In this document: one piece after another, positions 1 through 64,000 of the stretch
How positions within the stretch are numbered: the stretch's first letter is position 1
Layout of the letters: each line of letters opens with the position of its first letter
Position numbers and translations under genes: made by a program
DNA from: Thermoplasmatales archaeon
GTDB taxonomy: Archaea; Thermoplasmatota; Thermoplasmata; Methanomassiliicoccales; Methanomethylophilaceae
NCBI GenBank assembly: GCA_012520845.1
Contig: JAAYNL010000015.1
Span: forward strand, 124,001 to 188,000
Direction: 5' to 3'
Length of the DNA: 64,000 bases
Notes under the pieces: generated by a model
What the model was told of the DNA's origin: nothing
Seen by the model: only the letters and a program-made list of their open reading frames with translations
Databases searched by the model: none

Positions 1-1065
1 GGATTCCTGGGAGCTGTTGATCCCGTTTATGTACGCCAGGGCGGCCTCGGAAATCTCCTTCGGCGGCGTTTCCGCGGAGACGCGAGGGCCGACCAGGCCA
101 TTCAAGGCGGCGTTGGACACGCCGCCGTCGAGAATCCTGGAAAAATCGCGTTGGACGGAGTCGGCGTATACGGGGAATTTGCCCAGGACGGCGCACGGGA
201 CCATCTCCAAATCCCCGACTGGGTCTTCTTCCGGGTAGCGGGTGGGGACGTCCGATTTCGGCGGCCCGATGCGGATTCCGTGGGAGCCGTAGATTTCGGC
301 CAGCCTTCCGAAAAGGCCCTCCTGCGAAGGATCCGCCAACACGCCGTCCTCCGCGTCCTCCCCGGTCCTCAGGGAACCGGCGAGCAGCAGGGCGGTGTTG
401 AGCAGGACGTCTTTTTCGGGGTCCCTTTCCAGGGATATGGTGCCGCGGTGCCGTTTCAGCCTCACCGGGAACAGCGCCAGGGGCGCGTTGACGGGGAAAT
501 CCCCCCACGGCACGCCGCGGGCGAAGGGGTATCCGACGTATAGGTCGTAGCTCCCGGATTCCATGACGTCTCTGTTGACCTCCCGGGCGAGGGCGTTCGC
601 CTGCCCGTAACGCGGGTGGCCCTTGTCGCAGAGCGCGCGCCAACCGTCGGAATCCAGGAATCCCGGCACGTCGTCCCAGTAGTCGGCCATGTCGACGGCC
701 TTTCCCCTGGTCAGCCCCCGGGCGTTGATCATGCGGTTGCCGCGGCCGACGTCGGTGAAGCGTTTTCCCATCGACCGCAACGGCGCCGAGACCCCGGCGG
801 GCATCTCGCCGACGCCCGCCCCCTCCAAAGCGACGCGGGACGTCACGGCCAGGAAGTCCCCGCCGTATTTCCCGACGAAGGCCTCGCCCAAACCGCGCAG
901 CCTCATCAAATCGGAGGCGCTGCGGGGCAGCAGGGCGGCCATCGCCTCCAGCGCGGCGTCGTCGCAGACGGAGTCGGGCCTGTCTGCGAGACCGTCCCTT
1001 ACTCTCAGGCGTTCCCTGAGGCCGATCAATTCTGCGAGCACATCCCGGCGCATTCGCCGGGCCAT
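1..1065 (-). CDS. HRDC / DUF4011 helicase-like protein, N-terminal part (runs off left edge)
   Basis: The minus strand is open from an ATG at 1065 through the left edge (355 codons, no stop). Residues about 10-65 look like an HRDC nucleic-acid-binding domain: a helical stretch with RERLRVRDGLA, then LMRLRGLGEAFVGKYG. After about residue 140 comes a DUF4011-like segment (NALAREVNRDVMESGSYDLY, GYPFARGVPWGDFPVNAP, PVRLKRHRGTISLERDP), which in known proteins precedes a superfamily I helicase core, often with a C-terminal nuclease domain. The helicase motifs would lie beyond position 1 and cannot be seen. Such proteins are large and often associated with DNA repair or defence. An in-frame ATG at 1053 is the alternative start. 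Domain assignment is by pattern recognition only. Confidence 0.7.
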   Translation of the reverse strand, partial: MARRMRRDVLAELIGLRERLRVRDGLADRPDSVCDDAALEAMAALLPRSASDLMRLRGLGEAFVGKYGGDFLAVTSRVALEGAGVGEMPAGVSAPLRSMGKRFTDVGRGNRMINARGLTRGKAVDMADYWDDVPGFLDSDGWRALCDKGHPRYGQANALAREVNRDVMESGSYDLYVGYPFARGVPWGDFPVNAPLALFPVRLKRHRGTISLERDPEKDVLLNTALLLAGSLRTGEDAEDGVLADPSQEGLFGRLAEIYGSHGIRIGPPKSDVPTRYPEEDPVGDLEMVPCAVLGKFPVYADSVQRDFSRILDGGVSNAALNGLVGPRVSAETPPKEISEAALAYINGINSSQES

Positions 1066-1419
1066 AGCGTTATGTGATATTAACCTCGGTTGGGAAAGCG
1101 GGGTCGCAGCCCGTCGGCCGACGGCGCACCCAGAGACGGTTTCCTAGAACGGGCCCCCGGCAGAGGGCGAACCCCGTGGATTCTTTTGCGGCCGCCATCA
1201 AAAAAACGTTCGAAAATCCCGCCGCCACAGGCGCCGCGGCGGATTTTGGCAATATGGCGCGCCTCGGCGGCATTCCGTAGGGATTCTTTCGTGACGGGCC
1301 CCATACCAGTTAAATACGCATTTTCAGATTGTGCGCCGATCGGAAATGAACGCAGGACGCACAGCAGAACCGTACGGCACAGTCCCCCACACGCACCCAG
1401 CCTTCTCCGGGGTGTCGGC
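1066..1419. other. Intergenic region upstream of dapB
   Basis: This is the divergent spacer between the helicase-like gene and dapB; no convincing gene is seen. It holds a strong imperfect hairpin at 1213-1247 (12-13 bp arms with one bulged C and a 10-base loop). It also holds a TATA-like TTAAATACG at 1310-1318, which would place dapB transcription near 1340 with a leader of about 80 bases. The spacer could contain a small RNA or leader element, but I recognise no family. Confidence 0.5.
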
Positions 1420-2220
1420 ATGAGCGGGGCCCGCGTAGCCCTCGTGGGCGCCTGCGGCAGGATGGGGAGCCTGATCATCCGCCGGATCCTCGCCACCGAG
1501 GGCCTGACGCTTTCCGCGGCTTTCGACCTGGTGAACGTGGGAAGGGACGTGGGCGAGGCCATCGGCGTCGGCAAACTGGGCGTCACGGTCTCCGACTCGA
1601 AGGATTTGGCCGCCGTCCTGAAGGAGAGCGAGACGGACGTCCTCATCGATTTCACCATAGCGTCGGCGACCGCCGTCAACGCCCCCGCGGCCGCCGCCGC
1701 GGGGGTCAATCTGATTATAGGCACCACCGGGCTCTCCGCCGAACAGAGGGCGGGGATCGTCGACGCCGTCGCCAAGAACAAGGTGGCCGCCGTGATCTCC
1801 TCCAACTATTCCATAGGCGTCGGTGTCTTCTTCAAGCTCGTGAGGGAGGCCGCCAAGCTCCTCGGGGACGGATACGACGTGGAAATCATCGAGGCGCACC
1901 ACAACCAGAAGAAGGACGCGCCCTCCGGCACCGCCATGACCGCCGCCGAGATTGTCAGCGAGGAGATGGGTGGCAAGGAAATCGTCTCCGGGCGCGACGG
2001 CCTGTGCCCCCGCGGCAAGGAAATCGGGATGCACGCCATTAGGGGCGGCGACATCGTGGGTGACCACACCGTGATGTTCATCGGCAATTCCGAGCGCATC
2101 GAGCTGCGCCACCAGGCCCATTCCAGGGAAATCTTCGTCGGCGGCGCGGTGATGGCGGCGAAGTGGGTGGTCTCGCAGAAGAAGGGCATCGTCTACGACA
2201 TGTCCGACGTGCTTGGCTGA
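1420..2220 (+). CDS. dapB: 4-hydroxy-tetrahydrodipicolinate reductase
   Basis: DapB makes tetrahydrodipicolinate with NAD(P)H in the diaminopimelate route to lysine. The 266-residue product starts with a Rossmann nucleotide-binding motif (VALVGACGRMGS, residues about 5-16). It carries the substrate-binding and catalytic signature EAHHNQKKDAPSGTA, containing the His-His-x-x-Lys residues and the SGTA loop. Length matches the family (about 265). The reading frame is open far upstream, but the Rossmann motif begins right after ATG 1420, which fixes the start. It stands alone here without dapA, next to tRNA-Pro. Confidence 0.95.
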   Translation: MSGARVALVGACGRMGSLIIRRILATEGLTLSAAFDLVNVGRDVGEAIGVGKLGVTVSDSKDLAAVLKESETDVLIDFTIASATAVNAPAAAAAGVNLIIGTTGLSAEQRAGIVDAVAKNKVAAVISSNYSIGVGVFFKLVREAAKLLGDGYDVEIIEAHHNQKKDAPSGTAMTAAEIVSEEMGGKEIVSGRDGLCPRGKEIGMHAIRGGDIVGDHTVMFIGNSERIELRHQAHSREIFVGGAVMAAKWVVSQKKGIVYDMSDVLG

Positions 2221-2472
2221 AAACGGGGACGAAGCCGCGGGGATGCCAAGTTTTTAGCTCAACATTGCCCCCGCCGGTCTTACACGCCAATAAATCATAA
2301 TCGAAGCGGGTTTAAAGATTGTGTTGATTGGCCGCGTCTATATGGCCATCTGATCGATTGATGTAGGTGTTTGTCCCATATTTGGGTACACAGCACAGCT
2401 TACGGTAAAATTCCGGTATCGTGGCAAAAAATCCGACAACTTCCGAAAAAACCATCTGGCCAACGAATTAGG

Positions 2473-2545
2473 TGGGCCTGCCCGGATTCGAACCGGGGTC
2501 AATGGCTCCCAAAGCCACAAGTATGCCAGGCTAACCCACAGGCCC
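2473..2545 (-). tRNA. tRNA-Pro (anticodon UGG)
   Basis: The acceptor stem GGGCCTG pairs perfectly with CAGGCCC. The T arm is CCCGG TTCGAAT CCGGG. The anticodon stem is GTGGC/GCCAT with loop TTTGGGA, giving anticodon UGG at positions 34-36 and G37, typical of tRNA-Pro. The D arm is weak (G10-U25, G11-C24, U12-A23). The discriminator is A at 2473. CCA is not encoded: the next three template bases read CCT. No intron is seen. Confidence 0.95.
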
Positions 2546-2577
2546 TCTGCTCTCGAAGACGGGGGCGTGATTTAACC

Positions 2578-3132
2578 TTATCGCAGCATTTTCCGCAGCT
2601 CGCCCGCGAGGTTGGCGATGGCCGCGCCCCTGTGTGAAACGGAGTTCTTCAGCGCCATGGGGATTTCCGCGAAGGACTTCACGCCGTCGACGGTGAAGAT
2701 GGGGTCGAACCCGAAACCGCCGGATCCGGACGCGTTCTCCAATATCGTCCCGCGGCAGGACCCCGACGCCATCACCGTCTTGCCGTCGACGTCGCATCCG
2801 ACGCAACACCTGAACTCGGCGCCGCGGTCCCGGGTGCCGTGCAGCAGTTTCAACACGCCGGCGTTCCCCAGGGTTTTCTGCACGTATGACGAGTATACCC
2901 CCGGGAACCCGCCCAGGGAATCGATGAACAGCCCCGAGTCGTCGATCAGGAAATTGCTCTGCCCCTCCGCCCTCAGGGCGGCTACGCCGGCCCTCACGAC
3001 CTCCTCCAGCGTGTCCGCCTGTATCTCGTCGTACGGTATCGAGATGTGGGAGACGGATATGCCCAGGTCCTTGAAGGCGGCCTTGAACTCGACGGCCTTC
3101 CCCTGGTTCGACGTGATTACGTTCAGCCTCAT
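2578..3132 (-). CDS. rdgB: XTP/dITP diphosphatase (RdgB/HAM1 family)
   Basis: This house-cleaning enzyme hydrolyses deaminated purine nucleoside triphosphates (ITP, dITP, XTP) to monophosphates and keeps them out of DNA and RNA. The 184-residue protein has the family N-terminus (VITSNQGKAVEF), the catalytic region LIDDSGLFIDSLGGFPGVYS, the GFGFDPIF loop, and the C-terminal SHRGAA motif. Its ATG overlaps the bud32 stop by four bases (ATGA, 3129-3132), so the two are translationally coupled, a pairing common in archaea. The stop is TAA. Confidence 0.96.
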   Translation of the reverse strand: MRLNVITSNQGKAVEFKAAFKDLGISVSHISIPYDEIQADTLEEVVRAGVAALRAEGQSNFLIDDSGLFIDSLGGFPGVYSSYVQKTLGNAGVLKLLHGTRDRGAEFRCCVGCDVDGKTVMASGSCRGTILENASGSGGFGFDPIFTVDGVKSFAEIPMALKNSVSHRGAAIANLAGELRKMLR

Positions 3133-3734
3133 GTGTACCTCGCCCTGGACCGTATCTCCGTCACCTTATCAATGACTTTCGCCGAATCGGCCATCGTCCT
3201 GCCGTAACCCCTCATTGCCGCCTCGAACGCCCAGGGGGCGTCGGGGTGCGCGGAGGCCATCGCCCTTTCCAGCAGATGCACGTCCACGCCCATGTCCTCG
3301 ATCCCGGCGGCCGGGATGCCCATTGAGAAATCGATGAGCCAGACGGATGCGCCGTTAACTATCGCGTTGGAAGTGGTCGGGTCCCCGTGGGTCATGCCGG
3401 CGGAGTGCAGGAGGCCTATGGACTCGCCCAGGGATTCGCAGAGGCTTTCCGCGTCCCGCCCCATCGAGTCTATGGTTTTCTTGAGGCTGCGCCCGGGTAT
3501 CGCCTCCATGACGATGCTGGCGTCCCGGGGGTCGACGTCGTAGACGATCGGGGTCCTCACGCCGGCCGACCTGGCGTCCCTGAGGAGGCGGGCCTCGTTC
3601 CTCATCCTGCGGGAGTTCAGCGAGGCGTCTAAATCGGGGTGCCTGTACCCCTTCGGGACCCTCCTTTTCCTGACGGCGTCCCGCCCCATGTAAGTCTCCC
3701 TGGAGACGACGGCCTCCGCGCCTCTTTCCCGCAT
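3129..3734 (-). CDS. bud32: KEOPS complex kinase/ATPase Bud32
   Basis: Bud32 is the small RIO-like kinase of the KEOPS complex, which makes N6-threonylcarbamoyladenosine at position 37 of ANN-decoding tRNAs with Kae1. The 201-residue protein shows the catalytic loop HGDPTTSNAIV and the metal-binding LIDFSMG, plus VMEAIPGRSLK in the N-lobe. It ends in a basic tail (RSRARYT), as Bud32 proteins do. In many archaea Bud32 is fused to Kae1; here it stands alone. A TATA-like CAATTTATCC on the minus strand near 3760 suits a short leader. Confidence 0.95.
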   Translation of the reverse strand: MRERGAEAVVSRETYMGRDAVRKRRVPKGYRHPDLDASLNSRRMRNEARLLRDARSAGVRTPIVYDVDPRDASIVMEAIPGRSLKKTIDSMGRDAESLCESLGESIGLLHSAGMTHGDPTTSNAIVNGASVWLIDFSMGIPAAGIEDMGVDVHLLERAMASAHPDAPWAFEAAMRGYGRTMADSAKVIDKVTEIRSRARYT

Positions 3735-3807
3735 GGACGTCCATCATGGTTAAAATAGGATAAATTGATTGCTGGAATAAGCGGGGATCCCGCGGGAAGT
3801 GCACGAT

Positions 3808-4485
3808 ATGAGATACACGATCACTGGAGACAATCTGCAATTTGTCAACATCCAGCTTTCGGATGGGGAAACCTTCCTCGCCACGCCCGGGAACATGAAG
3901 TACATGTCGGGGAACATGAGGATGGAGGCGAAGATGGAGGGCGGGCTCCTCAAGGGGCTGAAGAGGTCCCTTTCCGGCGAGTCCTTCTTCATGGTCCGGT
4001 TCACCCCCCAGGGCGGCACCGGGTTGCTGGGTCTCGGCGGCGACGCCCCCGGCAAGATTATGGACATAGACGTCACGGACGGGGCGTGGCTGGTTCAGAG
4101 GGCCGGGTTCATCGGCTCGGAGACCACCGTCAAACTCGACCTGGCGTTCCAGAAGAAGCTCGGCAACATATTCTTCGGCGGCGAGGGCCTGATACTCCAG
4201 AAGGTCAGCGGCCAGGGCGTGGCGTTCATCTCCGCCTGCGGCGATTTCAACGTCATCGACCTGAAACCCGGCGAACAGTTCAAGATCGCCACGGGCAACG
4301 CCGTCGCCTGGGAGGAGGGCGTCAAGTTCGACATAACCGCCACTGGCGGGTTCAAGACCGCCCTCTTCGGCGGCGAGGGGCTCTTCGTCACCACCCTGAC
4401 GGGGCCGGGAAAAATCGTGATACAGTCCATGACCCTGGCCAACCTGGCCACGGCGCTCATACCGTACCTGCCGACGCAGGGCTGA
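3808..4485 (+). CDS. AIM24 family protein (TIGR00266/DUF124)
   Basis: This cytosolic beta-rich protein belongs to the AIM24/DUF124 family, whose biochemical role is not settled. Family features are the early PGNMKYMSGNM motif, the glycine-rich FFGGEGLILQKVSGQG segment and the near-identical later LFGGEGLFVTTLTGPG, two copies of the same half-repeat. I chose ATG 3808; a GTG at 3799 is also in frame. A small membrane protein follows nine bases downstream, which suggests that the two work together at the membrane. Confidence 0.85.
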   Translation: MRYTITGDNLQFVNIQLSDGETFLATPGNMKYMSGNMRMEAKMEGGLLKGLKRSLSGESFFMVRFTPQGGTGLLGLGGDAPGKIMDIDVTDGAWLVQRAGFIGSETTVKLDLAFQKKLGNIFFGGEGLILQKVSGQGVAFISACGDFNVIDLKPGEQFKIATGNAVAWEEGVKFDITATGGFKTALFGGEGLFVTTLTGPGKIVIQSMTLANLATALIPYLPTQG

Positions 4486-4494
4486 GGTGATAAA

Positions 4495-4818
4495 ATGACA
4501 CAAACCGAGAGAAAGGGAACGGGCTCCTCGGCGCTGCTGATGGTGCTTGCGGGCATAGCCATAGTCGCCCTCGTGGGGCTCATCGTCTACGCGGCTTTGA
4601 ACATAGACAACCTGTTGGAGAACCTCGTCCTCATAGGCCTCGTGGTGCTGGCGGCCATCATCATAATAGTCGTCGTGGTCTACCTGCTGATGATCATCCT
4701 GGCCATCCCGTACTACGCCGCAAAGGGCGAGTCCTACCAGACGAACGTGGACTACGACCTCGACGACGTCGAGTCCGTCAAGGAACGCGGCGGCGGGGAC
4801 GACGGCAAAAAGGACTGA
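4495..4818 (+). CDS. Small two-helix membrane protein, unknown function
   Basis: The 107-residue product has two strongly hydrophobic segments at about residues 13-35 and 43-72. A short loop (NIDNLLENL) lies between them, and the tail is acidic and charged (DYDLDDVESVKERGGGDDG). This fits a hairpin membrane protein with a soluble C-terminus. It lies nine bases after the AIM24 gene in the same direction, behind the sequence GAGGTGATAAA, which offers a ribosome-binding site. I do not recognise a family. Confidence 0.75.
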   Translation: MTQTERKGTGSSALLMVLAGIAIVALVGLIVYAALNIDNLLENLVLIGLVVLAAIIIIVVVVYLLMIILAIPYYAAKGESYQTNVDYDLDDVESVKERGGGDDGKKD

Positions 4819-4863
4819 GCCCCTGGGCAAACCCTTTAACCAACCCTTTCCATTGAGGCGGCC

Positions 4864-5523
4864 GTGAACAGGGTACCCACCGGCTGCGCCACCATCGACG
4901 ACCTCCTGGGCGGGGGCATCGAGAGCGGCAGCGTCACCCTGTTCTACGGCGAGGCGGGCACGGGCAAGACCAACATCTGCCTGCAGACCGCGGCCAATTG
5001 CATAGCTTCCGGGAAGAAGGTGGCGTACCTCGACACCGAGGGGCTGTCCAGCGAGAGGATCAGGCAGATCGTCGGCGACGGCGACGCCGCCAGGAGCCTG
5101 TTGATCTTTTCCATACACGGTTTCGAGGAGCAGACCGAGGCCATCGCCAAGGCGTGCAAGCTCGTCGCCGGAAACGAATCGGTGGCCATGATAATCGTCG
5201 ATTCGATGACGATGTACTACCGCCTGAACTACGACGACATGCACTCAAGGAACGAGTTCGTCAGGCAGACGGAGACCCTGCTGAACACGGCGAGGAAATA
5301 CCAGGTCGCGGTCCTCCTCACGTCCCAGGTCTACACCAACATCGGCCTCGGGACCATCGAGTTCCTCGGCGGGCACGCGCTGCACCACAACGCCAAGACG
5401 ATCGTCCGCCTGGACAAGAGGCCCAACAACCGCAGGAGCGCCGTCGTGGTGAAGCACCGCAGCATCCCCGAGGGCCGCCTGGCCCATTACCGCATCACGG
5501 AGACGGGGATCGAGGGCGTTTAA
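4864..5523 (+). CDS. radB: DNA repair and recombination protein RadB
   Basis: RadB is the archaeal RecA-fold paralogue of RadA that assists homologous recombination. The 219-residue protein is a bare ATPase core without the N-terminal helix-hairpin-helix domain of RadA. Walker A is GEAGTGKT (about residues 30-37) and Walker B is MIIVDSMT; the start VPTGCATIDDLLGGGI is typical. The start is GTG at 4864, with TATA-like CTTTAACC near 4830, so the transcript is nearly leaderless. Its TAA stop shares the bases TTAA at 5520-5523 with the stop of the convergent prenyl synthase gene. Confidence 0.95.
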   Translation: MNRVPTGCATIDDLLGGGIESGSVTLFYGEAGTGKTNICLQTAANCIASGKKVAYLDTEGLSSERIRQIVGDGDAARSLLIFSIHGFEEQTEAIAKACKLVAGNESVAMIIVDSMTMYYRLNYDDMHSRNEFVRQTETLLNTARKYQVAVLLTSQVYTNIGLGTIEFLGGHALHHNAKTIVRLDKRPNNRRSAVVVKHRSIPEGRLAHYRITETGIEGV

Positions 5524-6506
5524 ACCTCGCGGGCCATCGCGTATTCCGCCAGGCCGACCATGAATTCCTTGTCGGGGCCTTCCGGCAAAACGTGGAGGCA
5601 GGCGATGGCCTCCTTGGTGAACGTCTCGGCCATGGATATGGCGTAGTCGATGCTGCCCGCTTTCCTGAGGATGTCGCGCACCCTGTCTATCTCGGCCTCG
5701 GAGGCGTCGTTCTTGCCGAGCACCGCCCTGAATTCCCTCAGGTCTTCGCCCTTGAGGTTGGCGAGGGCGTGGCAGACCATGACGGTGCTCTTGCCCTTGC
5801 GTATGTCGTTCCCGGAGGATTTCCCCGTCTTCTCGGGGTCGCCGACGATCCCGAGGATGTCGTCGAACATCTGGAAGGCGACGCCGAGCTTCATGGCGTA
5901 GGAGTGGATTGCGTCGACCGTCTTCCCGTCGGCCCCGCCGACCATGGCGCCGCCCGCGGCGCCGGAGGCGAAAAGCACGCTGGTCTTGAGGCGTATCGTC
6001 TCGATGTACTCCTCCATCGTGACCTCCTCGCCGTTCTCGTTGTTGATGTCCATCTGCTGCCCGCGGGCAAGGTCCCAGACGGCGCGGGTGACCACCTTCA
6101 GGATTTCCCTGAGCGTCTTGTCGGGCACGTCGAGGTCGGTCATGATCTCGAAGGCCCTGGCGAACAGGGCGTCGCCCGCGAGTATCGCGGTGGCCATCCC
6201 GTACTTGACGTGGGAGGTGACCATGCCGCGGCGCACCTCGTCGCCGTCCATCAGGTCGTCGTGCACCAGCGTGAAATTGTGTATGTACTCGATGGCGACC
6301 GCGAGTGGGAAGGCTTTTTTCCTGTCCCCCCCGACGGCGCCGCAGGCCGCCAGTACCATGGCGGGTCTCATGCGCTTGCCGCCGGCGTAGGGGTATTGCC
6401 TCGCCGCCTCGATCAGGTTGTCGGGATTTTCGTCCCCGATATAGGATTTTATGTGCCCGTCCAGCTCTTTCGACGTTTTCGCCAGTCTCTTCGTTATGTC
6501 GGTCAT
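5520..6506 (-). CDS. Geranylgeranyl/farnesyl diphosphate synthase (trans-prenyltransferase)
   Basis: This enzyme condenses IPP with allylic diphosphates to build C15-C20 chains for archaeal ether lipids. The 328-residue protein has the first Asp-rich motif HDDLMDGDEVRRG, the second FQMFDDILGIVGD, and the GGKRMRP substrate-binding motif. The frame is open well upstream, but the protein begins at ATG 6506, which overlaps the fni stop as ATGA (6503-6506). It is the last gene of the ipk-fni-synthase operon. Product chain length cannot be fixed by eye. Confidence 0.93.
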   Translation of the reverse strand: MTDITKRLAKTSKELDGHIKSYIGDENPDNLIEAARQYPYAGGKRMRPAMVLAACGAVGGDRKKAFPLAVAIEYIHNFTLVHDDLMDGDEVRRGMVTSHVKYGMATAILAGDALFARAFEIMTDLDVPDKTLREILKVVTRAVWDLARGQQMDINNENGEEVTMEEYIETIRLKTSVLFASGAAGGAMVGGADGKTVDAIHSYAMKLGVAFQMFDDILGIVGDPEKTGKSSGNDIRKGKSTVMVCHALANLKGEDLREFRAVLGKNDASEAEIDRVRDILRKAGSIDYAISMAETFTKEAIACLHVLPEGPDKEFMVGLAEYAMAREV

Positions 6507-7549
6507 CTCATTCCCTCGATCCATTCCTTGGTGCGGCCCGTGATCACGAGGTCCGCGTCGGCCAGCTCGCCGACGTCCCGGCAGCCGGTCAGGAACATTG
6601 CGGTCCTGAATTCCTCTTTGAACTGGTTTATCAACTCGACGACGGCGTCGGCGGATTCCATCGCCGCGCCCAAAAATATCCTGGCGGCCCCGGCGCACGA
6701 CGCGCCCAGGGCTATCGACCTGGCCACGTCCAACCCGTTGTATATGCCGCCGGAGGCGATCAGCGGGACGGTGCCGGAGGCCTCGATCACGGACACCGTG
6801 GACGGGATGCCCCAATCCTCGAACGTCTTTCCGAGTTCAGCCCTCAGCCGGTCGCCGACGTTCTCCGCCCTGTACAGTTCCACGGACGCGAAGCTGGTGC
6901 CGCCGGTGCCCGCCACGTCTATGGCCCTGACGCCTATGGCTCCGAGTGCTTTCGCGGTCCTGGCGGAGATGCCGGCCCCGGTCTCCTTGGCTATGACCGG
7001 GAATTCCCTGGCTATGTCCCTGAAGGCGTCCCGGCAGCCCCGGGCGTTCTTGTCGCCCTCCGGCTGCACGGCCTCCTGCAGGAAGTTCAGGTGGAGTGCG
7101 ATGTAATCGGCGCCGACGATCTCGATTGCCCTGGCGACGTCGTCGTGGGTGAACGCCTTCTTCCTCTCCTGGGCGATGAGCTGCGGGGCGCCGAGGTTGC
7201 CTATGACCAGCGGCACCTTGTGCTTCTTGATCACTTCGTACGATTCCGTCTCGATGCCCTCTATGGCGGCCCTCTCGCTGCCCACCCCCATGCCTATGCC
7301 GCACTTCGCGCAGGCCTCGGCTATGTTGGAGTTGATTTCCACGGCGCCCTCGAAGCCGCCGGTGATGGCGGTGACGATGAGGGGCATCTCGAGCCTCTTG
7401 CCGAGGAATTCCACGCCGCAGTCTATCTCGGCGTAGTCGACCTCGGGCAGCGCCTCGTGCACCAGGGTGACGTCGTCCCAGAAGGTGGGGACGGGATCCA
7501 CCTCGCCGTCCAGGCAAATCTCGATGTGGTCCGCCTTTCTTTGTTTCAT
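6503..7549 (-). CDS. fni: Isopentenyl-diphosphate delta-isomerase, type II (FMN-dependent)
   Basis: This FMN- and NADPH-dependent enzyme interconverts IPP and DMAPP and is the standard archaeal isomerase. Visible motifs are the N-terminal RKADHIEICL, the substrate/FMN region LIVTAITGG, GIGMGVGSERAA, HLNFLQEAVQPEGD and the phosphate-binding IASGGI. I chose ATG 7549, one base after the ipk stop and behind GGTGA; a GTG at 7558 would add three residues and overlap ipk by eight bases. The length of 348 is normal. Confidence 0.95.
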   Translation of the reverse strand: MKQRKADHIEICLDGEVDPVPTFWDDVTLVHEALPEVDYAEIDCGVEFLGKRLEMPLIVTAITGGFEGAVEINSNIAEACAKCGIGMGVGSERAAIEGIETESYEVIKKHKVPLVIGNLGAPQLIAQERKKAFTHDDVARAIEIVGADYIALHLNFLQEAVQPEGDKNARGCRDAFRDIAREFPVIAKETGAGISARTAKALGAIGVRAIDVAGTGGTSFASVELYRAENVGDRLRAELGKTFEDWGIPSTVSVIEASGTVPLIASGGIYNGLDVARSIALGASCAGAARIFLGAAMESADAVVELINQFKEEFRTAMFLTGCRDVGELADADLVITGRTKEWIEGMR

Positions 7550-7550
7550 T

Positions 7551-8327
7551 TCAGTCACCGCCTATCGCTTTCGTACTGATAACCTCTTCCCCCCTCAGCA
7601 GGGAGAGCAGCCTGCCGGGGACTTTGCCGTTGATCATGTGGCAGTCCCTGCCGGGGGCGCACATCCTGAGCATCGAACGCATCTTCCCTGCGACGCCGCC
7701 TGTCACGTCGGCGACGTACATGGCGGATTCCACGTTGCCGAGCAGGTCCTCGGTCACGACGCCGTACATCACGGCATCCGGGTCCTCCTTCGGGTTGGTG
7801 GAATAGAGGCCGTCCACGTCGGATACGAATACCACGGATTCCGTGGGGAACAGGTCGCAGAGCCTCTCCATGACCTGGTCGCCGGAACATATCCCGAAGC
7901 CTTGCTTCCGATCGAGCACAACGTCCCCGAACATCACCGGCATGATGCCGAGGTCGACGAACCGCCTCAGCACCTCCGCGTCCCCGAGGCTCAGCACGCC
8001 GTCGTCCATCATGAAGCAGGACCCCGGGGGCACGCCCACGGCGGGGATCCCGGCCGATATCAATTCCGAGACCACCATGCCGTTCAGCTCCCTGACGTCC
8101 CTGCAGACCTCGGCGACGGCGGGGATCTGGCTCTTGTCCTTGTAGCCGTCGGCGAGGCCGTGCTCCTTGGCGATGATGTGTCCGAAGGAACCGGCGCCGT
8201 GGACGACGATGACGTCCTTGCCCGAGTCTTTGATCTCCCTGCAGAGCATGGCGACCCCGGGGGCGTCGAAGGTCCTGTATTCGGACTTGTCCGTTATGAC
8301 GCTCCCGCCGAGCTTCACCAGAATCAT
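7551..8327 (-). CDS. Isopentenyl phosphate kinase
   Basis: IPK phosphorylates isopentenyl phosphate to IPP, the last step of the alternative archaeal mevalonate pathway. The protein is an amino-acid-kinase fold with N-terminal ILVKLGGSVITDK, the IPK-specific HGAGSFGH loop with its catalytic His, and FVSDVDGLY. The frame opens 11 codons further upstream. However, TATA-like GTTATATAG (8350-8358, minus strand) places the transcript start at about 8329, so ATG 8327 is the likely leaderless start. The order ipk-fni-prenyl synthase puts three consecutive isoprenoid enzymes in one operon. Confidence 0.95.
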   Translation of the reverse strand: MILVKLGGSVITDKSEYRTFDAPGVAMLCREIKDSGKDVIVVHGAGSFGHIIAKEHGLADGYKDKSQIPAVAEVCRDVRELNGMVVSELISAGIPAVGVPPGSCFMMDDGVLSLGDAEVLRRFVDLGIMPVMFGDVVLDRKQGFGICSGDQVMERLCDLFPTESVVFVSDVDGLYSTNPKEDPDAVMYGVVTEDLLGNVESAMYVADVTGGVAGKMRSMLRMCAPGRDCHMINGKVPGRLLSLLRGEEVISTKAIGGD

Positions 8328-8349
8328 GGTTGGCGATAACAATCGGTCG

Positions 8350-8358
8350 CTATATAAC
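8350..8358 (-). promoter_or_regulatory. TATA box of the isoprenoid operon
   Basis: On the minus strand GTTATATAG is centred about 27 bases before ATG 8327. This makes the ipk message essentially leaderless and decides its start codon. Confidence 0.7.
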
Positions 8359-8406
8359 ATTCACACGGCGACGGGCGCACGGCGTGCGCCGGAAGGAAAA
8401 AATGGG

Positions 8407-8534
8407 AGTGGCTGACAGCGGGCCGGTTTTCCCGTACGCTTGCGCAATACAGTACAGATCGGTGCGCGGGCGGACTTTACTGCCGGGTTCGGAATGGGAC
8501 CGGGTGTATCCCCGCCGCTTTGGCCGTCATACCA
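8407..8534 (-). rRNA. 5S ribosomal RNA (stand-alone gene)
   Basis: The minus strand carries the conserved 5S core: GCGGCGGGGATACACCCGG, then TCCCATTCCGAACCCGG, then GTACTGTATTGCGCAAGCGT and ACGGGAAAACCGG. The ends pair as TGACGG with CTGTCA to form helix I. The length of about 128 bases is normal for archaea. Ends are estimated from helix I and from the promoter, which predicts a start at about 8534. No 16S, 23S or tRNA gene is adjacent, matching the unlinked rRNA genes of Thermoplasma and relatives. Confidence 0.93.
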
Positions 8535-8555
8535 AGGCATCGGATATCGGGGAGG

Positions 8556-8563
8556 TATATAAT
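8556..8563 (-). promoter_or_regulatory. TATA box of the 5S rRNA gene
   Basis: The minus strand has TTATATAC preceded by a purine-rich BRE-like GGAAAATGA. The box lies about 25 bases before the deduced 5S 5-prime end, so the rRNA has a dedicated promoter. Confidence 0.8.
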
Positions 8564-8592
8564 CATTTTCCAACCCTGGTGTTTTCCCGCAA

Positions 8593-9798
8593 TCAGAAAA
8601 GGTCGGACGTCAGGAATTTTTCCGCTTTGAGGTACCTTATCCCGTTCACGTTCCCGTCTGCCCAATGCCCGTCGTCGGTGACGACGAACTTCGGGTACGA
8701 ATCCCTGATTGCGCCGAGGTTCCCGAACTCCCTCTCGAAATTGCCTTCGGTGATTCGGGCGGCGCATTGGACGTATACCGTCTCGTCGCCCCTTTTCGCG
8801 ACGAAGTCGACCTCCTTTCCCTTGAAATCCCCGGCAAACACCTGGTACCCCCTGTTTCTCAATTCCAGGAACACGATGTTTTCCAGGTGCTTCCCCACGT
8901 CCCTGTCCCTGTATCCCATGAGGGCGTGCTTGATTCCGAGGTCGGTGACGTAGAATTTGTACCTCGGCTTCAACAATCTGTTCCCGGCCAGGTCCAGGAA
9001 TCGGACGCGCTCGATCACGTATGCCTCTTCCAGGTGTCCCGCCACGGCGTAGAAGCGTTCCTTGTTGAGCCCCCGCATCTCGCCGGACAGGTGGTTGTAC
9101 ATCCTGTTCAGGGACGTCACGCTGCAGATGTTGTCGCACACGAACCTCATCGTCCTGTCTATGGTCTCGAAATCGTCGCCGTATCTTTCGGCCAGGTCTT
9201 TCGCCACGATGGATTTGTATATGTCGTAAATCGCGGCGTGGGCCCCCCTGGCGGACATCGGGGTTTTCCACACCTGGGGGAAACCCCCGTATTTCACGTA
9301 TCTGTCGAAAACGGCGTCTTCGGCGCACACGCCGTATTTTTCATTGAAAAGGCGGCATTCCCGGAGACTCAGCGGCCTGACGTGGATTTCGTTGTACCTG
9401 CCCGCGATTTTTGTCGAATACTCCGATGAAAGCAGGCTGGAGTTCGAACCCGTGATGTATATGTCCGAACCGCCCTCGGTTATCAATGACCGTATCACGG
9501 TTTCCCACGCGGGAACGTTCTGGACCTCGTCCAGGAAAACGTTCGTCCCGTCGGCGGCCATGTTTTCCTTGATATGCTCATAGAGCTTGAAACGGTCCAG
9601 TAGCCAATCGTTGGAGAGGAGATCCAAGTCGACGTGGATGTTTTTTCCGCGATCCGATATCATTTCGGAGACCAATTCCATTATCGTCGATTTCCCGCTT
9701 CTCCTGATTCCGGTGAATATTTTGACGCTGCCGTTGCCTATGAATTCGGAAACGAGTTCGATATACTTGTCCCTTGGAACCGGTTTTAGGTCCGTCAC
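8593..9798 (-). CDS. AAA+ ATPase with C-terminal DUF4143 (COG1373)
   Basis: This 401-residue predicted P-loop ATPase belongs to a group abundant in anaerobic archaea and bacteria, with unknown substrate. Walker A is GIRRSGKST (about residues 29-37) and Walker B is NVFLDEVQNVPAWE. ITGSNSSLLSSE is the sensor region and LSLRECRLFNE follows. The C-terminal half has DUF4143 features, ending in a nuclease-like fold around GKEVDFVAKRGDETVYVQ. The start is GTG 9798, leaderless behind TTATATAA at 9820-9827. A palindromic operator-like element lies further upstream. Confidence 0.9.
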   Translation of the reverse strand: MTDLKPVPRDKYIELVSEFIGNGSVKIFTGIRRSGKSTIMELVSEMISDRGKNIHVDLDLLSNDWLLDRFKLYEHIKENMAADGTNVFLDEVQNVPAWETVIRSLITEGGSDIYITGSNSSLLSSEYSTKIAGRYNEIHVRPLSLRECRLFNEKYGVCAEDAVFDRYVKYGGFPQVWKTPMSARGAHAAIYDIYKSIVAKDLAERYGDDFETIDRTMRFVCDNICSVTSLNRMYNHLSGEMRGLNKERFYAVAGHLEEAYVIERVRFLDLAGNRLLKPRYKFYVTDLGIKHALMGYRDRDVGKHLENIVFLELRNRGYQVFAGDFKGKEVDFVAKRGDETVYVQCAARITEGNFEREFGNLGAIRDSYPKFVVTDDGHWADGNVNGIRYLKAEKFLTSDLF

Positions 9799-9819
9799 GG
9801 CATATGGATGCGCTTTCGA

Positions 9820-9827
9820 TTATATAA
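9820..9827 (-). promoter_or_regulatory. TATA box of the COG1373 ATPase gene
   Basis: TTATATAA is centred about 25 bases from GTG 9798. This suggests a leaderless transcript and supports the GTG start, since no in-frame ATG is near. Confidence 0.65.
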
Positions 9828-9850
9828 TTGCGATAGTTTAGACCAATATC

Positions 9851-9904
9851 TGGTACAAAGTATCCAATTCTATGTATGTTTGTACCAAAATTTGGTACAA
9901 AGTA
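9851..9904. promoter_or_regulatory. Palindromic operator-like element plus matching half-site
   Basis: A perfect inverted repeat, TTTGTACCAAA and TTTGGTACAAA with a single A between, occupies 9879-9901. The 12-base half-site TGGTACAAAGTA occurs twice in the same orientation, at 9851-9862 and 9893-9904, exactly 42 bases (four helical turns) apart. It lies between the hypC stop and the ATPase promoter, so it most likely controls the ATPase gene. A dimeric winged-helix or TetR-type regulator is plausible; none is encoded next to it. Confidence 0.6.
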
Positions 9905-9956
9905 AGGAATGGATGTTTCGTCCGTGCCGCATCGCTGTGCCGACTGTTTCAAACAA

Positions 9957-10187
9957 TCAGCCTATGAAGGTGCCCTCTGTGGCGAGGACCTCCTTCCACA
10001 GCTCGATGGTCTTCAGCGCCTCCTCCTCGTCGAGGAGCTCGATGGCGAAGCCGGCGTGTATGATGACCCAGTCGCCGACCTCGGCCTCGACCAGGGCCAG
10101 GTTCGTGCGCCTTATGACCCCGCCGAAATCCACGTCCGCCTCGTCGCCCTCTATCTTCACAATTTTACCCGGAAGTGCCAGACACAT
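9957..10187 (-). CDS. hypC: Hydrogenase maturation chaperone HypC/HupF
   Basis: HypC carries the Fe(CN)2CO unit with HypD during NiFe hydrogenase assembly. The 76-residue protein begins MCLALPGKIV, with the essential Cys2, and has the family pattern VDFGGVIRRTNLAL and VGDWVIIHAGFAI. It lies seven bases after the nac gene on the same strand and is probably cotranscribed. The other hyp genes are not in the window. The presence of hypC implies a NiFe hydrogenase such as Mvh, as in hydrogen-dependent methanogens. Confidence 0.95.
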   Translation of the reverse strand: MCLALPGKIVKIEGDEADVDFGGVIRRTNLALVEAEVGDWVIIHAGFAIELLDEEEALKTIELWKEVLATEGTFIG

Positions 10188-10193
10188 ACCTTT

Positions 10194-10556
10194 TCACCCC
10201 ATCGCTATCTTTATTATCGCGTCCGCCGGGAGACCGTCGCACTCGATGAGGGCGGCCCTGGCGGTCGCCTCGTCGCACCCGGTTTGCGACATGACCAGGT
10301 CGATGTCTTCCTTCGGGACGTGCACACCCTCCTCCCCGGAGGCGGCGGACTCGACGGGCTCGCCCATGATCTGATAGGTCCTCTCGCCCTGCACCGTCAT
10401 GATGTTGACCGCCGGGGACTCGAATCTGATCTCCTTGCCGGAAGTCCTGATGATGACCTCGACCACGTCCTCGAGGGCCTCGTTGGAGATGCCCATCTTG
10501 CGCATTGCCTGCTTCATCTGGCGAGGGTTCATCCCCCTCATCCCTGCCATGGGCAC
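10194..10556 (-). CDS. nac: Nascent polypeptide-associated complex protein (archaeal NAC)
   Basis: This ribosome-associated homodimeric chaperone contacts nascent chains. The 120-residue protein has an N-terminal Met/Gly/Arg-rich stretch (MRGMNPRQMKQAMRKMGI), a NAC beta-barrel (VVEVIIRTSGKEIRFESP, MTVQGERTYQIMGE), and a C-terminal UBA domain (IDLVMSQTGCDEATARAAL). A TATA-like CTATAAAG near 10573-10578 on the minus strand puts the transcript start near 10550. The third residue, Met at 10550, is therefore an alternative leaderless start. Confidence 0.94.
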   Translation of the reverse strand: MPMAGMRGMNPRQMKQAMRKMGISNEALEDVVEVIIRTSGKEIRFESPAVNIMTVQGERTYQIMGEPVESAASGEEGVHVPKEDIDLVMSQTGCDEATARAALIECDGLPADAIIKIAMG

Positions 10557-10595
10557 CCTATGCTCGGAGTTCTTTATAGTCTTTGAGCAACGATA

Positions 10596-11765
10596 TCAGG
10601 GGGAAAGCGAGGCCGCGACGGCGGCCTTGAGGGCGTCCACCGCCCGTTCCGCGTCTTCGACCGGGACGCCGCCCTGGGCGAATTCCTTTTTTCCGCCGCC
10701 CTTGCCGCCGAATTCCGGGAGGACCTCCGATAGGATTTTTTTGCAGTCCACGCGGTCCGTGCCCGAAGCGGCGACGACGGCGGGCCAGGCGGCGCTCGCG
10801 AACAGCGCGACGCCGCCCCCGCCCCTGATCGACTCGGCGGCCTCGACCATGGAATCCCTGTCCACGGGGAAAGACCCGGCGTAGACGTCGACGCCACCGA
10901 AGTTTTCGGGCGCGATGCCGAAGAGCAGCGCCTTGGAAGCGTCCCGGGACGCCTTTTTGAGCGAGGCGAGCTCGTCCCTGGCGTTACCGATGGTCTTCAG
11001 CAGGTCCCCGGGCTTGGAATCCATCGCGTCGATCGCCTCCAGCCCCAGGTACGCCAACTCGTTGGAGGCCTCCCGGGCCTCGTCGCCCACCTTGAAGTGA
11101 ATCGCGACGCCGTCCTTGCCGGCGGAAACCTTCCTGTCGACGAAGATCTGCCCAATCTCGCCGGTTTCCATGACGTGTATCCCGCTGCAGGCCGCCACGT
11201 CGACGTCGCCTATCGCGGCCACGGTTATCCTGTCGCCCTCGATGCGCTCGAGTTTCGCCCTCACGCCCTCGGATTCGACCTCGTCCCGCCCCATGGTAAC
11301 CCAGGTGACCGGGTGATTCTCCGACACGGCGGCGTTGGCCTTGGCCACGGCATCGGCGACGATGCGCCACGGGACGTCCCTGGTGACGACGACGTGCTTG
11401 CCCTCGGGGGCGATGCTTATCTTCACGATTTCCAGGCCCGGGTCCCCCTCGCCGAGGTAATGGAAAAGCAGGTGCTCCGCCGTGTGCCCCTTCATCAGGT
11501 CGTAACGCCTGTCCCAGTCGACGCCGCACCATATCCTGTCGCCCGCGGAGAAGGGGTGGCCGGGGATCCTGTGCCAAATGTCCCCGCCGTCGCGTCTTAC
11601 CTCCGTGACCGGGAACCCCCCGGCGTGGCCGGTGTCGTGGGCCTGGCCCCCGCCGCCGGGGAAGAAGGCGGTCCCCCCGAACGCGACCCACTCGCCGTCC
11701 ACGGACGTCACCTCGGCCTCGAACTCGGACACGTAGCCGTCCCGCTTGAAAATCTCGTCGACCAT
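10596..11765 (-). CDS. alaX: Alanyl-tRNA editing protein AlaX-L (with DHHA1 domain)
   Basis: This free-standing relative of the AlaRS editing half hydrolyses Ser-tRNA-Ala or Gly-tRNA-Ala. The 389-residue protein has the second-domain glycine motif FFPGGGGQAHDTG, zinc ligands HTAEHLLFH and CSGIHV, and a C-terminal DHHA1 domain (VALFASAAWPAVVAASG, then the glycine-rich GGKGGGKKEFAQGG). It is the long AlaX-L form. A minus-strand TTTAATA at 11791-11797 puts the transcript start next to ATG 11765, so it is leaderless. Confidence 0.92.
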   Translation of the reverse strand: MVDEIFKRDGYVSEFEAEVTSVDGEWVAFGGTAFFPGGGGQAHDTGHAGGFPVTEVRRDGGDIWHRIPGHPFSAGDRIWCGVDWDRRYDLMKGHTAEHLLFHYLGEGDPGLEIVKISIAPEGKHVVVTRDVPWRIVADAVAKANAAVSENHPVTWVTMGRDEVESEGVRAKLERIEGDRITVAAIGDVDVAACSGIHVMETGEIGQIFVDRKVSAGKDGVAIHFKVGDEAREASNELAYLGLEAIDAMDSKPGDLLKTIGNARDELASLKKASRDASKALLFGIAPENFGGVDVYAGSFPVDRDSMVEAAESIRGGGGVALFASAAWPAVVAASGTDRVDCKKILSEVLPEFGGKGGGKKEFAQGGVPVEDAERAVDALKAAVAASLSP

Positions 11766-11790
11766 CGCTTACGCTCGATGCGTCAGCCGA

Positions 11791-11797
11791 TATTAAA
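11791..11797 (-). promoter_or_regulatory. TATA box of alaX
   Basis: TTTAATA on the minus strand is about 27 bases before ATG 11765, consistent with a leaderless message. The facing aspS promoter (TTTAATAAA, 11827-11835) shares this short divergent spacer. Confidence 0.55.
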
Positions 11798-11874
11798 GGT
11801 GGCCGTCCACCGGCGGGCGGGCAACCTTTAATAAAGCACTCTTCTTAGCCCCATCACCTTCGGGGCATGGCAAA

Positions 11875-13671
11875 ATGAAAAGGACGCACACCTGCGGTGA
11901 ACTCGGCAAAGGGGATTTGGGCAAGGAAGTGTGCCTACAGGGTTGGGTCAGGTTCTCCAGGGACCACGGCGGCGTGGCCTTCGTGGACCTTGCCGACCGC
12001 TACGGCACGACCCAGGTGGTTTTCGACCCCGAGAATCTCCCCGAGGGCGTAGACGCCAAGGCCATCGACGGGGCCATGAAGGGATTCTCCAGGGAATCCG
12101 TCGTCTCCGTCGTCGGCATCGTGAGGGACAGGGTCCCCGGCACGGAGGACCCGAGGAACCCCACCGGGGAGGTGGAGGTCATGATCACGTCGGCGGAGGT
12201 CCTCAACAGGTCCGCCGCCCCCCCGATGGAGGTGGGCGACCAGAAGGAGGGCGTCTTGCCCAGCGAGGACGTGAGGCTCAGGTATCGCTACGTCGACCTG
12301 CGCAGGTCCGAGATGGTGCACGCCCTGGAGTTCAGGTGCAAGTTCCTTTCCCTCGCCAGGGAGTACCTCCTCAAGAACAAATTCCTGGAGATTGAGACGC
12401 CCATGCTGGGCAGGAGTACCCCCGAGGGGGCCAGGGACTACGTCGTCCCGTCGAGGCTGCACCCCGGGAAATTCTACGCCCTACCCCAGTCGCCCCAGCT
12501 CTTCAAGCAGATGCTCATGGTCGGAGGCATGGACAGGTATTTCCAGGTGGCCAGGTGCTTCAGGGACGAGGATTCCCGCAGCGACCGCCAACCGGAGTTC
12601 ACCCAGCTGGACATGGAGATGTCCTTCGTCGACTCCAAGGACATACAGGATACCGTCGAGGGACTTCTTTCGTACGTGTGGAAGGGGATGTACGGCACCG
12701 AACTTGAGACGCCGTTCCTCAGGATGCCGTTCGAGGAGGCGCTGGAGAAATACGGCACGGACAAGCCCGACATCAGGTTCGGCCTGCCTTTGGTCACCCT
12801 GACCGACGTCGTCAGGGAAGCCCCGTACGGCATATTCCAGACGGTTATTTCCCGCGGCGGCGTGATCAAGGGGATCAACGTCAAGGGCAGCCTGGCCGGC
12901 GACCGCATCGGCAGGAACGAGGTCGACAGGTACATCGAGCACGCGAAGAAGTTGGGCCTCGGCGGCCTAACGTGGATGAGGGCAAAGGACGGCACCCTCG
13001 AGAGCAACATCGTGAAGTACTTCACGCCCGGGATAATCGCCGACCTGATGGAGGCGATGGACGTGGAGGACGGGGACCTGCTGTTCCTCATGGCCGGCCC
13101 GGAGGCCCAGACGGTCGCCGCCGCAGGGCAGATGAGGTTGAAGCTCGGCCAAGATCTGGGTCTCGCCAAGGCGGACGACCACAGGTTCCTTTGGCTGGTC
13201 GACTGCCCCATGTTCGAGGTGGACCCCGTCACCGGCGCGAAGGGGGCGTACCACCACCCGTTCGTGCTGCCCACCGGAGACCCCCATGGGGACGGCGTCG
13301 GGGGGGAGTGCTTCGACCTGGTGCTGGACGGCAACGAGCTCGGCTCCGGGTCGATGAGGATACACAACGCCGAGACGCAGAGGGAGGTCTTCCGCATACT
13401 CGGGATGTCCGAGGAGGAAATCGACGAGAAGTTCGGGTTCTTCGTCGAGGCCCTCGGTTACGGCGCGCCGCCCCACGGCGGCATAGCCCTGGGGATAGAC
13501 AGGTTCATGGCGGTGCTCCTCGGCAAGGAGACCATCCGGGAGACCATAGCGTTCCCGAAGAACAAGAGGGCCCAGTCCCCGTTCGACGGTTCCCCGGAGA
13601 CGATACCGGACGACAAGCTGGAGGAGCTCCAGATAATGACCCTGGTCATAGACGACCTGGAATTCGAGTGA
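11875..13671 (+). CDS. aspS: Aspartyl-tRNA synthetase, bacterial type (probably non-discriminating)
   Basis: This class II synthetase charges tRNA-Asp and, if non-discriminating, tRNA-Asn. The 598-residue length and the GAD insertion domain (about residues 290-420) are the bacterial architecture; archaeal AspRS is about 430 residues without it. An N-terminal OB fold precedes motif 2 (FRDEDSRSDRQPEFTQLD) and motif 3 (GGIALGIDRFMAVLL). His31 in RDHGG is the residue seen in bacterial non-discriminating AspRS. The gene faces gatCAB with no base between the two stops, fitting the two-step Asn-tRNA route. It was probably acquired from bacteria. Confidence 0.95.
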   Translation: MKRTHTCGELGKGDLGKEVCLQGWVRFSRDHGGVAFVDLADRYGTTQVVFDPENLPEGVDAKAIDGAMKGFSRESVVSVVGIVRDRVPGTEDPRNPTGEVEVMITSAEVLNRSAAPPMEVGDQKEGVLPSEDVRLRYRYVDLRRSEMVHALEFRCKFLSLAREYLLKNKFLEIETPMLGRSTPEGARDYVVPSRLHPGKFYALPQSPQLFKQMLMVGGMDRYFQVARCFRDEDSRSDRQPEFTQLDMEMSFVDSKDIQDTVEGLLSYVWKGMYGTELETPFLRMPFEEALEKYGTDKPDIRFGLPLVTLTDVVREAPYGIFQTVISRGGVIKGINVKGSLAGDRIGRNEVDRYIEHAKKLGLGGLTWMRAKDGTLESNIVKYFTPGIIADLMEAMDVEDGDLLFLMAGPEAQTVAAAGQMRLKLGQDLGLAKADDHRFLWLVDCPMFEVDPVTGAKGAYHHPFVLPTGDPHGDGVGGECFDLVLDGNELGSGSMRIHNAETQREVFRILGMSEEEIDEKFGFFVEALGYGAPPHGGIALGIDRFMAVLLGKETIRETIAFPKNKRAQSPFDGSPETIPDDKLEELQIMTLVIDDLEFE

Positions 13672-15021
13672 TCAGAGCCGGGCTTCCACGAGCTTCTTCG
13701 CCGTGAGGACGACCTCCGAGGAGGAATACGCCCCGCGGGTCTCCCTCATCGCCAGGCCGATGATCCTGTTCAGGGCCTTCTCGTTCTTGGCGTAGTCCCC
13801 GAGCACGCCGGGGTTCTCGTCGATCAGCCTGTTTATGATTTCCTCGAGGTTGCCCCTGGCGACGGAACATTCGGGGGTGTCCTCGCCGCCTAACAGGCAG
13901 CCCATGCGGATGGCGCACTCGGTGTCCGTTATCTCCCCGGCCTTCTGCTTGACGGCCAGGTCCGCGGCGATGACGGAGACGTCGCCGAACTCCGCGTCGG
14001 ATATGGCGTCCAAGGCATCCTTGTGGTCGCTGGCGACGGACATGACCCAGTATCTCGACGTTTCGGTATCGGTGGCGTCCGCGACCGTGGTGAAGAGGGA
14101 GGCCATGCGGCAAGAGGTGTGCACTATCTGCTCCGCGACCTTGGGGTCCAACCCGTAGTCGCCGACGAGGCGGCCAACGATGTCCGAGGACATTTCCGTG
14201 GCGCAGACGCTCTCCGCCATCGCCCTCGGGCGGAACACCCCCAAATCGGGTTCCCCGATGTAGCCGTAATCGTCCTCGTACCCCTTCTTCCGGGCGGACG
14301 TGGTGATTTTACGCCCCTCGTCGTAGTTCCTCGTCTCCCTTTCGACGACGCCGCCTGCCTTCAGGACGCGGGTCTGGCGCACCGCCTCGTACTGCAGGCA
14401 GCGCTCCACGTTCCTGAGCCCGGTGACGTTTTTGACCTCGCACCTCTCCTTCCCGACGGATATGTTGCAGTCGCACCTGACGGTGCGGTCGCCGTCGTCC
14501 CTCATGCCGAGGGTGCGCCTGACGTCCCTCAGCATATCGGCGAGGAACCTGCGGGCCTCCGCGGGGGAGGACAGGTCGGGCTCCGTGACGATCTCGACGA
14601 GGGGCACGCCGCTCCTGTTGTAGTCGATGAGCGCGGAACCGTCGCCGACCCTCCTTATGCTGCCCGGGTCCTCTTCGAGGTGCACCCTCCTTATGCGGAT
14701 TTTCTTCTTGCCCAGCGCATAGGTGCCGTTGCTGCCGATGGGCGCCGCGAACTGGGTGCCCTGGTAGTGCCTGCTGAGGTCCGGGTAGAAGTAGGTTTTC
14801 CTGGAGAACCACGAGGCCTCCGGGATGGTGCAGCCGAACATCTTGGCCAGGGCGAGCCCGTATTCGATGGCCTTCCTGTTGAGGGTCGGCTTGAAACCCG
14901 GGAACCCGAGGCATCCAGGGCATACCCTGCTGTTGGGCAGGTCGTCGCCGGAGGTGGGGCAGGCGCAGAACAGTTTCGATTTCGTCGGCAGCTGGACGTG
15001 GATCTCGAGGCCGATTTTCAT
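13672..15021 (-). CDS. gatB: Asp-tRNA(Asn)/Glu-tRNA(Gln) amidotransferase subunit B
   Basis: GatB activates the side chain of Asp (or Glu) on mischarged tRNA with ATP and then amidates it. The 449-residue protein has intact kinase-site motifs: GLEIHVQL at the start, FYPDLSRHYQGTQ, RRVHLEEDPGS, and LIDYNRSGVPLVEIVTEPD. The C-terminal YqeY-like tRNA-binding region ends in a helical tail. It is last in the gatC-gatA-gatB operon, with its ATG overlapping the gatA stop by four bases. GatB looks functional even though its GatA partner does not. Confidence 0.96.
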   Translation of the reverse strand: MKIGLEIHVQLPTKSKLFCACPTSGDDLPNSRVCPGCLGFPGFKPTLNRKAIEYGLALAKMFGCTIPEASWFSRKTYFYPDLSRHYQGTQFAAPIGSNGTYALGKKKIRIRRVHLEEDPGSIRRVGDGSALIDYNRSGVPLVEIVTEPDLSSPAEARRFLADMLRDVRRTLGMRDDGDRTVRCDCNISVGKERCEVKNVTGLRNVERCLQYEAVRQTRVLKAGGVVERETRNYDEGRKITTSARKKGYEDDYGYIGEPDLGVFRPRAMAESVCATEMSSDIVGRLVGDYGLDPKVAEQIVHTSCRMASLFTTVADATDTETSRYWVMSVASDHKDALDAISDAEFGDVSVIAADLAVKQKAGEITDTECAIRMGCLLGGEDTPECSVARGNLEEIINRLIDENPGVLGDYAKNEKALNRIIGLAMRETRGAYSSSEVVLTAKKLVEARL

Positions 15022-16316
15022 TTGACCGCCCCCGGTTTAATCGTTTTGAAAGACTTCGACCAGGCCTCCGCGGCGGCGATGACGGTACCTTCTTTCCAGT
15101 GGTCGGCGAGGAGCTGCATCCCCACGGGCATCCCCGACGCGTAGCCGCAGGGCATCGTTACGTGGGGCATGCCCGCCAGCCCGTGGGGGAGGGACAGAGT
15201 CTCCACGTATTCCGATTCCTGCAGACCCAGGCCCTTGATTTCATCGAATCTCGGGGCGACGGTGGGCACCGTCGGCAGGACGACGGCGTCGTGGTTCTCG
15301 AATATCCTTTTGAACTCGGCGACGAGGGCGCCCCTGACGGCGACGGCGTCCATGTAGTAGCTCCCCCTGACGTCCATCATCCTGACGTAGGTGCCGAACA
15401 CGCTGGCGAACTTGGCGGCCATCCCGAAATGCTCGGACCGCATGTTGGTGAAGTATTCGTCGAAACCCAACGACAGGTCGCCGTCCTGCCTGCCGTACCT
15501 CAGGCCGCAGTACCTGGCCAGGGAGGTGGAGCCCTCCGCGGCGGCGATGGCCCTGTGGGCGGCCACGGCGTACCTTAGGGAGGGCAGCTCGACGGCGTCC
15601 ACGCGGACGCCCTTGTCGCCCAGTTCCGCAAGGGCGTTCTCGAAGATGGGCCGCACCTCCTTGGAGACCATCCATTCCCAGTCTTTGAACACGGCCACGG
15701 ACTTCGGCGCGCCCAATCCCAGATCCAGGTCCGGTTGGGCCATGGATGACGGGTCCCTCGGGTCCCTGAACGATATCCTCGGCAACAGTTTCCTGAAGTC
15801 CGCGGGGTCGGCGCTCATGAGGCCGATTCTGTCGCAGGACCCGGCGTAGTCGATGAGGCCATGACGGGACACGCGCCCCCACGTCGGCGTGAGGCCGTAT
15901 ACCCCGCAGAACGACGCCGGGACGTTGATGCCCGCCCCGGAGGAGGAGGCCAATGCCACGTGCCCGGGAATCGTCGCGGCCGCGGCGGCCGCGCCGGCGG
16001 AAGACCCGCCGCAACACCTGTCTGGGTCATACGGGTTCCGCGGCACGCCGCACTCGGCGGTCATGCCGAAGGAGCATATCTTGAATTCGTCGATGGCGGT
16101 TTTGCCGACGAGGGATCCGCCGGCCTCCCTGAGGGCGGCCACGGCGGTGGAATCCTCCGGCGGGACGTACCCCCTGAGGATTTCGGAGCCGCATCGGGCC
16201 TCGAAGCCCAACGCCAGGATGTCGTCGCTGGCGGAGAATTGGAATTTCCCTTCGGGGACGTCGTCGGAGAAGGAGGCGAACATCCCGTATCTTGAGTTGT
16301 AGCCGGAGGGTTTCAA
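15018..16316 (-). CDS. gatA: Amidotransferase subunit GatA with degenerate amidase site
   Basis: GatA normally frees ammonia from glutamine and channels it to GatB. This 432-residue homologue keeps the amidase-signature fold (CCGGSSAG at 101-108, FCGVYGLTPTWGRVSRHGLI, GLAGMPHVTMPCG). The Ser-cisSer-Lys triad is damaged. The usual KDN lysine position reads SDD (about residue 30). The nucleophile Ser of the GGSIR motif is Gly129 in SGAGINVP. Only the cis-Ser of GGSS (Ser105) remains. The N-terminus is also about 50 residues shorter than usual. The frame is intact and overlaps gatC and gatB by four bases, so it is expressed but predicted not to hydrolyse glutamine. Confidence 0.92.
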   Translation of the reverse strand: MKPSGYNSRYGMFASFSDDVPEGKFQFSASDDILALGFEARCGSEILRGYVPPEDSTAVAALREAGGSLVGKTAIDEFKICSFGMTAECGVPRNPYDPDRCCGGSSAGAAAAAATIPGHVALASSSGAGINVPASFCGVYGLTPTWGRVSRHGLIDYAGSCDRIGLMSADPADFRKLLPRISFRDPRDPSSMAQPDLDLGLGAPKSVAVFKDWEWMVSKEVRPIFENALAELGDKGVRVDAVELPSLRYAVAAHRAIAAAEGSTSLARYCGLRYGRQDGDLSLGFDEYFTNMRSEHFGMAAKFASVFGTYVRMMDVRGSYYMDAVAVRGALVAEFKRIFENHDAVVLPTVPTVAPRFDEIKGLGLQESEYVETLSLPHGLAGMPHVTMPCGYASGMPVGMQLLADHWKEGTVIAAAEAWSKSFKTIKPGAVK

Positions 16317-16585
16317 ACGACCTTGGGCCCCCTTACGTAGCCTTCGTAGGCATCCATCCCGTCAAGGAGTTTTTCCGATTGGTAGGGTTCCGGCACGTCG
16401 TCCCTGAGCACGTCGACGAACCTGATTGGGGAGAACCTCGGCGTGGCCTCCCCGGCCCGGAACTCGTCCAAAATCCCGAGGAGCCCTTCGACCTCTTGGG
16501 CCATTGCCAACATGGCATCGGTTTCCTCGCCGTTGAGGTCGACGTGGGCGATGGTCGCCACCCTCCTAAGCGTCTCTTCGTCCAT
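16313..16585 (-). CDS. gatC: Amidotransferase subunit GatC
   Basis: This small subunit wraps around and stabilises GatA-GatB. The 90-residue protein has the usual opening MDEETLRRVATIAHVDLNGE, a second amphipathic helix (DAMLAMAQEVEGLLGILDEF), and the closing DVPEPYQSEKLLDG region. First gene of the operon; its stop overlaps the gatA start (ATGA). A minus-strand TATA-like AATATATCC near 16611-16620 gives a nearly leaderless transcript. Confidence 0.93.
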   Translation of the reverse strand: MDEETLRRVATIAHVDLNGEETDAMLAMAQEVEGLLGILDEFRAGEATPRFSPIRFVDVLRDDVPEPYQSEKLLDGMDAYEGYVRGPKVV

Positions 16586-16612
16586 CTGTGTCCGTCGTTA
16601 GCGCACCGTCGG

Positions 16613-16620
16613 ATATATTC
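16613..16620 (-). promoter_or_regulatory. TATA box of gatCAB
   Basis: The minus strand reads GAATATATCC, about 30 bases before ATG 16585. It is the only good TATA candidate for the operon in the 266-base divergent spacer (16586-16851), which otherwise shows no gene. Confidence 0.55.
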
Positions 16621-16800
16621 TTAACGAATCCGAAAATCCATGTCGTAGCGTGCAGTATTTTTCCAAATCGGGCGACGACGTTAAAGGGAAGCGTGACGCG
16701 CGAGGCGTTCCGAATCGTTGTTCCGAAGCCCGTTCCGCAATGCCGAACCAATCAAACGGGGGTCGGTTGACGGAGGGTTTCGGGATGGCCAGATGGACGC

Positions 16801-16808
16801 TTATATAA
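16801..16808 (+). promoter_or_regulatory. TATA box of the six-gene surface/McrBC block
   Basis: CTTATATAAATA begins at 16800, followed by an AT-rich stretch. The predicted transcript start is near 16828-16830, about 22 bases before ATG 16852. Since spacers are short through to 42425, this may drive the whole block. Confidence 0.6.
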
Positions 16809-16851
16809 ATAAGGATAAATTATAATATGTGGTCGTCATCCAAGTAAATTG

Positions 16852-17391
16852 ATGGCCAGGGGCCTAAAGCTCAACAAATTCATCGGAAAATACGGATTGT
16901 TCCTTTCCGATGCATCAAACGAAGAGATCGTTTCAGTCTCGAAGGAACTGACGGCCGAGCTGTCGAATCAGGTCGAATCGGCCACCAAAGTCGGGCTGAC
17001 GATGCTCGCATCCACGGTGCTCTCGCTGATTTTCCTCGTGACCTTCGTCTCTTCCGCGCCGACGTCGCTGTCAGGCACGGAGAAATCGGTCGTGTTCCTG
17101 ACCAGGATACTTTCGATTTCCCTGCTGTGCTTTTCCGTCCTGATTTCCGGCCTCATCGTTTCACGGATGTCCGACGCATCGTCCATCTCCACCGTATTCT
17201 GGAGGAACATCCGCGAAACCGCCAACGACGAACGCGCACACGAGCATGCCAATGCGGTAAGGACCATAAACTCGCTCATAGGTTCTTCCAAAAACCTGAT
17301 CAAATTCGCGGTCATGACGATCTCCCTCGCGGGACTCGTCCTCGGATTCGGCTTTGTGTACGAAATGATGGTCATCGCAAACTATCTGTAA
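16852..17391 (+). CDS. Three-helix membrane protein, unknown function
   Basis: This 179-residue protein has three hydrophobic segments at about residues 48-70, 84-107 and 155-178, with soluble stretches between. The region between helices 2 and 3 is polar and charged (SSISTVFWRNIRETANDERA). I chose ATG 16852; an in-frame TTG precedes it directly. It ends seven bases before the next frame opens and heads a tightly packed plus-strand block. No family is recognised. A helper for export or display of the two large surface proteins downstream is only a guess from position. Confidence 0.75.
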   Translation: MARGLKLNKFIGKYGLFLSDASNEEIVSVSKELTAELSNQVESATKVGLTMLASTVLSLIFLVTFVSSAPTSLSGTEKSVVFLTRILSISLLCFSVLISGLIVSRMSDASSISTVFWRNIRETANDERAHEHANAVRTINSLIGSSKNLIKFAVMTISLAGLVLGFGFVYEMMVIANYL

Positions 17392-17406
17392 CGACGGGTG
17401 TTGAAA

Positions 17407-20337
17407 ATGGGAGAAAACGGTTCAACCGGCATATCCGCGTCGAAACGCGGGATACTGGCGGCGACGGTCATGGCGGCGTTGCTCGCGGTTACGGCATTCT
17501 CGATTCTCGGACACGCGGATACCGCGGACGCCGCTAACGAGCCTCCGGGAATAAGCGGCATCGCGGTTTCTTTCTTCGACCAGGATTCCGAGGACTACGG
17601 GGAACTCGCCTACGTCAGCGACCTGCTTCCCGAATCCGTGAGCGCGGCCGAATGGGTAAAGGACCCAGTCAGCGGTTTTTGGTACAACATCAACACACTC
17701 AGTTCCGACTTCGGGAAAATCCTTACGTGTGGAAAAATACCCACACTTTCCAACGATGAAATCAGAGGGGACGTCGTGTCCAAATATCCGATTTTCGGCG
17801 GCGATTTCGTCATAATGCAGGTCACGTACAACGTCGCTTACGACTGCAACGTTTCGGTCAAGGTGACGAAGGAGGGAATGCCCGATTTCACGGATTCCTA
17901 CGAAGCGTCCCTCTCCGTTTCCGGATGCCGTTCCGAAACGCCGTTGGTGCACGTGAAAATATACACCGTCGATACCGCGGCCGGGGACATGAAACCCGCC
18001 GAATCCAGAGGGACCTACGGCGTTTCGATGAAATACAACGGCATCGCCTGCGACGGCGTCAGCATCACTTACAAGGGCGCGGATTTCATTCTTTTGGGTC
18101 ATGTGACCGATGCCTCCGGAAACGGAATCCCCGGTGCCGACGTTTCCTACAGAATCGACGACGTTCAGTGTACCGCGGTTTCCGATGCGACGGGAACCTA
18201 CGCGATACCCGCGGGAATGGGTTCGGTCGTTACCGTCGACGGCATCGTTTCCGATAAACACACGTTCAATAATGGATTCCCGTATTCCTACGGGTCCGTC
18301 ACCGGCAATGTCGCGCCCGGCCCCTCTTTCGCCGCCGACGAATCGTCGGTTCAGATAACCGTCAGGGACCAAAGCGGAAGACCCGCCGACGGCGCGACGA
18401 TCAGTGCCGAATGGCACCACGTCAGCGGCGGCAGGATAGTAAGAAGTCCGACGGGAATCGCCCCTTCCTCCGAGTCAACCGGCTCGGACGGAAAAATATC
18501 GGTCATATACACGTCCGCCCCCGCCGGCGCCATGATGTACATCTGCGGAGTGAATCAGACGGACTCTTATTCGTTCGACACCAATTCCATACCGGACGAA
18601 TCCGCTTCGCTGCCCGCCCTTACGAAAGAAGGGAACGTATACATCGACCCGTCGGTGACCCCGGCCGCCGAACTGAAAGTGATGGAATATTCCGTTCTCG
18701 TGACCACCCGGGGCAACGTCGATTTGTCGTCCGAGGGGGGCGCGATCCTCCCGAATGTCTCGGTGACCGCGGAATGGTACTATCAGATGGACAACTTGGA
18801 CGGCACGTATCAGGTCCGTACCGCGGGCGAGGTCGAACCCGGTACGTTCAGCAACCTTGGCGACGGAGGCAAAGCATGGGCCATGACGTCGCATTCCGAC
18901 GGCGCGGGGAAAATCGTGATCGTTTACAAAAAACCCGCGTGGACCGTCGAAGGGGGCGAGACCGCCTTCCTTTACGTTTACTGCAACGGAATCCCTTCGA
19001 ACTCCTCTTCGGACAGATACCTCTTCGAAAAACCGGACCGTCTCTCCGACGGGGACAGCATACCCGACCAGGTTTCCACGTTCGGGGGCTGCAAGGCGTT
19101 GGAGCTGTCCTCGATCGGGCCTTTGGACGAAATCTCCGTGCATTCCGAGCAGGTGGCGTACCTGATTACCGGGACCATCACGGGCGACGTTCCGGACGAA
19201 GTCACGGTATTCTGTCTTTCCGCGACGACGGGGGACTTCAGGACCGTTCCCGCCGTCTTGGGAACGATCGTCTTCACGTTCCCGGTCATGGAGGGCCAGT
19301 CCAGCAAAATAGAGATAGATTCGGTCGCCGGGTACAGCTTTACCAACAACGGGATAACCCTCCCGTCGGCGACGGGGGATCAGGCATATTCGTCGACCGC
19401 CACCGAATTCGGCGTCGCATGCGAGAGGTCCGCTCCCGCGGTCGTGTGCACATACACGGTCACCGGGCTTTCGGAGGGGGACAAGGCGGTTTTCGAATAC
19501 AGTGTCGGGGGGGTCAGGCTCTCGACGCCCGCGATGTCCCCTTCGGATACCATCACGTTCTCCGTGCACGGACGCACTGGGAACGTCGTTTCCTCCATCG
19601 GGATCACCGGGGTCGGCGGCGTGTACGTTCCCGAGTTCACCGGCACCTCGGTCGAGGCCTCCAAGGACGCCGAGAGGAAACTCGTGGTTTACTACAGCGA
19701 GTCTTCCGGCCCTTCCATCGATAACGTCCGCGCGGGCCAGAAAATCGACGTTTACTGCAACGGGGCGAAGTCCGCCGGGGGGATTTCCGATTCGGGCGGA
19801 ATCATAACCGTGACCTACCCAGACGTCTTCGACGTCGTTTTCAAGATGGGGGAGTTCACGTTGGCTTCCGCGGAGATCGTTTCGGGGATCTACAACGGGT
19901 TCATCGGGGTCAACGTCTACGGGGCCGTCCCGCCCGAGGCGGCAAAAACGGTCGACCTGACGATCAGGTACGTGGCGTCCTCGAGCATGGAAAACCAGAG
20001 CGCCCCGACGGTCGTGGACATTCTCAACCCCGACCCCGCCTCGCCCCTGGTCAAAACCCTGGCCGTCGGGGACACCGAGACCTTCAGCGCGCCCGACGTC
20101 GATGGATTCAGATTCTCGGGATGGTACCTCGACGGAATCTGCGTATCCACGAAAAGGGATTGCAAACTGACGATAACGGAGAAGATGGTCGGGGCCACCC
20201 TCACCGCCTCGTACGGCGCGGTGACCCCCGAGCCCCCGCCGCAGGACATCACCACCGTCCTCTCGGTGGGACTGGTTTCCATAACCATCGCGCTGCTGTC
20301 GCTCGTTTACGTCATACTTCAGGTAAGGAGATATTGA
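17407..20337 (+). CDS. Large secreted, membrane-anchored adhesin-like protein
   Basis: The 976-residue protein begins with a signal sequence (KRGILAATVMAALLAVTAF, cut probably after DTADA). It ends with a transmembrane anchor (TTVLSVGLVSITIALLSLV) and a short basic tail. Between lie beta-sandwich modules: a carboxypeptidase-regulatory-like domain (GHVTDASGNGIPGADVSYR, about residue 225), Ig-like segments such as VQITVRDQSGRPADGATI, and a terminal repeat FRFSGWYLDGICVSTKRD of the Listeria/Bacteroides type. It is an extracellular stalk or adhesin. I chose ATG 17407 behind GGGTG; a GTG at 17398 is in frame. It lies in the block that includes mcrBC and the giant protein. Confidence 0.85.
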   Translation: MGENGSTGISASKRGILAATVMAALLAVTAFSILGHADTADAANEPPGISGIAVSFFDQDSEDYGELAYVSDLLPESVSAAEWVKDPVSGFWYNINTLSSDFGKILTCGKIPTLSNDEIRGDVVSKYPIFGGDFVIMQVTYNVAYDCNVSVKVTKEGMPDFTDSYEASLSVSGCRSETPLVHVKIYTVDTAAGDMKPAESRGTYGVSMKYNGIACDGVSITYKGADFILLGHVTDASGNGIPGADVSYRIDDVQCTAVSDATGTYAIPAGMGSVVTVDGIVSDKHTFNNGFPYSYGSVTGNVAPGPSFAADESSVQITVRDQSGRPADGATISAEWHHVSGGRIVRSPTGIAPSSESTGSDGKISVIYTSAPAGAMMYICGVNQTDSYSFDTNSIPDESASLPALTKEGNVYIDPSVTPAAELKVMEYSVLVTTRGNVDLSSEGGAILPNVSVTAEWYYQMDNLDGTYQVRTAGEVEPGTFSNLGDGGKAWAMTSHSDGAGKIVIVYKKPAWTVEGGETAFLYVYCNGIPSNSSSDRYLFEKPDRLSDGDSIPDQVSTFGGCKALELSSIGPLDEISVHSEQVAYLITGTITGDVPDEVTVFCLSATTGDFRTVPAVLGTIVFTFPVMEGQSSKIEIDSVAGYSFTNNGITLPSATGDQAYSSTATEFGVACERSAPAVVCTYTVTGLSEGDKAVFEYSVGGVRLSTPAMSPSDTITFSVHGRTGNVVSSIGITGVGGVYVPEFTGTSVEASKDAERKLVVYYSESSGPSIDNVRAGQKIDVYCNGAKSAGGISDSGGIITVTYPDVFDVVFKMGEFTLASAEIVSGIYNGFIGVNVYGAVPPEAAKTVDLTIRYVASSSMENQSAPTVVDILNPDPASPLVKTLAVGDTETFSAPDVDGFRFSGWYLDGICVSTKRDCKLTITEKMVGATLTASYGAVTPEPPPQDITTVLSVGLVSITIALLSLVYVILQVRRY

Positions 20338-20376
20338 ATCAAAAAAAGTAAAAGTCGAAAGGGAAGAGGAATAAAA

Positions 20377-21237
20377 ATGAGAATAATAGGATCGAGCAGA
20401 ATCGACGACTACAAAAAAGCGACCCTGGACGACAGCGTGCTCAAGGCGCTGGACGTCAAACCCGGGGACAGCGTCCTGTTTTACAAAAAACAGGGCGACA
20501 GCAACGTCTGCATATACAGGGCCGAGGGCGCGCGCGTCTCCGACGAATCGGACACCCCCAGAAGGAACCACGCCCGGGGGGCCGTGGGAAAACTCAGGAC
20601 GATGCTGCTGGTCAGCGTCGTCCTGATGCTCGGCGCCCTCGGCTTGATGGCGCTCAAATCCTCCGAGGTGGGGATGACGTTTTTCCTGGTCGCCGTGGCC
20701 GTCTGGGCGGTCGCGATGGGCGCGCTCCTCGGAGCCATACTGTACTCCAGGACCATAGACAGGCCCTACGACCCGGAGACCCTGGTCACCGTCGGCGGCC
20801 CCTTCTCCAAGAACAGGCTCGCCGGCCTTTCCAGGCTCACTTCCGACGGATACATCGTCACCGGCGAACTGTACATCAATTCCCTTTTCGGCGCCAATCC
20901 CGGAACCGTCGAGGTCGACATCCGGTTCGACGACGGCAGGTCCGTCAAAGCGGTGACCAACCGCCAGAAGGCGGTCCCTGGCTATTCCGTTTACAAACTC
21001 CGCTTCAAGGAAAGCGAGATCACGGACGGCAAGGTGTTCGTCACCACCACCTACGTCTACGACGGGAAAAGCATCGTCATCGGCTCCGAATACGACCTTG
21101 GGCTGGGTCCCGGCGGAAAGGAAATCGTCCTCACGGAAGGGCCCGTCACGGCCGGCCTGGAATTCGACGAGAACCTGAACAGCGTCGCGTTCGACGAATC
21201 CCTGTTCGACCCGGTGAAGGACACGGAGGCAATCTGA
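20377..21237 (+). CDS. AbrB-like domain fused to membrane helices and a beta domain
   Basis: Residues 1-50 resemble a SpoVT/AbrB swapped-hairpin fold (GSSRIDDYKKATLDDSVLKA, then LDVKPGDSVLFYKK). Two membrane helices follow at about 72-92 and 98-122. The remaining 160 residues are beta-rich (VDIRFDDGRSVKAVTNRQ, VTTTYVYDGKSIVIGSEYD). The AbrB fold usually binds DNA, and joining it to a membrane anchor is unusual. The gene is preceded by GGAAGAGGA and ends one base before mcrB, so it is likely coexpressed with the McrBC-like pair. Function unknown. Confidence 0.75.
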   Translation: MRIIGSSRIDDYKKATLDDSVLKALDVKPGDSVLFYKKQGDSNVCIYRAEGARVSDESDTPRRNHARGAVGKLRTMLLVSVVLMLGALGLMALKSSEVGMTFFLVAVAVWAVAMGALLGAILYSRTIDRPYDPETLVTVGGPFSKNRLAGLSRLTSDGYIVTGELYINSLFGANPGTVEVDIRFDDGRSVKAVTNRQKAVPGYSVYKLRFKESEITDGKVFVTTTYVYDGKSIVIGSEYDLGLGPGGKEIVLTEGPVTAGLEFDENLNSVAFDESLFDPVKDTEAI

Positions 21238-21238
21238 G

Positions 21239-22609
21239 GTGGCTTCCCTGAACATCTCCAACAACCTCCTGCTGTACGGGCCCCCCGGCACCGGCAAGAC
21301 CTACAACGTGGTCAATTACGCCGTCGCCATCGTGGAGAACCGTCCGCTGGAGGAGGTCATAGCCGAGGGCTATTCCCTGGCCCTCGAGAAGTATGACCGT
21401 TATACGAAGATGGGCAGGGTAGCCTTCATGACATTCCACCAGTCCCTGAGCTACGACGATTTCATAGAGGGCATAAGGCCCGTCGTCGACGACAGGGGAA
21501 ACCTGCTTTACGTCGCCACCCCCGGGGTGTTCTACAGTTTCTGCCAGAGCGCGGAAAACCCGAAACTCCTGCCGGGCGAAAACCCCCTTGCCGACCTGGA
21601 CGTAAAAAGCGACGCGGCCCTGTGGGCCGTGGCCCCCGGCGGATTCGGGGACACGCCCGAGAAGGAAAGGGCGTTCTCCGAATCCAACATCCCATTCGAA
21701 TGCCTCCCCGAAGGCGCCAAAATCGGGGACGTCCTGTTTTCCATGGCCGCCCCCGACGAAACCGACGGGGTCGGCATAATAACCGAGGACCCCGCCGAGA
21801 GAAAGGACGAAGCCCACGTTTCCGTCGACTGGGTCGGCGTCGGCGTGCGGTTCATCGCCGACAAAAAGCAGTTCGCCGAACTGCCCTGCAAAATCCGCGG
21901 CACGAAGGTGAAATCCTACATAGAGTCGCTCCCCGCGACCGACGCTTCCGACGCCGGCAACTGCGTGTTCATCATAGACGAGATCAACAGGGGAAACATC
22001 TCCCGCATCTTCGGCGAGCTGATCACCCTGTTGGAATCCTCGAGGAGAAAGGGCATGCCCGAATGCCTCGAAGCCTATCTGGCACAGCTGAAGGTCATGT
22101 TTTCGGTCCCCCAGAACGTATACCTGGTGGGGACCATGAACACCGCCGACAAATCCCTGACGGCCCTGGACACGGCGCTCAGGAGAAGGTTCGAATTCGT
22201 CGAGATGATGCCCGACCCAGATGTCCTAAAAGGGCGCAAGGTGGCCGACGTGGAACTCTCCAAGCTCCTTGCCGTCATGAACGAGCGCATCGAGGTCCTC
22301 TACGACAGGGAACACACGATAGGCCATGCGTATTTCATAGGCGTCAAAACGATAGACGACCTGGCGCAGTGCTTCATCAAAAAAGTGATCCCGCTGCTCC
22401 AGGAATACTTCTTCGACGATTACGAAAAGATCTGCTGGGTCCTGGGGCACGCCGACAACCCGAGGAAATGCGACTTCATCCGCGTGAAGAAAAGAAGCGA
22501 GTTCCAGATGAAGTTCAACCTTCCCGACATCTACGAAATCGAAACCAATTACCGGGTGTACGTGAACCCCGAGTCCTACATCCAAATATACAGGGGTTCG
22601 TATCTATGA
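21239..22609 (+). CDS. mcrB: McrB-like AAA+ NTPase
   Basis: McrB is the hexameric GTP-driven motor of McrBC modification-dependent restriction. This 456-residue form lacks an N-terminal DNA-recognition domain and starts almost at Walker A (LLYGPPGTGKT, residues about 11-21). Walker B is VFIIDEINRGNISRIFGE. GTMNTADKS is the McrB-type sensor and LDTALRRRFEF the arginine-finger region. An insertion of about 80 residues (about 100-190) lies between Walker A and B. The start is GTG 21239. The stop overlaps the mcrC start as ATGA. Without a recognition domain, its target is open. Confidence 0.88.
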   Translation: MASLNISNNLLLYGPPGTGKTYNVVNYAVAIVENRPLEEVIAEGYSLALEKYDRYTKMGRVAFMTFHQSLSYDDFIEGIRPVVDDRGNLLYVATPGVFYSFCQSAENPKLLPGENPLADLDVKSDAALWAVAPGGFGDTPEKERAFSESNIPFECLPEGAKIGDVLFSMAAPDETDGVGIITEDPAERKDEAHVSVDWVGVGVRFIADKKQFAELPCKIRGTKVKSYIESLPATDASDAGNCVFIIDEINRGNISRIFGELITLLESSRRKGMPECLEAYLAQLKVMFSVPQNVYLVGTMNTADKSLTALDTALRRRFEFVEMMPDPDVLKGRKVADVELSKLLAVMNERIEVLYDREHTIGHAYFIGVKTIDDLAQCFIKKVIPLLQEYFFDDYEKICWVLGHADNPRKCDFIRVKKRSEFQMKFNLPDIYEIETNYRVYVNPESYIQIYRGSYL

Positions 22610-23670
22610 AAAGGAACACGCAGCTCAAGGAAACCGATTCGGTCGTTCTCACGCCCGACAATTCCAAGCAGGCGGAGACGATGATGGGCCTCGTCGGCGA
22701 AGGGAGCGGGCTGAAACTGACCCGCACCCCCGCCGGGGACGCCTTCTCCGCCGAAGGCTGCATCGGACACTTCGTGTTCAGGGACGGATCCACCATGGAC
22801 GTGACTCCGCTGATACCCTCCGTGAAGACCGACGACGGTTCCTCCAGGATGCTCATGGAGATGCTTTACCCCATATTCGGGATGGACACCCACGGTAGGA
22901 GCGAGGAGAACCTCTTCGAGTTTTTCGTCAGGGTGTTCACCGACACGGTTTCGAGACTGGTCGCCAGGGGGATGAGGTCGAAATACCACCTGGTGTCGGG
23001 AAACGAGAAGGCGTTCAAGGGAAGGATCGTTTTCAACGAACACATAAGGCAGAATTACATCCACAAGGAGAGAATCTACGTGGAATACGAGAATTTCTCC
23101 CAGAACAGGCCGGAAAACAGGCTCATCAAAGCGACCCTGGAAGTCCTGCTGAGGAACACGGCCAACGACCGAAACATAAAGAACATCAAGGCCCTGCTGC
23201 TGGGCATGGAGGACATCCCGTCGTCCGTCAACGTGGACAGGGATTTCGAGATGTGCGTCATGGACAGGAACATGATCGATTACGTCTCGCCCATGCTCTG
23301 GTGCAACGTGTTCCTCAAGGGCATGGGCCTCGGGGGCGCGAGCGTCGGGGCCCTTTCCTACGCGCTGCTGGTATCCACCGACGAGGTGTTCGGCGCGTAC
23401 GTGGCAAGGATGTCCTCGTCGTCGAGGGCGGACGGCATGTATCAGATTAGATACGACGCCGAAGTATTGAATGAAGGGGGCGCCGGGGGCGTTTCCGTGA
23501 TAATTATTAAATTGAAGTGGAGCTTCTATGACCGGCGCCGGGACCAATCCGTCACCGACGCGGAGCTGCTCTACATGACCGCACCCGGCTACAGGGTCAT
23601 CCCCGACGCCGGCGGCGGGGACAGGCTGAGGGGGATGGCGGGCAGCTACCTGTCCGACGTTCTCGTCTAA
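22606..23670 (+). CDS. mcrC: McrC-like partner with degenerate nuclease motif
   Basis: McrC stimulates McrB and carries a PD-(D/E)xK nuclease. The 354-residue protein has clear McrC-family regions: AFKGRIVFNEHIRQN (136-150) and YENFSQNRPENRLIKATLEV (161-180). At the C-terminal nuclease site, Asp284 in IRYDAEVL matches the first acidic residue. The second motif, normally Asp-x-Lys after a hydrophobic strand, reads Lys302-Leu-Lys304 in VIIIKLKW. The catalytic acid therefore appears lost and cleavage is doubtful. It is coupled to mcrB and ends 11 bases before the giant surface protein gene. Confidence 0.85.
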   Translation: MKRNTQLKETDSVVLTPDNSKQAETMMGLVGEGSGLKLTRTPAGDAFSAEGCIGHFVFRDGSTMDVTPLIPSVKTDDGSSRMLMEMLYPIFGMDTHGRSEENLFEFFVRVFTDTVSRLVARGMRSKYHLVSGNEKAFKGRIVFNEHIRQNYIHKERIYVEYENFSQNRPENRLIKATLEVLLRNTANDRNIKNIKALLLGMEDIPSSVNVDRDFEMCVMDRNMIDYVSPMLWCNVFLKGMGLGGASVGALSYALLVSTDEVFGAYVARMSSSSRADGMYQIRYDAEVLNEGGAGGVSVIIIKLKWSFYDRRRDQSVTDAELLYMTAPGYRVIPDAGGGDRLRGMAGSYLSDVLV

Positions 23671-23681
23671 GGGGTGTAGGT

Positions 23682-26600
23682 ATGAGGAAACTGAGCAAAA
23701 AAATGTATTTGCTGGCCGCTCTCGCCGTGCTTTTCGCGGCGATCGTGGTCGGCCTGTCCGACATCGGATCGGAGGAGGTGTCGGCCGATACGGCCTCGGG
23801 CGACGTGAAAAAGGACAGTACCACGATAGGCACGTGGACCTACGACAACGCCAGTTGCGTGTTGACGCTTTCCGCAAACAACGCCAATCCCGGCATGCCC
23901 ACGGAACTCGCCGGGTTTTCCAACCAGGCCGATGTCCTTTCCGTCATTCTGACCGGCTCCTACTACACCTACGGTTTCAAGACGGACATAACCTCCTTCT
24001 TCGGCTCGGCCTACGCCTCGCTGGGCGAGAACATCGTATACACGGGGGACTTGCTTCCCAGTTCCTCGAATACCGGAACGTGGACGTACGGTATTGAGTC
24101 AAAGGCCCTCACCATCACCAAAAACACCGCCTCGTATTCACAGACTCTCCCCTCATACAGCTCCAATAATGCCCCCTGGTATGGCTACTATTTCAGAACC
24201 GTGTGCACCCACGGGGAGATAGACGGCTACCTCAACGGCGGACAGTATCTGTTCAACGGATTTTCCTCCATGAAAACTCTTACGTCATCTTCGATGGAGT
24301 CCATACAGTACAATCTTTTCCTCGGCTCCGCCATCGAAGTATTGTCGATGTCCGCGCTGATTGAAACTCAGTATTACTATAGCTACTCCAATTACGGCCT
24401 CTATCCGATAAAAGAAACTTTGAAAACGCTTTACGCACCGAACCTGCGCACAATCGCGTCGTATTCGTTCCACAGTTTTTCCAAGCTCGAAACCGTCAAC
24501 GTCGACGATGACAACGTAACGGTTGGTTCGTATGCGTTCTATAACTGCACGAAGCTTAACGCAATCAACACCGGCGGAATCATCAGCATCGGGGAACAAG
24601 CATTCAGATCTTGCGGTTCTCTGACGGGGACGTTTGCTTTCCCTGCGCTGACCAGCGTGGGAACACACTCCTTCTACGGCTGCACGGGGCTGGCCAAAGT
24701 TACTGATTTGGGAGATATTGCGACGATTCCCGCTTACCTGTTCTGCGGTTGCACGTCCCTTACCGCCGTGACGATACCCAATACCGCGGTGAAAATAGGA
24801 GGGTACGCGTTCCAAAACAGCAAAATAAACGCAATATCGTTACCCGACTCCGTTACGGAGATACTGGCAAACGGATTCAGAGGATGCGGATACCTTGCCA
24901 CCGTAGATCTCGGCAATTCGTTGGTTTCCATAGGGGACAATGCGTTTATGGAATGCCCCAACATTGCCGGAACCGTCGTTTTCCCGGACACGTTGACATC
25001 CGTGGGGGTGGAAGCGTTTTCCGGAAGCTACAACATCTCCGGTCTGACATTCACAAGCGGTGACGTTACCACCGCAATAGGGCAAAAAGCGTTCTACGGA
25101 TGCAACAATATCGTATCCGTATCCTTCGGAACGAAGATTCGCGAAATAGGAGCCTCCGCGTTCCAGGGATGCACGAAACTCGCGGGCACCGTTACGTTCT
25201 CACCGACCATTACATCCGTGGGGAATTCCGCATTCTACGGATGCACGCTTCTGGTCAGCGTGGAATTCATGGGCGGGGATCAGCTGACATCCATAGGGAA
25301 CCACGCGTTCTACAATTGTACCTCCCTGAAAACGCTTGTTCTGGGAGACAAAATAACATCCATAGGGAACTACGCGTTCTCCGGTTGCCAGACTCTCGCC
25401 GGGACCGTAATCTTTTCGCCGGTAATCAAAACGGTAGGCGAAAGGGCATTCGATGGGTGCTTGTCGCTCGGCGGAGCAGAATTTACCGGTATGTACGGCG
25501 GCCCCAGCGATGTTACCGCACTCGGAAACCACGCATTCTACGGATGTACAAGCATGGTCTCCCTTACGCTGGGGGACAGAATCGAGTCCATCGGTACCAG
25601 TGCATTCGAGGGCTGTACGGGAATTACCGGCGGCATAACCTTCCCCGCAGCGCTGACCACGCTCGGAAACAGGGCGTTTTACGGATGCACGTCGCTGGAA
25701 GACATAGATTTCAATCCCAATTGTAAATTGAAAACGATTAGCCCGGAAGCGTTCCGCAACTGCAAACTCAACGGCGGAACGATCGCCTTCCACAACGACC
25801 TCGAAACCATCGATTACTACGCGTTCTACAACTGCACGGGTCTGGAAGGGATTTCCTTCAGCGTCTCGAGTTCCAAACTCAGGACGATTCAGTACGGGGC
25901 GTTCTACAAAACGGAGGCGCTGGGCGACGTGACCTTCCCCGACAGTTTGGAGACATTCGTCTGCAGCGGCAGCACTGGTCCGTTCCGTGAGTCGGGGATA
26001 ACCGGGATAACATTCGGTACGAACTCCGATTCGACAAAAATCGCGGGCATACCGGCCTATGCCTTTTACAATTGTAGAAACATAGGCGGAACGGTTGCGT
26101 TCCCCGACAACGTCACCCTCATCGACAACTATGCGTTCAGCGGGTGTACCTCTCTCGAGGGGATTTCGTTTAACGATACGTCCAAACTTGCGACGATCGG
26201 ATACGGAGCGTTCTATGGATGCACTTCGATGGATTGCGATTTGGTTTTGCCGGATTCCTTGGTCAACCTCAATTCATCCGGCTCTTCTTATTATGGCAGC
26301 TCCAGTGCCGGCAATACTTTCGGAAACACGAAACTGTCTTCCGTAACGTTCGGTTCCGGGCTGATAAACATAGGTCATTCCGCATTCCACGGTTTGACCT
26401 CGCTCACGGGCCCCGTTGAGCTTCCCGCCTCGCTGGAAGTCGTGGACGCCTATGCGTTCTACAACTGCACAAACATCTCGGAACTCAAAGTCAACAGTTC
26501 CAACGCAACGCTTCAGACAATCGGGAAGGGCGCGTTCTATAACTGCGCCTCCATGGAGGGGGATGTCAAACTTCCCTCGTCGGTGACAAGCATAGGCCAA

Positions 26601-29600
26601 GGTTATTATTACGGCAACGACAGCCCCTTCTACAATACAAAAATTACAAAAATTTCGTCCACCGGGTCGTTGACCGTGGATAGATGCGCGTTCAGAAATT
26701 GCACGGCCCTCACCAACGTATCTTTCCCCTATGCAACCTTTGTCGGGTCTTACGCATTCCAAGGATGCGCCAATCTCGTGAACGTGAACGTATCCACCAT
26801 CGAAAAGGTGGAGTCGTACACATTCAACGGATGCACGAGCCTTAAGACTGTATACATAGATTCGGCGACCGTCATCGATACGAATGCGTTCAGCGGATGC
26901 ACCTTCCTCGAGACCGCACACACCTACTCCGTGGAGACGATCAACAGCAACGCGTTCTACAACTGTCAGAAGCTCGAAGACATTCATCTGGCGCAGGTGG
27001 GTGGAACCGTCGGGCAGAATGCATTTTACAACTGTTCTTCGCTGACAGACCTGGATATGCCCTTTGCCACCTCGATAGGCGCCAGCGCGTTCCAGAACTG
27101 TTCTTTGCTGACAGGCGCGACTCTGTCTTCGGCCACCTCGATAGGCGCCAGCGCGTTCCGGGACTGCTCCTCGCTTATGAGCGTGACAGCGTCCTCGGTC
27201 ACTTCCATAGGTGATTACGCATTCCAAGACTGCTCCTCGCTTACGGGCGTGACAGCGTCTTCGGCCACCTCGGTAGGCAATTACGCGTTCCGGAGATGCG
27301 TGGATCTTACTTCAATAGAAATGGACGGTCTTCAGACAACGGGCATGTACGCTTTTGATGGTTGCACATCCCTGGTAACCGTGGAAATGCCCGCTTTGAC
27401 CACACTCGGCAGCTATGCGTTCAGCGGCTGCACGTCCCTGCAAACCGCAAGGATGGTCGTTTTGGTTACGCTTAATCCCTCGGCATTCAGCGGCTGCTAC
27501 TCCCTGGCAACCGTGGAAATGTCCTCCTTGACCACGATGGGCAGCTCCGCGTTCAGTGGCTGCACGTCCCTGAACACAATCGGGTTCCCTGCTTTGACCA
27601 CGATGGGCAGCTCCGCGTTCAGCGGCTGCACAAATTTGAAAACGGTTTCCCTTCCCAAGGTAACCACGATAGGGGCGAACGGTTTCCAAAACTGTTCCAA
27701 CCTCAGGACGGTCGAAACTTCGGCCGACCTGGTGTATGTCGGAGGGTCGGCGTTCAGCGGCTGCCCGATGCTTCAGGGGGGCTTGGTGCTCGACAGCGTC
27801 ACCGAAATCGGCGCGAGTGCGTTTTCGGGATGCGCTTCGTACTCCGGGGATGTTAACGGAATCGTGGACCTCATATCAATCAAGACGCTGGGCGACTCCG
27901 CTTTCTACGACACGGCGGTCAAGACGTTCAGCATGGGGGCCGCCCTGGAAACCCTGGGGTCGCGCGCGTTGTACAACGACGGCCTCGAAACGATAATCGT
28001 GGACCCGGACAACCTGTATTTCACGGTCTGGGAGAACGTGCTTTACAACAGTCAGAAAACCACCGCGCTCCTTTGCCCCCCGTCCACTGTCCACACTTCC
28101 CTCGCGTTGCCGGATTCCGTGAACAGGATAGAGAGCTATTCGTTCTACAACACGTCCAACCTGACGCAGGTTATGCTGCCCAACAAGGTTGCCCTGACGA
28201 TCGGCGACTATTCCTTCCAGAATTCGGGTCTGACATCATTGGTTCTGCCAACCAATATTACGAAAATCGGAACCTATGCGTTTGCGAACTGCACGAACCT
28301 CAATTCCGTCGTGGTGGAATTCATCGGCGCGAAAACCTTCATCAACCAATCGAACCCCACGTACTATTCCAGCCCTAATTCCTACCAGTTCGACGGATGC
28401 GCCTCTTTGAAATCCATAACGTATCCGAACACGGTCGAAATACAGTATGTCTTCATAAATTGCCCGGCGATCGAAGAAATCCATATCACGGGCAACGGCG
28501 CATCGGGCCTGCCTTCGAACTACTTCAGCAGCGCATACCAAACCATGCCGTGGTATAACACTAATTACAATACCGCGAGCCGTATAGCGATACACTTCGA
28601 AGGCAACGTCACCGAAATCGACGACTATATGTTCGCTGCACATCCAAATTATTCTTACTACAACCGTTCTATTGAAAAAGTGTACATCACCGATTCGGTG
28701 ACGAAAATCGGAAATTATGCGTTCAGGAACTGTGCGAGGCTTACGGAAATCGTATTCCCGAACAATCTGACCCAGATGGATGCGAACGCCCTGCAGAATT
28801 GCAACGCGCTGAAGAAGGTCTCGTTGCCGATCACCTTCGACTGGTCCAACGGGTCCGGTTCAACCAGCTATCCTTCGGTATCGCAACTGACCGACATCGT
28901 CTTCAAGCCCGGCAAGAACGGCGTCGGGTTCGATTACACGCTGGAAAAAACGAACAAACTGTTCTGGAAATCGGTATCTTCGTACAAAATCAGCTTTGAG
29001 TCGGGAGTGACGCACATAGGGGATTACTCCTACCTCAAGCCTTCGGGTTTCATTACGATCCCTTCCACGGTCGAGAGCATCGGGGAATTCGCTTTCTACA
29101 GGGCGACCATTCAGGACCTTACCATAGAGGACGGGCTCAAAACCCTCGAGGACAACGCGTTCAGCGAATGCACGAACCTAACCTTCATAAGGATGCCCAA
29201 CACCTTCCAGAACTACAACGGGAGCCCGTTCAACGGCTGTACCAGCGTCAGCACGGTATATCTCCCGATAACGCTGGAGTACACGATTTCCGAAGACAAA
29301 TCGCTGTTCTTCGGATGTTCCAGTCTTTATATGTACCACTTCACCCCCGGTATAAACGGCGTCGGCGTGACCTATACCGCCGACAAGGCCGTAAAAACCC
29401 CGTGGTACGACTCGTGCGAGAAATACAACAAAAGCATCAACGTCACGTTTTCGGAGGACGTGGTTTCCGTCGGAAATTACATGTTCTACGGGTGTGCGGT
29501 TGGCAGCGGCGGACTCGAAGGGAACCTGAGCTTCCCCGACTCGCTGAAGTCCATCGGGGAAAGCTCGTTCCAGAATTGCACCCTGGTCACCGGCGTCACC

Positions 29601-32600
29601 TTCGGGAACACGTTGGACACCGTGGGGAAGAACGCGTTCGCGGGATGCACGGGGATCAAGGCTTTGACGTTTGCTTCCACGGACACCACATTCGGGGACG
29701 GCGCGTTCAAGAACTGCTCGGGAATGAAAACCCTTACCGTCCCGGTATCATTCAACACCGTCGGCAACGTTTCGGCACCGATTTTCGAGGGATGCACGGG
29801 GCTCGAGACGGTGAATCTTGTCGGGTCGCTGGCTTCCCACAACTATTCGGATACGGACTATCAGCATACCCCGTGGCATTACAGCAAAGCCAACACGATC
29901 TCGCTGAACGTCGGCGGCACTGTCTCCTCCATCGGCAACAACATGTTCCGCGACTGCACGGGACTGACCGGGGAACTGACGATCACCCCGGTTCTGACAA
30001 ACGTCGGAACGGCGGCCTTCGCCGGGTGCAGCGGAATCACGAAGCTGACGGTACAGAGCGCCTCCGCAAATATGGGCCCCCATGCATTCAGGGACTGTAT
30101 CGGAATCGCCACGCTGAGCGTGCCGGCGGCATTCAACAGCGTGAAGTATGCCGATGCCCCGATTTTCGAAAACTGCGGGGGCATAACGAAACTTTTCCTC
30201 ACCGGATCCGGGTCGTCCATCGGCTATTCCGATTCGGATTGCCGTAAAACCCCGTGGTACTACAGCCGCGGCAACAGCATCACCCTGTCTTTGGCACCCA
30301 CGATCACGACCGTCGGAGGGAACGTGTTCCGCGATTCCGGGATCGCCGGGGTCGTAACGATAGGAAACAACATCTCTTCCGTGGAAAACAACGCGTTCGG
30401 CGGTTCAGCCAAAATCACGGGCCTGGTGATAACGTCCTCCGCAACGTCCCTGGGACGGAACGCGTTCGGCGGATGCACCGGACTCGCTTCGCTGACCCTG
30501 CCCGTCGAAACAAACACCGTGAAATACGCGGATGCCCCGATATTCGGAGGCTGTTTCGGAATCAACGAACTCCACTTCACGGGAGTCCTCGGGTTCTCAT
30601 ACACGGAGTCCGGCGTCGGGGACTATAGGCAAACCCCCTGGTACCTGAGCAGATACAACACGATAACCGCCGATTTCGCGACCGGCGTGAGGGAAATCGG
30701 CAACAACATGTTCCGCGGCTGCACGGGATTGGACGGAACCGTCGCGCTTCCCTCTTCCGTCAACACCGTCGGAGACTACGCCTTCAACGGATGCACCGGA
30801 CTTGACAGGTTCGAAGGCGTCGAGGTTTCCGTTCTGAAGGCCGAAGTGTTCAGAGGTTCCTCGTCCCTCTCCTACGTGTCCCTGCCTTTGGTCACGACAA
30901 TCCCCGAGTATACCTTCGAGGGATGCACGGGACTTTCGGAAGCCACGGTGGGTTCCTGTAAAACCATTGGGGGGCACGCGTTCGAAAATTCCGGCATAAA
31001 CACGATCAACAGCGCTGTTTCGCAGACCGCCAACCTTGCGGGCGTAACCAGCGTCGGGGACTACGCGTTCGCCAAATCGGGCCTGGTCGACGTGGTTCTC
31101 GGAACTTCCGGAACCGTCCTGACCATGGGGGACTACGTGTTCCTCGAATGCCAGTCGCTGACGACCGTCGACATCAGGGGGGAACTCATCAGGCTTCCCG
31201 CCAACACCTTCAGGTCCGCGGCCACCCCCTCGTCGTTCGCTTCCCCCCTGAGAACCCTCAGAGCCAACGGCGTGAAGACTTTCGCGGCCAACCTGAAGGG
31301 CTTCGCGTCCCTGGAAACCGTCGAGATCGCGACGGCGACCTCTTTCGAAGACAGCACAAACAAAGAAGTCTTCAGAGGATGCGTCTCGCTTAAATCGATA
31401 ACCCTGTTTTCGAATCCCGATTCGCCCGTCAGGATCACGTTGCCCGAGTCCGCGTTCCGCGGATGCGTCTCGCTGCTTACCGTGGACGCCACGAACCTCG
31501 TCCTCTCCAGGGGACACGAATTCCGCGGATGCATAAGCCTCAACGACGTAACCGTCGCATACTCCACGCAGATTCCCGATTACGCGTTCAGCGAATGCGC
31601 CGCCCTGACAAACTTCGAAGCGCCCTGCGCCACCGCCATAGGCAACCGCTCCTTCGAGGGCTGCGGCTTTATCGCTCTGACATCCGGGGTGCTGCCCAAC
31701 GCGACCTCCGCCGGCGAATACGCGTTCGCCGGATGCCCCAACCTGGCTTCCGTGGATCTGCCCCTGACGGCGGTCGGAAAGTACGCGTTCAGCGGATGCA
31801 ACTCCCTCGGCACGGTGACCCTGTCGAAGATCCAGACGATCAGCGAGGGGCTGTTCCACGGATGCGCCAGTCTTAACGGCGTTTCCGCGGAAAAGGCAAG
31901 AACGGTCGGGGTTTTGGCATTCTACGGCAACGTATCTCTAATGACCGTGAACCTCCAGAAAGCCGAAACCGTCGGCGACGTTTCCGAAGGTGCCGTCGAA
32001 CTTGCCGATTACGACGAGAAATCCGTGTTCGGCGGCTGCGATTCCCTCGGCTCGGTTTCCATGCCCTCCCTGAAAAAAGTGGGTGCGCTGGCATTCTACG
32101 GCTGCGCGGGACTCAGCAGATTCAATTCCGATACAGAAATGGACCTCTCCAGGGTCTCGTTCATCGGCTACGGGGCGTTCTACGGCACCGCCGCCGTCAA
32201 GGTCACGGTGGGATACCAGGGAACGGAACTGAAAATGGGCGACTTCGCCTTCGCCGAATCCCCGTCCCTGACGGGATTCACGGTATTGGGCGGACTCGCC
32301 GCATTCGGGAAGGATACCTTGGACAACTGCCCGCTGCTGGAGAGGCTCAAGCTTCCCATTTCCGTCAGGTGGGTATCCGACTACAAACCCACGGGAATAA
32401 AGGGCATCGAATTCACGAGAGGCACCGTTCCCGCCGGGTACGATTACACCGGGGACGACTTCGAGAAACTCCTTTGGAACGGCAGCCCCGGCTACTCCGT
32501 AACCTTCGAACAGGGAATCAGCAAGATAGGCGACGAAATGCGCCTCGCCGCCACCGGAGACGTATTCATTCCCCGGACGGTCATAAGCGTCGGCAAATAC

Positions 32601-35600
32601 GCGTTCTGGGAATCCCCGATGACGTCCTTGGTCATAGAGAACGGCACGCAGGCCTTGGTTTTGAACGACAGGGCGTTCGGCGGATGCGAATCCCTCACCG
32701 AGATCGCCATACCCAACAACCTCGCAGGATTCAACGGCCTGCCCTTCTGCGGCTGCACCGCCCTGTCGAAAGCGACCCTTCCGATCACTTTCGATTTCTC
32801 CGGGAAGTTCGGCAACTGCACGGCGCTCAGCACCTTCGTGTTCACCGTGGGAAGCAACGGCATCGGGCACAAATACACCTCCGAGAGCTCGACATCCACC
32901 CCCTGGTACGCCGCATCCGGTTACGGCCGCCAGGTTTCCGTTTCTTTCGCCCCCGGGGTGAAGTCGATCGGCGACTACATGTTCTGCGGATGCACGGCGG
33001 TCACCGGCCCCGTCGAACTTGTCGAATCCGTCACGGCCGTCGGGGCGCACGCTTTCGAAGGGGCGGCCGGGATGACCGAACTGCATATCAGGGCGGCGGC
33101 GTTCGGCACCCTCGGCGAATCCGCGTTCAAGGGATGCACCGGACTCAAAACGCTTACGATACCCCTGACGGTCGACGCCGTGGTAAGCAATACGAACCCG
33201 GCCTTCGGGGACTGCACTTCGGTCACGTCGATCTCGTTCATCGGGAACGGCGCGGGATTCGCATACGCCGATCCCGGCGCCAGGGATTACAAAAAGACCC
33301 CCTGGTACCTCAGCAGGGCCAATTCCATCACCGTCGCGTTCGGGGACGGGATAACCGAAATAGGAAACAACACGTTCCGCGACTGCACGGGACTGAACGG
33401 AACCGTAATACTTCCCGACGCGACGACCGCCGTCGGGGACCGTGCGTTCAACGGATGCACTGGGCTGAGCGGGTTCAACGGCCCCAAGGTTACCTCCCTG
33501 GGGATTGAAGTGTTCAGAGGCTCGACGGCCCTTTCCTCCGTGTCGCTTCCGTTGGTCACAACGATTCCCGAAAGCACATTCGAGGGATGCGCGGGACTTT
33601 CGGAAGCCGAGATAGCTTCGTGCACGGCCATAGGGAAGTACGCATTCAGGAATTCCGGGGTCAGCAAAATCAACAGCCTGGCGGCGGAGACCGCCAATCT
33701 GACCGGCGTCAGCGTCATCGGGGAATACGCGTTTGCCGAATCCGGCCTGGTCAAAGTGACCGCCGGGACCGCCGGGACCGCCTTGGTTCTGGAGGATTAC
33801 GCGTTCCTTGAATGCGCATCCCTGAAGGAAATGAACATCGACGGAATCGTTGCCAAACTCCCGTACAACACGTTCAGATCGGCGGACACGGACGCGACGT
33901 TCGTTTCCCAGCTCAGAACCCTGAGGGCGGACAACGTGACGATCTTCGCGGCCAACCTCGAGAACTTCGCCTCCCTGAAGACCGTCAGCATCGTCAAGGC
34001 CACATCCTTCGACGAAAACAACAACAAGGGCGTCTTCAAAGGATGCGTCTCGCTTGAATCCATCGCACTGTTTTCTTCCGGTTCGAGCACGCAAATCACG
34101 CTGCCCGAGTCCGCATTCGAAGGATGCGTTTCGCTGACTGCCGTGGACACCACGAACCTCGCCCTCTCGAAAGGAAGCGAGTTCCGCGGATGCGTGAAGC
34201 TCGACAACGTGATCGTCTACAATTCCGTAAGGATCCCGAACGATTCGTTCCGCGGATGCGCCGGACTGAAAACCTTCACCACCGCTTCCGCGACCTCCGT
34301 CGGCAACCGTTCCTTCGAAGGATGCGGCTTTACCGCGCTTACCACCGAGGTCTTGCCCAACGTGATTTCGGTCGGCGAATACGCGTTCGCCGGATGTCCC
34401 AACCTGACTTCCGTCAATCTGCCCTTGACGGCCGTCGGAAAGTACGCGTTCAGCGGATGCGCCACCCTCGGCTTGGCGTCCCTGCCGGAAATCCAGACGA
34501 TCAGCGAAGGGCTGTTCCACGGATGCACCGCCCTGAACGGCGTTTCCGCGGAGAAAGCGACAACCGTCGAGGTTCTGGCGTTCTCCGGCAACGCGGCCCT
34601 CGCAAGCATAAATCTTCAGAGCGTCAGGGCCGTCGGCGACGTATCGGGGAACCCCGTGAATGCGGACAACTACCTCAGCAAACCCGTATTCGGGGGCTGC
34701 ACTTCCCTGGGTTCCGTTACGATGCCCGCCCTGAGACAGGTGGGCGCACTGGCATTCTACGGCTGTACCGGATTGAGCAAATTCAACTCCGGAACCGAAA
34801 TGGATCTTTCCGGGATCACCTTCATAGGTTACGGGGCGTTCTACAACACCGCCGCCGCCAAGGTCACGGTGGGGAAACCCCTGGCCACCCTGACCATGAA
34901 GGATTACGCATTCGCCCAGTCCCAGTCCCTTACCGGATTCACGGTGTCGGGCGGGCTTGAATCGTTTGAGAAAAACACCTTCGACAACTGCCCGCTTCTG
35001 GAAAATCTGAAAATCCCGATTTCGGCCAAATGGATATCCGATTACAAACCCGTGGGAGTAAAGAGCATCCAGTTTACCAGAGGCACCGTTTCGGCCGGTT
35101 TCGATTACGTCGAGGCCGACTTCGGGAATCTCCTTTGGAGCGAGAGCGTCGGTTACTCCGTGACCTTCGAACAGGGAATCACCAAAATAGGCAACAGGAT
35201 GTATCTCGCCGCCGCCGGGGCGGTGACCGTGCCCTCGTCCGTCATCAGCATCGGGGAATACGCGTTCTGCGGTTCGCCGATGACTTCCGTGGTAATGCAC
35301 AACGGTCTGCAGAACCTCGGCGACGGCGCGTTCTGCGGTTGCACCTCCCTTACCGAGGTCACCGTTCCGGGCACCCTCGTGAACTTCCAAGGCGCTCCCT
35401 TCTCCAACTGCACCGCCCTGTCGAAAGTGACCCTTCCGATCACTACCGACTTCTCCAAAAACATGTTCGAAGGTTGCGGCGCGCTCAACGAATTCGCGTT
35501 CACCACCGGGAACAACGGATACGGAAAGGGATGGAACTACGACGAAGTCAGCTCAAAGAAGACCCCCTGGTACCTCGCGTCGAGCGCGGGAATCTCCGTT

Positions 35601-38600
35601 TCCTTCGGTTCAGGAATCGAAACCATTGGCAACTACATGTTCTACGGATGCAAGGCCGTCACCGGCACCGTCGATCTCGTAGGGACGATAACCGCCGTCG
35701 GCGACCACGCCTTCGACGGCGCTTCCAACATATCCGCCATAAACATCGAATCGAATGATTTCAAAACCCCGGGAAAGTCCGCATTCAAGGACTGCTTCAG
35801 GCTTGCGGCGCTCAAGATGCCCCTGAAGGTCAACGCGGTGGGGAGCGATCCCGGAAACCACGCCTTCGAGGGCTGCACCTCCATCACCAGCATCGAGTTC
35901 ATCGGATACGGTGCGGGATTCGCATACGCCGATTCCGGCGCCAGGGATTACAAAAAGACCCCCTGGTACCTCAGCAGGGCCAATTCCATCACCGTCACGT
36001 TCGGGGACGGGATAACCGAAATAGGAAACAACACGTTCCGCGACTGCACCGGGATCGCCGGGGACGTCGACATCTCCTTGGCGAAGACGGTCGGGGAATA
36101 CGCGTTCAGCGGATGCAGCCGCATGACCGGCATCACGGGCAATTCCGTCACGACGCTCGGAACCCACGCCTTCGAAGGTTCCACGTACCTCACGGAGGCG
36201 GTCATGCCCGTGCTGACCTCCATACCCGACTACGCTTTCGCAGGATGTTCCTCGATGGCCGACGCGACGTTCACGGCATGCATTTCCCTCGGGGCGCACG
36301 CCTTCGAAAACAGCGGGATCAACAACATCAACAACGACGGCGCCGACCGCGTCGTGGACTTCAGCAAGGTAAACACCGTAGGGGATAACGCGTTTGCCAG
36401 ATCCGAGGTGGTTTCGATCATCTTGGGAACCTCCGGAAAACCGATCGTCTATTTCGGGGAGCGCGCCCTCTTTGAGTGCGACAGTCTGAAGGACGTCGTC
36501 ATCGCCGGTTCCCTTCCCAAGCTGCCCCGCAGCACATTCAGGGACGACAGTACGAACCCTTCCTTCGCATCCGGTCTGAACTCCGTAACGGCCAACGAAA
36601 CCCGTAATTTCGCGGCAAATCTGGCTGACAACTTCAGATCCCTGCAGAGGGTGGAGGTCCGGGGCGCTACCTCTTTCGATGCGGACAACAACGAAGGGGT
36701 ATTCAGGAACTGCGAGTCCCTGACCACGGTCATACTCTACAGCGGAGATACCGCGGTTTACCTCCCCAAGGGCGCCTTTAGGAACTGCGTCTCTCTGGTT
36801 TCCATAAATCTCGAAAGCGTCAATCTGTCCAAGGGATACGAGTTCTACGGTTGCAAGAGCCTCAACAACGTCGCACTCACCAAGATGATGGACATTCCCG
36901 AATATTCTTTCTACGGCTGTTCCGCCCTGGAATCGTTTTCCGCGCCCAAGGCGAGCAGCGTCGGCAAATACTCGTTCTCAAAATGCGGCTTCACCGCCAT
37001 AGACGGTGCCATGTTCGAAGAGACCGAGATGATCGGGGAAGGGGCGTTCGCGGAATGCGCCTCCCTTATTTCGGTAAACATGCCGGCGGTAACTTCCGCG
37101 GGCCGGGACGCGTTCCGCGGATGCAGCGTCATGGAGAACGCAACCTTCGCGATACTCGAGGAAATCAGCTTGGGGATGTTCAGGGAGTGCGGCGCGCTCA
37201 AAAACATATCCGCGGACAGCGTCACGAAAATCAGAGAATCGGCATTCTACGGATGCAGGGCACTCGAATCCGTCGTTATGAACTCCGTGACCGAAATCGG
37301 GGACGTCAGCGCGTCCACGGGCATAACGCTCGGCGATTACGAAAACAAGGCCGTGTTCTATAACTGTGTGTCTCTCGGCTCCGTCACGATGCCGGCCGTC
37401 AGGTCCGTCGGGGCGCTGGCGTTCTACGGCTGCTCCACTCTGGAATCGTTCAACGCCGACGGTTCCATGGACCTTTCCGATGCGGAGGTCATCCGTTATG
37501 GGGCCTTTGCCGGAACCGGATTCAGAGAAGTTTCCGTCGGTAAGACCGGCGGAATACGCGAAATAGGGGACTACGCGTTCTACGGATGCGCAAGACTGAG
37601 GGATTTCTCCTCGGTTTCGCTCGTGACCCTGCCGGAACATCTGTTCAACAACACCGATATTTCGCTTCCGTCGGCTTCGCCGATGCTCGACAAAGTGTCG
37701 GTGCCGGCGGTCGTCAGCTTCAACGCCAACCTCCACGGATGCAAATCCCTGACCAAGGTCTCCGCGCCCAACGCGACGTCCTTCTGCGATGCCGCTTTCC
37801 GCGGGTGCACCCAGCTGAAAACCGTCGAACTTATGAACAATCCGGCACGCGGTCCCGCCGTGGTTCTTTCGAAGGAAATGTTTTACGAATGCGAAAACCT
37901 GGTTTCCGTGACTTTCACAAACGTTTCGTTCTACGGAGGACTCACTCAGTCGGAAAGGGTCGACACCTTCAAGGGATGCAAATCGCTGGTTTACGCCACC
38001 CTTCCGGAAGCCGCGAAGATACCCGTGGGCGCATTCTCCGGGTGCATACTCCTCTCGTCCGTCAACATGCCGAAGGCGACCGAGATCTGTGCCAACGCGT
38101 TCGAGGGATGCGTTTCGCTGGTTTCGGCGGAAATGCCCGTCGCGTCCAAGATCGGATACCGCGCGTTCGCGGGCTGCTCTTCCCTCGCTTCCGTGAACAA
38201 CGCGACGGGAAGGGCCCCCTTCTTCAACGTGGTGGAATTCGGGGAAGAAGCGTTCAAGGGCTGCGCGTTTACCGGACTGGTTCTCGGGCCGTCGACGACG
38301 AAAATCGGCGTCGGGGCATTCATTGACAACCCCGCTTCCGAAATCGTGATCCCGAACGTCCCGGGATTCCTGACCATAGACGAACGCGCATTCAAGGGCT
38401 GTCCCGCCGAGAGCATACACATATCCTCTTCGGTAAGGGAAATCCGTTCGAATGCCTTCGACTGTGCCGGGACGAACGTCACGACGGCGAAGGTATGGTT
38501 CAACGGAACCGTCACCGACGGCATGTTGCAACGGGACGCTTTCGTAGGAAACCAAGGGATGGCGCTGACCGTGAACGTGAATTCCTTCAGCGGCGCCGTT

Positions 38601-41600
38601 GCGGAAAACTTCGTCACCTACGAATTTGTTACCGGCGGCGTCAACGTGACGGTCAACGAATGCCCGTCCGCCACCATCCAGTTCGGCACCGACGAGGCCG
38701 GGGTGATTTCACCGAGCAACGGCAATGCTATATACGGCGGCAAAATCGTTCTTCCGAGCCTTAAGCTCGGCGATGTACGCCGTTGCTGCGGATTCGCCAC
38801 CGTCGACAGCAACAACGTCAATCTGGCACTCTTCGCTTCCGAAGCGGATTACGCCGCGGGAAAGATCGCCAAGTCGGGGGATGCCGTGCCCATGTACCCC
38901 ATCGGGACTTCCGAGGACGCCATCACGCTGTTCGGCACCACGGACACATCCGGTTTCCTAAATGAGATGGAAATCGTCACCCAAAGCTACGGCATGGAGG
39001 TCAACCTCGGGAGGCAGACGGTGCACTACGGTTCCGAAATCATAATGCCGAGATTCGTGAGCTCGCTGATGAAGGCCAGGGAGCTCACCCTTGTGAAAGG
39101 CGATGGCGCAACCTATCCCCTCGACCCCGAAACGACCACCTCGGTTTACGCGGGATATTACTTCGTGGAACTGCGCATAGTTTCCGAGGACGCCAAAATC
39201 GACGTCATCTTCGTAAGCAAAGGCGTGACCGAAACGGTCTCGGTCAACGTTCAGGCCCCGTTCTCGGTTCCGGCGGAACTGAAGTACATGGAAACGGAGG
39301 ATCCCGGATTCAGGTTCATGGGCTGGTATTCCGCCGACGGGGGGAAGGGCATCAGGGCCGGTTCAGAAACCAGGTTCTCCCCCGGCCAGGCATGGTATGC
39401 CTACTTCACCCCGCTGGGATACACGATAACCATAGTGAGCGACAGCCCCGCCTACTCCCATTCCGTGGAAGTCACGGGCCCGTTCACGCTCCATACGGAC
39501 GACGACAAATCGCTGTACTACACCGATTTGACGACCGGCACTGCCCAGCTTCCCCTATTCAGCCATCTGAGCATCCCGGGATGGTCCGTGTCCTATTACG
39601 GCGACAAGGGCAATCACGGAAGGGAAATCACGGGGGACTACGGTACCGACCCCAAGCTTACGGGGGACATGATCGTCGACCTGTACATGACCATGAACGT
39701 TTACGACGTTTCGCTGAAGTTCAGGTACAACCACAACGACATCCCGTCCGACGAAGAGTTCTTCATCACCGGGTTGGGCGTGGGGGTTTCCAACGTCTAC
39801 CATACCGGCGACAGGATAGAGGGCATCCCCTACTCCGAGATAGAGAACGGGCTCGCCCTGCCGGTACCCAAGAACCATCAGTACAGTTTCAGGGAACTGT
39901 ATTCCGTTGACGAAAAGGGCGGCAGGAGCAGGATAAACTACGAGAACGAAAGATACGCCCTGTTCCTGGCCAATTTCGGCGGCGGAACCTCGGTCACCCT
40001 CGAATTCGCCATGGACATGGGTCGCTACATCATCGAGTTCGACCTCGACGACGACGGCAGGAACGGGGAACCGACCGTGTTCACATATCAGGATTCGCTT
40101 GCCATAGGCGAGTTCTTCCTCATGCCGTCGGTTCAGCGCAACTACTTCAAGACGGGTTATACGTTCAAGGGACTCAAGGTCGTGGGCGACGACACGCTGT
40201 ATGGGGAAAGGGAACCCGTCGAGCTTACGCAGGAAATGATTGACCTGTCTAAGAGCTGTGTGGTATCCGTCAAAGCGGACTGGGAGAAAATCTCTTACAC
40301 GATAGAGTTCGACCTGCGGCCCCATACGGGCACCGTGGACGCGCTCGAGGGGGTGAAAGTCGACGACGATGTGACCTTCCCGTCTGTCTCCGGATACACA
40401 GGATACAGGGTCTCCGGCTGGAGCTGGAGCAAAGGTGGCGACGTCTCGGAACCCTTCGCCGACGGACCGAAACTCACGAAGGAAATCATCGACAGGTATG
40501 CCGAAGGGCGGACCATCTCCCTGAAGGCGGAGTGGGCCGCCAAGACGTACACGCTGAAGGTGGATCCCGCGACTTCCTACAAGTTCGAGGTCAAGACCGT
40601 CGTATATGGGGAGTCCTTCACCCTCTGGACCAACATCTACACCCGCGCGTTCGTCAAGTTCGCCGGTTGGACCGTCGGCGACGAAGTCTATGGGAATTCC
40701 GCCCTCGCGACACTCAACGAGACCATGGCGGCCATTGGCGACGAAAGCGAAGACGTGATCATATTCGGGATGAAATGGATCAGTTCCGAATACCAGATCA
40801 GATACGATTTGGACGGGGGGACGGGAACCATGCCTTACGACGATAAGCCTTACATAATCGACGAGACGGATTTGGTGCTTGCCGCCGACGACGGTTCCTT
40901 CTACAGGGACGGATACACGTTCATCGGGTGGAAGTATTCGAGACTGTCCGACATCCAGTATGTCAATCTGTCCGGTAAGTTCGAATCCGCCCTCGCCCAG
41001 AACGCCGATTCGGACAACGTCGTTACCCTGTACGCCATGTGGTCCCAGAAGTCGTACAAAATAGAGTACAACTTCAACGGGGGGAGGGCGGGGGCGGGGG
41101 CGCCCGTGAACGTCCTTTACGGCGACGAGGTCGTCATCAGCAACCCGTACAGGAGCGGATACGATTTCGCCGGCTGGACCGCAAGCAACCTCACCAACGG
41201 CGCCATGTACGGCTCCTCCTCGGGATTCAGGTTCTGGGACGGTCTGAAACAGGTGACTTCCAAATCCTTCAGGGACCTCTCCAACGTCGACGAAAGCACG
41301 GTGACATTCACCGCCCACTGGAGGGAATCCACCTACCTGATGACCTACGACCTCAACGGGGGGTCGGGAATCATCATCGGCGGGATGACCCAGATCAGGC
41401 TCGGGGACGGCATCAGCCTCCCGACGCTCAGGGACGCGAGCAAAATCGGGCACACCTTCCGCGGATGGGGGGTGGACCCCGTCAACGCCATCGGCAACGG
41501 AACCGTGTTCACCGCCGACATGGTGAAACCCGAGGAGTCCGCCCTCGCGCTTTATGCCGTATGGGCCCCCGTGGAATACACCGTGCAGTACAGGTTTGCG

Positions 41601-42425
41601 GATACGTACAGATATTCCTCGATCACGTCGGAATACGGCGAATCCGTCAACGTCCCAATCCTCGAAAGATCCGGGTTCGACTTCGACGGCTGGGACATCG
41701 TCGGCGCCGATTCCACCGCGTACTACGGTATGAACGGCAAGGACTGGTACAAGCTGGGCGACGAAAAGGTCAGCGGGACGTACTTCAAGAACCTCACCCC
41801 GACCGGGGGCGGCGTCATCACCCTGAACGCCACCTGGGTGGCGAAGAACTACAGGATCGAGTACAGACCCAACGGCGGTACCGGGGCCGTTCCCATAGAC
41901 GATTTGGTCTACCACGTGGGCGACTCCGTCGAAATGAAGGACTTCAGTTCGCTGTCCGGCACCAACGGAAGCAAATCCGTGGTCGGATGGTCCCTGGAGC
42001 CCGACGGCGCGGCGATGACCGTCAGGGATTTCACCGAGGGCCTCGCCGAAAAGGCGGATGCCACCAACGCCATCAACCTGTACGCCGTGTGGGTCGACGG
42101 CATGTGCCTGATTTCCATCAACCTCGACGGATGCACGCCCAGCAAGATCCCGTCCGGGTGGTCCCTGAGCGCGAACGGGACCTACGACAAGCTGGTGGAA
42201 TACGGGACCGAGACAAAGACCGCGATGGCCGATTGGGACGGGGTCACGCTCCACAAGGACGGATACACCTTCGATTCCTGGGAATACGGCAGCTCGACCG
42301 TTACCTCGACGGTCGAGGTGTCGCCCAACTTCGAGAAGGTGGACTCCAACATCATGTACGTTTTCGCGGGAGTGATCTCCGCGTTCGTCGTGGGGGCGGT
42401 CGTCTACTCCAGGCTCGGGAGGTGA
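23682..42425 (+). CDS. Giant BspA-like leucine-rich-repeat surface protein (6,247 residues)
   Basis: A single frame of 18.7 kb. It begins with a signal peptide (KKMYLLAALAVLFAAIVVG, cut near EEVSA). From about residue 180 to 4970 it consists of LRR_5/BspA repeats of about 22-23 residues with the pattern AFxGCTSLxxVxL. Then come about 1,100 residues of Listeria/Bacteroides (Flg_new, InlB B-type) beta-grasp repeats such as GYDFAGWTAS and YRIEYRPNGGTG. A membrane anchor follows at about 6220-6243 (YVFAGVISAFVVGAVVYS) with an RLGR tail. BspA proteins in gut microbes bind host matrix, other microbes or glycans. Longer duplications are listed separately. No internal stop or frameshift is seen. Confidence 0.95.
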   Translation: MRKLSKKMYLLAALAVLFAAIVVGLSDIGSEEVSADTASGDVKKDSTTIGTWTYDNASCVLTLSANNANPGMPTELAGFSNQADVLSVILTGSYYTYGFKTDITSFFGSAYASLGENIVYTGDLLPSSSNTGTWTYGIESKALTITKNTASYSQTLPSYSSNNAPWYGYYFRTVCTHGEIDGYLNGGQYLFNGFSSMKTLTSSSMESIQYNLFLGSAIEVLSMSALIETQYYYSYSNYGLYPIKETLKTLYAPNLRTIASYSFHSFSKLETVNVDDDNVTVGSYAFYNCTKLNAINTGGIISIGEQAFRSCGSLTGTFAFPALTSVGTHSFYGCTGLAKVTDLGDIATIPAYLFCGCTSLTAVTIPNTAVKIGGYAFQNSKINAISLPDSVTEILANGFRGCGYLATVDLGNSLVSIGDNAFMECPNIAGTVVFPDTLTSVGVEAFSGSYNISGLTFTSGDVTTAIGQKAFYGCNNIVSVSFGTKIREIGASAFQGCTKLAGTVTFSPTITSVGNSAFYGCTLLVSVEFMGGDQLTSIGNHAFYNCTSLKTLVLGDKITSIGNYAFSGCQTLAGTVIFSPVIKTVGERAFDGCLSLGGAEFTGMYGGPSDVTALGNHAFYGCTSMVSLTLGDRIESIGTSAFEGCTGITGGITFPAALTTLGNRAFYGCTSLEDIDFNPNCKLKTISPEAFRNCKLNGGTIAFHNDLETIDYYAFYNCTGLEGISFSVSSSKLRTIQYGAFYKTEALGDVTFPDSLETFVCSGSTGPFRESGITGITFGTNSDSTKIAGIPAYAFYNCRNIGGTVAFPDNVTLIDNYAFSGCTSLEGISFNDTSKLATIGYGAFYGCTSMDCDLVLPDSLVNLNSSGSSYYGSSSAGNTFGNTKLSSVTFGSGLINIGHSAFHGLTSLTGPVELPASLEVVDAYAFYNCTNISELKVNSSNATLQTIGKGAFYNCASMEGDVKLPSSVTSIGQGYYYGNDSPFYNTKITKISSTGSLTVDRCAFRNCTALTNVSFPYATFVGSYAFQGCANLVNVNVSTIEKVESYTFNGCTSLKTVYIDSATVIDTNAFSGCTFLETAHTYSVETINSNAFYNCQKLEDIHLAQVGGTVGQNAFYNCSSLTDLDMPFATSIGASAFQNCSLLTGATLSSATSIGASAFRDCSSLMSVTASSVTSIGDYAFQDCSSLTGVTASSATSVGNYAFRRCVDLTSIEMDGLQTTGMYAFDGCTSLVTVEMPALTTLGSYAFSGCTSLQTARMVVLVTLNPSAFSGCYSLATVEMSSLTTMGSSAFSGCTSLNTIGFPALTTMGSSAFSGCTNLKTVSLPKVTTIGANGFQNCSNLRTVETSADLVYVGGSAFSGCPMLQGGLVLDSVTEIGASAFSGCASYSGDVNGIVDLISIKTLGDSAFYDTAVKTFSMGAALETLGSRALYNDGLETIIVDPDNLYFTVWENVLYNSQKTTALLCPPSTVHTSLALPDSVNRIESYSFYNTSNLTQVMLPNKVALTIGDYSFQNSGLTSLVLPTNITKIGTYAFANCTNLNSVVVEFIGAKTFINQSNPTYYSSPNSYQFDGCASLKSITYPNTVEIQYVFINCPAIEEIHITGNGASGLPSNYFSSAYQTMPWYNTNYNTASRIAIHFEGNVTEIDDYMFAAHPNYSYYNRSIEKVYITDSVTKIGNYAFRNCARLTEIVFPNNLTQMDANALQNCNALKKVSLPITFDWSNGSGSTSYPSVSQLTDIVFKPGKNGVGFDYTLEKTNKLFWKSVSSYKISFESGVTHIGDYSYLKPSGFITIPSTVESIGEFAFYRATIQDLTIEDGLKTLEDNAFSECTNLTFIRMPNTFQNYNGSPFNGCTSVSTVYLPITLEYTISEDKSLFFGCSSLYMYHFTPGINGVGVTYTADKAVKTPWYDSCEKYNKSINVTFSEDVVSVGNYMFYGCAVGSGGLEGNLSFPDSLKSIGESSFQNCTLVTGVTFGNTLDTVGKNAFAGCTGIKALTFASTDTTFGDGAFKNCSGMKTLTVPVSFNTVGNVSAPIFEGCTGLETVNLVGSLASHNYSDTDYQHTPWHYSKANTISLNVGGTVSSIGNNMFRDCTGLTGELTITPVLTNVGTAAFAGCSGITKLTVQSASANMGPHAFRDCIGIATLSVPAAFNSVKYADAPIFENCGGITKLFLTGSGSSIGYSDSDCRKTPWYYSRGNSITLSLAPTITTVGGNVFRDSGIAGVVTIGNNISSVENNAFGGSAKITGLVITSSATSLGRNAFGGCTGLASLTLPVETNTVKYADAPIFGGCFGINELHFTGVLGFSYTESGVGDYRQTPWYLSRYNTITADFATGVREIGNNMFRGCTGLDGTVALPSSVNTVGDYAFNGCTGLDRFEGVEVSVLKAEVFRGSSSLSYVSLPLVTTIPEYTFEGCTGLSEATVGSCKTIGGHAFENSGINTINSAVSQTANLAGVTSVGDYAFAKSGLVDVVLGTSGTVLTMGDYVFLECQSLTTVDIRGELIRLPANTFRSAATPSSFASPLRTLRANGVKTFAANLKGFASLETVEIATATSFEDSTNKEVFRGCVSLKSITLFSNPDSPVRITLPESAFRGCVSLLTVDATNLVLSRGHEFRGCISLNDVTVAYSTQIPDYAFSECAALTNFEAPCATAIGNRSFEGCGFIALTSGVLPNATSAGEYAFAGCPNLASVDLPLTAVGKYAFSGCNSLGTVTLSKIQTISEGLFHGCASLNGVSAEKARTVGVLAFYGNVSLMTVNLQKAETVGDVSEGAVELADYDEKSVFGGCDSLGSVSMPSLKKVGALAFYGCAGLSRFNSDTEMDLSRVSFIGYGAFYGTAAVKVTVGYQGTELKMGDFAFAESPSLTGFTVLGGLAAFGKDTLDNCPLLERLKLPISVRWVSDYKPTGIKGIEFTRGTVPAGYDYTGDDFEKLLWNGSPGYSVTFEQGISKIGDEMRLAATGDVFIPRTVISVGKYAFWESPMTSLVIENGTQALVLNDRAFGGCESLTEIAIPNNLAGFNGLPFCGCTALSKATLPITFDFSGKFGNCTALSTFVFTVGSNGIGHKYTSESSTSTPWYAASGYGRQVSVSFAPGVKSIGDYMFCGCTAVTGPVELVESVTAVGAHAFEGAAGMTELHIRAAAFGTLGESAFKGCTGLKTLTIPLTVDAVVSNTNPAFGDCTSVTSISFIGNGAGFAYADPGARDYKKTPWYLSRANSITVAFGDGITEIGNNTFRDCTGLNGTVILPDATTAVGDRAFNGCTGLSGFNGPKVTSLGIEVFRGSTALSSVSLPLVTTIPESTFEGCAGLSEAEIASCTAIGKYAFRNSGVSKINSLAAETANLTGVSVIGEYAFAESGLVKVTAGTAGTALVLEDYAFLECASLKEMNIDGIVAKLPYNTFRSADTDATFVSQLRTLRADNVTIFAANLENFASLKTVSIVKATSFDENNNKGVFKGCVSLESIALFSSGSSTQITLPESAFEGCVSLTAVDTTNLALSKGSEFRGCVKLDNVIVYNSVRIPNDSFRGCAGLKTFTTASATSVGNRSFEGCGFTALTTEVLPNVISVGEYAFAGCPNLTSVNLPLTAVGKYAFSGCATLGLASLPEIQTISEGLFHGCTALNGVSAEKATTVEVLAFSGNAALASINLQSVRAVGDVSGNPVNADNYLSKPVFGGCTSLGSVTMPALRQVGALAFYGCTGLSKFNSGTEMDLSGITFIGYGAFYNTAAAKVTVGKPLATLTMKDYAFAQSQSLTGFTVSGGLESFEKNTFDNCPLLENLKIPISAKWISDYKPVGVKSIQFTRGTVSAGFDYVEADFGNLLWSESVGYSVTFEQGITKIGNRMYLAAAGAVTVPSSVISIGEYAFCGSPMTSVVMHNGLQNLGDGAFCGCTSLTEVTVPGTLVNFQGAPFSNCTALSKVTLPITTDFSKNMFEGCGALNEFAFTTGNNGYGKGWNYDEVSSKKTPWYLASSAGISVSFGSGIETIGNYMFYGCKAVTGTVDLVGTITAVGDHAFDGASNISAINIESNDFKTPGKSAFKDCFRLAALKMPLKVNAVGSDPGNHAFEGCTSITSIEFIGYGAGFAYADSGARDYKKTPWYLSRANSITVTFGDGITEIGNNTFRDCTGIAGDVDISLAKTVGEYAFSGCSRMTGITGNSVTTLGTHAFEGSTYLTEAVMPVLTSIPDYAFAGCSSMADATFTACISLGAHAFENSGINNINNDGADRVVDFSKVNTVGDNAFARSEVVSIILGTSGKPIVYFGERALFECDSLKDVVIAGSLPKLPRSTFRDDSTNPSFASGLNSVTANETRNFAANLADNFRSLQRVEVRGATSFDADNNEGVFRNCESLTTVILYSGDTAVYLPKGAFRNCVSLVSINLESVNLSKGYEFYGCKSLNNVALTKMMDIPEYSFYGCSALESFSAPKASSVGKYSFSKCGFTAIDGAMFEETEMIGEGAFAECASLISVNMPAVTSAGRDAFRGCSVMENATFAILEEISLGMFRECGALKNISADSVTKIRESAFYGCRALESVVMNSVTEIGDVSASTGITLGDYENKAVFYNCVSLGSVTMPAVRSVGALAFYGCSTLESFNADGSMDLSDAEVIRYGAFAGTGFREVSVGKTGGIREIGDYAFYGCARLRDFSSVSLVTLPEHLFNNTDISLPSASPMLDKVSVPAVVSFNANLHGCKSLTKVSAPNATSFCDAAFRGCTQLKTVELMNNPARGPAVVLSKEMFYECENLVSVTFTNVSFYGGLTQSERVDTFKGCKSLVYATLPEAAKIPVGAFSGCILLSSVNMPKATEICANAFEGCVSLVSAEMPVASKIGYRAFAGCSSLASVNNATGRAPFFNVVEFGEEAFKGCAFTGLVLGPSTTKIGVGAFIDNPASEIVIPNVPGFLTIDERAFKGCPAESIHISSSVREIRSNAFDCAGTNVTTAKVWFNGTVTDGMLQRDAFVGNQGMALTVNVNSFSGAVAENFVTYEFVTGGVNVTVNECPSATIQFGTDEAGVISPSNGNAIYGGKIVLPSLKLGDVRRCCGFATVDSNNVNLALFASEADYAAGKIAKSGDAVPMYPIGTSEDAITLFGTTDTSGFLNEMEIVTQSYGMEVNLGRQTVHYGSEIIMPRFVSSLMKARELTLVKGDGATYPLDPETTTSVYAGYYFVELRIVSEDAKIDVIFVSKGVTETVSVNVQAPFSVPAELKYMETEDPGFRFMGWYSADGGKGIRAGSETRFSPGQAWYAYFTPLGYTITIVSDSPAYSHSVEVTGPFTLHTDDDKSLYYTDLTTGTAQLPLFSHLSIPGWSVSYYGDKGNHGREITGDYGTDPKLTGDMIVDLYMTMNVYDVSLKFRYNHNDIPSDEEFFITGLGVGVSNVYHTGDRIEGIPYSEIENGLALPVPKNHQYSFRELYSVDEKGGRSRINYENERYALFLANFGGGTSVTLEFAMDMGRYIIEFDLDDDGRNGEPTVFTYQDSLAIGEFFLMPSVQRNYFKTGYTFKGLKVVGDDTLYGEREPVELTQEMIDLSKSCVVSVKADWEKISYTIEFDLRPHTGTVDALEGVKVDDDVTFPSVSGYTGYRVSGWSWSKGGDVSEPFADGPKLTKEIIDRYAEGRTISLKAEWAAKTYTLKVDPATSYKFEVKTVVYGESFTLWTNIYTRAFVKFAGWTVGDEVYGNSALATLNETMAAIGDESEDVIIFGMKWISSEYQIRYDLDGGTGTMPYDDKPYIIDETDLVLAADDGSFYRDGYTFIGWKYSRLSDIQYVNLSGKFESALAQNADSDNVVTLYAMWSQKSYKIEYNFNGGRAGAGAPVNVLYGDEVVISNPYRSGYDFAGWTASNLTNGAMYGSSSGFRFWDGLKQVTSKSFRDLSNVDESTVTFTAHWRESTYLMTYDLNGGSGIIIGGMTQIRLGDGISLPTLRDASKIGHTFRGWGVDPVNAIGNGTVFTADMVKPEESALALYAVWAPVEYTVQYRFADTYRYSSITSEYGESVNVPILERSGFDFDGWDIVGADSTAYYGMNGKDWYKLGDEKVSGTYFKNLTPTGGGVITLNATWVAKNYRIEYRPNGGTGAVPIDDLVYHVGDSVEMKDFSSLSGTNGSKSVVGWSLEPDGAAMTVRDFTEGLAEKADATNAINLYAVWVDGMCLISINLDGCTPSKIPSGWSLSANGTYDKLVEYGTETKTAMADWDGVTLHKDGYTFDSWEYGSSTVTSTVEVSPNFEKVDSNIMYVFAGVISAFVVGAVVYSRLGR
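27036..27299 (+). repeat. Four tandem 66-bp LRR units
   Basis: The sequence (T)CCTCGCT recurs at 27036, 27102, 27168 and 27234, exactly 66 bases apart. Each unit encodes a 22-residue LRR such as CSSLTGVTASSATSVGNYAF. The copies share long identical runs, for example CACCTCGATAGGCGCCAGC in the first two. This is an in-frame coding tandem repeat and probably recent. Confidence 0.85.
27539..27637 (+). repeat. Further 66-bp tandem LRR copies
   Basis: GGGCAGCTCCGCGTTCAG occurs at 27539 and, with one base changed within the run, at 27605, 66 bases on. The shared CTTTGACCACGATGGG-type context belongs to the same expanding tract that starts near 27400. Confidence 0.7.
30591..33251 (+). repeat. Super-repeat unit A (2,661 bp) of the giant gene
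   Basis: About 887 residues, beginning at the SYTES...TPWYLSRYN region. They align block for block with the next unit: CTGLSEATVGSCKTIG against CAGLSEAEIASCTAIG, VFRGSSSLSYVSLPLVTTIP against VFRGSTALSSVSLPLVTTIP, and so on. The spacing between matching blocks is 2,661 bases. Confidence 0.8.
33252..35912 (+). repeat. Super-repeat unit B (2,661 bp) of the giant gene
   Basis: Second copy of the 887-residue unit. Its first 137 bases (33252-33388) match 35913-36049 with only two mismatches. The remainder matches unit A more loosely, with one-codon indels, as at the TPWY near 32898 and 35562. Confidence 0.85.
35913..38050 (+). repeat. Super-repeat unit C (third, partial and diverged)
   Basis: It opens with the nearly identical 137-base block and follows the same order of LRR blocks: FENSGINNINN, SLKDVVIAGSLPKLPRSTF, GATSFDADNNEGVF and VGALAFYGCSTLESFN. 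It then diverges toward the end of the LRR region. The right boundary is approximate. Confidence 0.65.
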
Positions 42426-42431
42426 TTCCCC

Positions 42432-42453
42432 GATCCCGGCGCGGGCCGGGATC
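42432..42453 (+). terminator. Perfect GC hairpin after the giant gene
   Basis: GATCCCGGC, a four-base loop GCGG, and GCCGGGATC form a perfect 9-bp stem seven bases after the stop codon. It is likely a transcript end or 3-prime stabiliser for the six-gene block. No poly-T run follows directly; the next bases are AAACCCCTTAATCCC. Confidence 0.6.
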
Positions 42454-42959
42454 AAACCCCTTAATCCCTTTTATACGACGTGCCGAATGAAAACAGCTTT
42501 CTTGCGGAACCGAGTCCGCGGTCCCCCCATTCCCGGATCCCGGTTGCCATCTCGGTCCCGGCATCGTCAGCACGGGTTTTCCGAACATGGGTATGCGGGG
42601 CGTGCCGTGTTGACGAAGGCATCGGCATGGCAATGGATTGGCGGCAACAGGCTTTCAAAAATTACCCAGAGGGTTTCGGACGGTCCCATTTTACAAAGCA
42701 TCTTATATCATCCATACAAATTGTTTTCCAATCCCGATAAGTCCCGTGATACCGGTCACGAATCAGCGTGGCCTAAGTGGTTCACGGGCGACGGATACCT
42801 TTTTTTCGATTATATTGGAACATCCTATCTCTCACGGTTCATACATCATCTGACGGCATTTGCAACGTAATCCGCGATTCTGACGCATTTCGAGGAAACC
42901 TTCTTCACGCACTATGCCAAAAGTGTTAATTCCCTGATGCGATAATCAGTGTGATAACG
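42454..42959. other. Long intergenic region without a supported gene
   Basis: About 500 bases. Small open frames exist on both strands (for example 42487-42870 plus), but they overlap one another and lack family resemblance, so I do not call them. The second half is clearly AT-richer than its surroundings. It may be a remnant of a decayed insertion at the edge of the accessory block. The promoter of the TPR gene must lie in the last 60 bases. Confidence 0.5.
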
Positions 42960-43466
42960 ATGTCCGTGGACAGCAAGAAACTGGCCGCCGCGATGAAGGC
43001 GATGGACGAGGGCGATTTCAAGAAGGCTTACAGCGCGTTCAAGAAACTGTGCGCGGAAAACCCCGACGATGCGGAATGCTGGTTCTACAAGGCGGAGTCC
43101 GGCAACATGGCGTCGGGCATGTTCGGCGCCAAGATTTCCAACGAGGAGATCGTCGAGGCGTATTCCAAGGCCGTCGAGCTCGACCCCGAGAACCCGGACT
43201 ATTACCAGGCCCAGGGCATGTTCCTGATATCCATATCCAAGTACGACGCCGCCGAGGAGGCTTACAACGCCGCGGTCGAGATCGACGAGTCCCTCGCGCC
43301 CTCGCTGTACTCCGAGTTCGCGGTAGAGTTCTTCAACCACGTGATGGCCGCCTACGGCGAAATCATGGAGGATCCCAAGGCCAGGGAGCCATACGCCCGC
43401 AAGGCGCTCACGTACATGCTCAAGGCGTTGGAGATCGAGCCGGAAGAGGCGAAGTCCCTGCTTTGA
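42960..43466 (+). CDS. TPR-repeat protein
   Basis: This 168-residue all-helical protein is made of tetratricopeptide repeats: AAMKAMDEGDFKKAYSAFKK, CAENPDDAECWFYKA, AYSKAVELDPENPDYYQAQG and KYDAAEEAYNAAVEIDESLA. TPRs form protein-binding scaffolds; the partner is unknown. I chose ATG 42960; GTG 42951 is also in frame. It is convergent with mptA, and the two stops lie one base apart. Confidence 0.85.
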   Translation: MSVDSKKLAAAMKAMDEGDFKKAYSAFKKLCAENPDDAECWFYKAESGNMASGMFGAKISNEEIVEAYSKAVELDPENPDYYQAQGMFLISISKYDAAEEAYNAAVEIDESLAPSLYSEFAVEFFNHVMAAYGEIMEDPKAREPYARKALTYMLKALEIEPEEAKSLL

Positions 43467-43467
43467 A

Positions 43468-44343
43468 TCAGGACCTGAGCTCGCCCAGGGTGGCGTACCT
43501 TTCCGCGAACGCGTTGTGTTTGTGGATCGACTCCTCGGACTCGCTGGAGACCAGCACGCCTATGTCGTCCGGCAGGTCGGGGTAACCCTCCACGAGGCGC
43601 CTGAGCACGTCCCTGACCACGTCCTCGACGAATTTGGGGTTGGAGTGGGCGTTCATCACCACGGCGGCTTCGTCGTCCCTCTTCAGCAGCTCGAACGTCG
43701 GGGAGGAGAACGATTTCTCCACCAGGTCGATCAGGTCGTCGGCCTCGACCTCCACGCCCTCGTCCATGGAGAGCATGAGGGTGCAGACGTTTCTCTGGTT
43801 GTGGGACATGGCCGGGATGTTCCCGCCGTAGCCGGTGATGCCGACCACGGTCTCCTGGGCGCAGGGGCACGCGGTCATGCCGACCACGGTGATGCCCAGG
43901 GTCTTTCTGATGGGCCGGCCCCTGACGCAGGACGCCTCGCCGATGAGGCCGTAGGATTCCACGGTGTCCCTGCCGTTGGGGGTCACCGCGCTCCTGAAAT
44001 AGTCGGCCGTTATGGACACGTCGGCGGTGTGCGCGTAATCGTGCCTCGAAAGCAGCTTGGAGCAGATTTCCGCGGCCAGGTTCTCTATGCCGTCCGTGGG
44101 GGATCTGACGCTCTCGTCCACTATCTCGGCAATCACCTCCAGGTTCCTGGAAAGGTGGGACCCCTTCTGGACCGCGGGAAGGTCGACGAAAACGTCGATG
44201 TCGCACGTCAGCACGCCGTTGATCCCGTTGTCCTTGGCGCTCCTCTTGATCCTTATCTGTTTCTTCACCCCGGTGACGCCGACGCGGGAGAGCTTGAAAC
44301 CGGCGTCGATCCTTCTGCCCTGTACGTCGCAGGTGGGATTCAT
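43468..44343 (-). CDS. mptA: GTP cyclohydrolase MptA (FolE2-like, Fe-dependent)
   Basis: MptA converts GTP to 7,8-dihydro-D-neopterin 2',3'-cyclic phosphate, the first step of methanopterin synthesis in methanogens. The roughly 290-residue protein has the tunnelling-fold FolE2-like pattern: GVTGVKKQIRIKR near the start, LSRHDYAHTADVSITADYF, the metal-site TACPCAQE and SHNQRNVCTLML. I chose ATG 44343, which follows a minus-strand TATA-like stretch near 44390; an in-frame ATG at 44367 is possible. It is divergent from rnhB. Confidence 0.92.
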   Translation of the reverse strand: MNPTCDVQGRRIDAGFKLSRVGVTGVKKQIRIKRSAKDNGINGVLTCDIDVFVDLPAVQKGSHLSRNLEVIAEIVDESVRSPTDGIENLAAEICSKLLSRHDYAHTADVSITADYFRSAVTPNGRDTVESYGLIGEASCVRGRPIRKTLGITVVGMTACPCAQETVVGITGYGGNIPAMSHNQRNVCTLMLSMDEGVEVEADDLIDLVEKSFSSPTFELLKRDDEAAVVMNAHSNPKFVEDVVRDVLRRLVEGYPDLPDDIGVLVSSESEESIHKHNAFAERYATLGELRS

Positions 44344-44418
44344 GCGACGGTGTAAGTTGTGGGACATTTTAATGGCTCCATTACCAACAAATAAAAACGT
44401 AGGGCCGCATAGGAGGCC

Positions 44419-45069
44419 ATGTCCCCAAGGCTGGGTATCTGCGGCGTCGACGAGGCGGGGAGGGGTTCGGCCATGGGCCCCCTCGTGGTGGCCGCCGTGT
44501 ACGCCGACGGCGACGACGGCCTGTCCGCCATGGGCGTGAGGGATTCCAAAAGGCTCACGCCCAAGGCCCGCGAGGCGCTTTACTCCGAAATCGCGGGGAG
44601 CTACGAATTCCGCGTCGTGAGGGCGGAGGCCTGGGAAATCGACGCCATCATGGCGGGCTCGACCCTGAACGACCTGGAGATGGACCTGTTCGCCGCGGCC
44701 TGCGGCGGGTTCAGGGCGCTGAGGTATTACGCCGACTGCTTCACCAGGGACGTTGCCTCCTTCTCGAACGCCCTGTCGGCGAGACTGGGCAACGCCAAGG
44801 TAATCGCCAGCCACGGCGGCGACGCCGAATTCCCGATTGTCTCCGCCGCCTCGATCGTGGCCAAGGTGGAGCGGGACCGGGCAATGGAGGCCGTTTCCGA
44901 GAAATACGGCGGAATCGGGAGCGGATACCCAAGCGACGCCAAAACCATGGGCTTCATAGAAAACTGGATAAGAGAGAAAGGGGTTCCACCCCGGGAGGCG
45001 AGAACTTCCTGGGAACCCATCCGGAAAATGATGGTGGTTTCGAGGAATTCCAAACTGACGGATTGGTGA
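44419..45069 (+). CDS. rnhB: Ribonuclease HII
   Basis: RNase HII removes ribonucleotides and RNA primers from RNA-DNA hybrids. The 216-residue protein has the catalytic opening GVDEAGRGSAMGPLVVAAV with Asp-Glu, the DSKRLTPKAREAL motif, a third acidic residue in the YYADCF region, and AASIVAKVERDRAM with SGYPSDAKTMGFI. A TATA-like AAATAAAA near 44390 gives a nearly leaderless start at ATG 44419. The next gene follows directly. Confidence 0.95.
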   Translation: MSPRLGICGVDEAGRGSAMGPLVVAAVYADGDDGLSAMGVRDSKRLTPKAREALYSEIAGSYEFRVVRAEAWEIDAIMAGSTLNDLEMDLFAAACGGFRALRYYADCFTRDVASFSNALSARLGNAKVIASHGGDAEFPIVSAASIVAKVERDRAMEAVSEKYGGIGSGYPSDAKTMGFIENWIREKGVPPREARTSWEPIRKMMVVSRNSKLTDW

Positions 45070-45074
45070 GAACG

Positions 45075-45407
45075 ATGAGTCTGGAACCCGTTTTCCTTGA
45101 GTACATTGAGAAATTCCGCAAGAGGATGGCGGAGGACGAGAAGGCGAGGGAGAAGGTCCGACCCGTCGTCAAGACGGTCAACTTCGACCTGGGCGAGGAG
45201 GCGTACTCCTTCCGACTGGAGGACGCCGACATCCACGATTTCGCGCCCAGGCTCCTCGAGGAGAGCGACATCACCATCACCTCGAAGCCGGAGCACATCA
45301 AGGCCCTCATCGACGGGGACCTGAGGCCCATGCGGGCGTACCTCACGAAGAAGATTTCCGTCAAGGGGAAGTTGGAGGATTTGATGCACCTCAGGGAACT
45401 TTTCTGA
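45075..45407 (+). CDS. SCP2-type lipid/sterol-binding domain protein
   Basis: This 110-residue single-domain protein resembles the SCP2 lipid-carrier fold: VNFDLGEEAYSFRLEDAD, DITITSKPEHIKALIDGDL and RAYLTKKISVKGKLEDLMHL. In SCP2 proteins the segment DGxL...KxxxxGxxxxL closes a hydrophobic tunnel. A role with archaeal lipids or in methyl-group metabolism is possible but not shown. I chose ATG 45075; GTG 45066 and TTG 45063 overlap the rnhB stop. Probably cotranscribed with rnhB. Confidence 0.75.
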   Translation: MSLEPVFLEYIEKFRKRMAEDEKAREKVRPVVKTVNFDLGEEAYSFRLEDADIHDFAPRLLEESDITITSKPEHIKALIDGDLRPMRAYLTKKISVKGKLEDLMHLRELF

Positions 45408-45440
45408 GGCCTGGGTCATTCATATGGGGTCCATTGTAAA

Positions 45441-45450
45441 CTATTTATAG
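45441..45450 (+). promoter_or_regulatory. TATA box of initiator tRNA-Met
   Basis: CTATTTATAG is centred about 27 bases before A1 of the tRNA at 45473, the expected archaeal spacing. Confidence 0.75.
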
Positions 45451-45472
45451 GACACCTGGAATAGGATGGGAT

Positions 45473-45550
45473 AGCGAGGTAGGGTAGCCAGGATATCCCG
45501 TCGGGCTCATAACCCGGAGACCAGTCGTTCAAATCGACTCCTCGCTACCA
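45473..45550 (+). tRNA. Initiator tRNA-Met (CAU), CCA encoded
   Basis: The acceptor AGCGAGG pairs with CCTCGCT, giving the A1-U72 pair typical of archaeal and eukaryotic initiators. The anticodon arm TCGGG CTCATAA CCCGG has anticodon CAU and three consecutive G-C pairs next to the loop, the initiator hallmark. The T arm is AGTCG TTCAAAT CGACT. The gene ends with discriminator A and encoded CCA (45548-45550). No intron. Confidence 0.95.
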
Positions 45551-45556
45551 TCACTC

Positions 45557-46324
45557 TTATTTCTTCGACCCGTTGGGTTTCTTCAATTCCGTGTCCAGGA
45601 CGCCCATGTCCGCCACGTACACGGATTCCGGGCATTCCAGGTCGTTGAGGCAACCCACCCAATGGATCACGAGCCCCGGGCCGAAGATCTCGGTGTAGGG
45701 AATCAGCTGTTTTCGGGCGTTCTGCCTGAATTCTATGTTGTCGCCGAAGGAGGCCTTGCTCTCGACCCAGCGGATTTCGTTGCCGTTCCACTCCATGGGC
45801 TCGTCCAGCAGGGCGTCCGGCGTTTTCTGGTACTCGCCCCTGAGGTCGTCCTCGGTCCTGTACCCGACGCCCTGGGAGTCCAGCCAGCCCTCGAGCAGCT
45901 TCTCGCCCCATTCCCCCCTCTCCCTCTGGTCCTCGTTGGCCGCCGGGGAATAGACGTAGTCGTTCTCCGTGGCCTCCCTGAGTTCCCGGGCGGTCTGGGC
46001 GTTCAGGGTGTCCGGGTTGCGGACGTACTCCCAGAATTCCTTCCTGGACGCGCCGTCCTCGAGGAAAATCATCATGGCCGTCAGTATCGGCGGGAACCTC
46101 GCCCTTTCGGCAATCTCCATTATGGACGTCCCGTGGCGCCAGTCGTTGAGCATCTTTTTGGAACGGCTTTTCACGGAGTGGTGCCTTTTCCTGACGTCCC
46201 TGCTCACTTTCTGGGTGTAGAGCGTCCTGACGAGCTTGGGGTCGTATCCCTCCTTCTCGAGGCGTTTCACGTCCCTGTGGCTCTTGAGTCCGTCGTACAG
46301 CTTTTTGTATTCCTTGTAATCCAT
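45557..46324 (-). CDS. TPD-motif nuclease-like protein (archaeal CDIN1/C15orf41 homologue)
   Basis: The family is named for a Thr-Pro-Asp motif in a restriction-endonuclease-like fold. Here it is YQKTPDALLDEPM, followed by IRWVESKASFGD, the expected acidic-x-Lys strand. Together they form a plausible PD-(D/E)xK site. The N-terminal half (residues 1-110) is helical with repeated helix-turn-helix-like stretches (YTQKVSRDVRKRHHSVKSRS). The human homologue CDIN1 binds codanin-1; the archaeal role is unknown. The gene starts inside the upstream reductase stop (TGATG), so it is coupled to it. Confidence 0.85.
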   Translation of the reverse strand: MDYKEYKKLYDGLKSHRDVKRLEKEGYDPKLVRTLYTQKVSRDVRKRHHSVKSRSKKMLNDWRHGTSIMEIAERARFPPILTAMMIFLEDGASRKEFWEYVRNPDTLNAQTARELREATENDYVYSPAANEDQRERGEWGEKLLEGWLDSQGVGYRTEDDLRGEYQKTPDALLDEPMEWNGNEIRWVESKASFGDNIEFRQNARKQLIPYTEIFGPGLVIHWVGCLNDLECPESVYVADMGVLDTELKKPNGSKK

Positions 46325-47679
46325 CAGATGACCTTTCTGAGTTTATCGCAAAGGGCCTCGGCGGCCTGCAGCACCACGTCCCTGACCATGGAGGTCGGGG
46401 GGCAGTAGGCGTTCTCCGAGCGGTACAGGAATTCCTCCGCGGAAACCCCCTCGGAAATGGCGGAGGAGAGCCAGTTGATCCTGCCCGTGGCGTCCTCCCC
46501 CGAAACGACCTGGGCGCCGACGACCCTGTGGGTGCGGGCGTCGGCCAGGATCTTGACCGTGAGCGGCTTGCCGCCGGGATAGTAACGGGCCCTGGTGTGC
46601 CCCTCGGCCTTCCCCGAAACGGTGGACATGCCGTACCAGGACGCCAAGCTCTCGGAGAACCCCGCGCCGGCGACCTGCAGGTCGCCGAGAACGCTGACCC
46701 AGGGGCTGGAAACCGGTCCCGTGGAATCCGGCACGCCGGCGGCGTTGGAGCCGGCGACGATTCCTTGCCTCACGGCGGTCGAGCCCAATTGGCTCATGGC
46801 GGCGCCGCCGTTGACGGCCGACACGCACTGGACGACGTCCCCGGCGAGGAAGACGTTTTCCACGGGCCTGCCGCGCGAATACGGCATCATGGACGGCGAG
46901 ACGAGCACGCCGCCGAGATGGCCGACGTCCAGTTCAAGCATCCTCGGTATTTCGAGGTTCGCCCGGACGCCCGTGGCGAAAATAACCATGCCGCAGGGGA
47001 ATTCCTTGCCGCCGGCGACGACGCTTTCCACGGACCCCTTGCCGTTCACGGCCTGGATAGGGGCGCCCATCTCGAATCTGATGCCCTTGCCTTCGAGGTA
47101 TTCCTTCACGGGCGCGGCGACGTCGGGGTCCGCGAGGCGCGGGATTACCTGTCCCATCATCTCCACGACGGTGACGTCCCTGCCCATGCCGGACAGGGCG
47201 AGGGCCATCTCGAGACCTATCACGCCCGCGCCGCCTATCACGACCGACTCGACCCCTTTCAAGGCCTTCTGTATGGCCCTGCCGTCGTTCACGGTCCTGA
47301 CGGTGAAAACACCCTCAAGGTCCTTCCCGGGTATGGGGGGCACGAACGGGGACCCGCCCGTGGCGACGATCAGGCTGTCGTACGGGTATTCCCCGCCGGA
47401 GGCCGCGACGACCTTCCTTTTGTTGTCGACGGAATCGACCCTGGTCTTGGTGCGCACCGTGATGTCCCTATTCTTTTTGTAGAAGGCCGGGTCGTGTATG
47501 ACGACGTCGTCCCAAGGCACCGTGCCCTCAATCGCCCAGGGTATGACGCAGGGCGAGTAGGCGACGTGCTCGTCCTCGGTGAAAACGGTTATTTCCGCCT
47601 TGGGGTCCTTTCTCCTGGCGGTGGACGCGGCGGTCATCCCCGCGGCGCCCGACCCGATGACGATGATTTTCCTGGCCAT
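46324..47679 (-). CDS. FAD-dependent pyridine-nucleotide disulfide oxidoreductase (CoA-disulfide reductase / NADH oxidase type)
   Basis: This 451-residue flavoprotein has an N-terminal FAD Rossmann motif (KIIVIGSGAAGMTAA), a second NAD(P) motif (VVIGGAGVIGLEMALAL), and FAD-contacting ENVFLAGDVVQ. A single redox Cys lies in YSPCVIPWAIEG, at the position used by CoA-disulfide reductases and NADH oxidases; there is no CxxxxC pair. A C-terminal dimerisation domain follows. Likely roles are thiol redox balance or oxygen detoxification. I chose ATG 47679; the longer frame to 47709 lacks support. It precedes the TPD gene in one operon. Confidence 0.88.
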   Translation of the reverse strand: MARKIIVIGSGAAGMTAASTARRKDPKAEITVFTEDEHVAYSPCVIPWAIEGTVPWDDVVIHDPAFYKKNRDITVRTKTRVDSVDNKRKVVAASGGEYPYDSLIVATGGSPFVPPIPGKDLEGVFTVRTVNDGRAIQKALKGVESVVIGGAGVIGLEMALALSGMGRDVTVVEMMGQVIPRLADPDVAAPVKEYLEGKGIRFEMGAPIQAVNGKGSVESVVAGGKEFPCGMVIFATGVRANLEIPRMLELDVGHLGGVLVSPSMMPYSRGRPVENVFLAGDVVQCVSAVNGGAAMSQLGSTAVRQGIVAGSNAAGVPDSTGPVSSPWVSVLGDLQVAGAGFSESLASWYGMSTVSGKAEGHTRARYYPGGKPLTVKILADARTHRVVGAQVVSGEDATGRINWLSSAISEGVSAEEFLYRSENAYCPPTSMVRDVVLQAAEALCDKLRKVI

Positions 47680-47784
47680 TCCGCAATCCACCGTTGGATT
47701 GGGCGGCACGTATTAAAACCTGAGTTTGGCCCGCCAGAAGCCGGGCTGCGTCGGAATAATATAAACGGTGCGTGATTGGACGCC

Positions 47785-48783
47785 ATGGAACGAAGGGGAA
47801 GGCGGCCGTCGGACCCGGAGGCGCTGTGGAAGGAGAAGGACATGTCCCGCGGCGAGGCCGTGGACGCCATGGTCCTGATCCTGAGGACGAGCGGATGCTC
47901 CTGGGCAAAGAAAAGGGGGTGCACCATGTGCGGGTACAACGCCGCATCCTCGGCGGACGTCACGCCGGACCACCTCCGCGCCCAACTGGAGAAGGCCATG
48001 GCGCGATACGACGGCGAACCCTTCGTCAAGGTGTACACGTCGGGCAGTTTCCTGGACGATCGCGAGGTGCCCCCGGACGTCAGGGACGACATCTATTCCG
48101 CGTTCTCCGGGTGCGAGAGGCTGCTCTTCGAGAGCAGGCCCGAGTATGCCACCAGGGATGCGCTGTCCCAAGCACCCAAAAACGCCACCCTCGCCCTGGG
48201 CCTTGAGTCGTCCGACCCGATTGTGATGAGGGATTGCATCGCCAAGGGCTTCACGCCCGCCGACGCGAGGAGGGCGGGCGTCGACGCCAAGGACCTGGGT
48301 CTTTCCGTCAGATCCTACGTTTTGCTCAAGCCGCCGTACATATCGGAGGCCAACGCGATAGAGGACGCCGTCGCCACCGGAATCTACGCCGACGGGTTTT
48401 CCGACGAGATCTCGATCAACCCGGTGAACGTCCAGAAATTCACGGAGGTCGAGAGGCTTTGGAGGGCCGGGGAGTTCCGCCCGCCGTGGATATGGTCGCT
48501 GATCGAGGTCATGTCCCGGTTGCACGGCAATGTGTCCGCAAGGGTGATGTCGTCGCCGTCGGGCGGCGGCTCCGCCAGGGGCGTACACAACGGGGGGTGC
48601 TGCGACGCCAAGGCCCTCGCGGCGGTCGAGAAATATTCCTTTTCCGGGGACGCCGACGACCTGAAGGTCGACTGCGGCTGCCGCGGGAAGTGGGAAAGCT
48701 ATTTGCGTGCGGAGGCCATGCTGGGCACGCCGGCGGACGTCGACAGGTGCGTCGTCGACGGCATGGCGATAAGGACGAGATAA
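47785..48783 (+). CDS. raSEA: Archaeosine biosynthesis radical SAM protein RaSEA
   Basis: RaSEA works with ArcS to convert preQ0-lysine on tRNA position 15 to archaeosine. The 332-residue protein has the radical SAM cluster motif in TSGCSWAKKRGCTMCGYN, matching the GCSxxKxxGCTMCGY pattern of this family, then KVYTSGSFLD and the substrate-region GLESSDP. Late cysteines (GGCCDA, CGCRGKW) are also typical. A TATA-like AATATAAA at 47757-47764 makes ATG 47785 a near-leaderless start; TTG 47776 is also in frame. Confidence 0.88.
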   Translation: MERRGRRPSDPEALWKEKDMSRGEAVDAMVLILRTSGCSWAKKRGCTMCGYNAASSADVTPDHLRAQLEKAMARYDGEPFVKVYTSGSFLDDREVPPDVRDDIYSAFSGCERLLFESRPEYATRDALSQAPKNATLALGLESSDPIVMRDCIAKGFTPADARRAGVDAKDLGLSVRSYVLLKPPYISEANAIEDAVATGIYADGFSDEISINPVNVQKFTEVERLWRAGEFRPPWIWSLIEVMSRLHGNVSARVMSSPSGGGSARGVHNGGCCDAKALAAVEKYSFSGDADDLKVDCGCRGKWESYLRAEAMLGTPADVDRCVVDGMAIRTR

Positions 48784-48785
48784 CA

Positions 48786-49112
48786 ATGGACTACGACATA
48801 AAGCGCGGACATTCCAAAAACATCGAGGGCGACGCCCTGGCCAAGCTGATGGAGGAAATCTTCGGCAACGTGAGGGAGGAGGGCGGGGACCTCGTGTCCA
48901 AGTACGGGGTGATGTCCCGCATAGCCGTCAGGCAGGTTTCCAACACCGTGCTTTCCCTGGAAACAGAATCCAAGGACGCGTCCGAGGTTTCCGACGACGA
49001 GATCCTAGAGTCCAAGAGGAAACTCAACGCCTTCCTCGAAAAGGCCACGGGCTTCAACGCCAAGCAGCGCATGAAAAGGGCCCAGGACAAGGTCAAGAAA
49101 GGCGTCGAGTGA
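48786..49112 (+). CDS. DUF5611-like small archaeal protein
   Basis: This 108-residue soluble alpha/beta protein starts MDYDIKRGHSKNIEGDALAK and ends with FLEKATGFNAKQRMKRAQ. Both match my memory of the DUF5611 family found in Thermoplasmata. Function unknown. It starts three bases after the RaSEA stop and is cotranscribed with it, which hints at a role near tRNA modification or RNA. The ATG choice is clear from the spacing. Confidence 0.75.
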   Translation: MDYDIKRGHSKNIEGDALAKLMEEIFGNVREEGGDLVSKYGVMSRIAVRQVSNTVLSLETESKDASEVSDDEILESKRKLNAFLEKATGFNAKQRMKRAQDKVKKGVE

Positions 49113-49184
49113 CCGCGCTTTCGGACGCGCCGTGCGCGCGGAAGATTCCCGTCAATCGCCCGTATAGAGCGGGCAGGGTACAGG

Positions 49185-49193
49185 TTTAAATAC
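49185..49193 (+). promoter_or_regulatory. TATA box and leader of the ribosomal superoperon
   Basis: TTTAAATAC at 49185-49193 predicts a start near 49215, leaving an untranslated leader of about 180 bases before uL3 (49394). The 281-base spacer 49113-49393 shows no gene. A long leader in a mostly leaderless genome suggests regulation of ribosomal protein synthesis, but I cannot identify the element. Confidence 0.6.
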
Positions 49194-49393
49194 ATCATCT
49201 CTATACAAGGCGTGGATTAACACGCATGTTGGTCCGACCAGACGTATCGGGCAATGCTTCGGCACCCCATTCGCGCCGCCATCCCGGGAGGGATTTCCGC
49301 CGGCGCCTCGGCGTCACGGTCGGTCCGTGATGATGCGTCGAGCCATCCGAACGACGCGAGATTAGCGAAGATACTCTCGCTGGATGTGAAGAA

Positions 49394-50389
49394 ATGCCAG
49401 ACATAAGCAAGCCGAAAAGGGGCTCCAGGGGATACGGTCCCAGGAAGAGGGCGAGATCGCAGACGCCCAGATTGGATTCCTGGCCGGAGATTTCCGGTGG
49501 GCCCAAGATACAGGGATTCGCCGGCTACAAGGCGGGGATGACCCATGCGCTCATGGTCGACAAGCGTTCGAAGAGCACGACCTCCGGGTTGGAGGTCCAG
49601 GTCCCCCTGACCGTCATCGAGGTCCCCCCGATGAGGATAGCCGCTGTCAGAATCTACGAGAACACCATTTACGGCCTCAAGACCGCCGGGGAGGTGTGGG
49701 CCAAAGACCTGGACCCCCTGCTCTCCAGGCGCCTTTCCGTGCCCAACGGGCACTCCGAGGCCACCTTCGCGAAGTACGACGGCGTCGACGTCGAGGACGT
49801 CCGCGTGCTCGCGTACACCCAGCCCAAGATGGTCAGCGGCGTGCCCAAGAAGGTGCCCGACCTGATGGAACTCAGGATCGGCGGAGGCACCATCGACGAG
49901 AGGATGGAGTACGCCAAGAAGATCCTGGGCACCGAGGTGACCGTCGAGGAATTCTCCAACGAGGGCGACTTCGTCGACGTCATAGCGATCACTATAGGCA
50001 AGGGCTTCCAGGGCGTCGCGAAGCGCTGGGGCACCAAGCTGCTGTCCCACAAGAACAGCAAGCACCGCCGCGGCATCCCCAACCTGGGCCCCAAGAGGCC
50101 CGGCTACGTCAGGGGCACCGTGCCCGGCTCCGGCCAGATGGGTTACCACCAGAGGACCGAGTTCAACAAGCAACTGGTCAAGATCGGCGCCGAGGGTTCC
50201 GAGATAACCCCGAAGGGCGGCTTCCTCAACTACGGCGAGGTCAGGAACCCGTACATTCTCGTGCGCGGCTCCGTGCCCGGCCCCGCCAAGAGGCTGATAA
50301 GGCTCAGGGACCCCACCAGGCCGCCCAGGAAAGCCCCGCACGACGTCGAGATGACCTACGTTTCCACGGAATCCAAACAGGGGGCATGA
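49394..50389 (+). CDS. rpl3: Ribosomal protein uL3
   Basis: uL3 is a large-subunit protein near the peptidyl transferase centre, here 331 residues with the archaeal/eukaryotic long form. Typical motifs are KPKRGSRGYGPRKRA at the start, GFAGYKAGMTHALMVD, ITIGKGFQGVAKRWG, and the central loop GSGQMGYHQRTEFNKQL. First gene of the superoperon; uL4 begins at its stop. Confidence 0.97.
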   Translation: MPDISKPKRGSRGYGPRKRARSQTPRLDSWPEISGGPKIQGFAGYKAGMTHALMVDKRSKSTTSGLEVQVPLTVIEVPPMRIAAVRIYENTIYGLKTAGEVWAKDLDPLLSRRLSVPNGHSEATFAKYDGVDVEDVRVLAYTQPKMVSGVPKKVPDLMELRIGGGTIDERMEYAKKILGTEVTVEEFSNEGDFVDVIAITIGKGFQGVAKRWGTKLLSHKNSKHRRGIPNLGPKRPGYVRGTVPGSGQMGYHQRTEFNKQLVKIGAEGSEITPKGGFLNYGEVRNPYILVRGSVPGPAKRLIRLRDPTRPPRKAPHDVEMTYVSTESKQGA

Positions 50390-50391
50390 GA

Positions 50392-51162
50392 ATGGCAAAA
50401 ACCAACGTTTACTCGGCGAAAGGCGACGTGTCCGGCACCATAGAGGTCCCGGAGGTGTTCGCCACGCCCTACAGGCCCGACGTCATCAAGAGGAGCGTGC
50501 TGGCCGCCGCCGCCAACGGCAGGCAGCCCTACGGTCCCGAGAAGGACGCGGGCATAAAGCATTCCGTGAGCACCTGGGGCAAGGGCCGCGGCGTTTCCCG
50601 CGTCCAGCGCCTCAAGGGCGGCAGGATGGCCGCCGAATCGCCCAACAACGTCTCCGGCCGCAGGGCCCACCCGCCCCTGCCGGAGAGGGACTGGACCCTT
50701 AAGGTCAACAAGAAGGAGCGCGCCCTCGCGCGCAGGTCCGCCCTGGCCGCGACCGCCGACGCGGACCGCGTCAGGGACCGCGGCCACGCCTTCGATGACG
50801 CCGTGTCCTTCCCGCTCGTCATCTCCGACGACGCGCAGGAGATCGGCACCGCCGCCGGCGTCAACGAGCTCTTCGACAAGATAGGCATCGGCTACGACCT
50901 GGACCGCGCCAAGGACGGCCGGAAGATCCGCGCCGGCAAGGGCAAGATGAGGAACAGGAGGTACCGCGCCCCCGTCTCCATCCTGCTGGTCGTGACCGAC
51001 AGGGAAGTGCCCATCGCCAGGGGGGCCAACAACCTCCCCGGCGTGCAGATCGAGACCGTGAGCGGCTTGAACGCCTCGGTCCTCGCCCCCGGCGGCGACG
51101 CCGGGCGCCTGACCGTGTACACCGAATCCGCCATCAAGGCGATCGAGGGGTGGGCGCAATGA
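50392..51162 (+). CDS. rpl4: Ribosomal protein uL4
   Basis: This 256-residue large-subunit protein reaches the exit tunnel. The loop GRQPYGPEKDAGIKHS, followed by WGKGRGVSRVQRLKGGRMA, is the archaeal L4e pattern; AGKGKMRNRRYRAPVSILLV is the conserved core. I chose ATG 50392; ATG 50386, overlapping the uL3 stop, would add Met-Arg. Its stop overlaps the uL23 start. Confidence 0.96.
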   Translation: MAKTNVYSAKGDVSGTIEVPEVFATPYRPDVIKRSVLAAAANGRQPYGPEKDAGIKHSVSTWGKGRGVSRVQRLKGGRMAAESPNNVSGRRAHPPLPERDWTLKVNKKERALARRSALAATADADRVRDRGHAFDDAVSFPLVISDDAQEIGTAAGVNELFDKIGIGYDLDRAKDGRKIRAGKGKMRNRRYRAPVSILLVVTDREVPIARGANNLPGVQIETVSGLNASVLAPGGDAGRLTVYTESAIKAIEGWAQ

Positions 51163-51440
51163 AGAGGAGCGACGTCCTCATCAGGCCCTACGTCACGGAG
51201 AAATCCGTGAACCACACCTCCGGGACCCCCACCCAGGGTTTCTCGGACGGCAACAGGATCGAGTTCATCGTCCACAGGGACGCGGACAAGGCGCTCATAA
51301 AGGACGTCTTCGAGGAGCGCTTCGAGGTCAAGGTCGAGAGGGTGTGGACCAGGATCGAGAAGGACGGCAAGCACGCGATCATCAAACTCTCCGACGGCTA
51401 CTCCGCAGAGGATGTCGGCATGAGGGTCGGGGTTTTCTGA
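51159..51440 (+). CDS. rpl23: Ribosomal protein uL23
   Basis: This 93-residue tunnel-exit protein is the docking site for SRP and NAC. It has the family opening VLIRPYVTEKSVN and the segment FIVHRDADKALIKDVFEERF. A roughly 10-residue insertion (SGTPTQGFSDGNR) sits after the first strand. The start overlaps the uL4 stop as ATGA. Confidence 0.95.
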   Translation: MKRSDVLIRPYVTEKSVNHTSGTPTQGFSDGNRIEFIVHRDADKALIKDVFEERFEVKVERVWTRIEKDGKHAIIKLSDGYSAEDVGMRVGVF

Positions 51441-51451
51441 GGTGAGCTGAA

Positions 51452-52159
51452 ATGGGAAAGAGACTGATACACCAGAGGAGGGGAAGCGGCCGCCCGCAGT
51501 ACCGCACCCCCAGCCACAGGCACACCGACGACGTCAGGCAGCCCCGGATCGAGGACGGTTCGGGCACCGTCGTGGACATCGTCCACGCCCCGGGCAGGTC
51601 CAGCCCCTTGGCCGTCGTCGATTTCGACGGCGACAAGGACTACGTCATAGCGGCCGAGGGCATGAGCGTCGGCCAGACGATATCCGTGGGGTCCGACAGG
51701 ATCGCGGTGGGCAACGTGCTCGCCCTGTCCTCCATCCCCGAGGGTACCCTCGTGCACAACGTTGAGAAGATACCGGGCGACGGCGGCATATTCGTGAAGG
51801 CCGCCGGTACCTCCGCCCAGGTCATCAGCAGGGGGGCGGTCGTCGTCCTGCAGATGCCCTCCGGCGAGATGAGGGAGTTCCACCCGAACTGCCGCGCGTC
51901 CGTCGGCATCGTCGCCGGCCACGGCAGGCCCGACAAGCCCTTCGCCAAATCGGGCAAGAAGTTCCACGCCTACAGGTCCAAGGCCAAGGCGTACTTCAAG
52001 GTCAGCGGCGTGTGCATGAACGCCGTGGACCACCCCCACGGCGGCGGCAGCCACAGGCACGTGGGCAAGCCCAGCACCAAGAGCAGGAACGCGTGGCCCG
52101 GCCAGAAGGTCGGTCGCCTGGCCCCCAAGAAGAGGAAGGGGCGCAAATCCAGGAGGTAA
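51452..52159 (+). CDS. rpl2: Ribosomal protein uL2
   Basis: This 235-residue core protein of the large subunit supports subunit joining and peptidyl transfer. It shows MGKRLIHQRRGSGRPQYR, an OB-like centre, and the universal C-terminal signature NAVDHPHGGGSHRHVGKPS, including the conserved His of the HPHGGG loop. The stop is TAA. It lies 11 bases after uL23. Confidence 0.97.
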   Translation: MGKRLIHQRRGSGRPQYRTPSHRHTDDVRQPRIEDGSGTVVDIVHAPGRSSPLAVVDFDGDKDYVIAAEGMSVGQTISVGSDRIAVGNVLALSSIPEGTLVHNVEKIPGDGGIFVKAAGTSAQVISRGAVVVLQMPSGEMREFHPNCRASVGIVAGHGRPDKPFAKSGKKFHAYRSKAKAYFKVSGVCMNAVDHPHGGGSHRHVGKPSTKSRNAWPGQKVGRLAPKKRKGRKSRR

Positions 52160-52165
52160 AGGTAA

Positions 52166-52642
52166 ATGGCTAGGAAGAAAGGAAAGATAATGCCAGGATC
52201 GGCCAAGGCCTCCAGGAGAAAGGCGAGGAAGAAGGCGTCGGCGATCCAGGCGAGGAAGAAGAAGGAGTTCCTCTACCGCGGCAACACCATGGAGCAACTG
52301 CTCGCGATGCCGCTGGAGGAAGTGATCGAGCTGATGCCGTCCAGGTCCAGGAGGACCTACGAGCTGGGCCTGAACTACGAGCAGCAGCTGCTCTACGACG
52401 GCCTCGTCGCCGCGGAGCCCGGGCAGGTCGTGAGGACCCACCGCAGGGACCTCCCCATCGTGCCCCAGTTCGTCGGCAAGACGGTGAGCGTGTACAACGG
52501 GAAGGAATTCAAGGACGTGGAGATCAAGCCGGAGATGATAGGCCATTTCATCGGCGAGTTCGTCCTTACCAGGAAGACCCCTCAGCACTCCGGCCCCGGC
52601 GTCGGCGCTACCAGGTCGTCCAAGTTCATGCCGTTGAAGTGA
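52166..52642 (+). CDS. rps19: Ribosomal protein uS19
   Basis: This 158-residue small-subunit head protein contacts uS13 and tRNA. It shows YRGNTMEQLLAMPLEEVIEL, RTHRRDLPIVPQFVGKTVSV and MIGHFIGEFVLTRK. It has a basic N-terminal extension of about 35 residues (SRRKARKKASAIQARKKK), longer than in bacterial S19 but common in archaea. Confidence 0.96.
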   Translation: MARKKGKIMPGSAKASRRKARKKASAIQARKKKEFLYRGNTMEQLLAMPLEEVIELMPSRSRRTYELGLNYEQQLLYDGLVAAEPGQVVRTHRRDLPIVPQFVGKTVSVYNGKEFKDVEIKPEMIGHFIGEFVLTRKTPQHSGPGVGATRSSKFMPLK

Positions 52643-52652
52643 GGTGTTTGGT

Positions 52653-53102
52653 ATGGCAGGATACACAGTTAACGCGGACCCGGACGTGACCGCCAAGGCG
52701 CTCGGAAGGGAGATGCAGATATCGCCCAAACACTCCAGGGAGATCTGCACCATGATACGCGGCATGAAGGTGAACGCGGCCATCGAGACCCTCGAGGCCG
52801 TCATCGACCTGAGGAAGCCCGTGCCCATGAGGAGGTTCAAGAAGAGGGTTTCCCACAAACCCGGCGTGGGTCCCGGCAGGTACCCCAGGAAGGCCGCGGA
52901 GGCCATACTCGGCGTGATCAACAGCGCCGTGTCCAACGCGGAGTACAAGGGCCTGGACGCGGAGAACATGGTGATTTCCACGATTTCCGCCTCCAGGGGC
53001 CGCACGATTCCCGGGCACATGCCCAGGGCGCACGGCAGGGCCACCGCCTGGAACCAGGAGACCGTCAACCTCGAGGTAATATTGGAGGAGGTGGAGGAAT
53101 AA
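52653..53102 (+). CDS. rpl22: Ribosomal protein uL22
   Basis: This 149-residue tunnel-lining protein begins AGYTVNADPDVTAKALG and has ISPKHSREICTMIRGMKV, GPGRYPRKAAEAILGVI and the loop MPRAHGRATAWNQETVNLEV. I chose ATG 52653 behind GAGGTG; GTG 52644 is in frame. Its TAA stop overlaps the uS3 ATG by one base. Confidence 0.96.
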   Translation: MAGYTVNADPDVTAKALGREMQISPKHSREICTMIRGMKVNAAIETLEAVIDLRKPVPMRRFKKRVSHKPGVGPGRYPRKAAEAILGVINSAVSNAEYKGLDAENMVISTISASRGRTIPGHMPRAHGRATAWNQETVNLEVILEEVEE

Positions 53103-53842
53103 TGGCGTCCGAAAGGAAATTCGTCGCGGAGAACGTGCGCAGGGTCCTTCTGAAGGAGTACCTGATGAAGGAGGTAAGCCGTGCCGGCTTCGGCGGCATA
53201 GACGTGAGCAGGACGCCCATGGGCACCACGGTCTCCCTGACCGTCGAGCGCCCTGGCCTGGTCATAGGGAGGAAAGGGCAGACGATAAAGAACCTGACCA
53301 ACGACGTGGGGGAGAAGTTCGGCTTCGAGAACCCGCAGATCGAGGTCCACGAGGTCGCCGACCCCAGCCTCAACGCCCAGATAATGGCGGAGAAGCTCGC
53401 CTTCTCCCTGGAGAGGGGCTGGCACTTCCGCAGGGCGGGCCACTCCACCGTCCGCAGGATAATGGACGCCGGCGCCAAGGGCTGCCACATAATCGTGGCC
53501 GGCAAACTCACGGGCCAGAGGCACAGGACGGAGAAGTTCAAGGACGGGTACGTCAAGTTCTGCGGCGAGCCCAGGGAACTCTTCATGACCCGCGGCTACG
53601 CCGTGGCCAACCTGAAGATGGGCACCGTGGGCGTCACCGTCGAGATCATGGAGCGGGACGCGAAGCTCCCGGCCGACGTCGTCGTGAAGACGAGGACCGA
53701 GGTCGCGGAGATCTACCCGGAACTCCTGGTCAAGGACGAGGGCCCCGTGGTGATCAAGGAGAGGGCGGAGGAGCCCGAGGCGGAAGCCCCCGTTGAGGAG
53801 CCCGCCGCCGAGGAAGCCGCCGAGACCGAGGAGGCGCAGTGA
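53102..53842 (+). CDS. rps3: Ribosomal protein uS3
   Basis: This 246-residue small-subunit protein sits at the mRNA entry. It has an N-terminal KH domain with the GRKGQTIKNL loop and VHEVADPSLNAQIMAEKLAF, then HSTVRRIMDAGAKGCHIIVA. The last 25 residues are an acidic low-complexity tail rich in Glu, Ala and Pro, an archaeal habit. The stop overlaps the uL29 start. Confidence 0.97.
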   Translation: MASERKFVAENVRRVLLKEYLMKEVSRAGFGGIDVSRTPMGTTVSLTVERPGLVIGRKGQTIKNLTNDVGEKFGFENPQIEVHEVADPSLNAQIMAEKLAFSLERGWHFRRAGHSTVRRIMDAGAKGCHIIVAGKLTGQRHRTEKFKDGYVKFCGEPRELFMTRGYAVANLKMGTVGVTVEIMERDAKLPADVVVKTRTEVAEIYPELLVKDEGPVVIKERAEEPEAEAPVEEPAAEEAAETEEAQ

Positions 53843-54042
53843 TGGCACTCAAGGCCAACGAAATCAGGGGGATGTCCGTGGATGAGAGGAACCAGAGGCT
53901 CAAGGAGCTGAGGGACGAGCTCATGCACGAGCGCGGCGTCGCCGCCATGGGCGGCGCCCCCGCCAATCCCGGCGCGATCAGGACCCTGAGAAAGGAGATA
54001 GCACGCATTCTGACCATCCAGAGGGAGGAGGACGCATTCTGA
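53842..54042 (+). CDS. rpl29: Ribosomal protein uL29
   Basis: This 66-residue helical hairpin protein lies at the exit tunnel. It shows LKANEIRGMSVDERNQRLKE, LRDELMHERG and NPGAIRTLRKEIARILTIQR. I chose ATG 53842, overlapping the uS3 stop; the stop in turn overlaps the aIF1 ATG. Confidence 0.95.
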   Translation: MALKANEIRGMSVDERNQRLKELRDELMHERGVAAMGGAPANPGAIRTLRKEIARILTIQREEDAF

Positions 54043-54341
54043 TGGCGGCGATCTGCCCCGTATGTGGCCTTCCGGAAGAGCTCTGCATGTGCGAGGAGAT
54101 CGCACGGGAGCAGCAGACGGTTAGGATTACGACAGACAGCCGCAGGTACGGCAAGATGGTTACGGTGATCGACGGGATCGACGAGAACGACATCGACATC
54201 AACGACCTGGCGAAGAAACTCAAGGGGAGATGCGCCGCCGGCGGTACGGCCAAGGACGGCAGGATCGAGCTCCAGGGCGACCACAAGAAAAAGGTCAAGG
54301 CGGTCCTGGAGGAGCTTGGGTTCAACACGGAAGTCAGGTGA
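54042..54341 (+). CDS. Translation initiation factor aIF1 (SUI1)
   Basis: aIF1 checks start-codon pairing on the small subunit. The 99-residue protein has an N-terminal zinc-like CPVCGLPEELCMCEE and a SUI1 fold (YGKMVTVIDGIDEND, KLKGRCAAGGTAKDGRIELQ and GDHKKKVKAVLEELGF). Location between uL29 and Rnp1 is the standard archaeal order. Confidence 0.96.
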   Translation: MAAICPVCGLPEELCMCEEIAREQQTVRITTDSRRYGKMVTVIDGIDENDIDINDLAKKLKGRCAAGGTAKDGRIELQGDHKKKVKAVLEELGFNTEVR

Positions 54342-54599
54342 ATGAGGCTGAGGGATTTCATGAGGACGGAATTCGTGGGGTTGGAGGTCGGGGTGGATTC
54401 CCCCGACTGTTACGCCGGGGTATCCGGCAAGGTGGTCGACGAGACCAGGAACACCCTGTCCGTGCGCTCCGGCGGCACCGTGAGGACGGTGCCCAAAAGA
54501 GGCACGGTTTTCCGTTTCAGCCTTGGGGACGTTGAGTACGTCGTCGACGGGTCCGACATAAACCATCGGCCGGAAGACAGGATAAAGAAGGTAAGGTGA
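54342..54599 (+). CDS. rnp1: RNase P protein component 1 (Rnp1/Rpp29)
   Basis: This protein subunit of archaeal RNase P, homologous to Rpp29, helps the RNA remove tRNA 5-prime leaders. The 85-residue Sm-like barrel has FVGLEVGVDSPDCYAGVSGK, DETRNTLSVRSGG and VPKRGTVFRFSL. The start follows the aIF1 stop directly. Confidence 0.94.
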   Translation: MRLRDFMRTEFVGLEVGVDSPDCYAGVSGKVVDETRNTLSVRSGGTVRTVPKRGTVFRFSLGDVEYVVDGSDINHRPEDRIKKVR

Positions 54600-54607
54600 A
54601 CTATCAT

Positions 54608-54940
54608 ATGGCATCGAAAGCGAGAGACATAGGGATCGGCGTCAAACCCCCGGAGTCCGGGTGCGACGACCCCAACTGCCCGTTCCACGGGACGTTGTCG
54701 GTCAGGGGGCAGGTCATGGACTGCGTCGTGAGGTCCGTCAGGATGGACGGCACGGCGGTGGTCGAGCGCCACTATCTGAAATACCAGAAGAAATACGAGA
54801 GGTTCGAGAAGAGGTCCGGGAGGTTTTCCGCCCACGTGCCCCCCTGCATCCACCTGGAGGCCGGGGACAACGTGACCATAATGGAATGCCGCCCGCTGGC
54901 CAAGACCGTTTCCTTCGTGGTCGTGGAGAGGAGGGACTGA
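54608..54940 (+). CDS. rps17: Ribosomal protein uS17
   Basis: This 110-residue OB-fold primary binder of 16S rRNA has an archaeal N-terminus with CDDPNCPFHG, then TLSVRGQVMDCVVRSVRM, ERHYLKYQKKYERFEKRSGR and AGDNVTIMECRPLAKTVSFV. I chose ATG 54608 with GGTG nine bases upstream; GTG 54596 overlaps rnp1. Confidence 0.95.
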   Translation: MASKARDIGIGVKPPESGCDDPNCPFHGTLSVRGQVMDCVVRSVRMDGTAVVERHYLKYQKKYERFEKRSGRFSAHVPPCIHLEAGDNVTIMECRPLAKTVSFVVVERRD

Positions 54941-54941
54941 G

Positions 54942-55340
54942 ATGCAGGGAATCGGCGGGAAGCAGACCCGTGGCCTGCAGAATGGGTCCCAGCTCAACGT
55001 GATCGACAACACGGGGGCGAAGGTCATAGAGATCATAACGGTGCCGCGCTACCACGGCGTGGCCAGGAGGGTCCCGGGAGCGGGCGTCGGCGAGATCGTG
55101 ATGGCGTCCGTCAAGAAGGGCACCCCCCAGATGAGGAGGCAGATCGTGTACGCCGTGATCGTCCGCCAGAAGCGCCCCTTCAGGCGCGCCGACGGGACGA
55201 TGGTGTCCTTCGAGGACAACGCCGCGGTCATAACGACCGAGACGGGCGAGACGAAGGGAACGGACATAAAGGGCCCCGTCGCCAGGGAGGCGGCGGAGAG
55301 GTGGCCCAGGGTGGCCGCCACGGCCAACACGATCGTGTGA
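54942..55340 (+). CDS. rpl14: Ribosomal protein uL14
   Basis: This 132-residue subunit-interface protein, where initiation factor aIF6 docks, shows QNGSQLNVIDNTGAKVIEII, VPGAGVGEIVMASVKKGTPQ and GTMVSFEDNAAVI, with the closing GPVAREAAERWPRVAATANT. Length is normal. Confidence 0.97.
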   Translation: MQGIGGKQTRGLQNGSQLNVIDNTGAKVIEIITVPRYHGVARRVPGAGVGEIVMASVKKGTPQMRRQIVYAVIVRQKRPFRRADGTMVSFEDNAAVITTETGETKGTDIKGPVAREAAERWPRVAATANTIV

Positions 55341-55349
55341 GGTGAGAGG

Positions 55350-55721
55350 ATGGTAAGCAGCAAAGCAAGGACCCAGAGGAAGGCGAGGGCCAACGCGCCC
55401 AACCACGCCAAGAGGAAGATGTGCGCGTCCCATCTCAGCGACGACCTCCGCAAGGAGCACGGCGCCCGCACCGCCAGGGTGTGCCGCGGCGACACCGTCG
55501 CGATAATGGCCGGGGACGAGGGCATCCGCGGCGTGGAGGGCAAGGTGCTCGACGTCGACGTCGGCACCGGCCGCGTGGTCATCGAGGGCATAACGACGCC
55601 CAAGGCGGACGGCACCGAGATCGCCCGCACGATTCACGCGTCCAACCTGGTGATAACGAAACTGAACATGGAAGACCCGTGGAGGAAGGACTCCCTGGGC
55701 AGGAAGGGGGCGGCCCAATGA
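55350..55721 (+). CDS. rpl24: Ribosomal protein uL24
   Basis: This 123-residue KOW-domain protein near the tunnel exit initiates assembly. It shows QRKARANAPNHAKRKMCASH, RKEHGARTARVCRGDTVAIM and GIRGVEGKVLDVDVGTGRVV. Its stop overlaps the eS4 ATG. Confidence 0.96.
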   Translation: MVSSKARTQRKARANAPNHAKRKMCASHLSDDLRKEHGARTARVCRGDTVAIMAGDEGIRGVEGKVLDVDVGTGRVVIEGITTPKADGTEIARTIHASNLVITKLNMEDPWRKDSLGRKGAAQ

Positions 55722-56425
55722 GCGGCCACATGAAGAGGCTCACCTCCCCCGTGTCCTGGGGGATAGGCAGGAAGGCCCACGTCTGGGTCACCAAGCAGGA
55801 CCCCGGCGCCCACCCCGTGTCGGCCAGCGTGCCGGCGGTGGTCGTCCTCAGGGACTACCTGGGCGTGTGCGACACCGCCAGGGAGGCCAGGAGGATCGTC
55901 GGCAACCGCGACGTACTCGTGGACGGCAAGCCCCTGAAGAGCTACAAGGCCCCCATAGGCCTCATGGACGTCGTGTCCATACCCAAGACGAAGTCCAACT
56001 ACCGCATGCTCCTGACCGACAAGGGCAAGTTCACCCTCGTCCCGATATCCGAGAAGGAGGCGGCGTGGAAGCTGTGCAGGATCGAGGGCAAGACCAAGGT
56101 GAGGGGGGGCAAGATCCAGCTGAACCTGCACGACGGCAGGAACATACTGCTCGACGCCAACGCCCATTCCACCGGCGACGTGCTCAAGATCGACCTGGCC
56201 GACCAGAAGGTCATCAAGGCGTTCCCCATGGAGGAGGGCGCCAGCGCGATGGTCTGCAGCGGCAAGCAGGCGGGCAAGCCCGTCACCGTTAAGGAGTACG
56301 TGGTCGTCCGCGGCCCCGGCGCCAACGTCGTCAGGTTCGAGGACGGCACCGAGACGGTGAAGAGGAACGTCTTCGTCATCGGCGCCAAGAAGGCCGAGAT
56401 AACGCTTCCGGAGGTATCCGAATGA
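55718..56425 (+). CDS. rps4e: Ribosomal protein eS4
   Basis: This 235-residue archaeal/eukaryotic small-subunit protein has an S4-like RNA-binding domain (ARRIVGNRDVLVDGKPLKSY), a central domain with MDVVSIPKTKSNYRMLL, and a C-terminal KOW region. ATG 55718 overlaps the uL24 stop; the frame is open further upstream, but that part is inside uL24. Confidence 0.96.
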   Translation: MSGHMKRLTSPVSWGIGRKAHVWVTKQDPGAHPVSASVPAVVVLRDYLGVCDTAREARRIVGNRDVLVDGKPLKSYKAPIGLMDVVSIPKTKSNYRMLLTDKGKFTLVPISEKEAAWKLCRIEGKTKVRGGKIQLNLHDGRNILLDANAHSTGDVLKIDLADQKVIKAFPMEEGASAMVCSGKQAGKPVTVKEYVVVRGPGANVVRFEDGTETVKRNVFVIGAKKAEITLPEVSE

Positions 56426-56931
56426 ACGGGATGAGGGACCCCAGGGTCGAGAAGGTAGTGGTCAACATCGGCGTCGGCGAGGCCGGCGAGAGGCTGGCCA
56501 AGGCCGAGAAGGTCCTGGAGATGGTCACCGGGCAGAAGCCGGTGCAGACCATATCCAGGACCATCAACAGGGACCTCGGGATAAGGAAGGGCATGCCCAT
56601 CGGGTGCAAGGTCACCCTGAGGGGCGAGAGGGCCGAGGACTTCGTGAACAGGGCGCTCCACATAAGGGAGCGCCGCGTGCCGGAGTACTCCTTCGACAAG
56701 GACGGCAACATGGCCTTCGGCATATCCGACTACACCGATTTCGAGGGCATGAGGTACGACCCCGAGATCGGGATATTCGGCATGGACGTCAACGTCGTCA
56801 TCAAGAGGGGCGGCTCAAGGGTCACGAGGAGGCTTCTCCTCAGGAGGAAGGTCTCCAACTCCCACAAGGTCGGGAGGGAGGAGGCCATGGATTTCATGAT
56901 GGAGAGGTTCGGCGTGGAGGTGATTGAATGA
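56422..56931 (+). CDS. rpl5: Ribosomal protein uL5
   Basis: This 169-residue protein binds 5S rRNA with uL18. It shows [40 protein letters not shown] and [19 protein letters not shown]. It is coupled to eS4 and uS14 by four-base overlaps. Its rRNA ligand is encoded in this same window at 8407-8534. Confidence 0.97.
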
Positions 56932-57071
56932 CCGGTAAGAAGTACGGAAGGACGGACGGCTGCGTCAGGTGCGGCCGCAGGAGGGGCATCGTGAGGAGGT
57001 ACGGCCTCCACCTCTGCCGCCAGTGCTTCAGGGAAAAGGCCCCGGAACTGGGGTTCAAGAAGTATTCGTGA
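56928..57071 (+). CDS. rps14: Ribosomal protein uS14 (zinc-binding, 47 residues)
   Basis: This short gene is easily missed. It encodes a zinc-ribbon small-subunit protein with ligands in CVRCGRRRG and LCRQCFRE, two CxxC pairs. It starts [11 protein letters not shown] and ends LGFKKYS. ATG overlaps the uL5 stop (ATGA, 56928-56931), and uS8 starts 10 bases after its TGA. Confidence 0.96.
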
Positions 57072-57081
57072 GGTGTGAGAG

Positions 57082-57471
57082 ATGCAGAGCGACCCATTGA
57101 ACGACGCCATGTGCGTCATGAAGAACGCCTCCTCCGTGGGGAAGGGCGAGTGCACCATACAGCCCTCCTCCAAGCTCATCGGCCGCGTGCTGAAGGTCAT
57201 GCAGGACCACGGCTACGTGGACCAGTTCGAGTACGTCGAGGACGGCAAGGCGGGCAAATTCCGCGTCATGATGAAAGGATCGATCAACAACTGCGGCGTG
57301 ATAAAGCCCAGGTATTCGGTGAAGACGGCGGACCTGGAGAAGTTCGAGGCGAGGTTCCTTCCCGCCCAGGACTTCGGCGTCCTCATCCTCACCACCACGG
57401 AGGGTGTCATAACCCACGTCAGGGCGAAGGAGCTCGGCGTGGGGGGCAAACTCCTGGCGTACGTGTATTGA
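57082..57471 (+). CDS. rps8: Ribosomal protein uS8
   Basis: This 129-residue protein nucleates the central domain of 16S rRNA and often represses its own operon. It shows DPLNDAMCVMKNASSVGKGE, SSKLIGRVLKVMQDHGYVDQ and the C-terminal VLILTTTEGVITHVRAKELG. Confidence 0.97.
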   Translation: MQSDPLNDAMCVMKNASSVGKGECTIQPSSKLIGRVLKVMQDHGYVDQFEYVEDGKAGKFRVMMKGSINNCGVIKPRYSVKTADLEKFEARFLPAQDFGVLILTTTEGVITHVRAKELGVGGKLLAYVY

Positions 57472-57484
57472 AGAGGTAACAGAG

Positions 57485-58036
57485 ATGGCAGTAGCAGGGA
57501 TAATCGAAAGGACCATCGCCATCCCCGAGAAAGTCACCGCGGAGCAGGACGGGACCGTCCTGAAGGCCCGGGGGCCCAAGGGGGAACTGAGCAGAAACTT
57601 CGCGCACCCCCGCATAAAGGTTGTCATCGGGGAGGGGGAGGTGACGGTACGCTGCGAGCTGCCGGCCACCCGCGACAAGGACATGGTAGGCACCTTCGCC
57701 GCCCACGTGAACAACATGTTCATCGGCGTCACCGAGGGGTTCACCTACCGCCTGAAGGTCGTGTTCTCCCACTTCCCGATGAAGGTCTCGGTCAAAGGCG
57801 ACAAAGTGCAGGTGGACAACTTCATGGGCGGCCAGGCCCCCCGCTTCGCGAAAATCGCGGAAGGGTGCACCGTCAAGGTGAACGGGGCGGACGTGACCGT
57901 GGAGGGCATCGACGTGGAGGCTTGCGGGCAGACCGCCGCCAACATCGAGAGGGCCGCGTCCAGGAGGGGCTTCGACGTGAGGGTCTTCCAGGACGGGATA
58001 TACATAGTCGAGAAATCGCACAGGGTGAGAACATGA
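57485..58036 (+). CDS. rpl6: Ribosomal protein uL6
   Basis: This 183-residue protein near the factor-binding site has two tandem beta-alpha domains. It shows IAIPEKVTAEQDGTVLKARG, HVNNMFIGVTEGFTYRLKVV and SRRGFDVRVFQDGIYIVEK. Its stop overlaps the eL32 ATG. Confidence 0.97.
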   Translation: MAVAGIIERTIAIPEKVTAEQDGTVLKARGPKGELSRNFAHPRIKVVIGEGEVTVRCELPATRDKDMVGTFAAHVNNMFIGVTEGFTYRLKVVFSHFPMKVSVKGDKVQVDNFMGGQAPRFAKIAEGCTVKVNGADVTVEGIDVEACGQTAANIERAASRRGFDVRVFQDGIYIVEKSHRVRT

Positions 58037-58791
58037 CCGTCAAGAAACTAACGGACCTCCCCGGCCTCATGGAGGACCACCTCCCCGTCCTGGAGGAGAT
58101 GGGCGTGAGGAGCGTGGACGACCTCGCCGAGGCCCTGAAGGACGAGGAATTCGTCAAGAAGGCCGTGACCGACCTGCGCAGGGTCGGCCCCAAGACCGTC
58201 GCCAAGTGGCAGGACGCCCTCGCCGACAGGAAACCCGCCAAGGCCGCCAAGAAGGAGGCCAAGGCGGAGGCCGTCGAGGAGAAGCCGGCCAAGGCGGAGA
58301 AGAAGCCCAAGAAGGCAGAGAAGCCGGCCAAGGCGGAAAAGGAGGCCAAGGTCGAGATAGTCGAGGCCGAGGAGCCGGGCGCCTACGCGCCCAGGCCGAA
58401 GCCGGAGCTGGACGACGCGATCGTGGACGGCCTCGCCCGCAGGGCGATAATCTCCGGCGGCAGGCCCGCCTTCAAGAGGCAGGAGTGGCACAGGCGCAAG
58501 AAGCTCGGCGAGATGTGGCGCAGGCCGAAGGGCCACCACTCCAAGATGAGGAGGAACTACAAGAGGCGTCCCCCGATGGTCTCCGTCGGGTACCGCGGCC
58601 CCGCCGCCGTGAGGGGGTACCACCCCTCCGGCTTCCAGGAGGTCATGGTGTACAACGTGGACGACCTCGAGGGAATCGACCCCAAGACCCAGGCGGCCCG
58701 CATAGGCGCCACCGTGGGCACCAGGAAGAGGGTCGACATCCAGGAACGCGCCGACGAGCTTGAGGTACGGATCCTCAACAGGACGGTGTGA
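58033..58791 (+). CDS. rpl32e: Ribosomal protein eL32 with N-terminal helix-hairpin-helix extension
   Basis: At 252 residues it is almost twice the length of the eL32 core. Residues 1-60 form a helix-hairpin-helix-like domain (LEEMGVRSVDDLAEALKDEE, LRRVGPKTVAKWQDAL). About 50 residues of Lys/Ala/Glu/Pro-rich linker follow. The core then shows RPAFKRQEWHRRKKLGEMWR, RRPKGHHSKMRRNYKRRP and VGYRGPAAVRGYHPSG. Extended eL32 occurs in other Thermoplasmata and haloarchaea. Confidence 0.95.
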   Translation: MTVKKLTDLPGLMEDHLPVLEEMGVRSVDDLAEALKDEEFVKKAVTDLRRVGPKTVAKWQDALADRKPAKAAKKEAKAEAVEEKPAKAEKKPKKAEKPAKAEKEAKVEIVEAEEPGAYAPRPKPELDDAIVDGLARRAIISGGRPAFKRQEWHRRKKLGEMWRRPKGHHSKMRRNYKRRPPMVSVGYRGPAAVRGYHPSGFQEVMVYNVDDLEGIDPKTQAARIGATVGTRKRVDIQERADELEVRILNRTV

Positions 58792-58793
58792 GC

Positions 58794-59255
58794 ATGAATC
58801 TGAAGAACCAGAGGAGGATGGCCGCCGAGATACTCAAGTGCGGCGAGAACAGGGTCTGGATCGACCCCGACATGCTGGAGGAGGTGTCCGGCTGCATAAC
58901 CCGCGCCGATATACGCACCGCCATAGCCTCCGGGATGATCAGGGCCAAGCCCAAGGAGGGCACGTCCTACGGCAGGATCAGGTACGCCCACGGCCAGAAG
59001 GCCAAGGGCAAGAGGAAGGGCCCCGGCAGCCAGGAAGGCAGGAACAACGCCCTCATCTCCCGCAAGAGGAGGTGGATTTCCGTGATCAGGCCGATCAGGG
59101 ACGAGCTGCGCACGCTGCGCGACGAGGGCAAGATAACCCCGTCGGTGTACCGGATGTACTACAGGAGGGCCAAGGGCGGCGCCTACAGGAGCCGCAGGAA
59201 CCTCAGGATGCACATGGTCAACGCGGGCGACCTCGTTGAAGAGGAGGAGATCTGA
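58794..59255 (+). CDS. rpl19e: Ribosomal protein eL19
   Basis: This 153-residue basic helical protein has LKNQRRMAAEILKCGENRVW, RADIRTAIASGMIRAKPKEG and RRWISVIRPIRDELRTLRDE. I chose ATG 58794; GTG 58788 overlaps the eL32 stop. Its TGA overlaps the uL18 ATG. Confidence 0.96.
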   Translation: MNLKNQRRMAAEILKCGENRVWIDPDMLEEVSGCITRADIRTAIASGMIRAKPKEGTSYGRIRYAHGQKAKGKRKGPGSQEGRNNALISRKRRWISVIRPIRDELRTLRDEGKITPSVYRMYYRRAKGGAYRSRRNLRMHMVNAGDLVEEEEI

Positions 59256-59755
59256 TGGCAAGCGGACCAAGGTACAAGGTGCCCTTCCGCAGGAGGAGGG
59301 AAGGAAGGACGAATTACCACATCCGCAAGAGGATACTCAGGTCCGGGGAGACCCGGGCCGTGGTGAGGAGGTCCCAGAAGAACGTGACCGTGCAGTTCGT
59401 GGACTTCACGATGGGGGGCGACGTCGTCGTGGCGTCCGCCAGCTCCGCGGAGCTCCGCGGCATGGGATGGGAGCACTCTTGCTCATCCGTCCCCGCCGCG
59501 TACCTCACCGGCTACCTCGCCGGCAAGAAGGCCGCGAAGGAGGGCATCGAGTACGCGGTGCTCGACATCGGCATGCAGACCCCCGCGAAGGGCGGGGTGC
59601 TGTTCGCCGCCCTCTCCGGCATGGTGGACGCGGGCCTCGACGTGCCCCACGGCGACGAGGTGCTGCCCTCCGAGGACAGGATCCTGGGGAAGCACATAGA
59701 CGGATCCGTGGAGGCGGCGGTCAACGGCCTCAAACAGAAGATGGAGGCTCAGTGA
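59255..59755 (+). CDS. rpl18: Ribosomal protein uL18
   Basis: This 166-residue partner of uL5 on 5S rRNA shows GPRYKVPFRRRREGRTNYHI, RAVVRRSQKNVTVQFVDF, AYLTGYLAGKKAAKEG and AVLDIGMQTPAKGGVLFAAL. Length and order are typical of archaea. Confidence 0.97.
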   Translation: MASGPRYKVPFRRRREGRTNYHIRKRILRSGETRAVVRRSQKNVTVQFVDFTMGGDVVVASASSAELRGMGWEHSCSSVPAAYLTGYLAGKKAAKEGIEYAVLDIGMQTPAKGGVLFAALSGMVDAGLDVPHGDEVLPSEDRILGKHIDGSVEAAVNGLKQKMEAQ

Positions 59756-59756
59756 A

Positions 59757-60428
59757 ATGGAATGGATACCAAAGACAAGGCTGGGGCAGATGGTGCTCAA
59801 CGGTGAGGTAACCACCATGAGCCAAGCCATCGCCACAGGGCTGCCGCTCCGCGAGGCGGAGGTAGTGGACATACTGCTCCCGGACATCCAGGACGAGGTC
59901 ATCGACCTGAACATGGTCCAGAGGATGACGGACTCCGGCAGGAGGGTCAGGTTCGCCGCCACCTGCATCGTCGGCAACGGCGACGGGTTCATCGGCATCG
60001 GCAGGGCCAAGGGCAAGGAGGTCGGCCCCTCGATAAGGAAGGCGATCGACAAGGCGAAGCTCAACATCATCGAGATCAAGAGGGGCTGCGGTTCCTGGGA
60101 ATGCGGGTGCGGCACGCCGCACACGCTGCCCTTCGAGGTGTTCGGCAGGACCGGGTCGGTCGAGGTGACCTTCAAACCGGCCCCCCGCGGGATCTCGCTG
60201 GCCGTGGGCGACGTGGCGAAGAGCCTCTTCACCCTCGCCGGCATCAAGGACGCGTGGGGTTTCGCCAGGGGCAACACGAAGACCAAGGTGAACTACGCCC
60301 TGGCCACCTTCGAGGCCCTGAGGATGACCTCCACCATGAGGGTCTCCCAGGAGCAGGCGAGGGCCCAGAACATCCTGACCGGGCCCGTGGAGATCGCGGT
60401 GCCGGCGTTGACCGGGGAGGAGGAGTGA
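59757..60428 (+). CDS. rps5: Ribosomal protein uS5
   Basis: This 223-residue decoding-accuracy protein begins with the archaeal extension EWIPKTRLGQMVLNGEVTTM. It has the double-stranded RNA-binding part VRFAATCIVGNGDGFIGIGR and the C-terminal domain GCGCGTPHTLPF-like region with RGISLAVGDVAKSLFTLAGI. Confidence 0.96.
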   Translation: MEWIPKTRLGQMVLNGEVTTMSQAIATGLPLREAEVVDILLPDIQDEVIDLNMVQRMTDSGRRVRFAATCIVGNGDGFIGIGRAKGKEVGPSIRKAIDKAKLNIIEIKRGCGSWECGCGTPHTLPFEVFGRTGSVEVTFKPAPRGISLAVGDVAKSLFTLAGIKDAWGFARGNTKTKVNYALATFEALRMTSTMRVSQEQARAQNILTGPVEIAVPALTGEEE

Positions 60429-60432
60429 TACC

Positions 60433-60897
60433 GTGGCGTACGCCGTGATACGTGTGCGCGGGACGACCGGGGTCCACCGGGACATAGCCCACACCATGGA
60501 ACTCATGGGCCTCTTCAGGGTCAACACCTGCGCCATCGTCTCCGAGGACGCCGTGTCCAAGGGGATGCTGAACAAGGCGAAGGACTACGTCACCTGGGGC
60601 GAGGTCGACGAGGCCACCCTGGCGGAGATGATCCGCGCCAGGGGCAGGGCCGTCGGCGACACCCCCCTGTGCGACGACTGCGCCAGGGAGAAGACGGGTT
60701 TCGAGAACGTGGAGGCCATAGCCAAGGCGGTGGCCTCGGGAGAATGCAGGCTCAGGGACATCGAGGGCATGAAACCCGTGTTCCGCCTTCACCCACCGGT
60801 GAAGGGGTACGAGGGGATCAAGCGCCCGTACTCCAGCGGCGGCGCCCTAGGGTACCGCGGCGGGGCGATCAACGACCTGATAGCCAGGATGCTCTGA
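60433..60897 (+). CDS. rpl30: Ribosomal protein uL30
   Basis: This 154-residue archaeal long form has YAVIRVRGTTGVHRDIAHTM, MGLFRVNTCAIVSEDAVSKG, FRLHPPVKGYEGIKRPYSSG and ALGYRGGAINDLIARML. The start is GTG 60433; no closer ATG is in frame. Confidence 0.96.
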   Translation: MAYAVIRVRGTTGVHRDIAHTMELMGLFRVNTCAIVSEDAVSKGMLNKAKDYVTWGEVDEATLAEMIRARGRAVGDTPLCDDCAREKTGFENVEAIAKAVASGECRLRDIEGMKPVFRLHPPVKGYEGIKRPYSSGGALGYRGGAINDLIARML

Positions 60898-60909
60898 GAG
60901 GTGATAGGA

Positions 60910-61341
60910 ATGCCAAGCAGAACCAGAAAACTCAGGGGTTCCAGGACCCACGGCCGCGGCAAGAAGGCCGGCAGGGGCGCCGGCCTCAGGGGCGGCCGCG
61001 GCAACGCGGGGCACAGCAAATCCAAGAAACTGAGGACCATCAAGTACGGGATCCCCATGGGGCGCCACGGCTTCAAGAGGCCCCAGTCCGTCGTCGCCGA
61101 CAACATAACCATAAACGTCGGCGAGCTGTGCCAGAAGATCCAGGTCTTCGTCGACATGGAGTTCGCCACCGAGAAGGGGGGCGCCTATTCCGTGGACCTG
61201 ACGAAGGCGGGGATCGACAAACTGCTGGGCGGCGGGGACGTCTCCCTCAAGATGGACGTCACCGTGTCCCAGGCGTCCGCCGTGGCCATGGAGAAGATCC
61301 AGGCCGCCGGCGGCGCCGTCAACCTCCCCTCCGGGGAGTAA
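60910..61341 (+). CDS. rpl15: Ribosomal protein uL15
   Basis: This 143-residue protein has the glycine/basic N-terminal arm SRTHGRGKKAGRGAGLRGGR, GIPMGRHGFKRP, and a C-terminal domain with VDLTKAGIDKLLGGGDVS. I chose ATG 60910 behind GAGAGGTGAT; GTG 60901 is in frame. The stop is TAA. It closes the ribosomal part of the superoperon. Confidence 0.96.
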   Translation: MPSRTRKLRGSRTHGRGKKAGRGAGLRGGRGNAGHSKSKKLRTIKYGIPMGRHGFKRPQSVVADNITINVGELCQKIQVFVDMEFATEKGGAYSVDLTKAGIDKLLGGGDVSLKMDVTVSQASAVAMEKIQAAGGAVNLPSGE

Positions 61342-61345
61342 ACCC

Positions 61346-61356
61346 TTTATTATATC
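61346..61356 (+). promoter_or_regulatory. Internal TATA box before secY
   Basis: TTTATTATATC lies in the 37-base gap between uL15 and secY, about 28 bases before ATG 61379. It would give a leaderless secY message independent of the ribosomal promoter. This gap is the largest in the superoperon after uL3. Confidence 0.65.
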
Positions 61357-61378
61357 GAGGTGACATCACCGGGACAGG

Positions 61379-62926
61379 ATGCCGATGTCGGAAACAGCGC
61401 AGAAGAGCCTCCTATACAAGCTGAAGCCCATATCCGATAGGCTGCCCGCCGTCTCCAGGCCGGTTGGCCACGTCCACTTCAGGACGAAGATGATGTGGGT
61501 GCTCGTCGTGCTCGTGGTCTATTTCGTAATGACCAACGTGTACATCTACGGCCTCGACCGGGGGAGCACGATGGACCTTTTCGCCCAGTACAGGACCATC
61601 ATGGCCGGCGCGTCCGGTTCCCTGCTCCAGCTGGGGATAGCGCCGATAGTCACCGCGTCCATCATCATGCAGCTGTTCGTCGGCGCCAAGATCATCAAGC
61701 TGGACCTGTCGAACAGCGAGGACAAGGCCTGCTACCAGTCGGTGCTGAAGCTCCTCGTGCTGGTCATGATAGTGTTCGAGGCCGTCCCCCAGGTATTCGG
61801 CTTCCTGGTGCCCTCGGACACGGCCGTGGACAAGCTGGGCGACTGGGGCGCGAAGTCCCTCATAGTGTTCCAACTGTTCCTCGGCTCCTACATAGTGTTC
61901 CTGATGGACGAGGTCGTGTCGAAGTGGGGCATCGGCTCCGGCATATCGATGTTCATCGCCGCCGGCGTCGCCGAGTCCCTGTTCACGGGCACGCTGAACT
62001 GGAACGCCGTGGACCCGGGGGCGGCGACGTCCCTGAGCAACCCGCCGGCGGGCACGATCCCCAAGGCCATCTACGTCATATCCAACACCAGCCCCGCGGA
62101 GATGTCGAGCTTCGGCTACGAGTACATCCTGCTGGGGGAACCGAACCCGCTGATAGCGCTGTTGGGCACGATAGCCATATTCCTCTTGGTCGCGTATCTG
62201 GAGTCCAGCAGGATCGAGCTTCCCCTGTCCCACGGGAGGGCCAGGGGCGCCAGGGGCCGTTACCCGATAAAGCTGATCTACGCGAGCAACATCCCCGTCA
62301 TCCTGATGTCGGCGCTGCTGGCCAACGTCAGCATGTTCGCCCTGCTGTTCTACAGCAACGACGTGCTTTCAGGCATACCGTTCCTCGGCGGGAACGGCTA
62401 CATAGGCCATTTCGAGCCAGGGGAGACCCAGGCCGCGGGAGGCCTGGCCTGGTACCTGTCCGCCCCGATGGGCGTAACGTCGTGGCTGCTGCCCATTCTC
62501 GATCCGGGATCCTACTACAACGGGCACTCGCCGCTGCTCAACCTGATGCACGTGCTGATTTACTTCTCCGTGATGGTGCTCGGTTCCATACTGTTCGCCA
62601 AGTTCTGGGTGGAGACGACGAACATGGGCCCCAGGGCCGTCGCGTCGCAGATCCAGAGGAGCGGCATGCAGATCCCCGGCTTCAGGAGGGACCCGAGGGT
62701 CCTCGAAAGGGTCCTGGAACGTTACATACCCGCGGTCACGGTGCTGTCCGGCGCCATAGTCGGCGCCCTGGCGGCCTTCGCCGACCTGGTCGGCACCACG
62801 GGCAACGCCAGCGGTACAGGCGTTCTGCTGGCCGTGGGCATCATCATCAACTTCTACGAGGCCATGGGCAGGGAGCAGATGATGGAGATGCACCCCGTCA
62901 TGAGGGGATTCTTCGGAGGTGACTGA
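61379..62926 (+). CDS. secY: Preprotein translocase subunit SecY
   Basis: SecY is the central channel of the Sec translocon. The 515-residue, ten-helix protein has the plug/helix-2 region GLDRGSTMDLFAQYRTIMAG, ASGSLLQLGIAPIVTASIIM, VSKWGIGSGISMFIAAGVAE (helix 4-5) and the cytosolic loop ELPLSHGRARGARGRYPIKL that contacts ribosome and SRP receptor. A second in-frame ATG at 61385 is possible. This channel must export the giant surface protein and adhesin encoded in this window. Confidence 0.97.
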   Translation: MPMSETAQKSLLYKLKPISDRLPAVSRPVGHVHFRTKMMWVLVVLVVYFVMTNVYIYGLDRGSTMDLFAQYRTIMAGASGSLLQLGIAPIVTASIIMQLFVGAKIIKLDLSNSEDKACYQSVLKLLVLVMIVFEAVPQVFGFLVPSDTAVDKLGDWGAKSLIVFQLFLGSYIVFLMDEVVSKWGIGSGISMFIAAGVAESLFTGTLNWNAVDPGAATSLSNPPAGTIPKAIYVISNTSPAEMSSFGYEYILLGEPNPLIALLGTIAIFLLVAYLESSRIELPLSHGRARGARGRYPIKLIYASNIPVILMSALLANVSMFALLFYSNDVLSGIPFLGGNGYIGHFEPGETQAAGGLAWYLSAPMGVTSWLLPILDPGSYYNGHSPLLNLMHVLIYFSVMVLGSILFAKFWVETTNMGPRAVASQIQRSGMQIPGFRRDPRVLERVLERYIPAVTVLSGAIVGALAAFADLVGTTGNASGTGVLLAVGIIINFYEAMGREQMMEMHPVMRGFFGGD

Positions 62927-62928
62927 TT

Positions 62929-63606
62929 TTGTCGGAAGGTAACCCGGGGCAGCAGCAGCCCCCCATGCCGAGCATGCTCCCCATGCTCGCCGTGCTGATG
63001 ATGATCATGATCCTGTACACGGTGGACGGCCCCAACCACAACGTCGGCAGGATCCTGAACTACGCCCTCGGGATCTTCGATTTCGGCGGTGAATACCCGG
63101 TGCTCACGCTGATGCTGGTCGGCTCAATCATGGTGATTCTGAGCACCGGCCTCAGGACGTTAATGATGGACTCGCTCGCCCAGGCCAAGAGCCAGCACGT
63201 GATGAGCGCCTTCAACAAGGAGATGCGCCAGGCCAGGATCGAGAACAACCTGTACAAGGTCAAGAAGCTCACCGAGATGCAGCCACAGATGATGGCCGCC
63301 AGCATGGAGTCCAGCGGCAAGATGATGAAGGCCATGCCGATCACCATGGCGGTGGTCATCCCGATTTTCCTGTGGATCAGGTATTTCGTGGACATCACCC
63401 TTAGGGAGGCGGGCAATCAAATCATACAGATCCCCTGGTCCGTGGCCGGCGTCAGCCTGACCAGTACCTTCTGGTTCCTGCCCGCGTGGATCCTCGTCTA
63501 CACCCTGATCAGCATACCGCTGGGCCAGGTTATCACCAGGATCGTCAAGGTGTACCAGTTCAGGAAGCGCCTCCACGAGCTGGAGGCCGGGGCAGAGTTT
63601 CAATGA
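62929..63606 (+). CDS. EMC3/TMCO1-like membrane insertase (DUF106)
   Basis: This archaeal member of the Oxa1 superfamily is related to EMC3, TMCO1 and Get1, and helps insert membrane proteins next to the ribosome. The 225-residue protein has an N-terminal helix (MLPMLAVLMMIMILYTVDG). A second helix precedes a long cytosolic coiled coil (MSAFNKEMRQARIENNLYKV). It also has a Met-rich amphipathic stretch (MQPQMMAASMESSGKMMKAM) and two C-terminal helices. The start is TTG 62929, six bases after GGAGGTGA. The position after secY is conserved. Confidence 0.9.
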   Translation: MSEGNPGQQQPPMPSMLPMLAVLMMIMILYTVDGPNHNVGRILNYALGIFDFGGEYPVLTLMLVGSIMVILSTGLRTLMMDSLAQAKSQHVMSAFNKEMRQARIENNLYKVKKLTEMQPQMMAASMESSGKMMKAMPITMAVVIPIFLWIRYFVDITLREAGNQIIQIPWSVAGVSLTSTFWFLPAWILVYTLISIPLGQVITRIVKVYQFRKRLHELEAGAEFQ

Positions 63607-64000
63607 GGATAACGATAAGCGGCCCCCCGGGTTCCGGCAAGACCACCGCATGCACCGCCCTGGCCGAGAGGCTCGGGCTCGAATCCGTCGTGTTCGGCAG
63701 GGTGTTCAGGAGGAAGGCCGAGGAGGCCGGCATGACCCTCGCCGAGTTCGGCAGGCTGGCCGAGGAGGACCCGTCCATAGACGAGTCCATCGATTCGGAG
63801 CTGCTGAGGGTCGCCCGGGAGAACGAGGACATCATCATAGAATCCAGGCTCTCGGCCCAGATGCTGACGCGCCACGGCATCCCGGCGTTCAGGATCTACC
63901 TGAACGCGTCCCCGGAGACCAGGGCGGCCCGCCTCTGCGAGAGGGACGGCGGCCCCACGGGCGAGGTCGCCCGCCAGATGGTCGAGAGGGAGGTGTGCGA
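63603..64000 (+). CDS. cmk: Cytidylate kinase, N-terminal part (runs off right edge)
   Basis: Cmk phosphorylates CMP/dCMP. The visible 132 residues start MRITISGPPGSGKTTACTAL with a P-loop. They continue through RVFRRKAEEAGMTLAEFGRL, DIIIESRLSAQM and FRIYLNASPETRAARL, the usual archaeal Cmk pattern. ATG overlaps the DUF106 stop by four bases. The C-terminus lies beyond 64000. The order secY-DUF106-cmk is conserved in archaea. Confidence 0.94.
   Translation, partial: MRITISGPPGSGKTTACTALAERLGLESVVFGRVFRRKAEEAGMTLAEFGRLAEEDPSIDESIDSELLRVARENEDIIIESRLSAQMLTRHGIPAFRIYLNASPETRAARLCERDGGPTGEVARQMVEREVC

Follow-up and report, generated by a model that had tools for sequence, protein, structure and literature searches.

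The locus

The stretch of DNA analysed here, 64,000 nucleotides long and referred to as the window, belongs to the genome of a Methanomethylophilaceae archaeon (genome G000, contig C7). Six plus-strand open reading frames, all of them intact, were found from position 16852 to position 42425, encoding a small membrane protein (p1), an adhesin, a membrane protein with an AbrB-like segment (AbrB-TM), McrB, McrC, and a giant LRR protein (Table 1). The gaps between these consecutive genes measure 15, 39, 1, -4, and 11 nt. A TATA-like box matching the archaeal pattern in all eight positions (CTTATATA) precedes p1, and it is the only perfect one, as the starts of the other five genes score 5 or 6 of 8. 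Downstream of the giant gene, a perfect GC-rich hairpin with a weak T-run was read directly. The initial annotation of this DNA had described these six genes at the same coordinates, with a single good TATA box, spacers of at most about 70 bases and a terminal hairpin, and all of these features were recovered.

The block is flanked by the housekeeping genes aspS, gatB, gatA, and folE2 and by a dehydrogenase gene, and the G+C content of its genes (0.53-0.61) is below that of the flanking housekeeping genes (0.63-0.65). Elsewhere in the window, the AAA_14/DUF4143 ATPase gene has a distant relative (26% identity) upstream of the cluster of another genome (G092), and the 816-aa open reading frame sits in a stretch of strong AT skew located at 49-61 kb.

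Table 1. Coordinates of the six-gene cluster, its signals, and two other genes in the window.
Feature	Position	Strand	Description
AAA_14/DUF4143 ATPase gene	8593-9798	-	
TATA-like box	16801-16808	+	8/8 match, archaeal; 52 nt 5' of p1
p1	16852-17391	+	179 aa, three TM segments; family-restricted
adhesin	17407-20337	+	976 aa; N-terminal signal segment, C-terminal TM, short RRY tail
AbrB-TM	20377-21237	+	N-terminal AbrB/MazE-like segment (weak), two TM helices, C-terminal beta domain
mcrB	21239-22609	+	AAA+ GTPase; intact Walker A, Walker B, NTAD (NxxD), and RRR; no N-terminal domain
mcrB, hypervariable insert	21563-21946	+	residues 109-236 (~125 residues); predicted alpha/beta fold
mcrC	22606-23670	+	DUF2357/McrBC family (PF10117, E 3e-41); PDB McrC matches
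giant	23682-42425	+	6,247-aa BspA-type LRR_5 protein; signal segment, C-terminal TM
hairpin	about 42436-42457	+	perfect, 9 bp, GC-rich, weak T-run; 3' of giant
816-aa open reading frame	51398-53848	-	no Pfam match at E<=1e-5

Membrane and surface proteins

The three-helix topology originally proposed for p1 was borne out, with three TM segments, and the adhesin and the giant protein each have a hydrophobic signal segment at the N-terminus plus a C-terminal TM anchor. The conserved segments of p1, FLSDASNEEIVSVSKEL and WRNIRETANDE, are predicted to be cytoplasmic, and positive-inside reasoning places the conserved parts of both p1 and AbrB-TM probably on this side of the membrane. One of the five p1 proteins compared weakly matches PycTM (E 0.001), while the match is absent from the other four. 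Family and domain searches revealed no cyclase family among the cluster proteins, so that the pairing typical of Pycsar is missing.

The adhesin holds Big_1 and CarboxypepD_reg-like repeats, both scoring slightly below the Pfam cut-off. The giant protein combines LRR_5 repeats, a signal segment, and a membrane anchor, as expected of a BspA-type LRR surface protein, and carries List_Bact repeats close to its C-terminus. The predicted cytoplasmic tails of these two surface proteins are only about 5-7 residues long.

The third gene had been described as an AbrB-membrane fusion. Its membrane part stands, as two TM segments are predicted, but the AbrB label has weak matches only (one of nine members, E 0.01), and no AbrB structure match was found. 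The AlphaFold model of this protein is of low confidence (pLDDT 60), and the Foldseek list obtained with it is not taken as evidence of fold. The protein ends in an acidic tail (FDESLFDP). The idea that AbrB-TM derives from a phage or another virus found no support.

The McrB motor and its insert

McrBC is a DNA-cutting defence enzyme. The McrB protein of the cluster begins almost at Walker A, and neither McrB nor McrC holds a TM segment. The Walker A, Walker B, NTAD, and RRR motifs are invariant or nearly so across the 37 rows of the alignment. The AlphaFold model of McrB (pLDDT 84) has the McrB of Thermococcus gammatolerans (6ut5, E 2e-24) as its best fold match, and the next matches after McrB structures are mainly to NorQ-NorD, a MoxR remodelling pair. 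The bacterial relatives are ordinary mcrB-mcrC pairs, most of them with a longer McrB N-terminus and with a McrC of about 380-520 aa.

Most McrB copies carry an insert between helix 2 and Walker B, which is missing from the copy of G021. This insert, mostly modelled at a pLDDT of 86-92, shows only 14-30% identity between relatives, versus 69-80% for the McrB core, and no recognisable family was found for it in Pfam or PDB profile searches. The same searches gave no support to an EVE/PUA-like fold, which had been suspected from a GDV...VGVV pattern. The idea that the insert diverges in step with the adhesin was also abandoned, since pairwise distances correlate for all genes and five genomes do not suffice to tell such an effect apart from phylogeny. 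The initial annotation had stated that McrB lacks a recognition domain and that the McrBC pair lacks targeting features. Even though the absence of an N-terminal domain holds, the first statement is not safe given the fast-evolving insert, which weakens the second one as well.

A McrC with a disrupted nuclease motif

The McrC protein retains the DUF2357 activator region, which is the GTPase-activating part. An alignment was made of the eight cluster copies, 58 bacterial relatives, and a canonical archaeal copy (G071). The PD-(D/E)xK motif is disrupted in all eight cluster proteins, in differing ways, while the 58 bacterial proteins and the canonical archaeal one all retain the PD and DxK residues. 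The cluster proteins form one clade in the McrC tree. The reading of this gene as McrC-like with a damaged nuclease motif is upheld, and, as the disruption affects every copy, the loss is conserved and not an accident of a single genome. Family searches recognised no other nuclease domain in the cluster proteins, including p1, the adhesin, AbrB-TM, and the giant protein. Judging from the disrupted motif and from the lack of another recognisable nuclease in the cluster, this is not a type IV restriction system of the ordinary kind.

Conservation across genomes

A sample of 102 Methanomethylophilaceae genomes contains McrB-like matches in 11 of them, nine being of the cluster type; MAG gaps affect several of the genomes compared. 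The full order p1-adhesin-AbrB-TM-mcrB-mcrC-giant is found in five genomes from three genera (G000, G013, G021, G091, and G092). In G019, a contig end cuts the locus after p1-adhesin-AbrB. G012 carries, on one strand of one contig, p1, a second AbrB-TM, mcrC, giant, adhesin, AbrB-TM, and mcrB. In G073, abrB-mcrB-mcrC leads into a BspA-like protein, and on another contig the end of a giant gene is directly followed by p1. In G011 the locus is partial and lacks mcrC and p1, and G051 has the abrB-mcrB-mcrC trio without adjacent surface genes, with p1 elsewhere in the genome.

The presence of any one of the six genes goes almost perfectly with that of the others (pairwise p values from 6e-7 to 4e-12 over the 102 genomes, with shared ancestry ignored). 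The last 807 aa of the giant protein find matches (E<1e-20) only in carriers of cluster genes, the match being weak in G051. In a phylum-wide sample, neither p1 nor AbrB-TM was found outside the family, except for a 40-residue match in G330. The flanking genes are mostly not common to the carrier genomes. The initial annotation had proposed searching relatives for the adhesin, AbrB-membrane, and giant genes beside the mcrB-mcrC pair, and this check was passed clearly. According to these data, the cluster is suggested to be an operon-like, jointly inherited six-gene system derived from McrBC.

G013 and G091, which the search tool assigns to different genera, match each other more closely than any other genome in p1, the adhesin, AbrB-TM, and McrC, indicating that the unit moves as one, and the McrC tree joins them with a support of 100/99. 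This pattern fits a transfer of the whole six-gene unit between genera.

Several copies show irregularities. The giant gene of G013 (L091/L092) is interrupted by a transposase-like open reading frame or IS element on the opposite strand (about 19555-20556 of the joined stretch), after which it resumes as a C-terminal part of 723 aa; just downstream lies a signal-peptidase-like open reading frame (L092, about 2974-3498), seen beside this copy only. In G012, mcrB (C49, 47126-48458) holds a frameshift/TAA and the giant gene (L134) several frame breaks, attributable to decay or to sequencing errors. The second AbrB-TM of this genome (C49, 67853-68662), located between p1 and mcrC, is divergent and matches the family profile with an E of 2e-24. 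In G073 (L100, 2663-4348), no stop separates the mcrC frame from that of a secreted BspA-like LRR protein, and McrC and giant may thus be fused in frame there. The frameshifts in G012 and the IS element in G013 show that the locus also decays.

Comparison with known systems

The cluster shares with the type IV McrBC systems of Escherichia coli and T. gammatolerans (PDB 6ut5 and 6hz4) the AAA+ GTPase of McrB with its NxxD motif and arginine fingers, and the DUF2357 partner McrC. In contrast to them, its McrB lacks the N-terminal DNA-binding domain, the nuclease motif is disrupted, and four membrane or surface proteins are encoded alongside. As regards a modified-base binding domain fused to McrB, most copies have an insert of unrecognised fold.

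CoCoNuTs resemble the cluster in that their McrC nuclease may be inactivated and in that accessory genes belong to the operon. However, their GTPases hold NxD, while the McrB described here holds NTAD (NxxD), and they have HEPN or other nuclease partners, none of which was found among the cluster proteins; moreover, CoCoNuTs are nearly absent from archaea (PMC11090510). The CoCoPALM systems named in the same work are tied to envelope or pilus-assembly functions and have a membrane segment, and in this they are similar to the cluster. They belong to the NxD clade, with an FtsB-like fusion and coiled coils, whereas the cluster shows NxxD, an McrB without TM segments, separate membrane proteins, and giant adhesins. 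Their neighbours include the signal peptidase family (PMC11090510), a gene of this kind being seen only beside the G013 copy.

MoxR AAA+/VWA systems, such as NorQ-NorD and RavA-ViaA, have a related AAA+ fold, NorQ-NorD leading the fold matches of McrB after McrB itself. In these systems a hexamer remodels membrane targets with a dedicated partner, and by analogy the same action is proposed for the cluster McrB. Contrary to them, the cluster has a McrC-like partner and a GTPase-type signature motif, and no VWA domain was found among its proteins in family searches. PcdA of Staphylococcus aureus belongs to the McrB family but has left defence for a cellular function, and it has lost the NTPase motifs and McrC (PMC10602043). 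The cluster keeps both, and its likely targets would be surface proteins.

Proposed mechanism and alternatives

The reading favoured here, with a confidence just short of even, is that the cluster encodes a GTP-driven, membrane-docked machine which remodels its own surface proteins in a manner similar to MoxR-VWA systems. As in the McrBC enzymes already known, McrB would form a hexamer capped by McrC, and this cap would start the hydrolysis of GTP. The assembly would attach to the membrane from the inside, through the portions of AbrB-TM and p1 that face the cytoplasm, its partner specificity being set by the hypervariable insert. With MoxR ATPases and their VWA partners as the model, GTP hydrolysis would then remodel the membrane platform, so that the two surface proteins are installed, clustered, held, or released. 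The adhesin and the giant protein have tails too short to be threaded, and the machine would therefore have to act through p1 or AbrB-TM, whose conserved parts probably face the cytoplasm. This machine is consistent with the full order in five genomes and with G012 and G073, where the parts are rearranged yet linked. It also agrees with the near-perfect co-occurrence, the cluster-specific C-terminal region of the giant protein, the mostly unshared flanks, and the apparent G013-G091 transfer. The McrC motif lost in every copy, the conserved McrB core, and the lack of another nuclease point in the same direction, as do the modelled resemblance to NorQ-NorD and PcdA as an analogous precedent for co-option of the McrB family outside defence. 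Against it stand the short tails just mentioned, the G051 core trio without adjoining surface genes, and the fast-evolving insert, which would be equally expected of a defence specificity module.

The main rival, considered unlikely, is a membrane-sited device for defence or contact sensing, in which a virus or foreign cell would be detected by the surface proteins or by the McrB insert, the McrBC GTPase would relay the signal, and p1 would disrupt the membrane as the effector replacing the lost nuclease. Descent from a restriction family, a patchy distribution, and movement between genera would all suit such a device, and so would the contrast in conservation between insert and core, as inserts in GTPase domains are taken to be specificity domains by the authors who described CoCoNuTs (PMC11090510). 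However, the p1-PycTM match that would speak for an effector is marginal and confined to a single protein, neither a cyclase nor a nuclease partner was found in the cluster, and the loci of the window and of G011 are surrounded by housekeeping and not by defence genes. To our knowledge, no defence system requires two giant adhesins among its components. A nucleic-acid-binding McrBC that restricts DNA or RNA by recruiting a nuclease encoded elsewhere appears far-fetched. Type II and some type III CoCoNuTs do retain inactivated McrC nuclease domains that probably bind nucleic acids, but where this nuclease is dead or missing another one is always encoded close by (PMC11090510), and none was found in the cluster.

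AbrB-TM could instead be a DNA-binding regulator tethered to the membrane, which McrBC would release or alter and in this way switch the surface operon. The AbrB/MazE-like N-terminus adjoining TM helices and the single TATA box ahead of the block suit such a switch, which is nevertheless quite unlikely given the very weak AbrB match, the missing structural match, and the poor confidence of the model. It is very unlikely, too, that the McrBC-like genes are passengers riding with a mobile adhesin locus to which they have no working link. Although the locus is patchy, has a lower G+C content than its flanks, and decays in some genomes, gene order and spacing are kept despite large divergence, the parts are still linked in the rearranged G012 and G073, and the McrB core is strongly conserved. 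Regarding the proposed reuse of McrBC for surface proteins, the recurrence of the genes and the conserved loss of the nuclease argue for a McrBC-derived machine tied to such proteins, while between assembly, export, switching, and membrane-sited defence, sequence alone does not decide.

Significance

No description of this six-gene arrangement was found in the literature, and the paper on the ISO4-H5 genome makes no mention of McrB or restriction (PMC5011839). It may be, though the chance falls somewhat below even, that a McrBC-derived GTPase has given up cutting DNA and become a dedicated envelope machine of a new class, moving horizontally and building or controlling giant adhesins in archaea via membrane adaptors. 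The dead-nuclease clade and the co-occurrence make this idea directly testable. The comparisons suggest that, in a gut methanogen and some related archaea, a defence enzyme has been rebuilt for work at the cell surface. A conserved archaeal unit in which the McrBC motor is kept, the nuclease is lost, and adhesins travel along would exemplify how envelope biology can arise from defence, and would provide a concrete handle on how gut methanogens deal with very large surface proteins.
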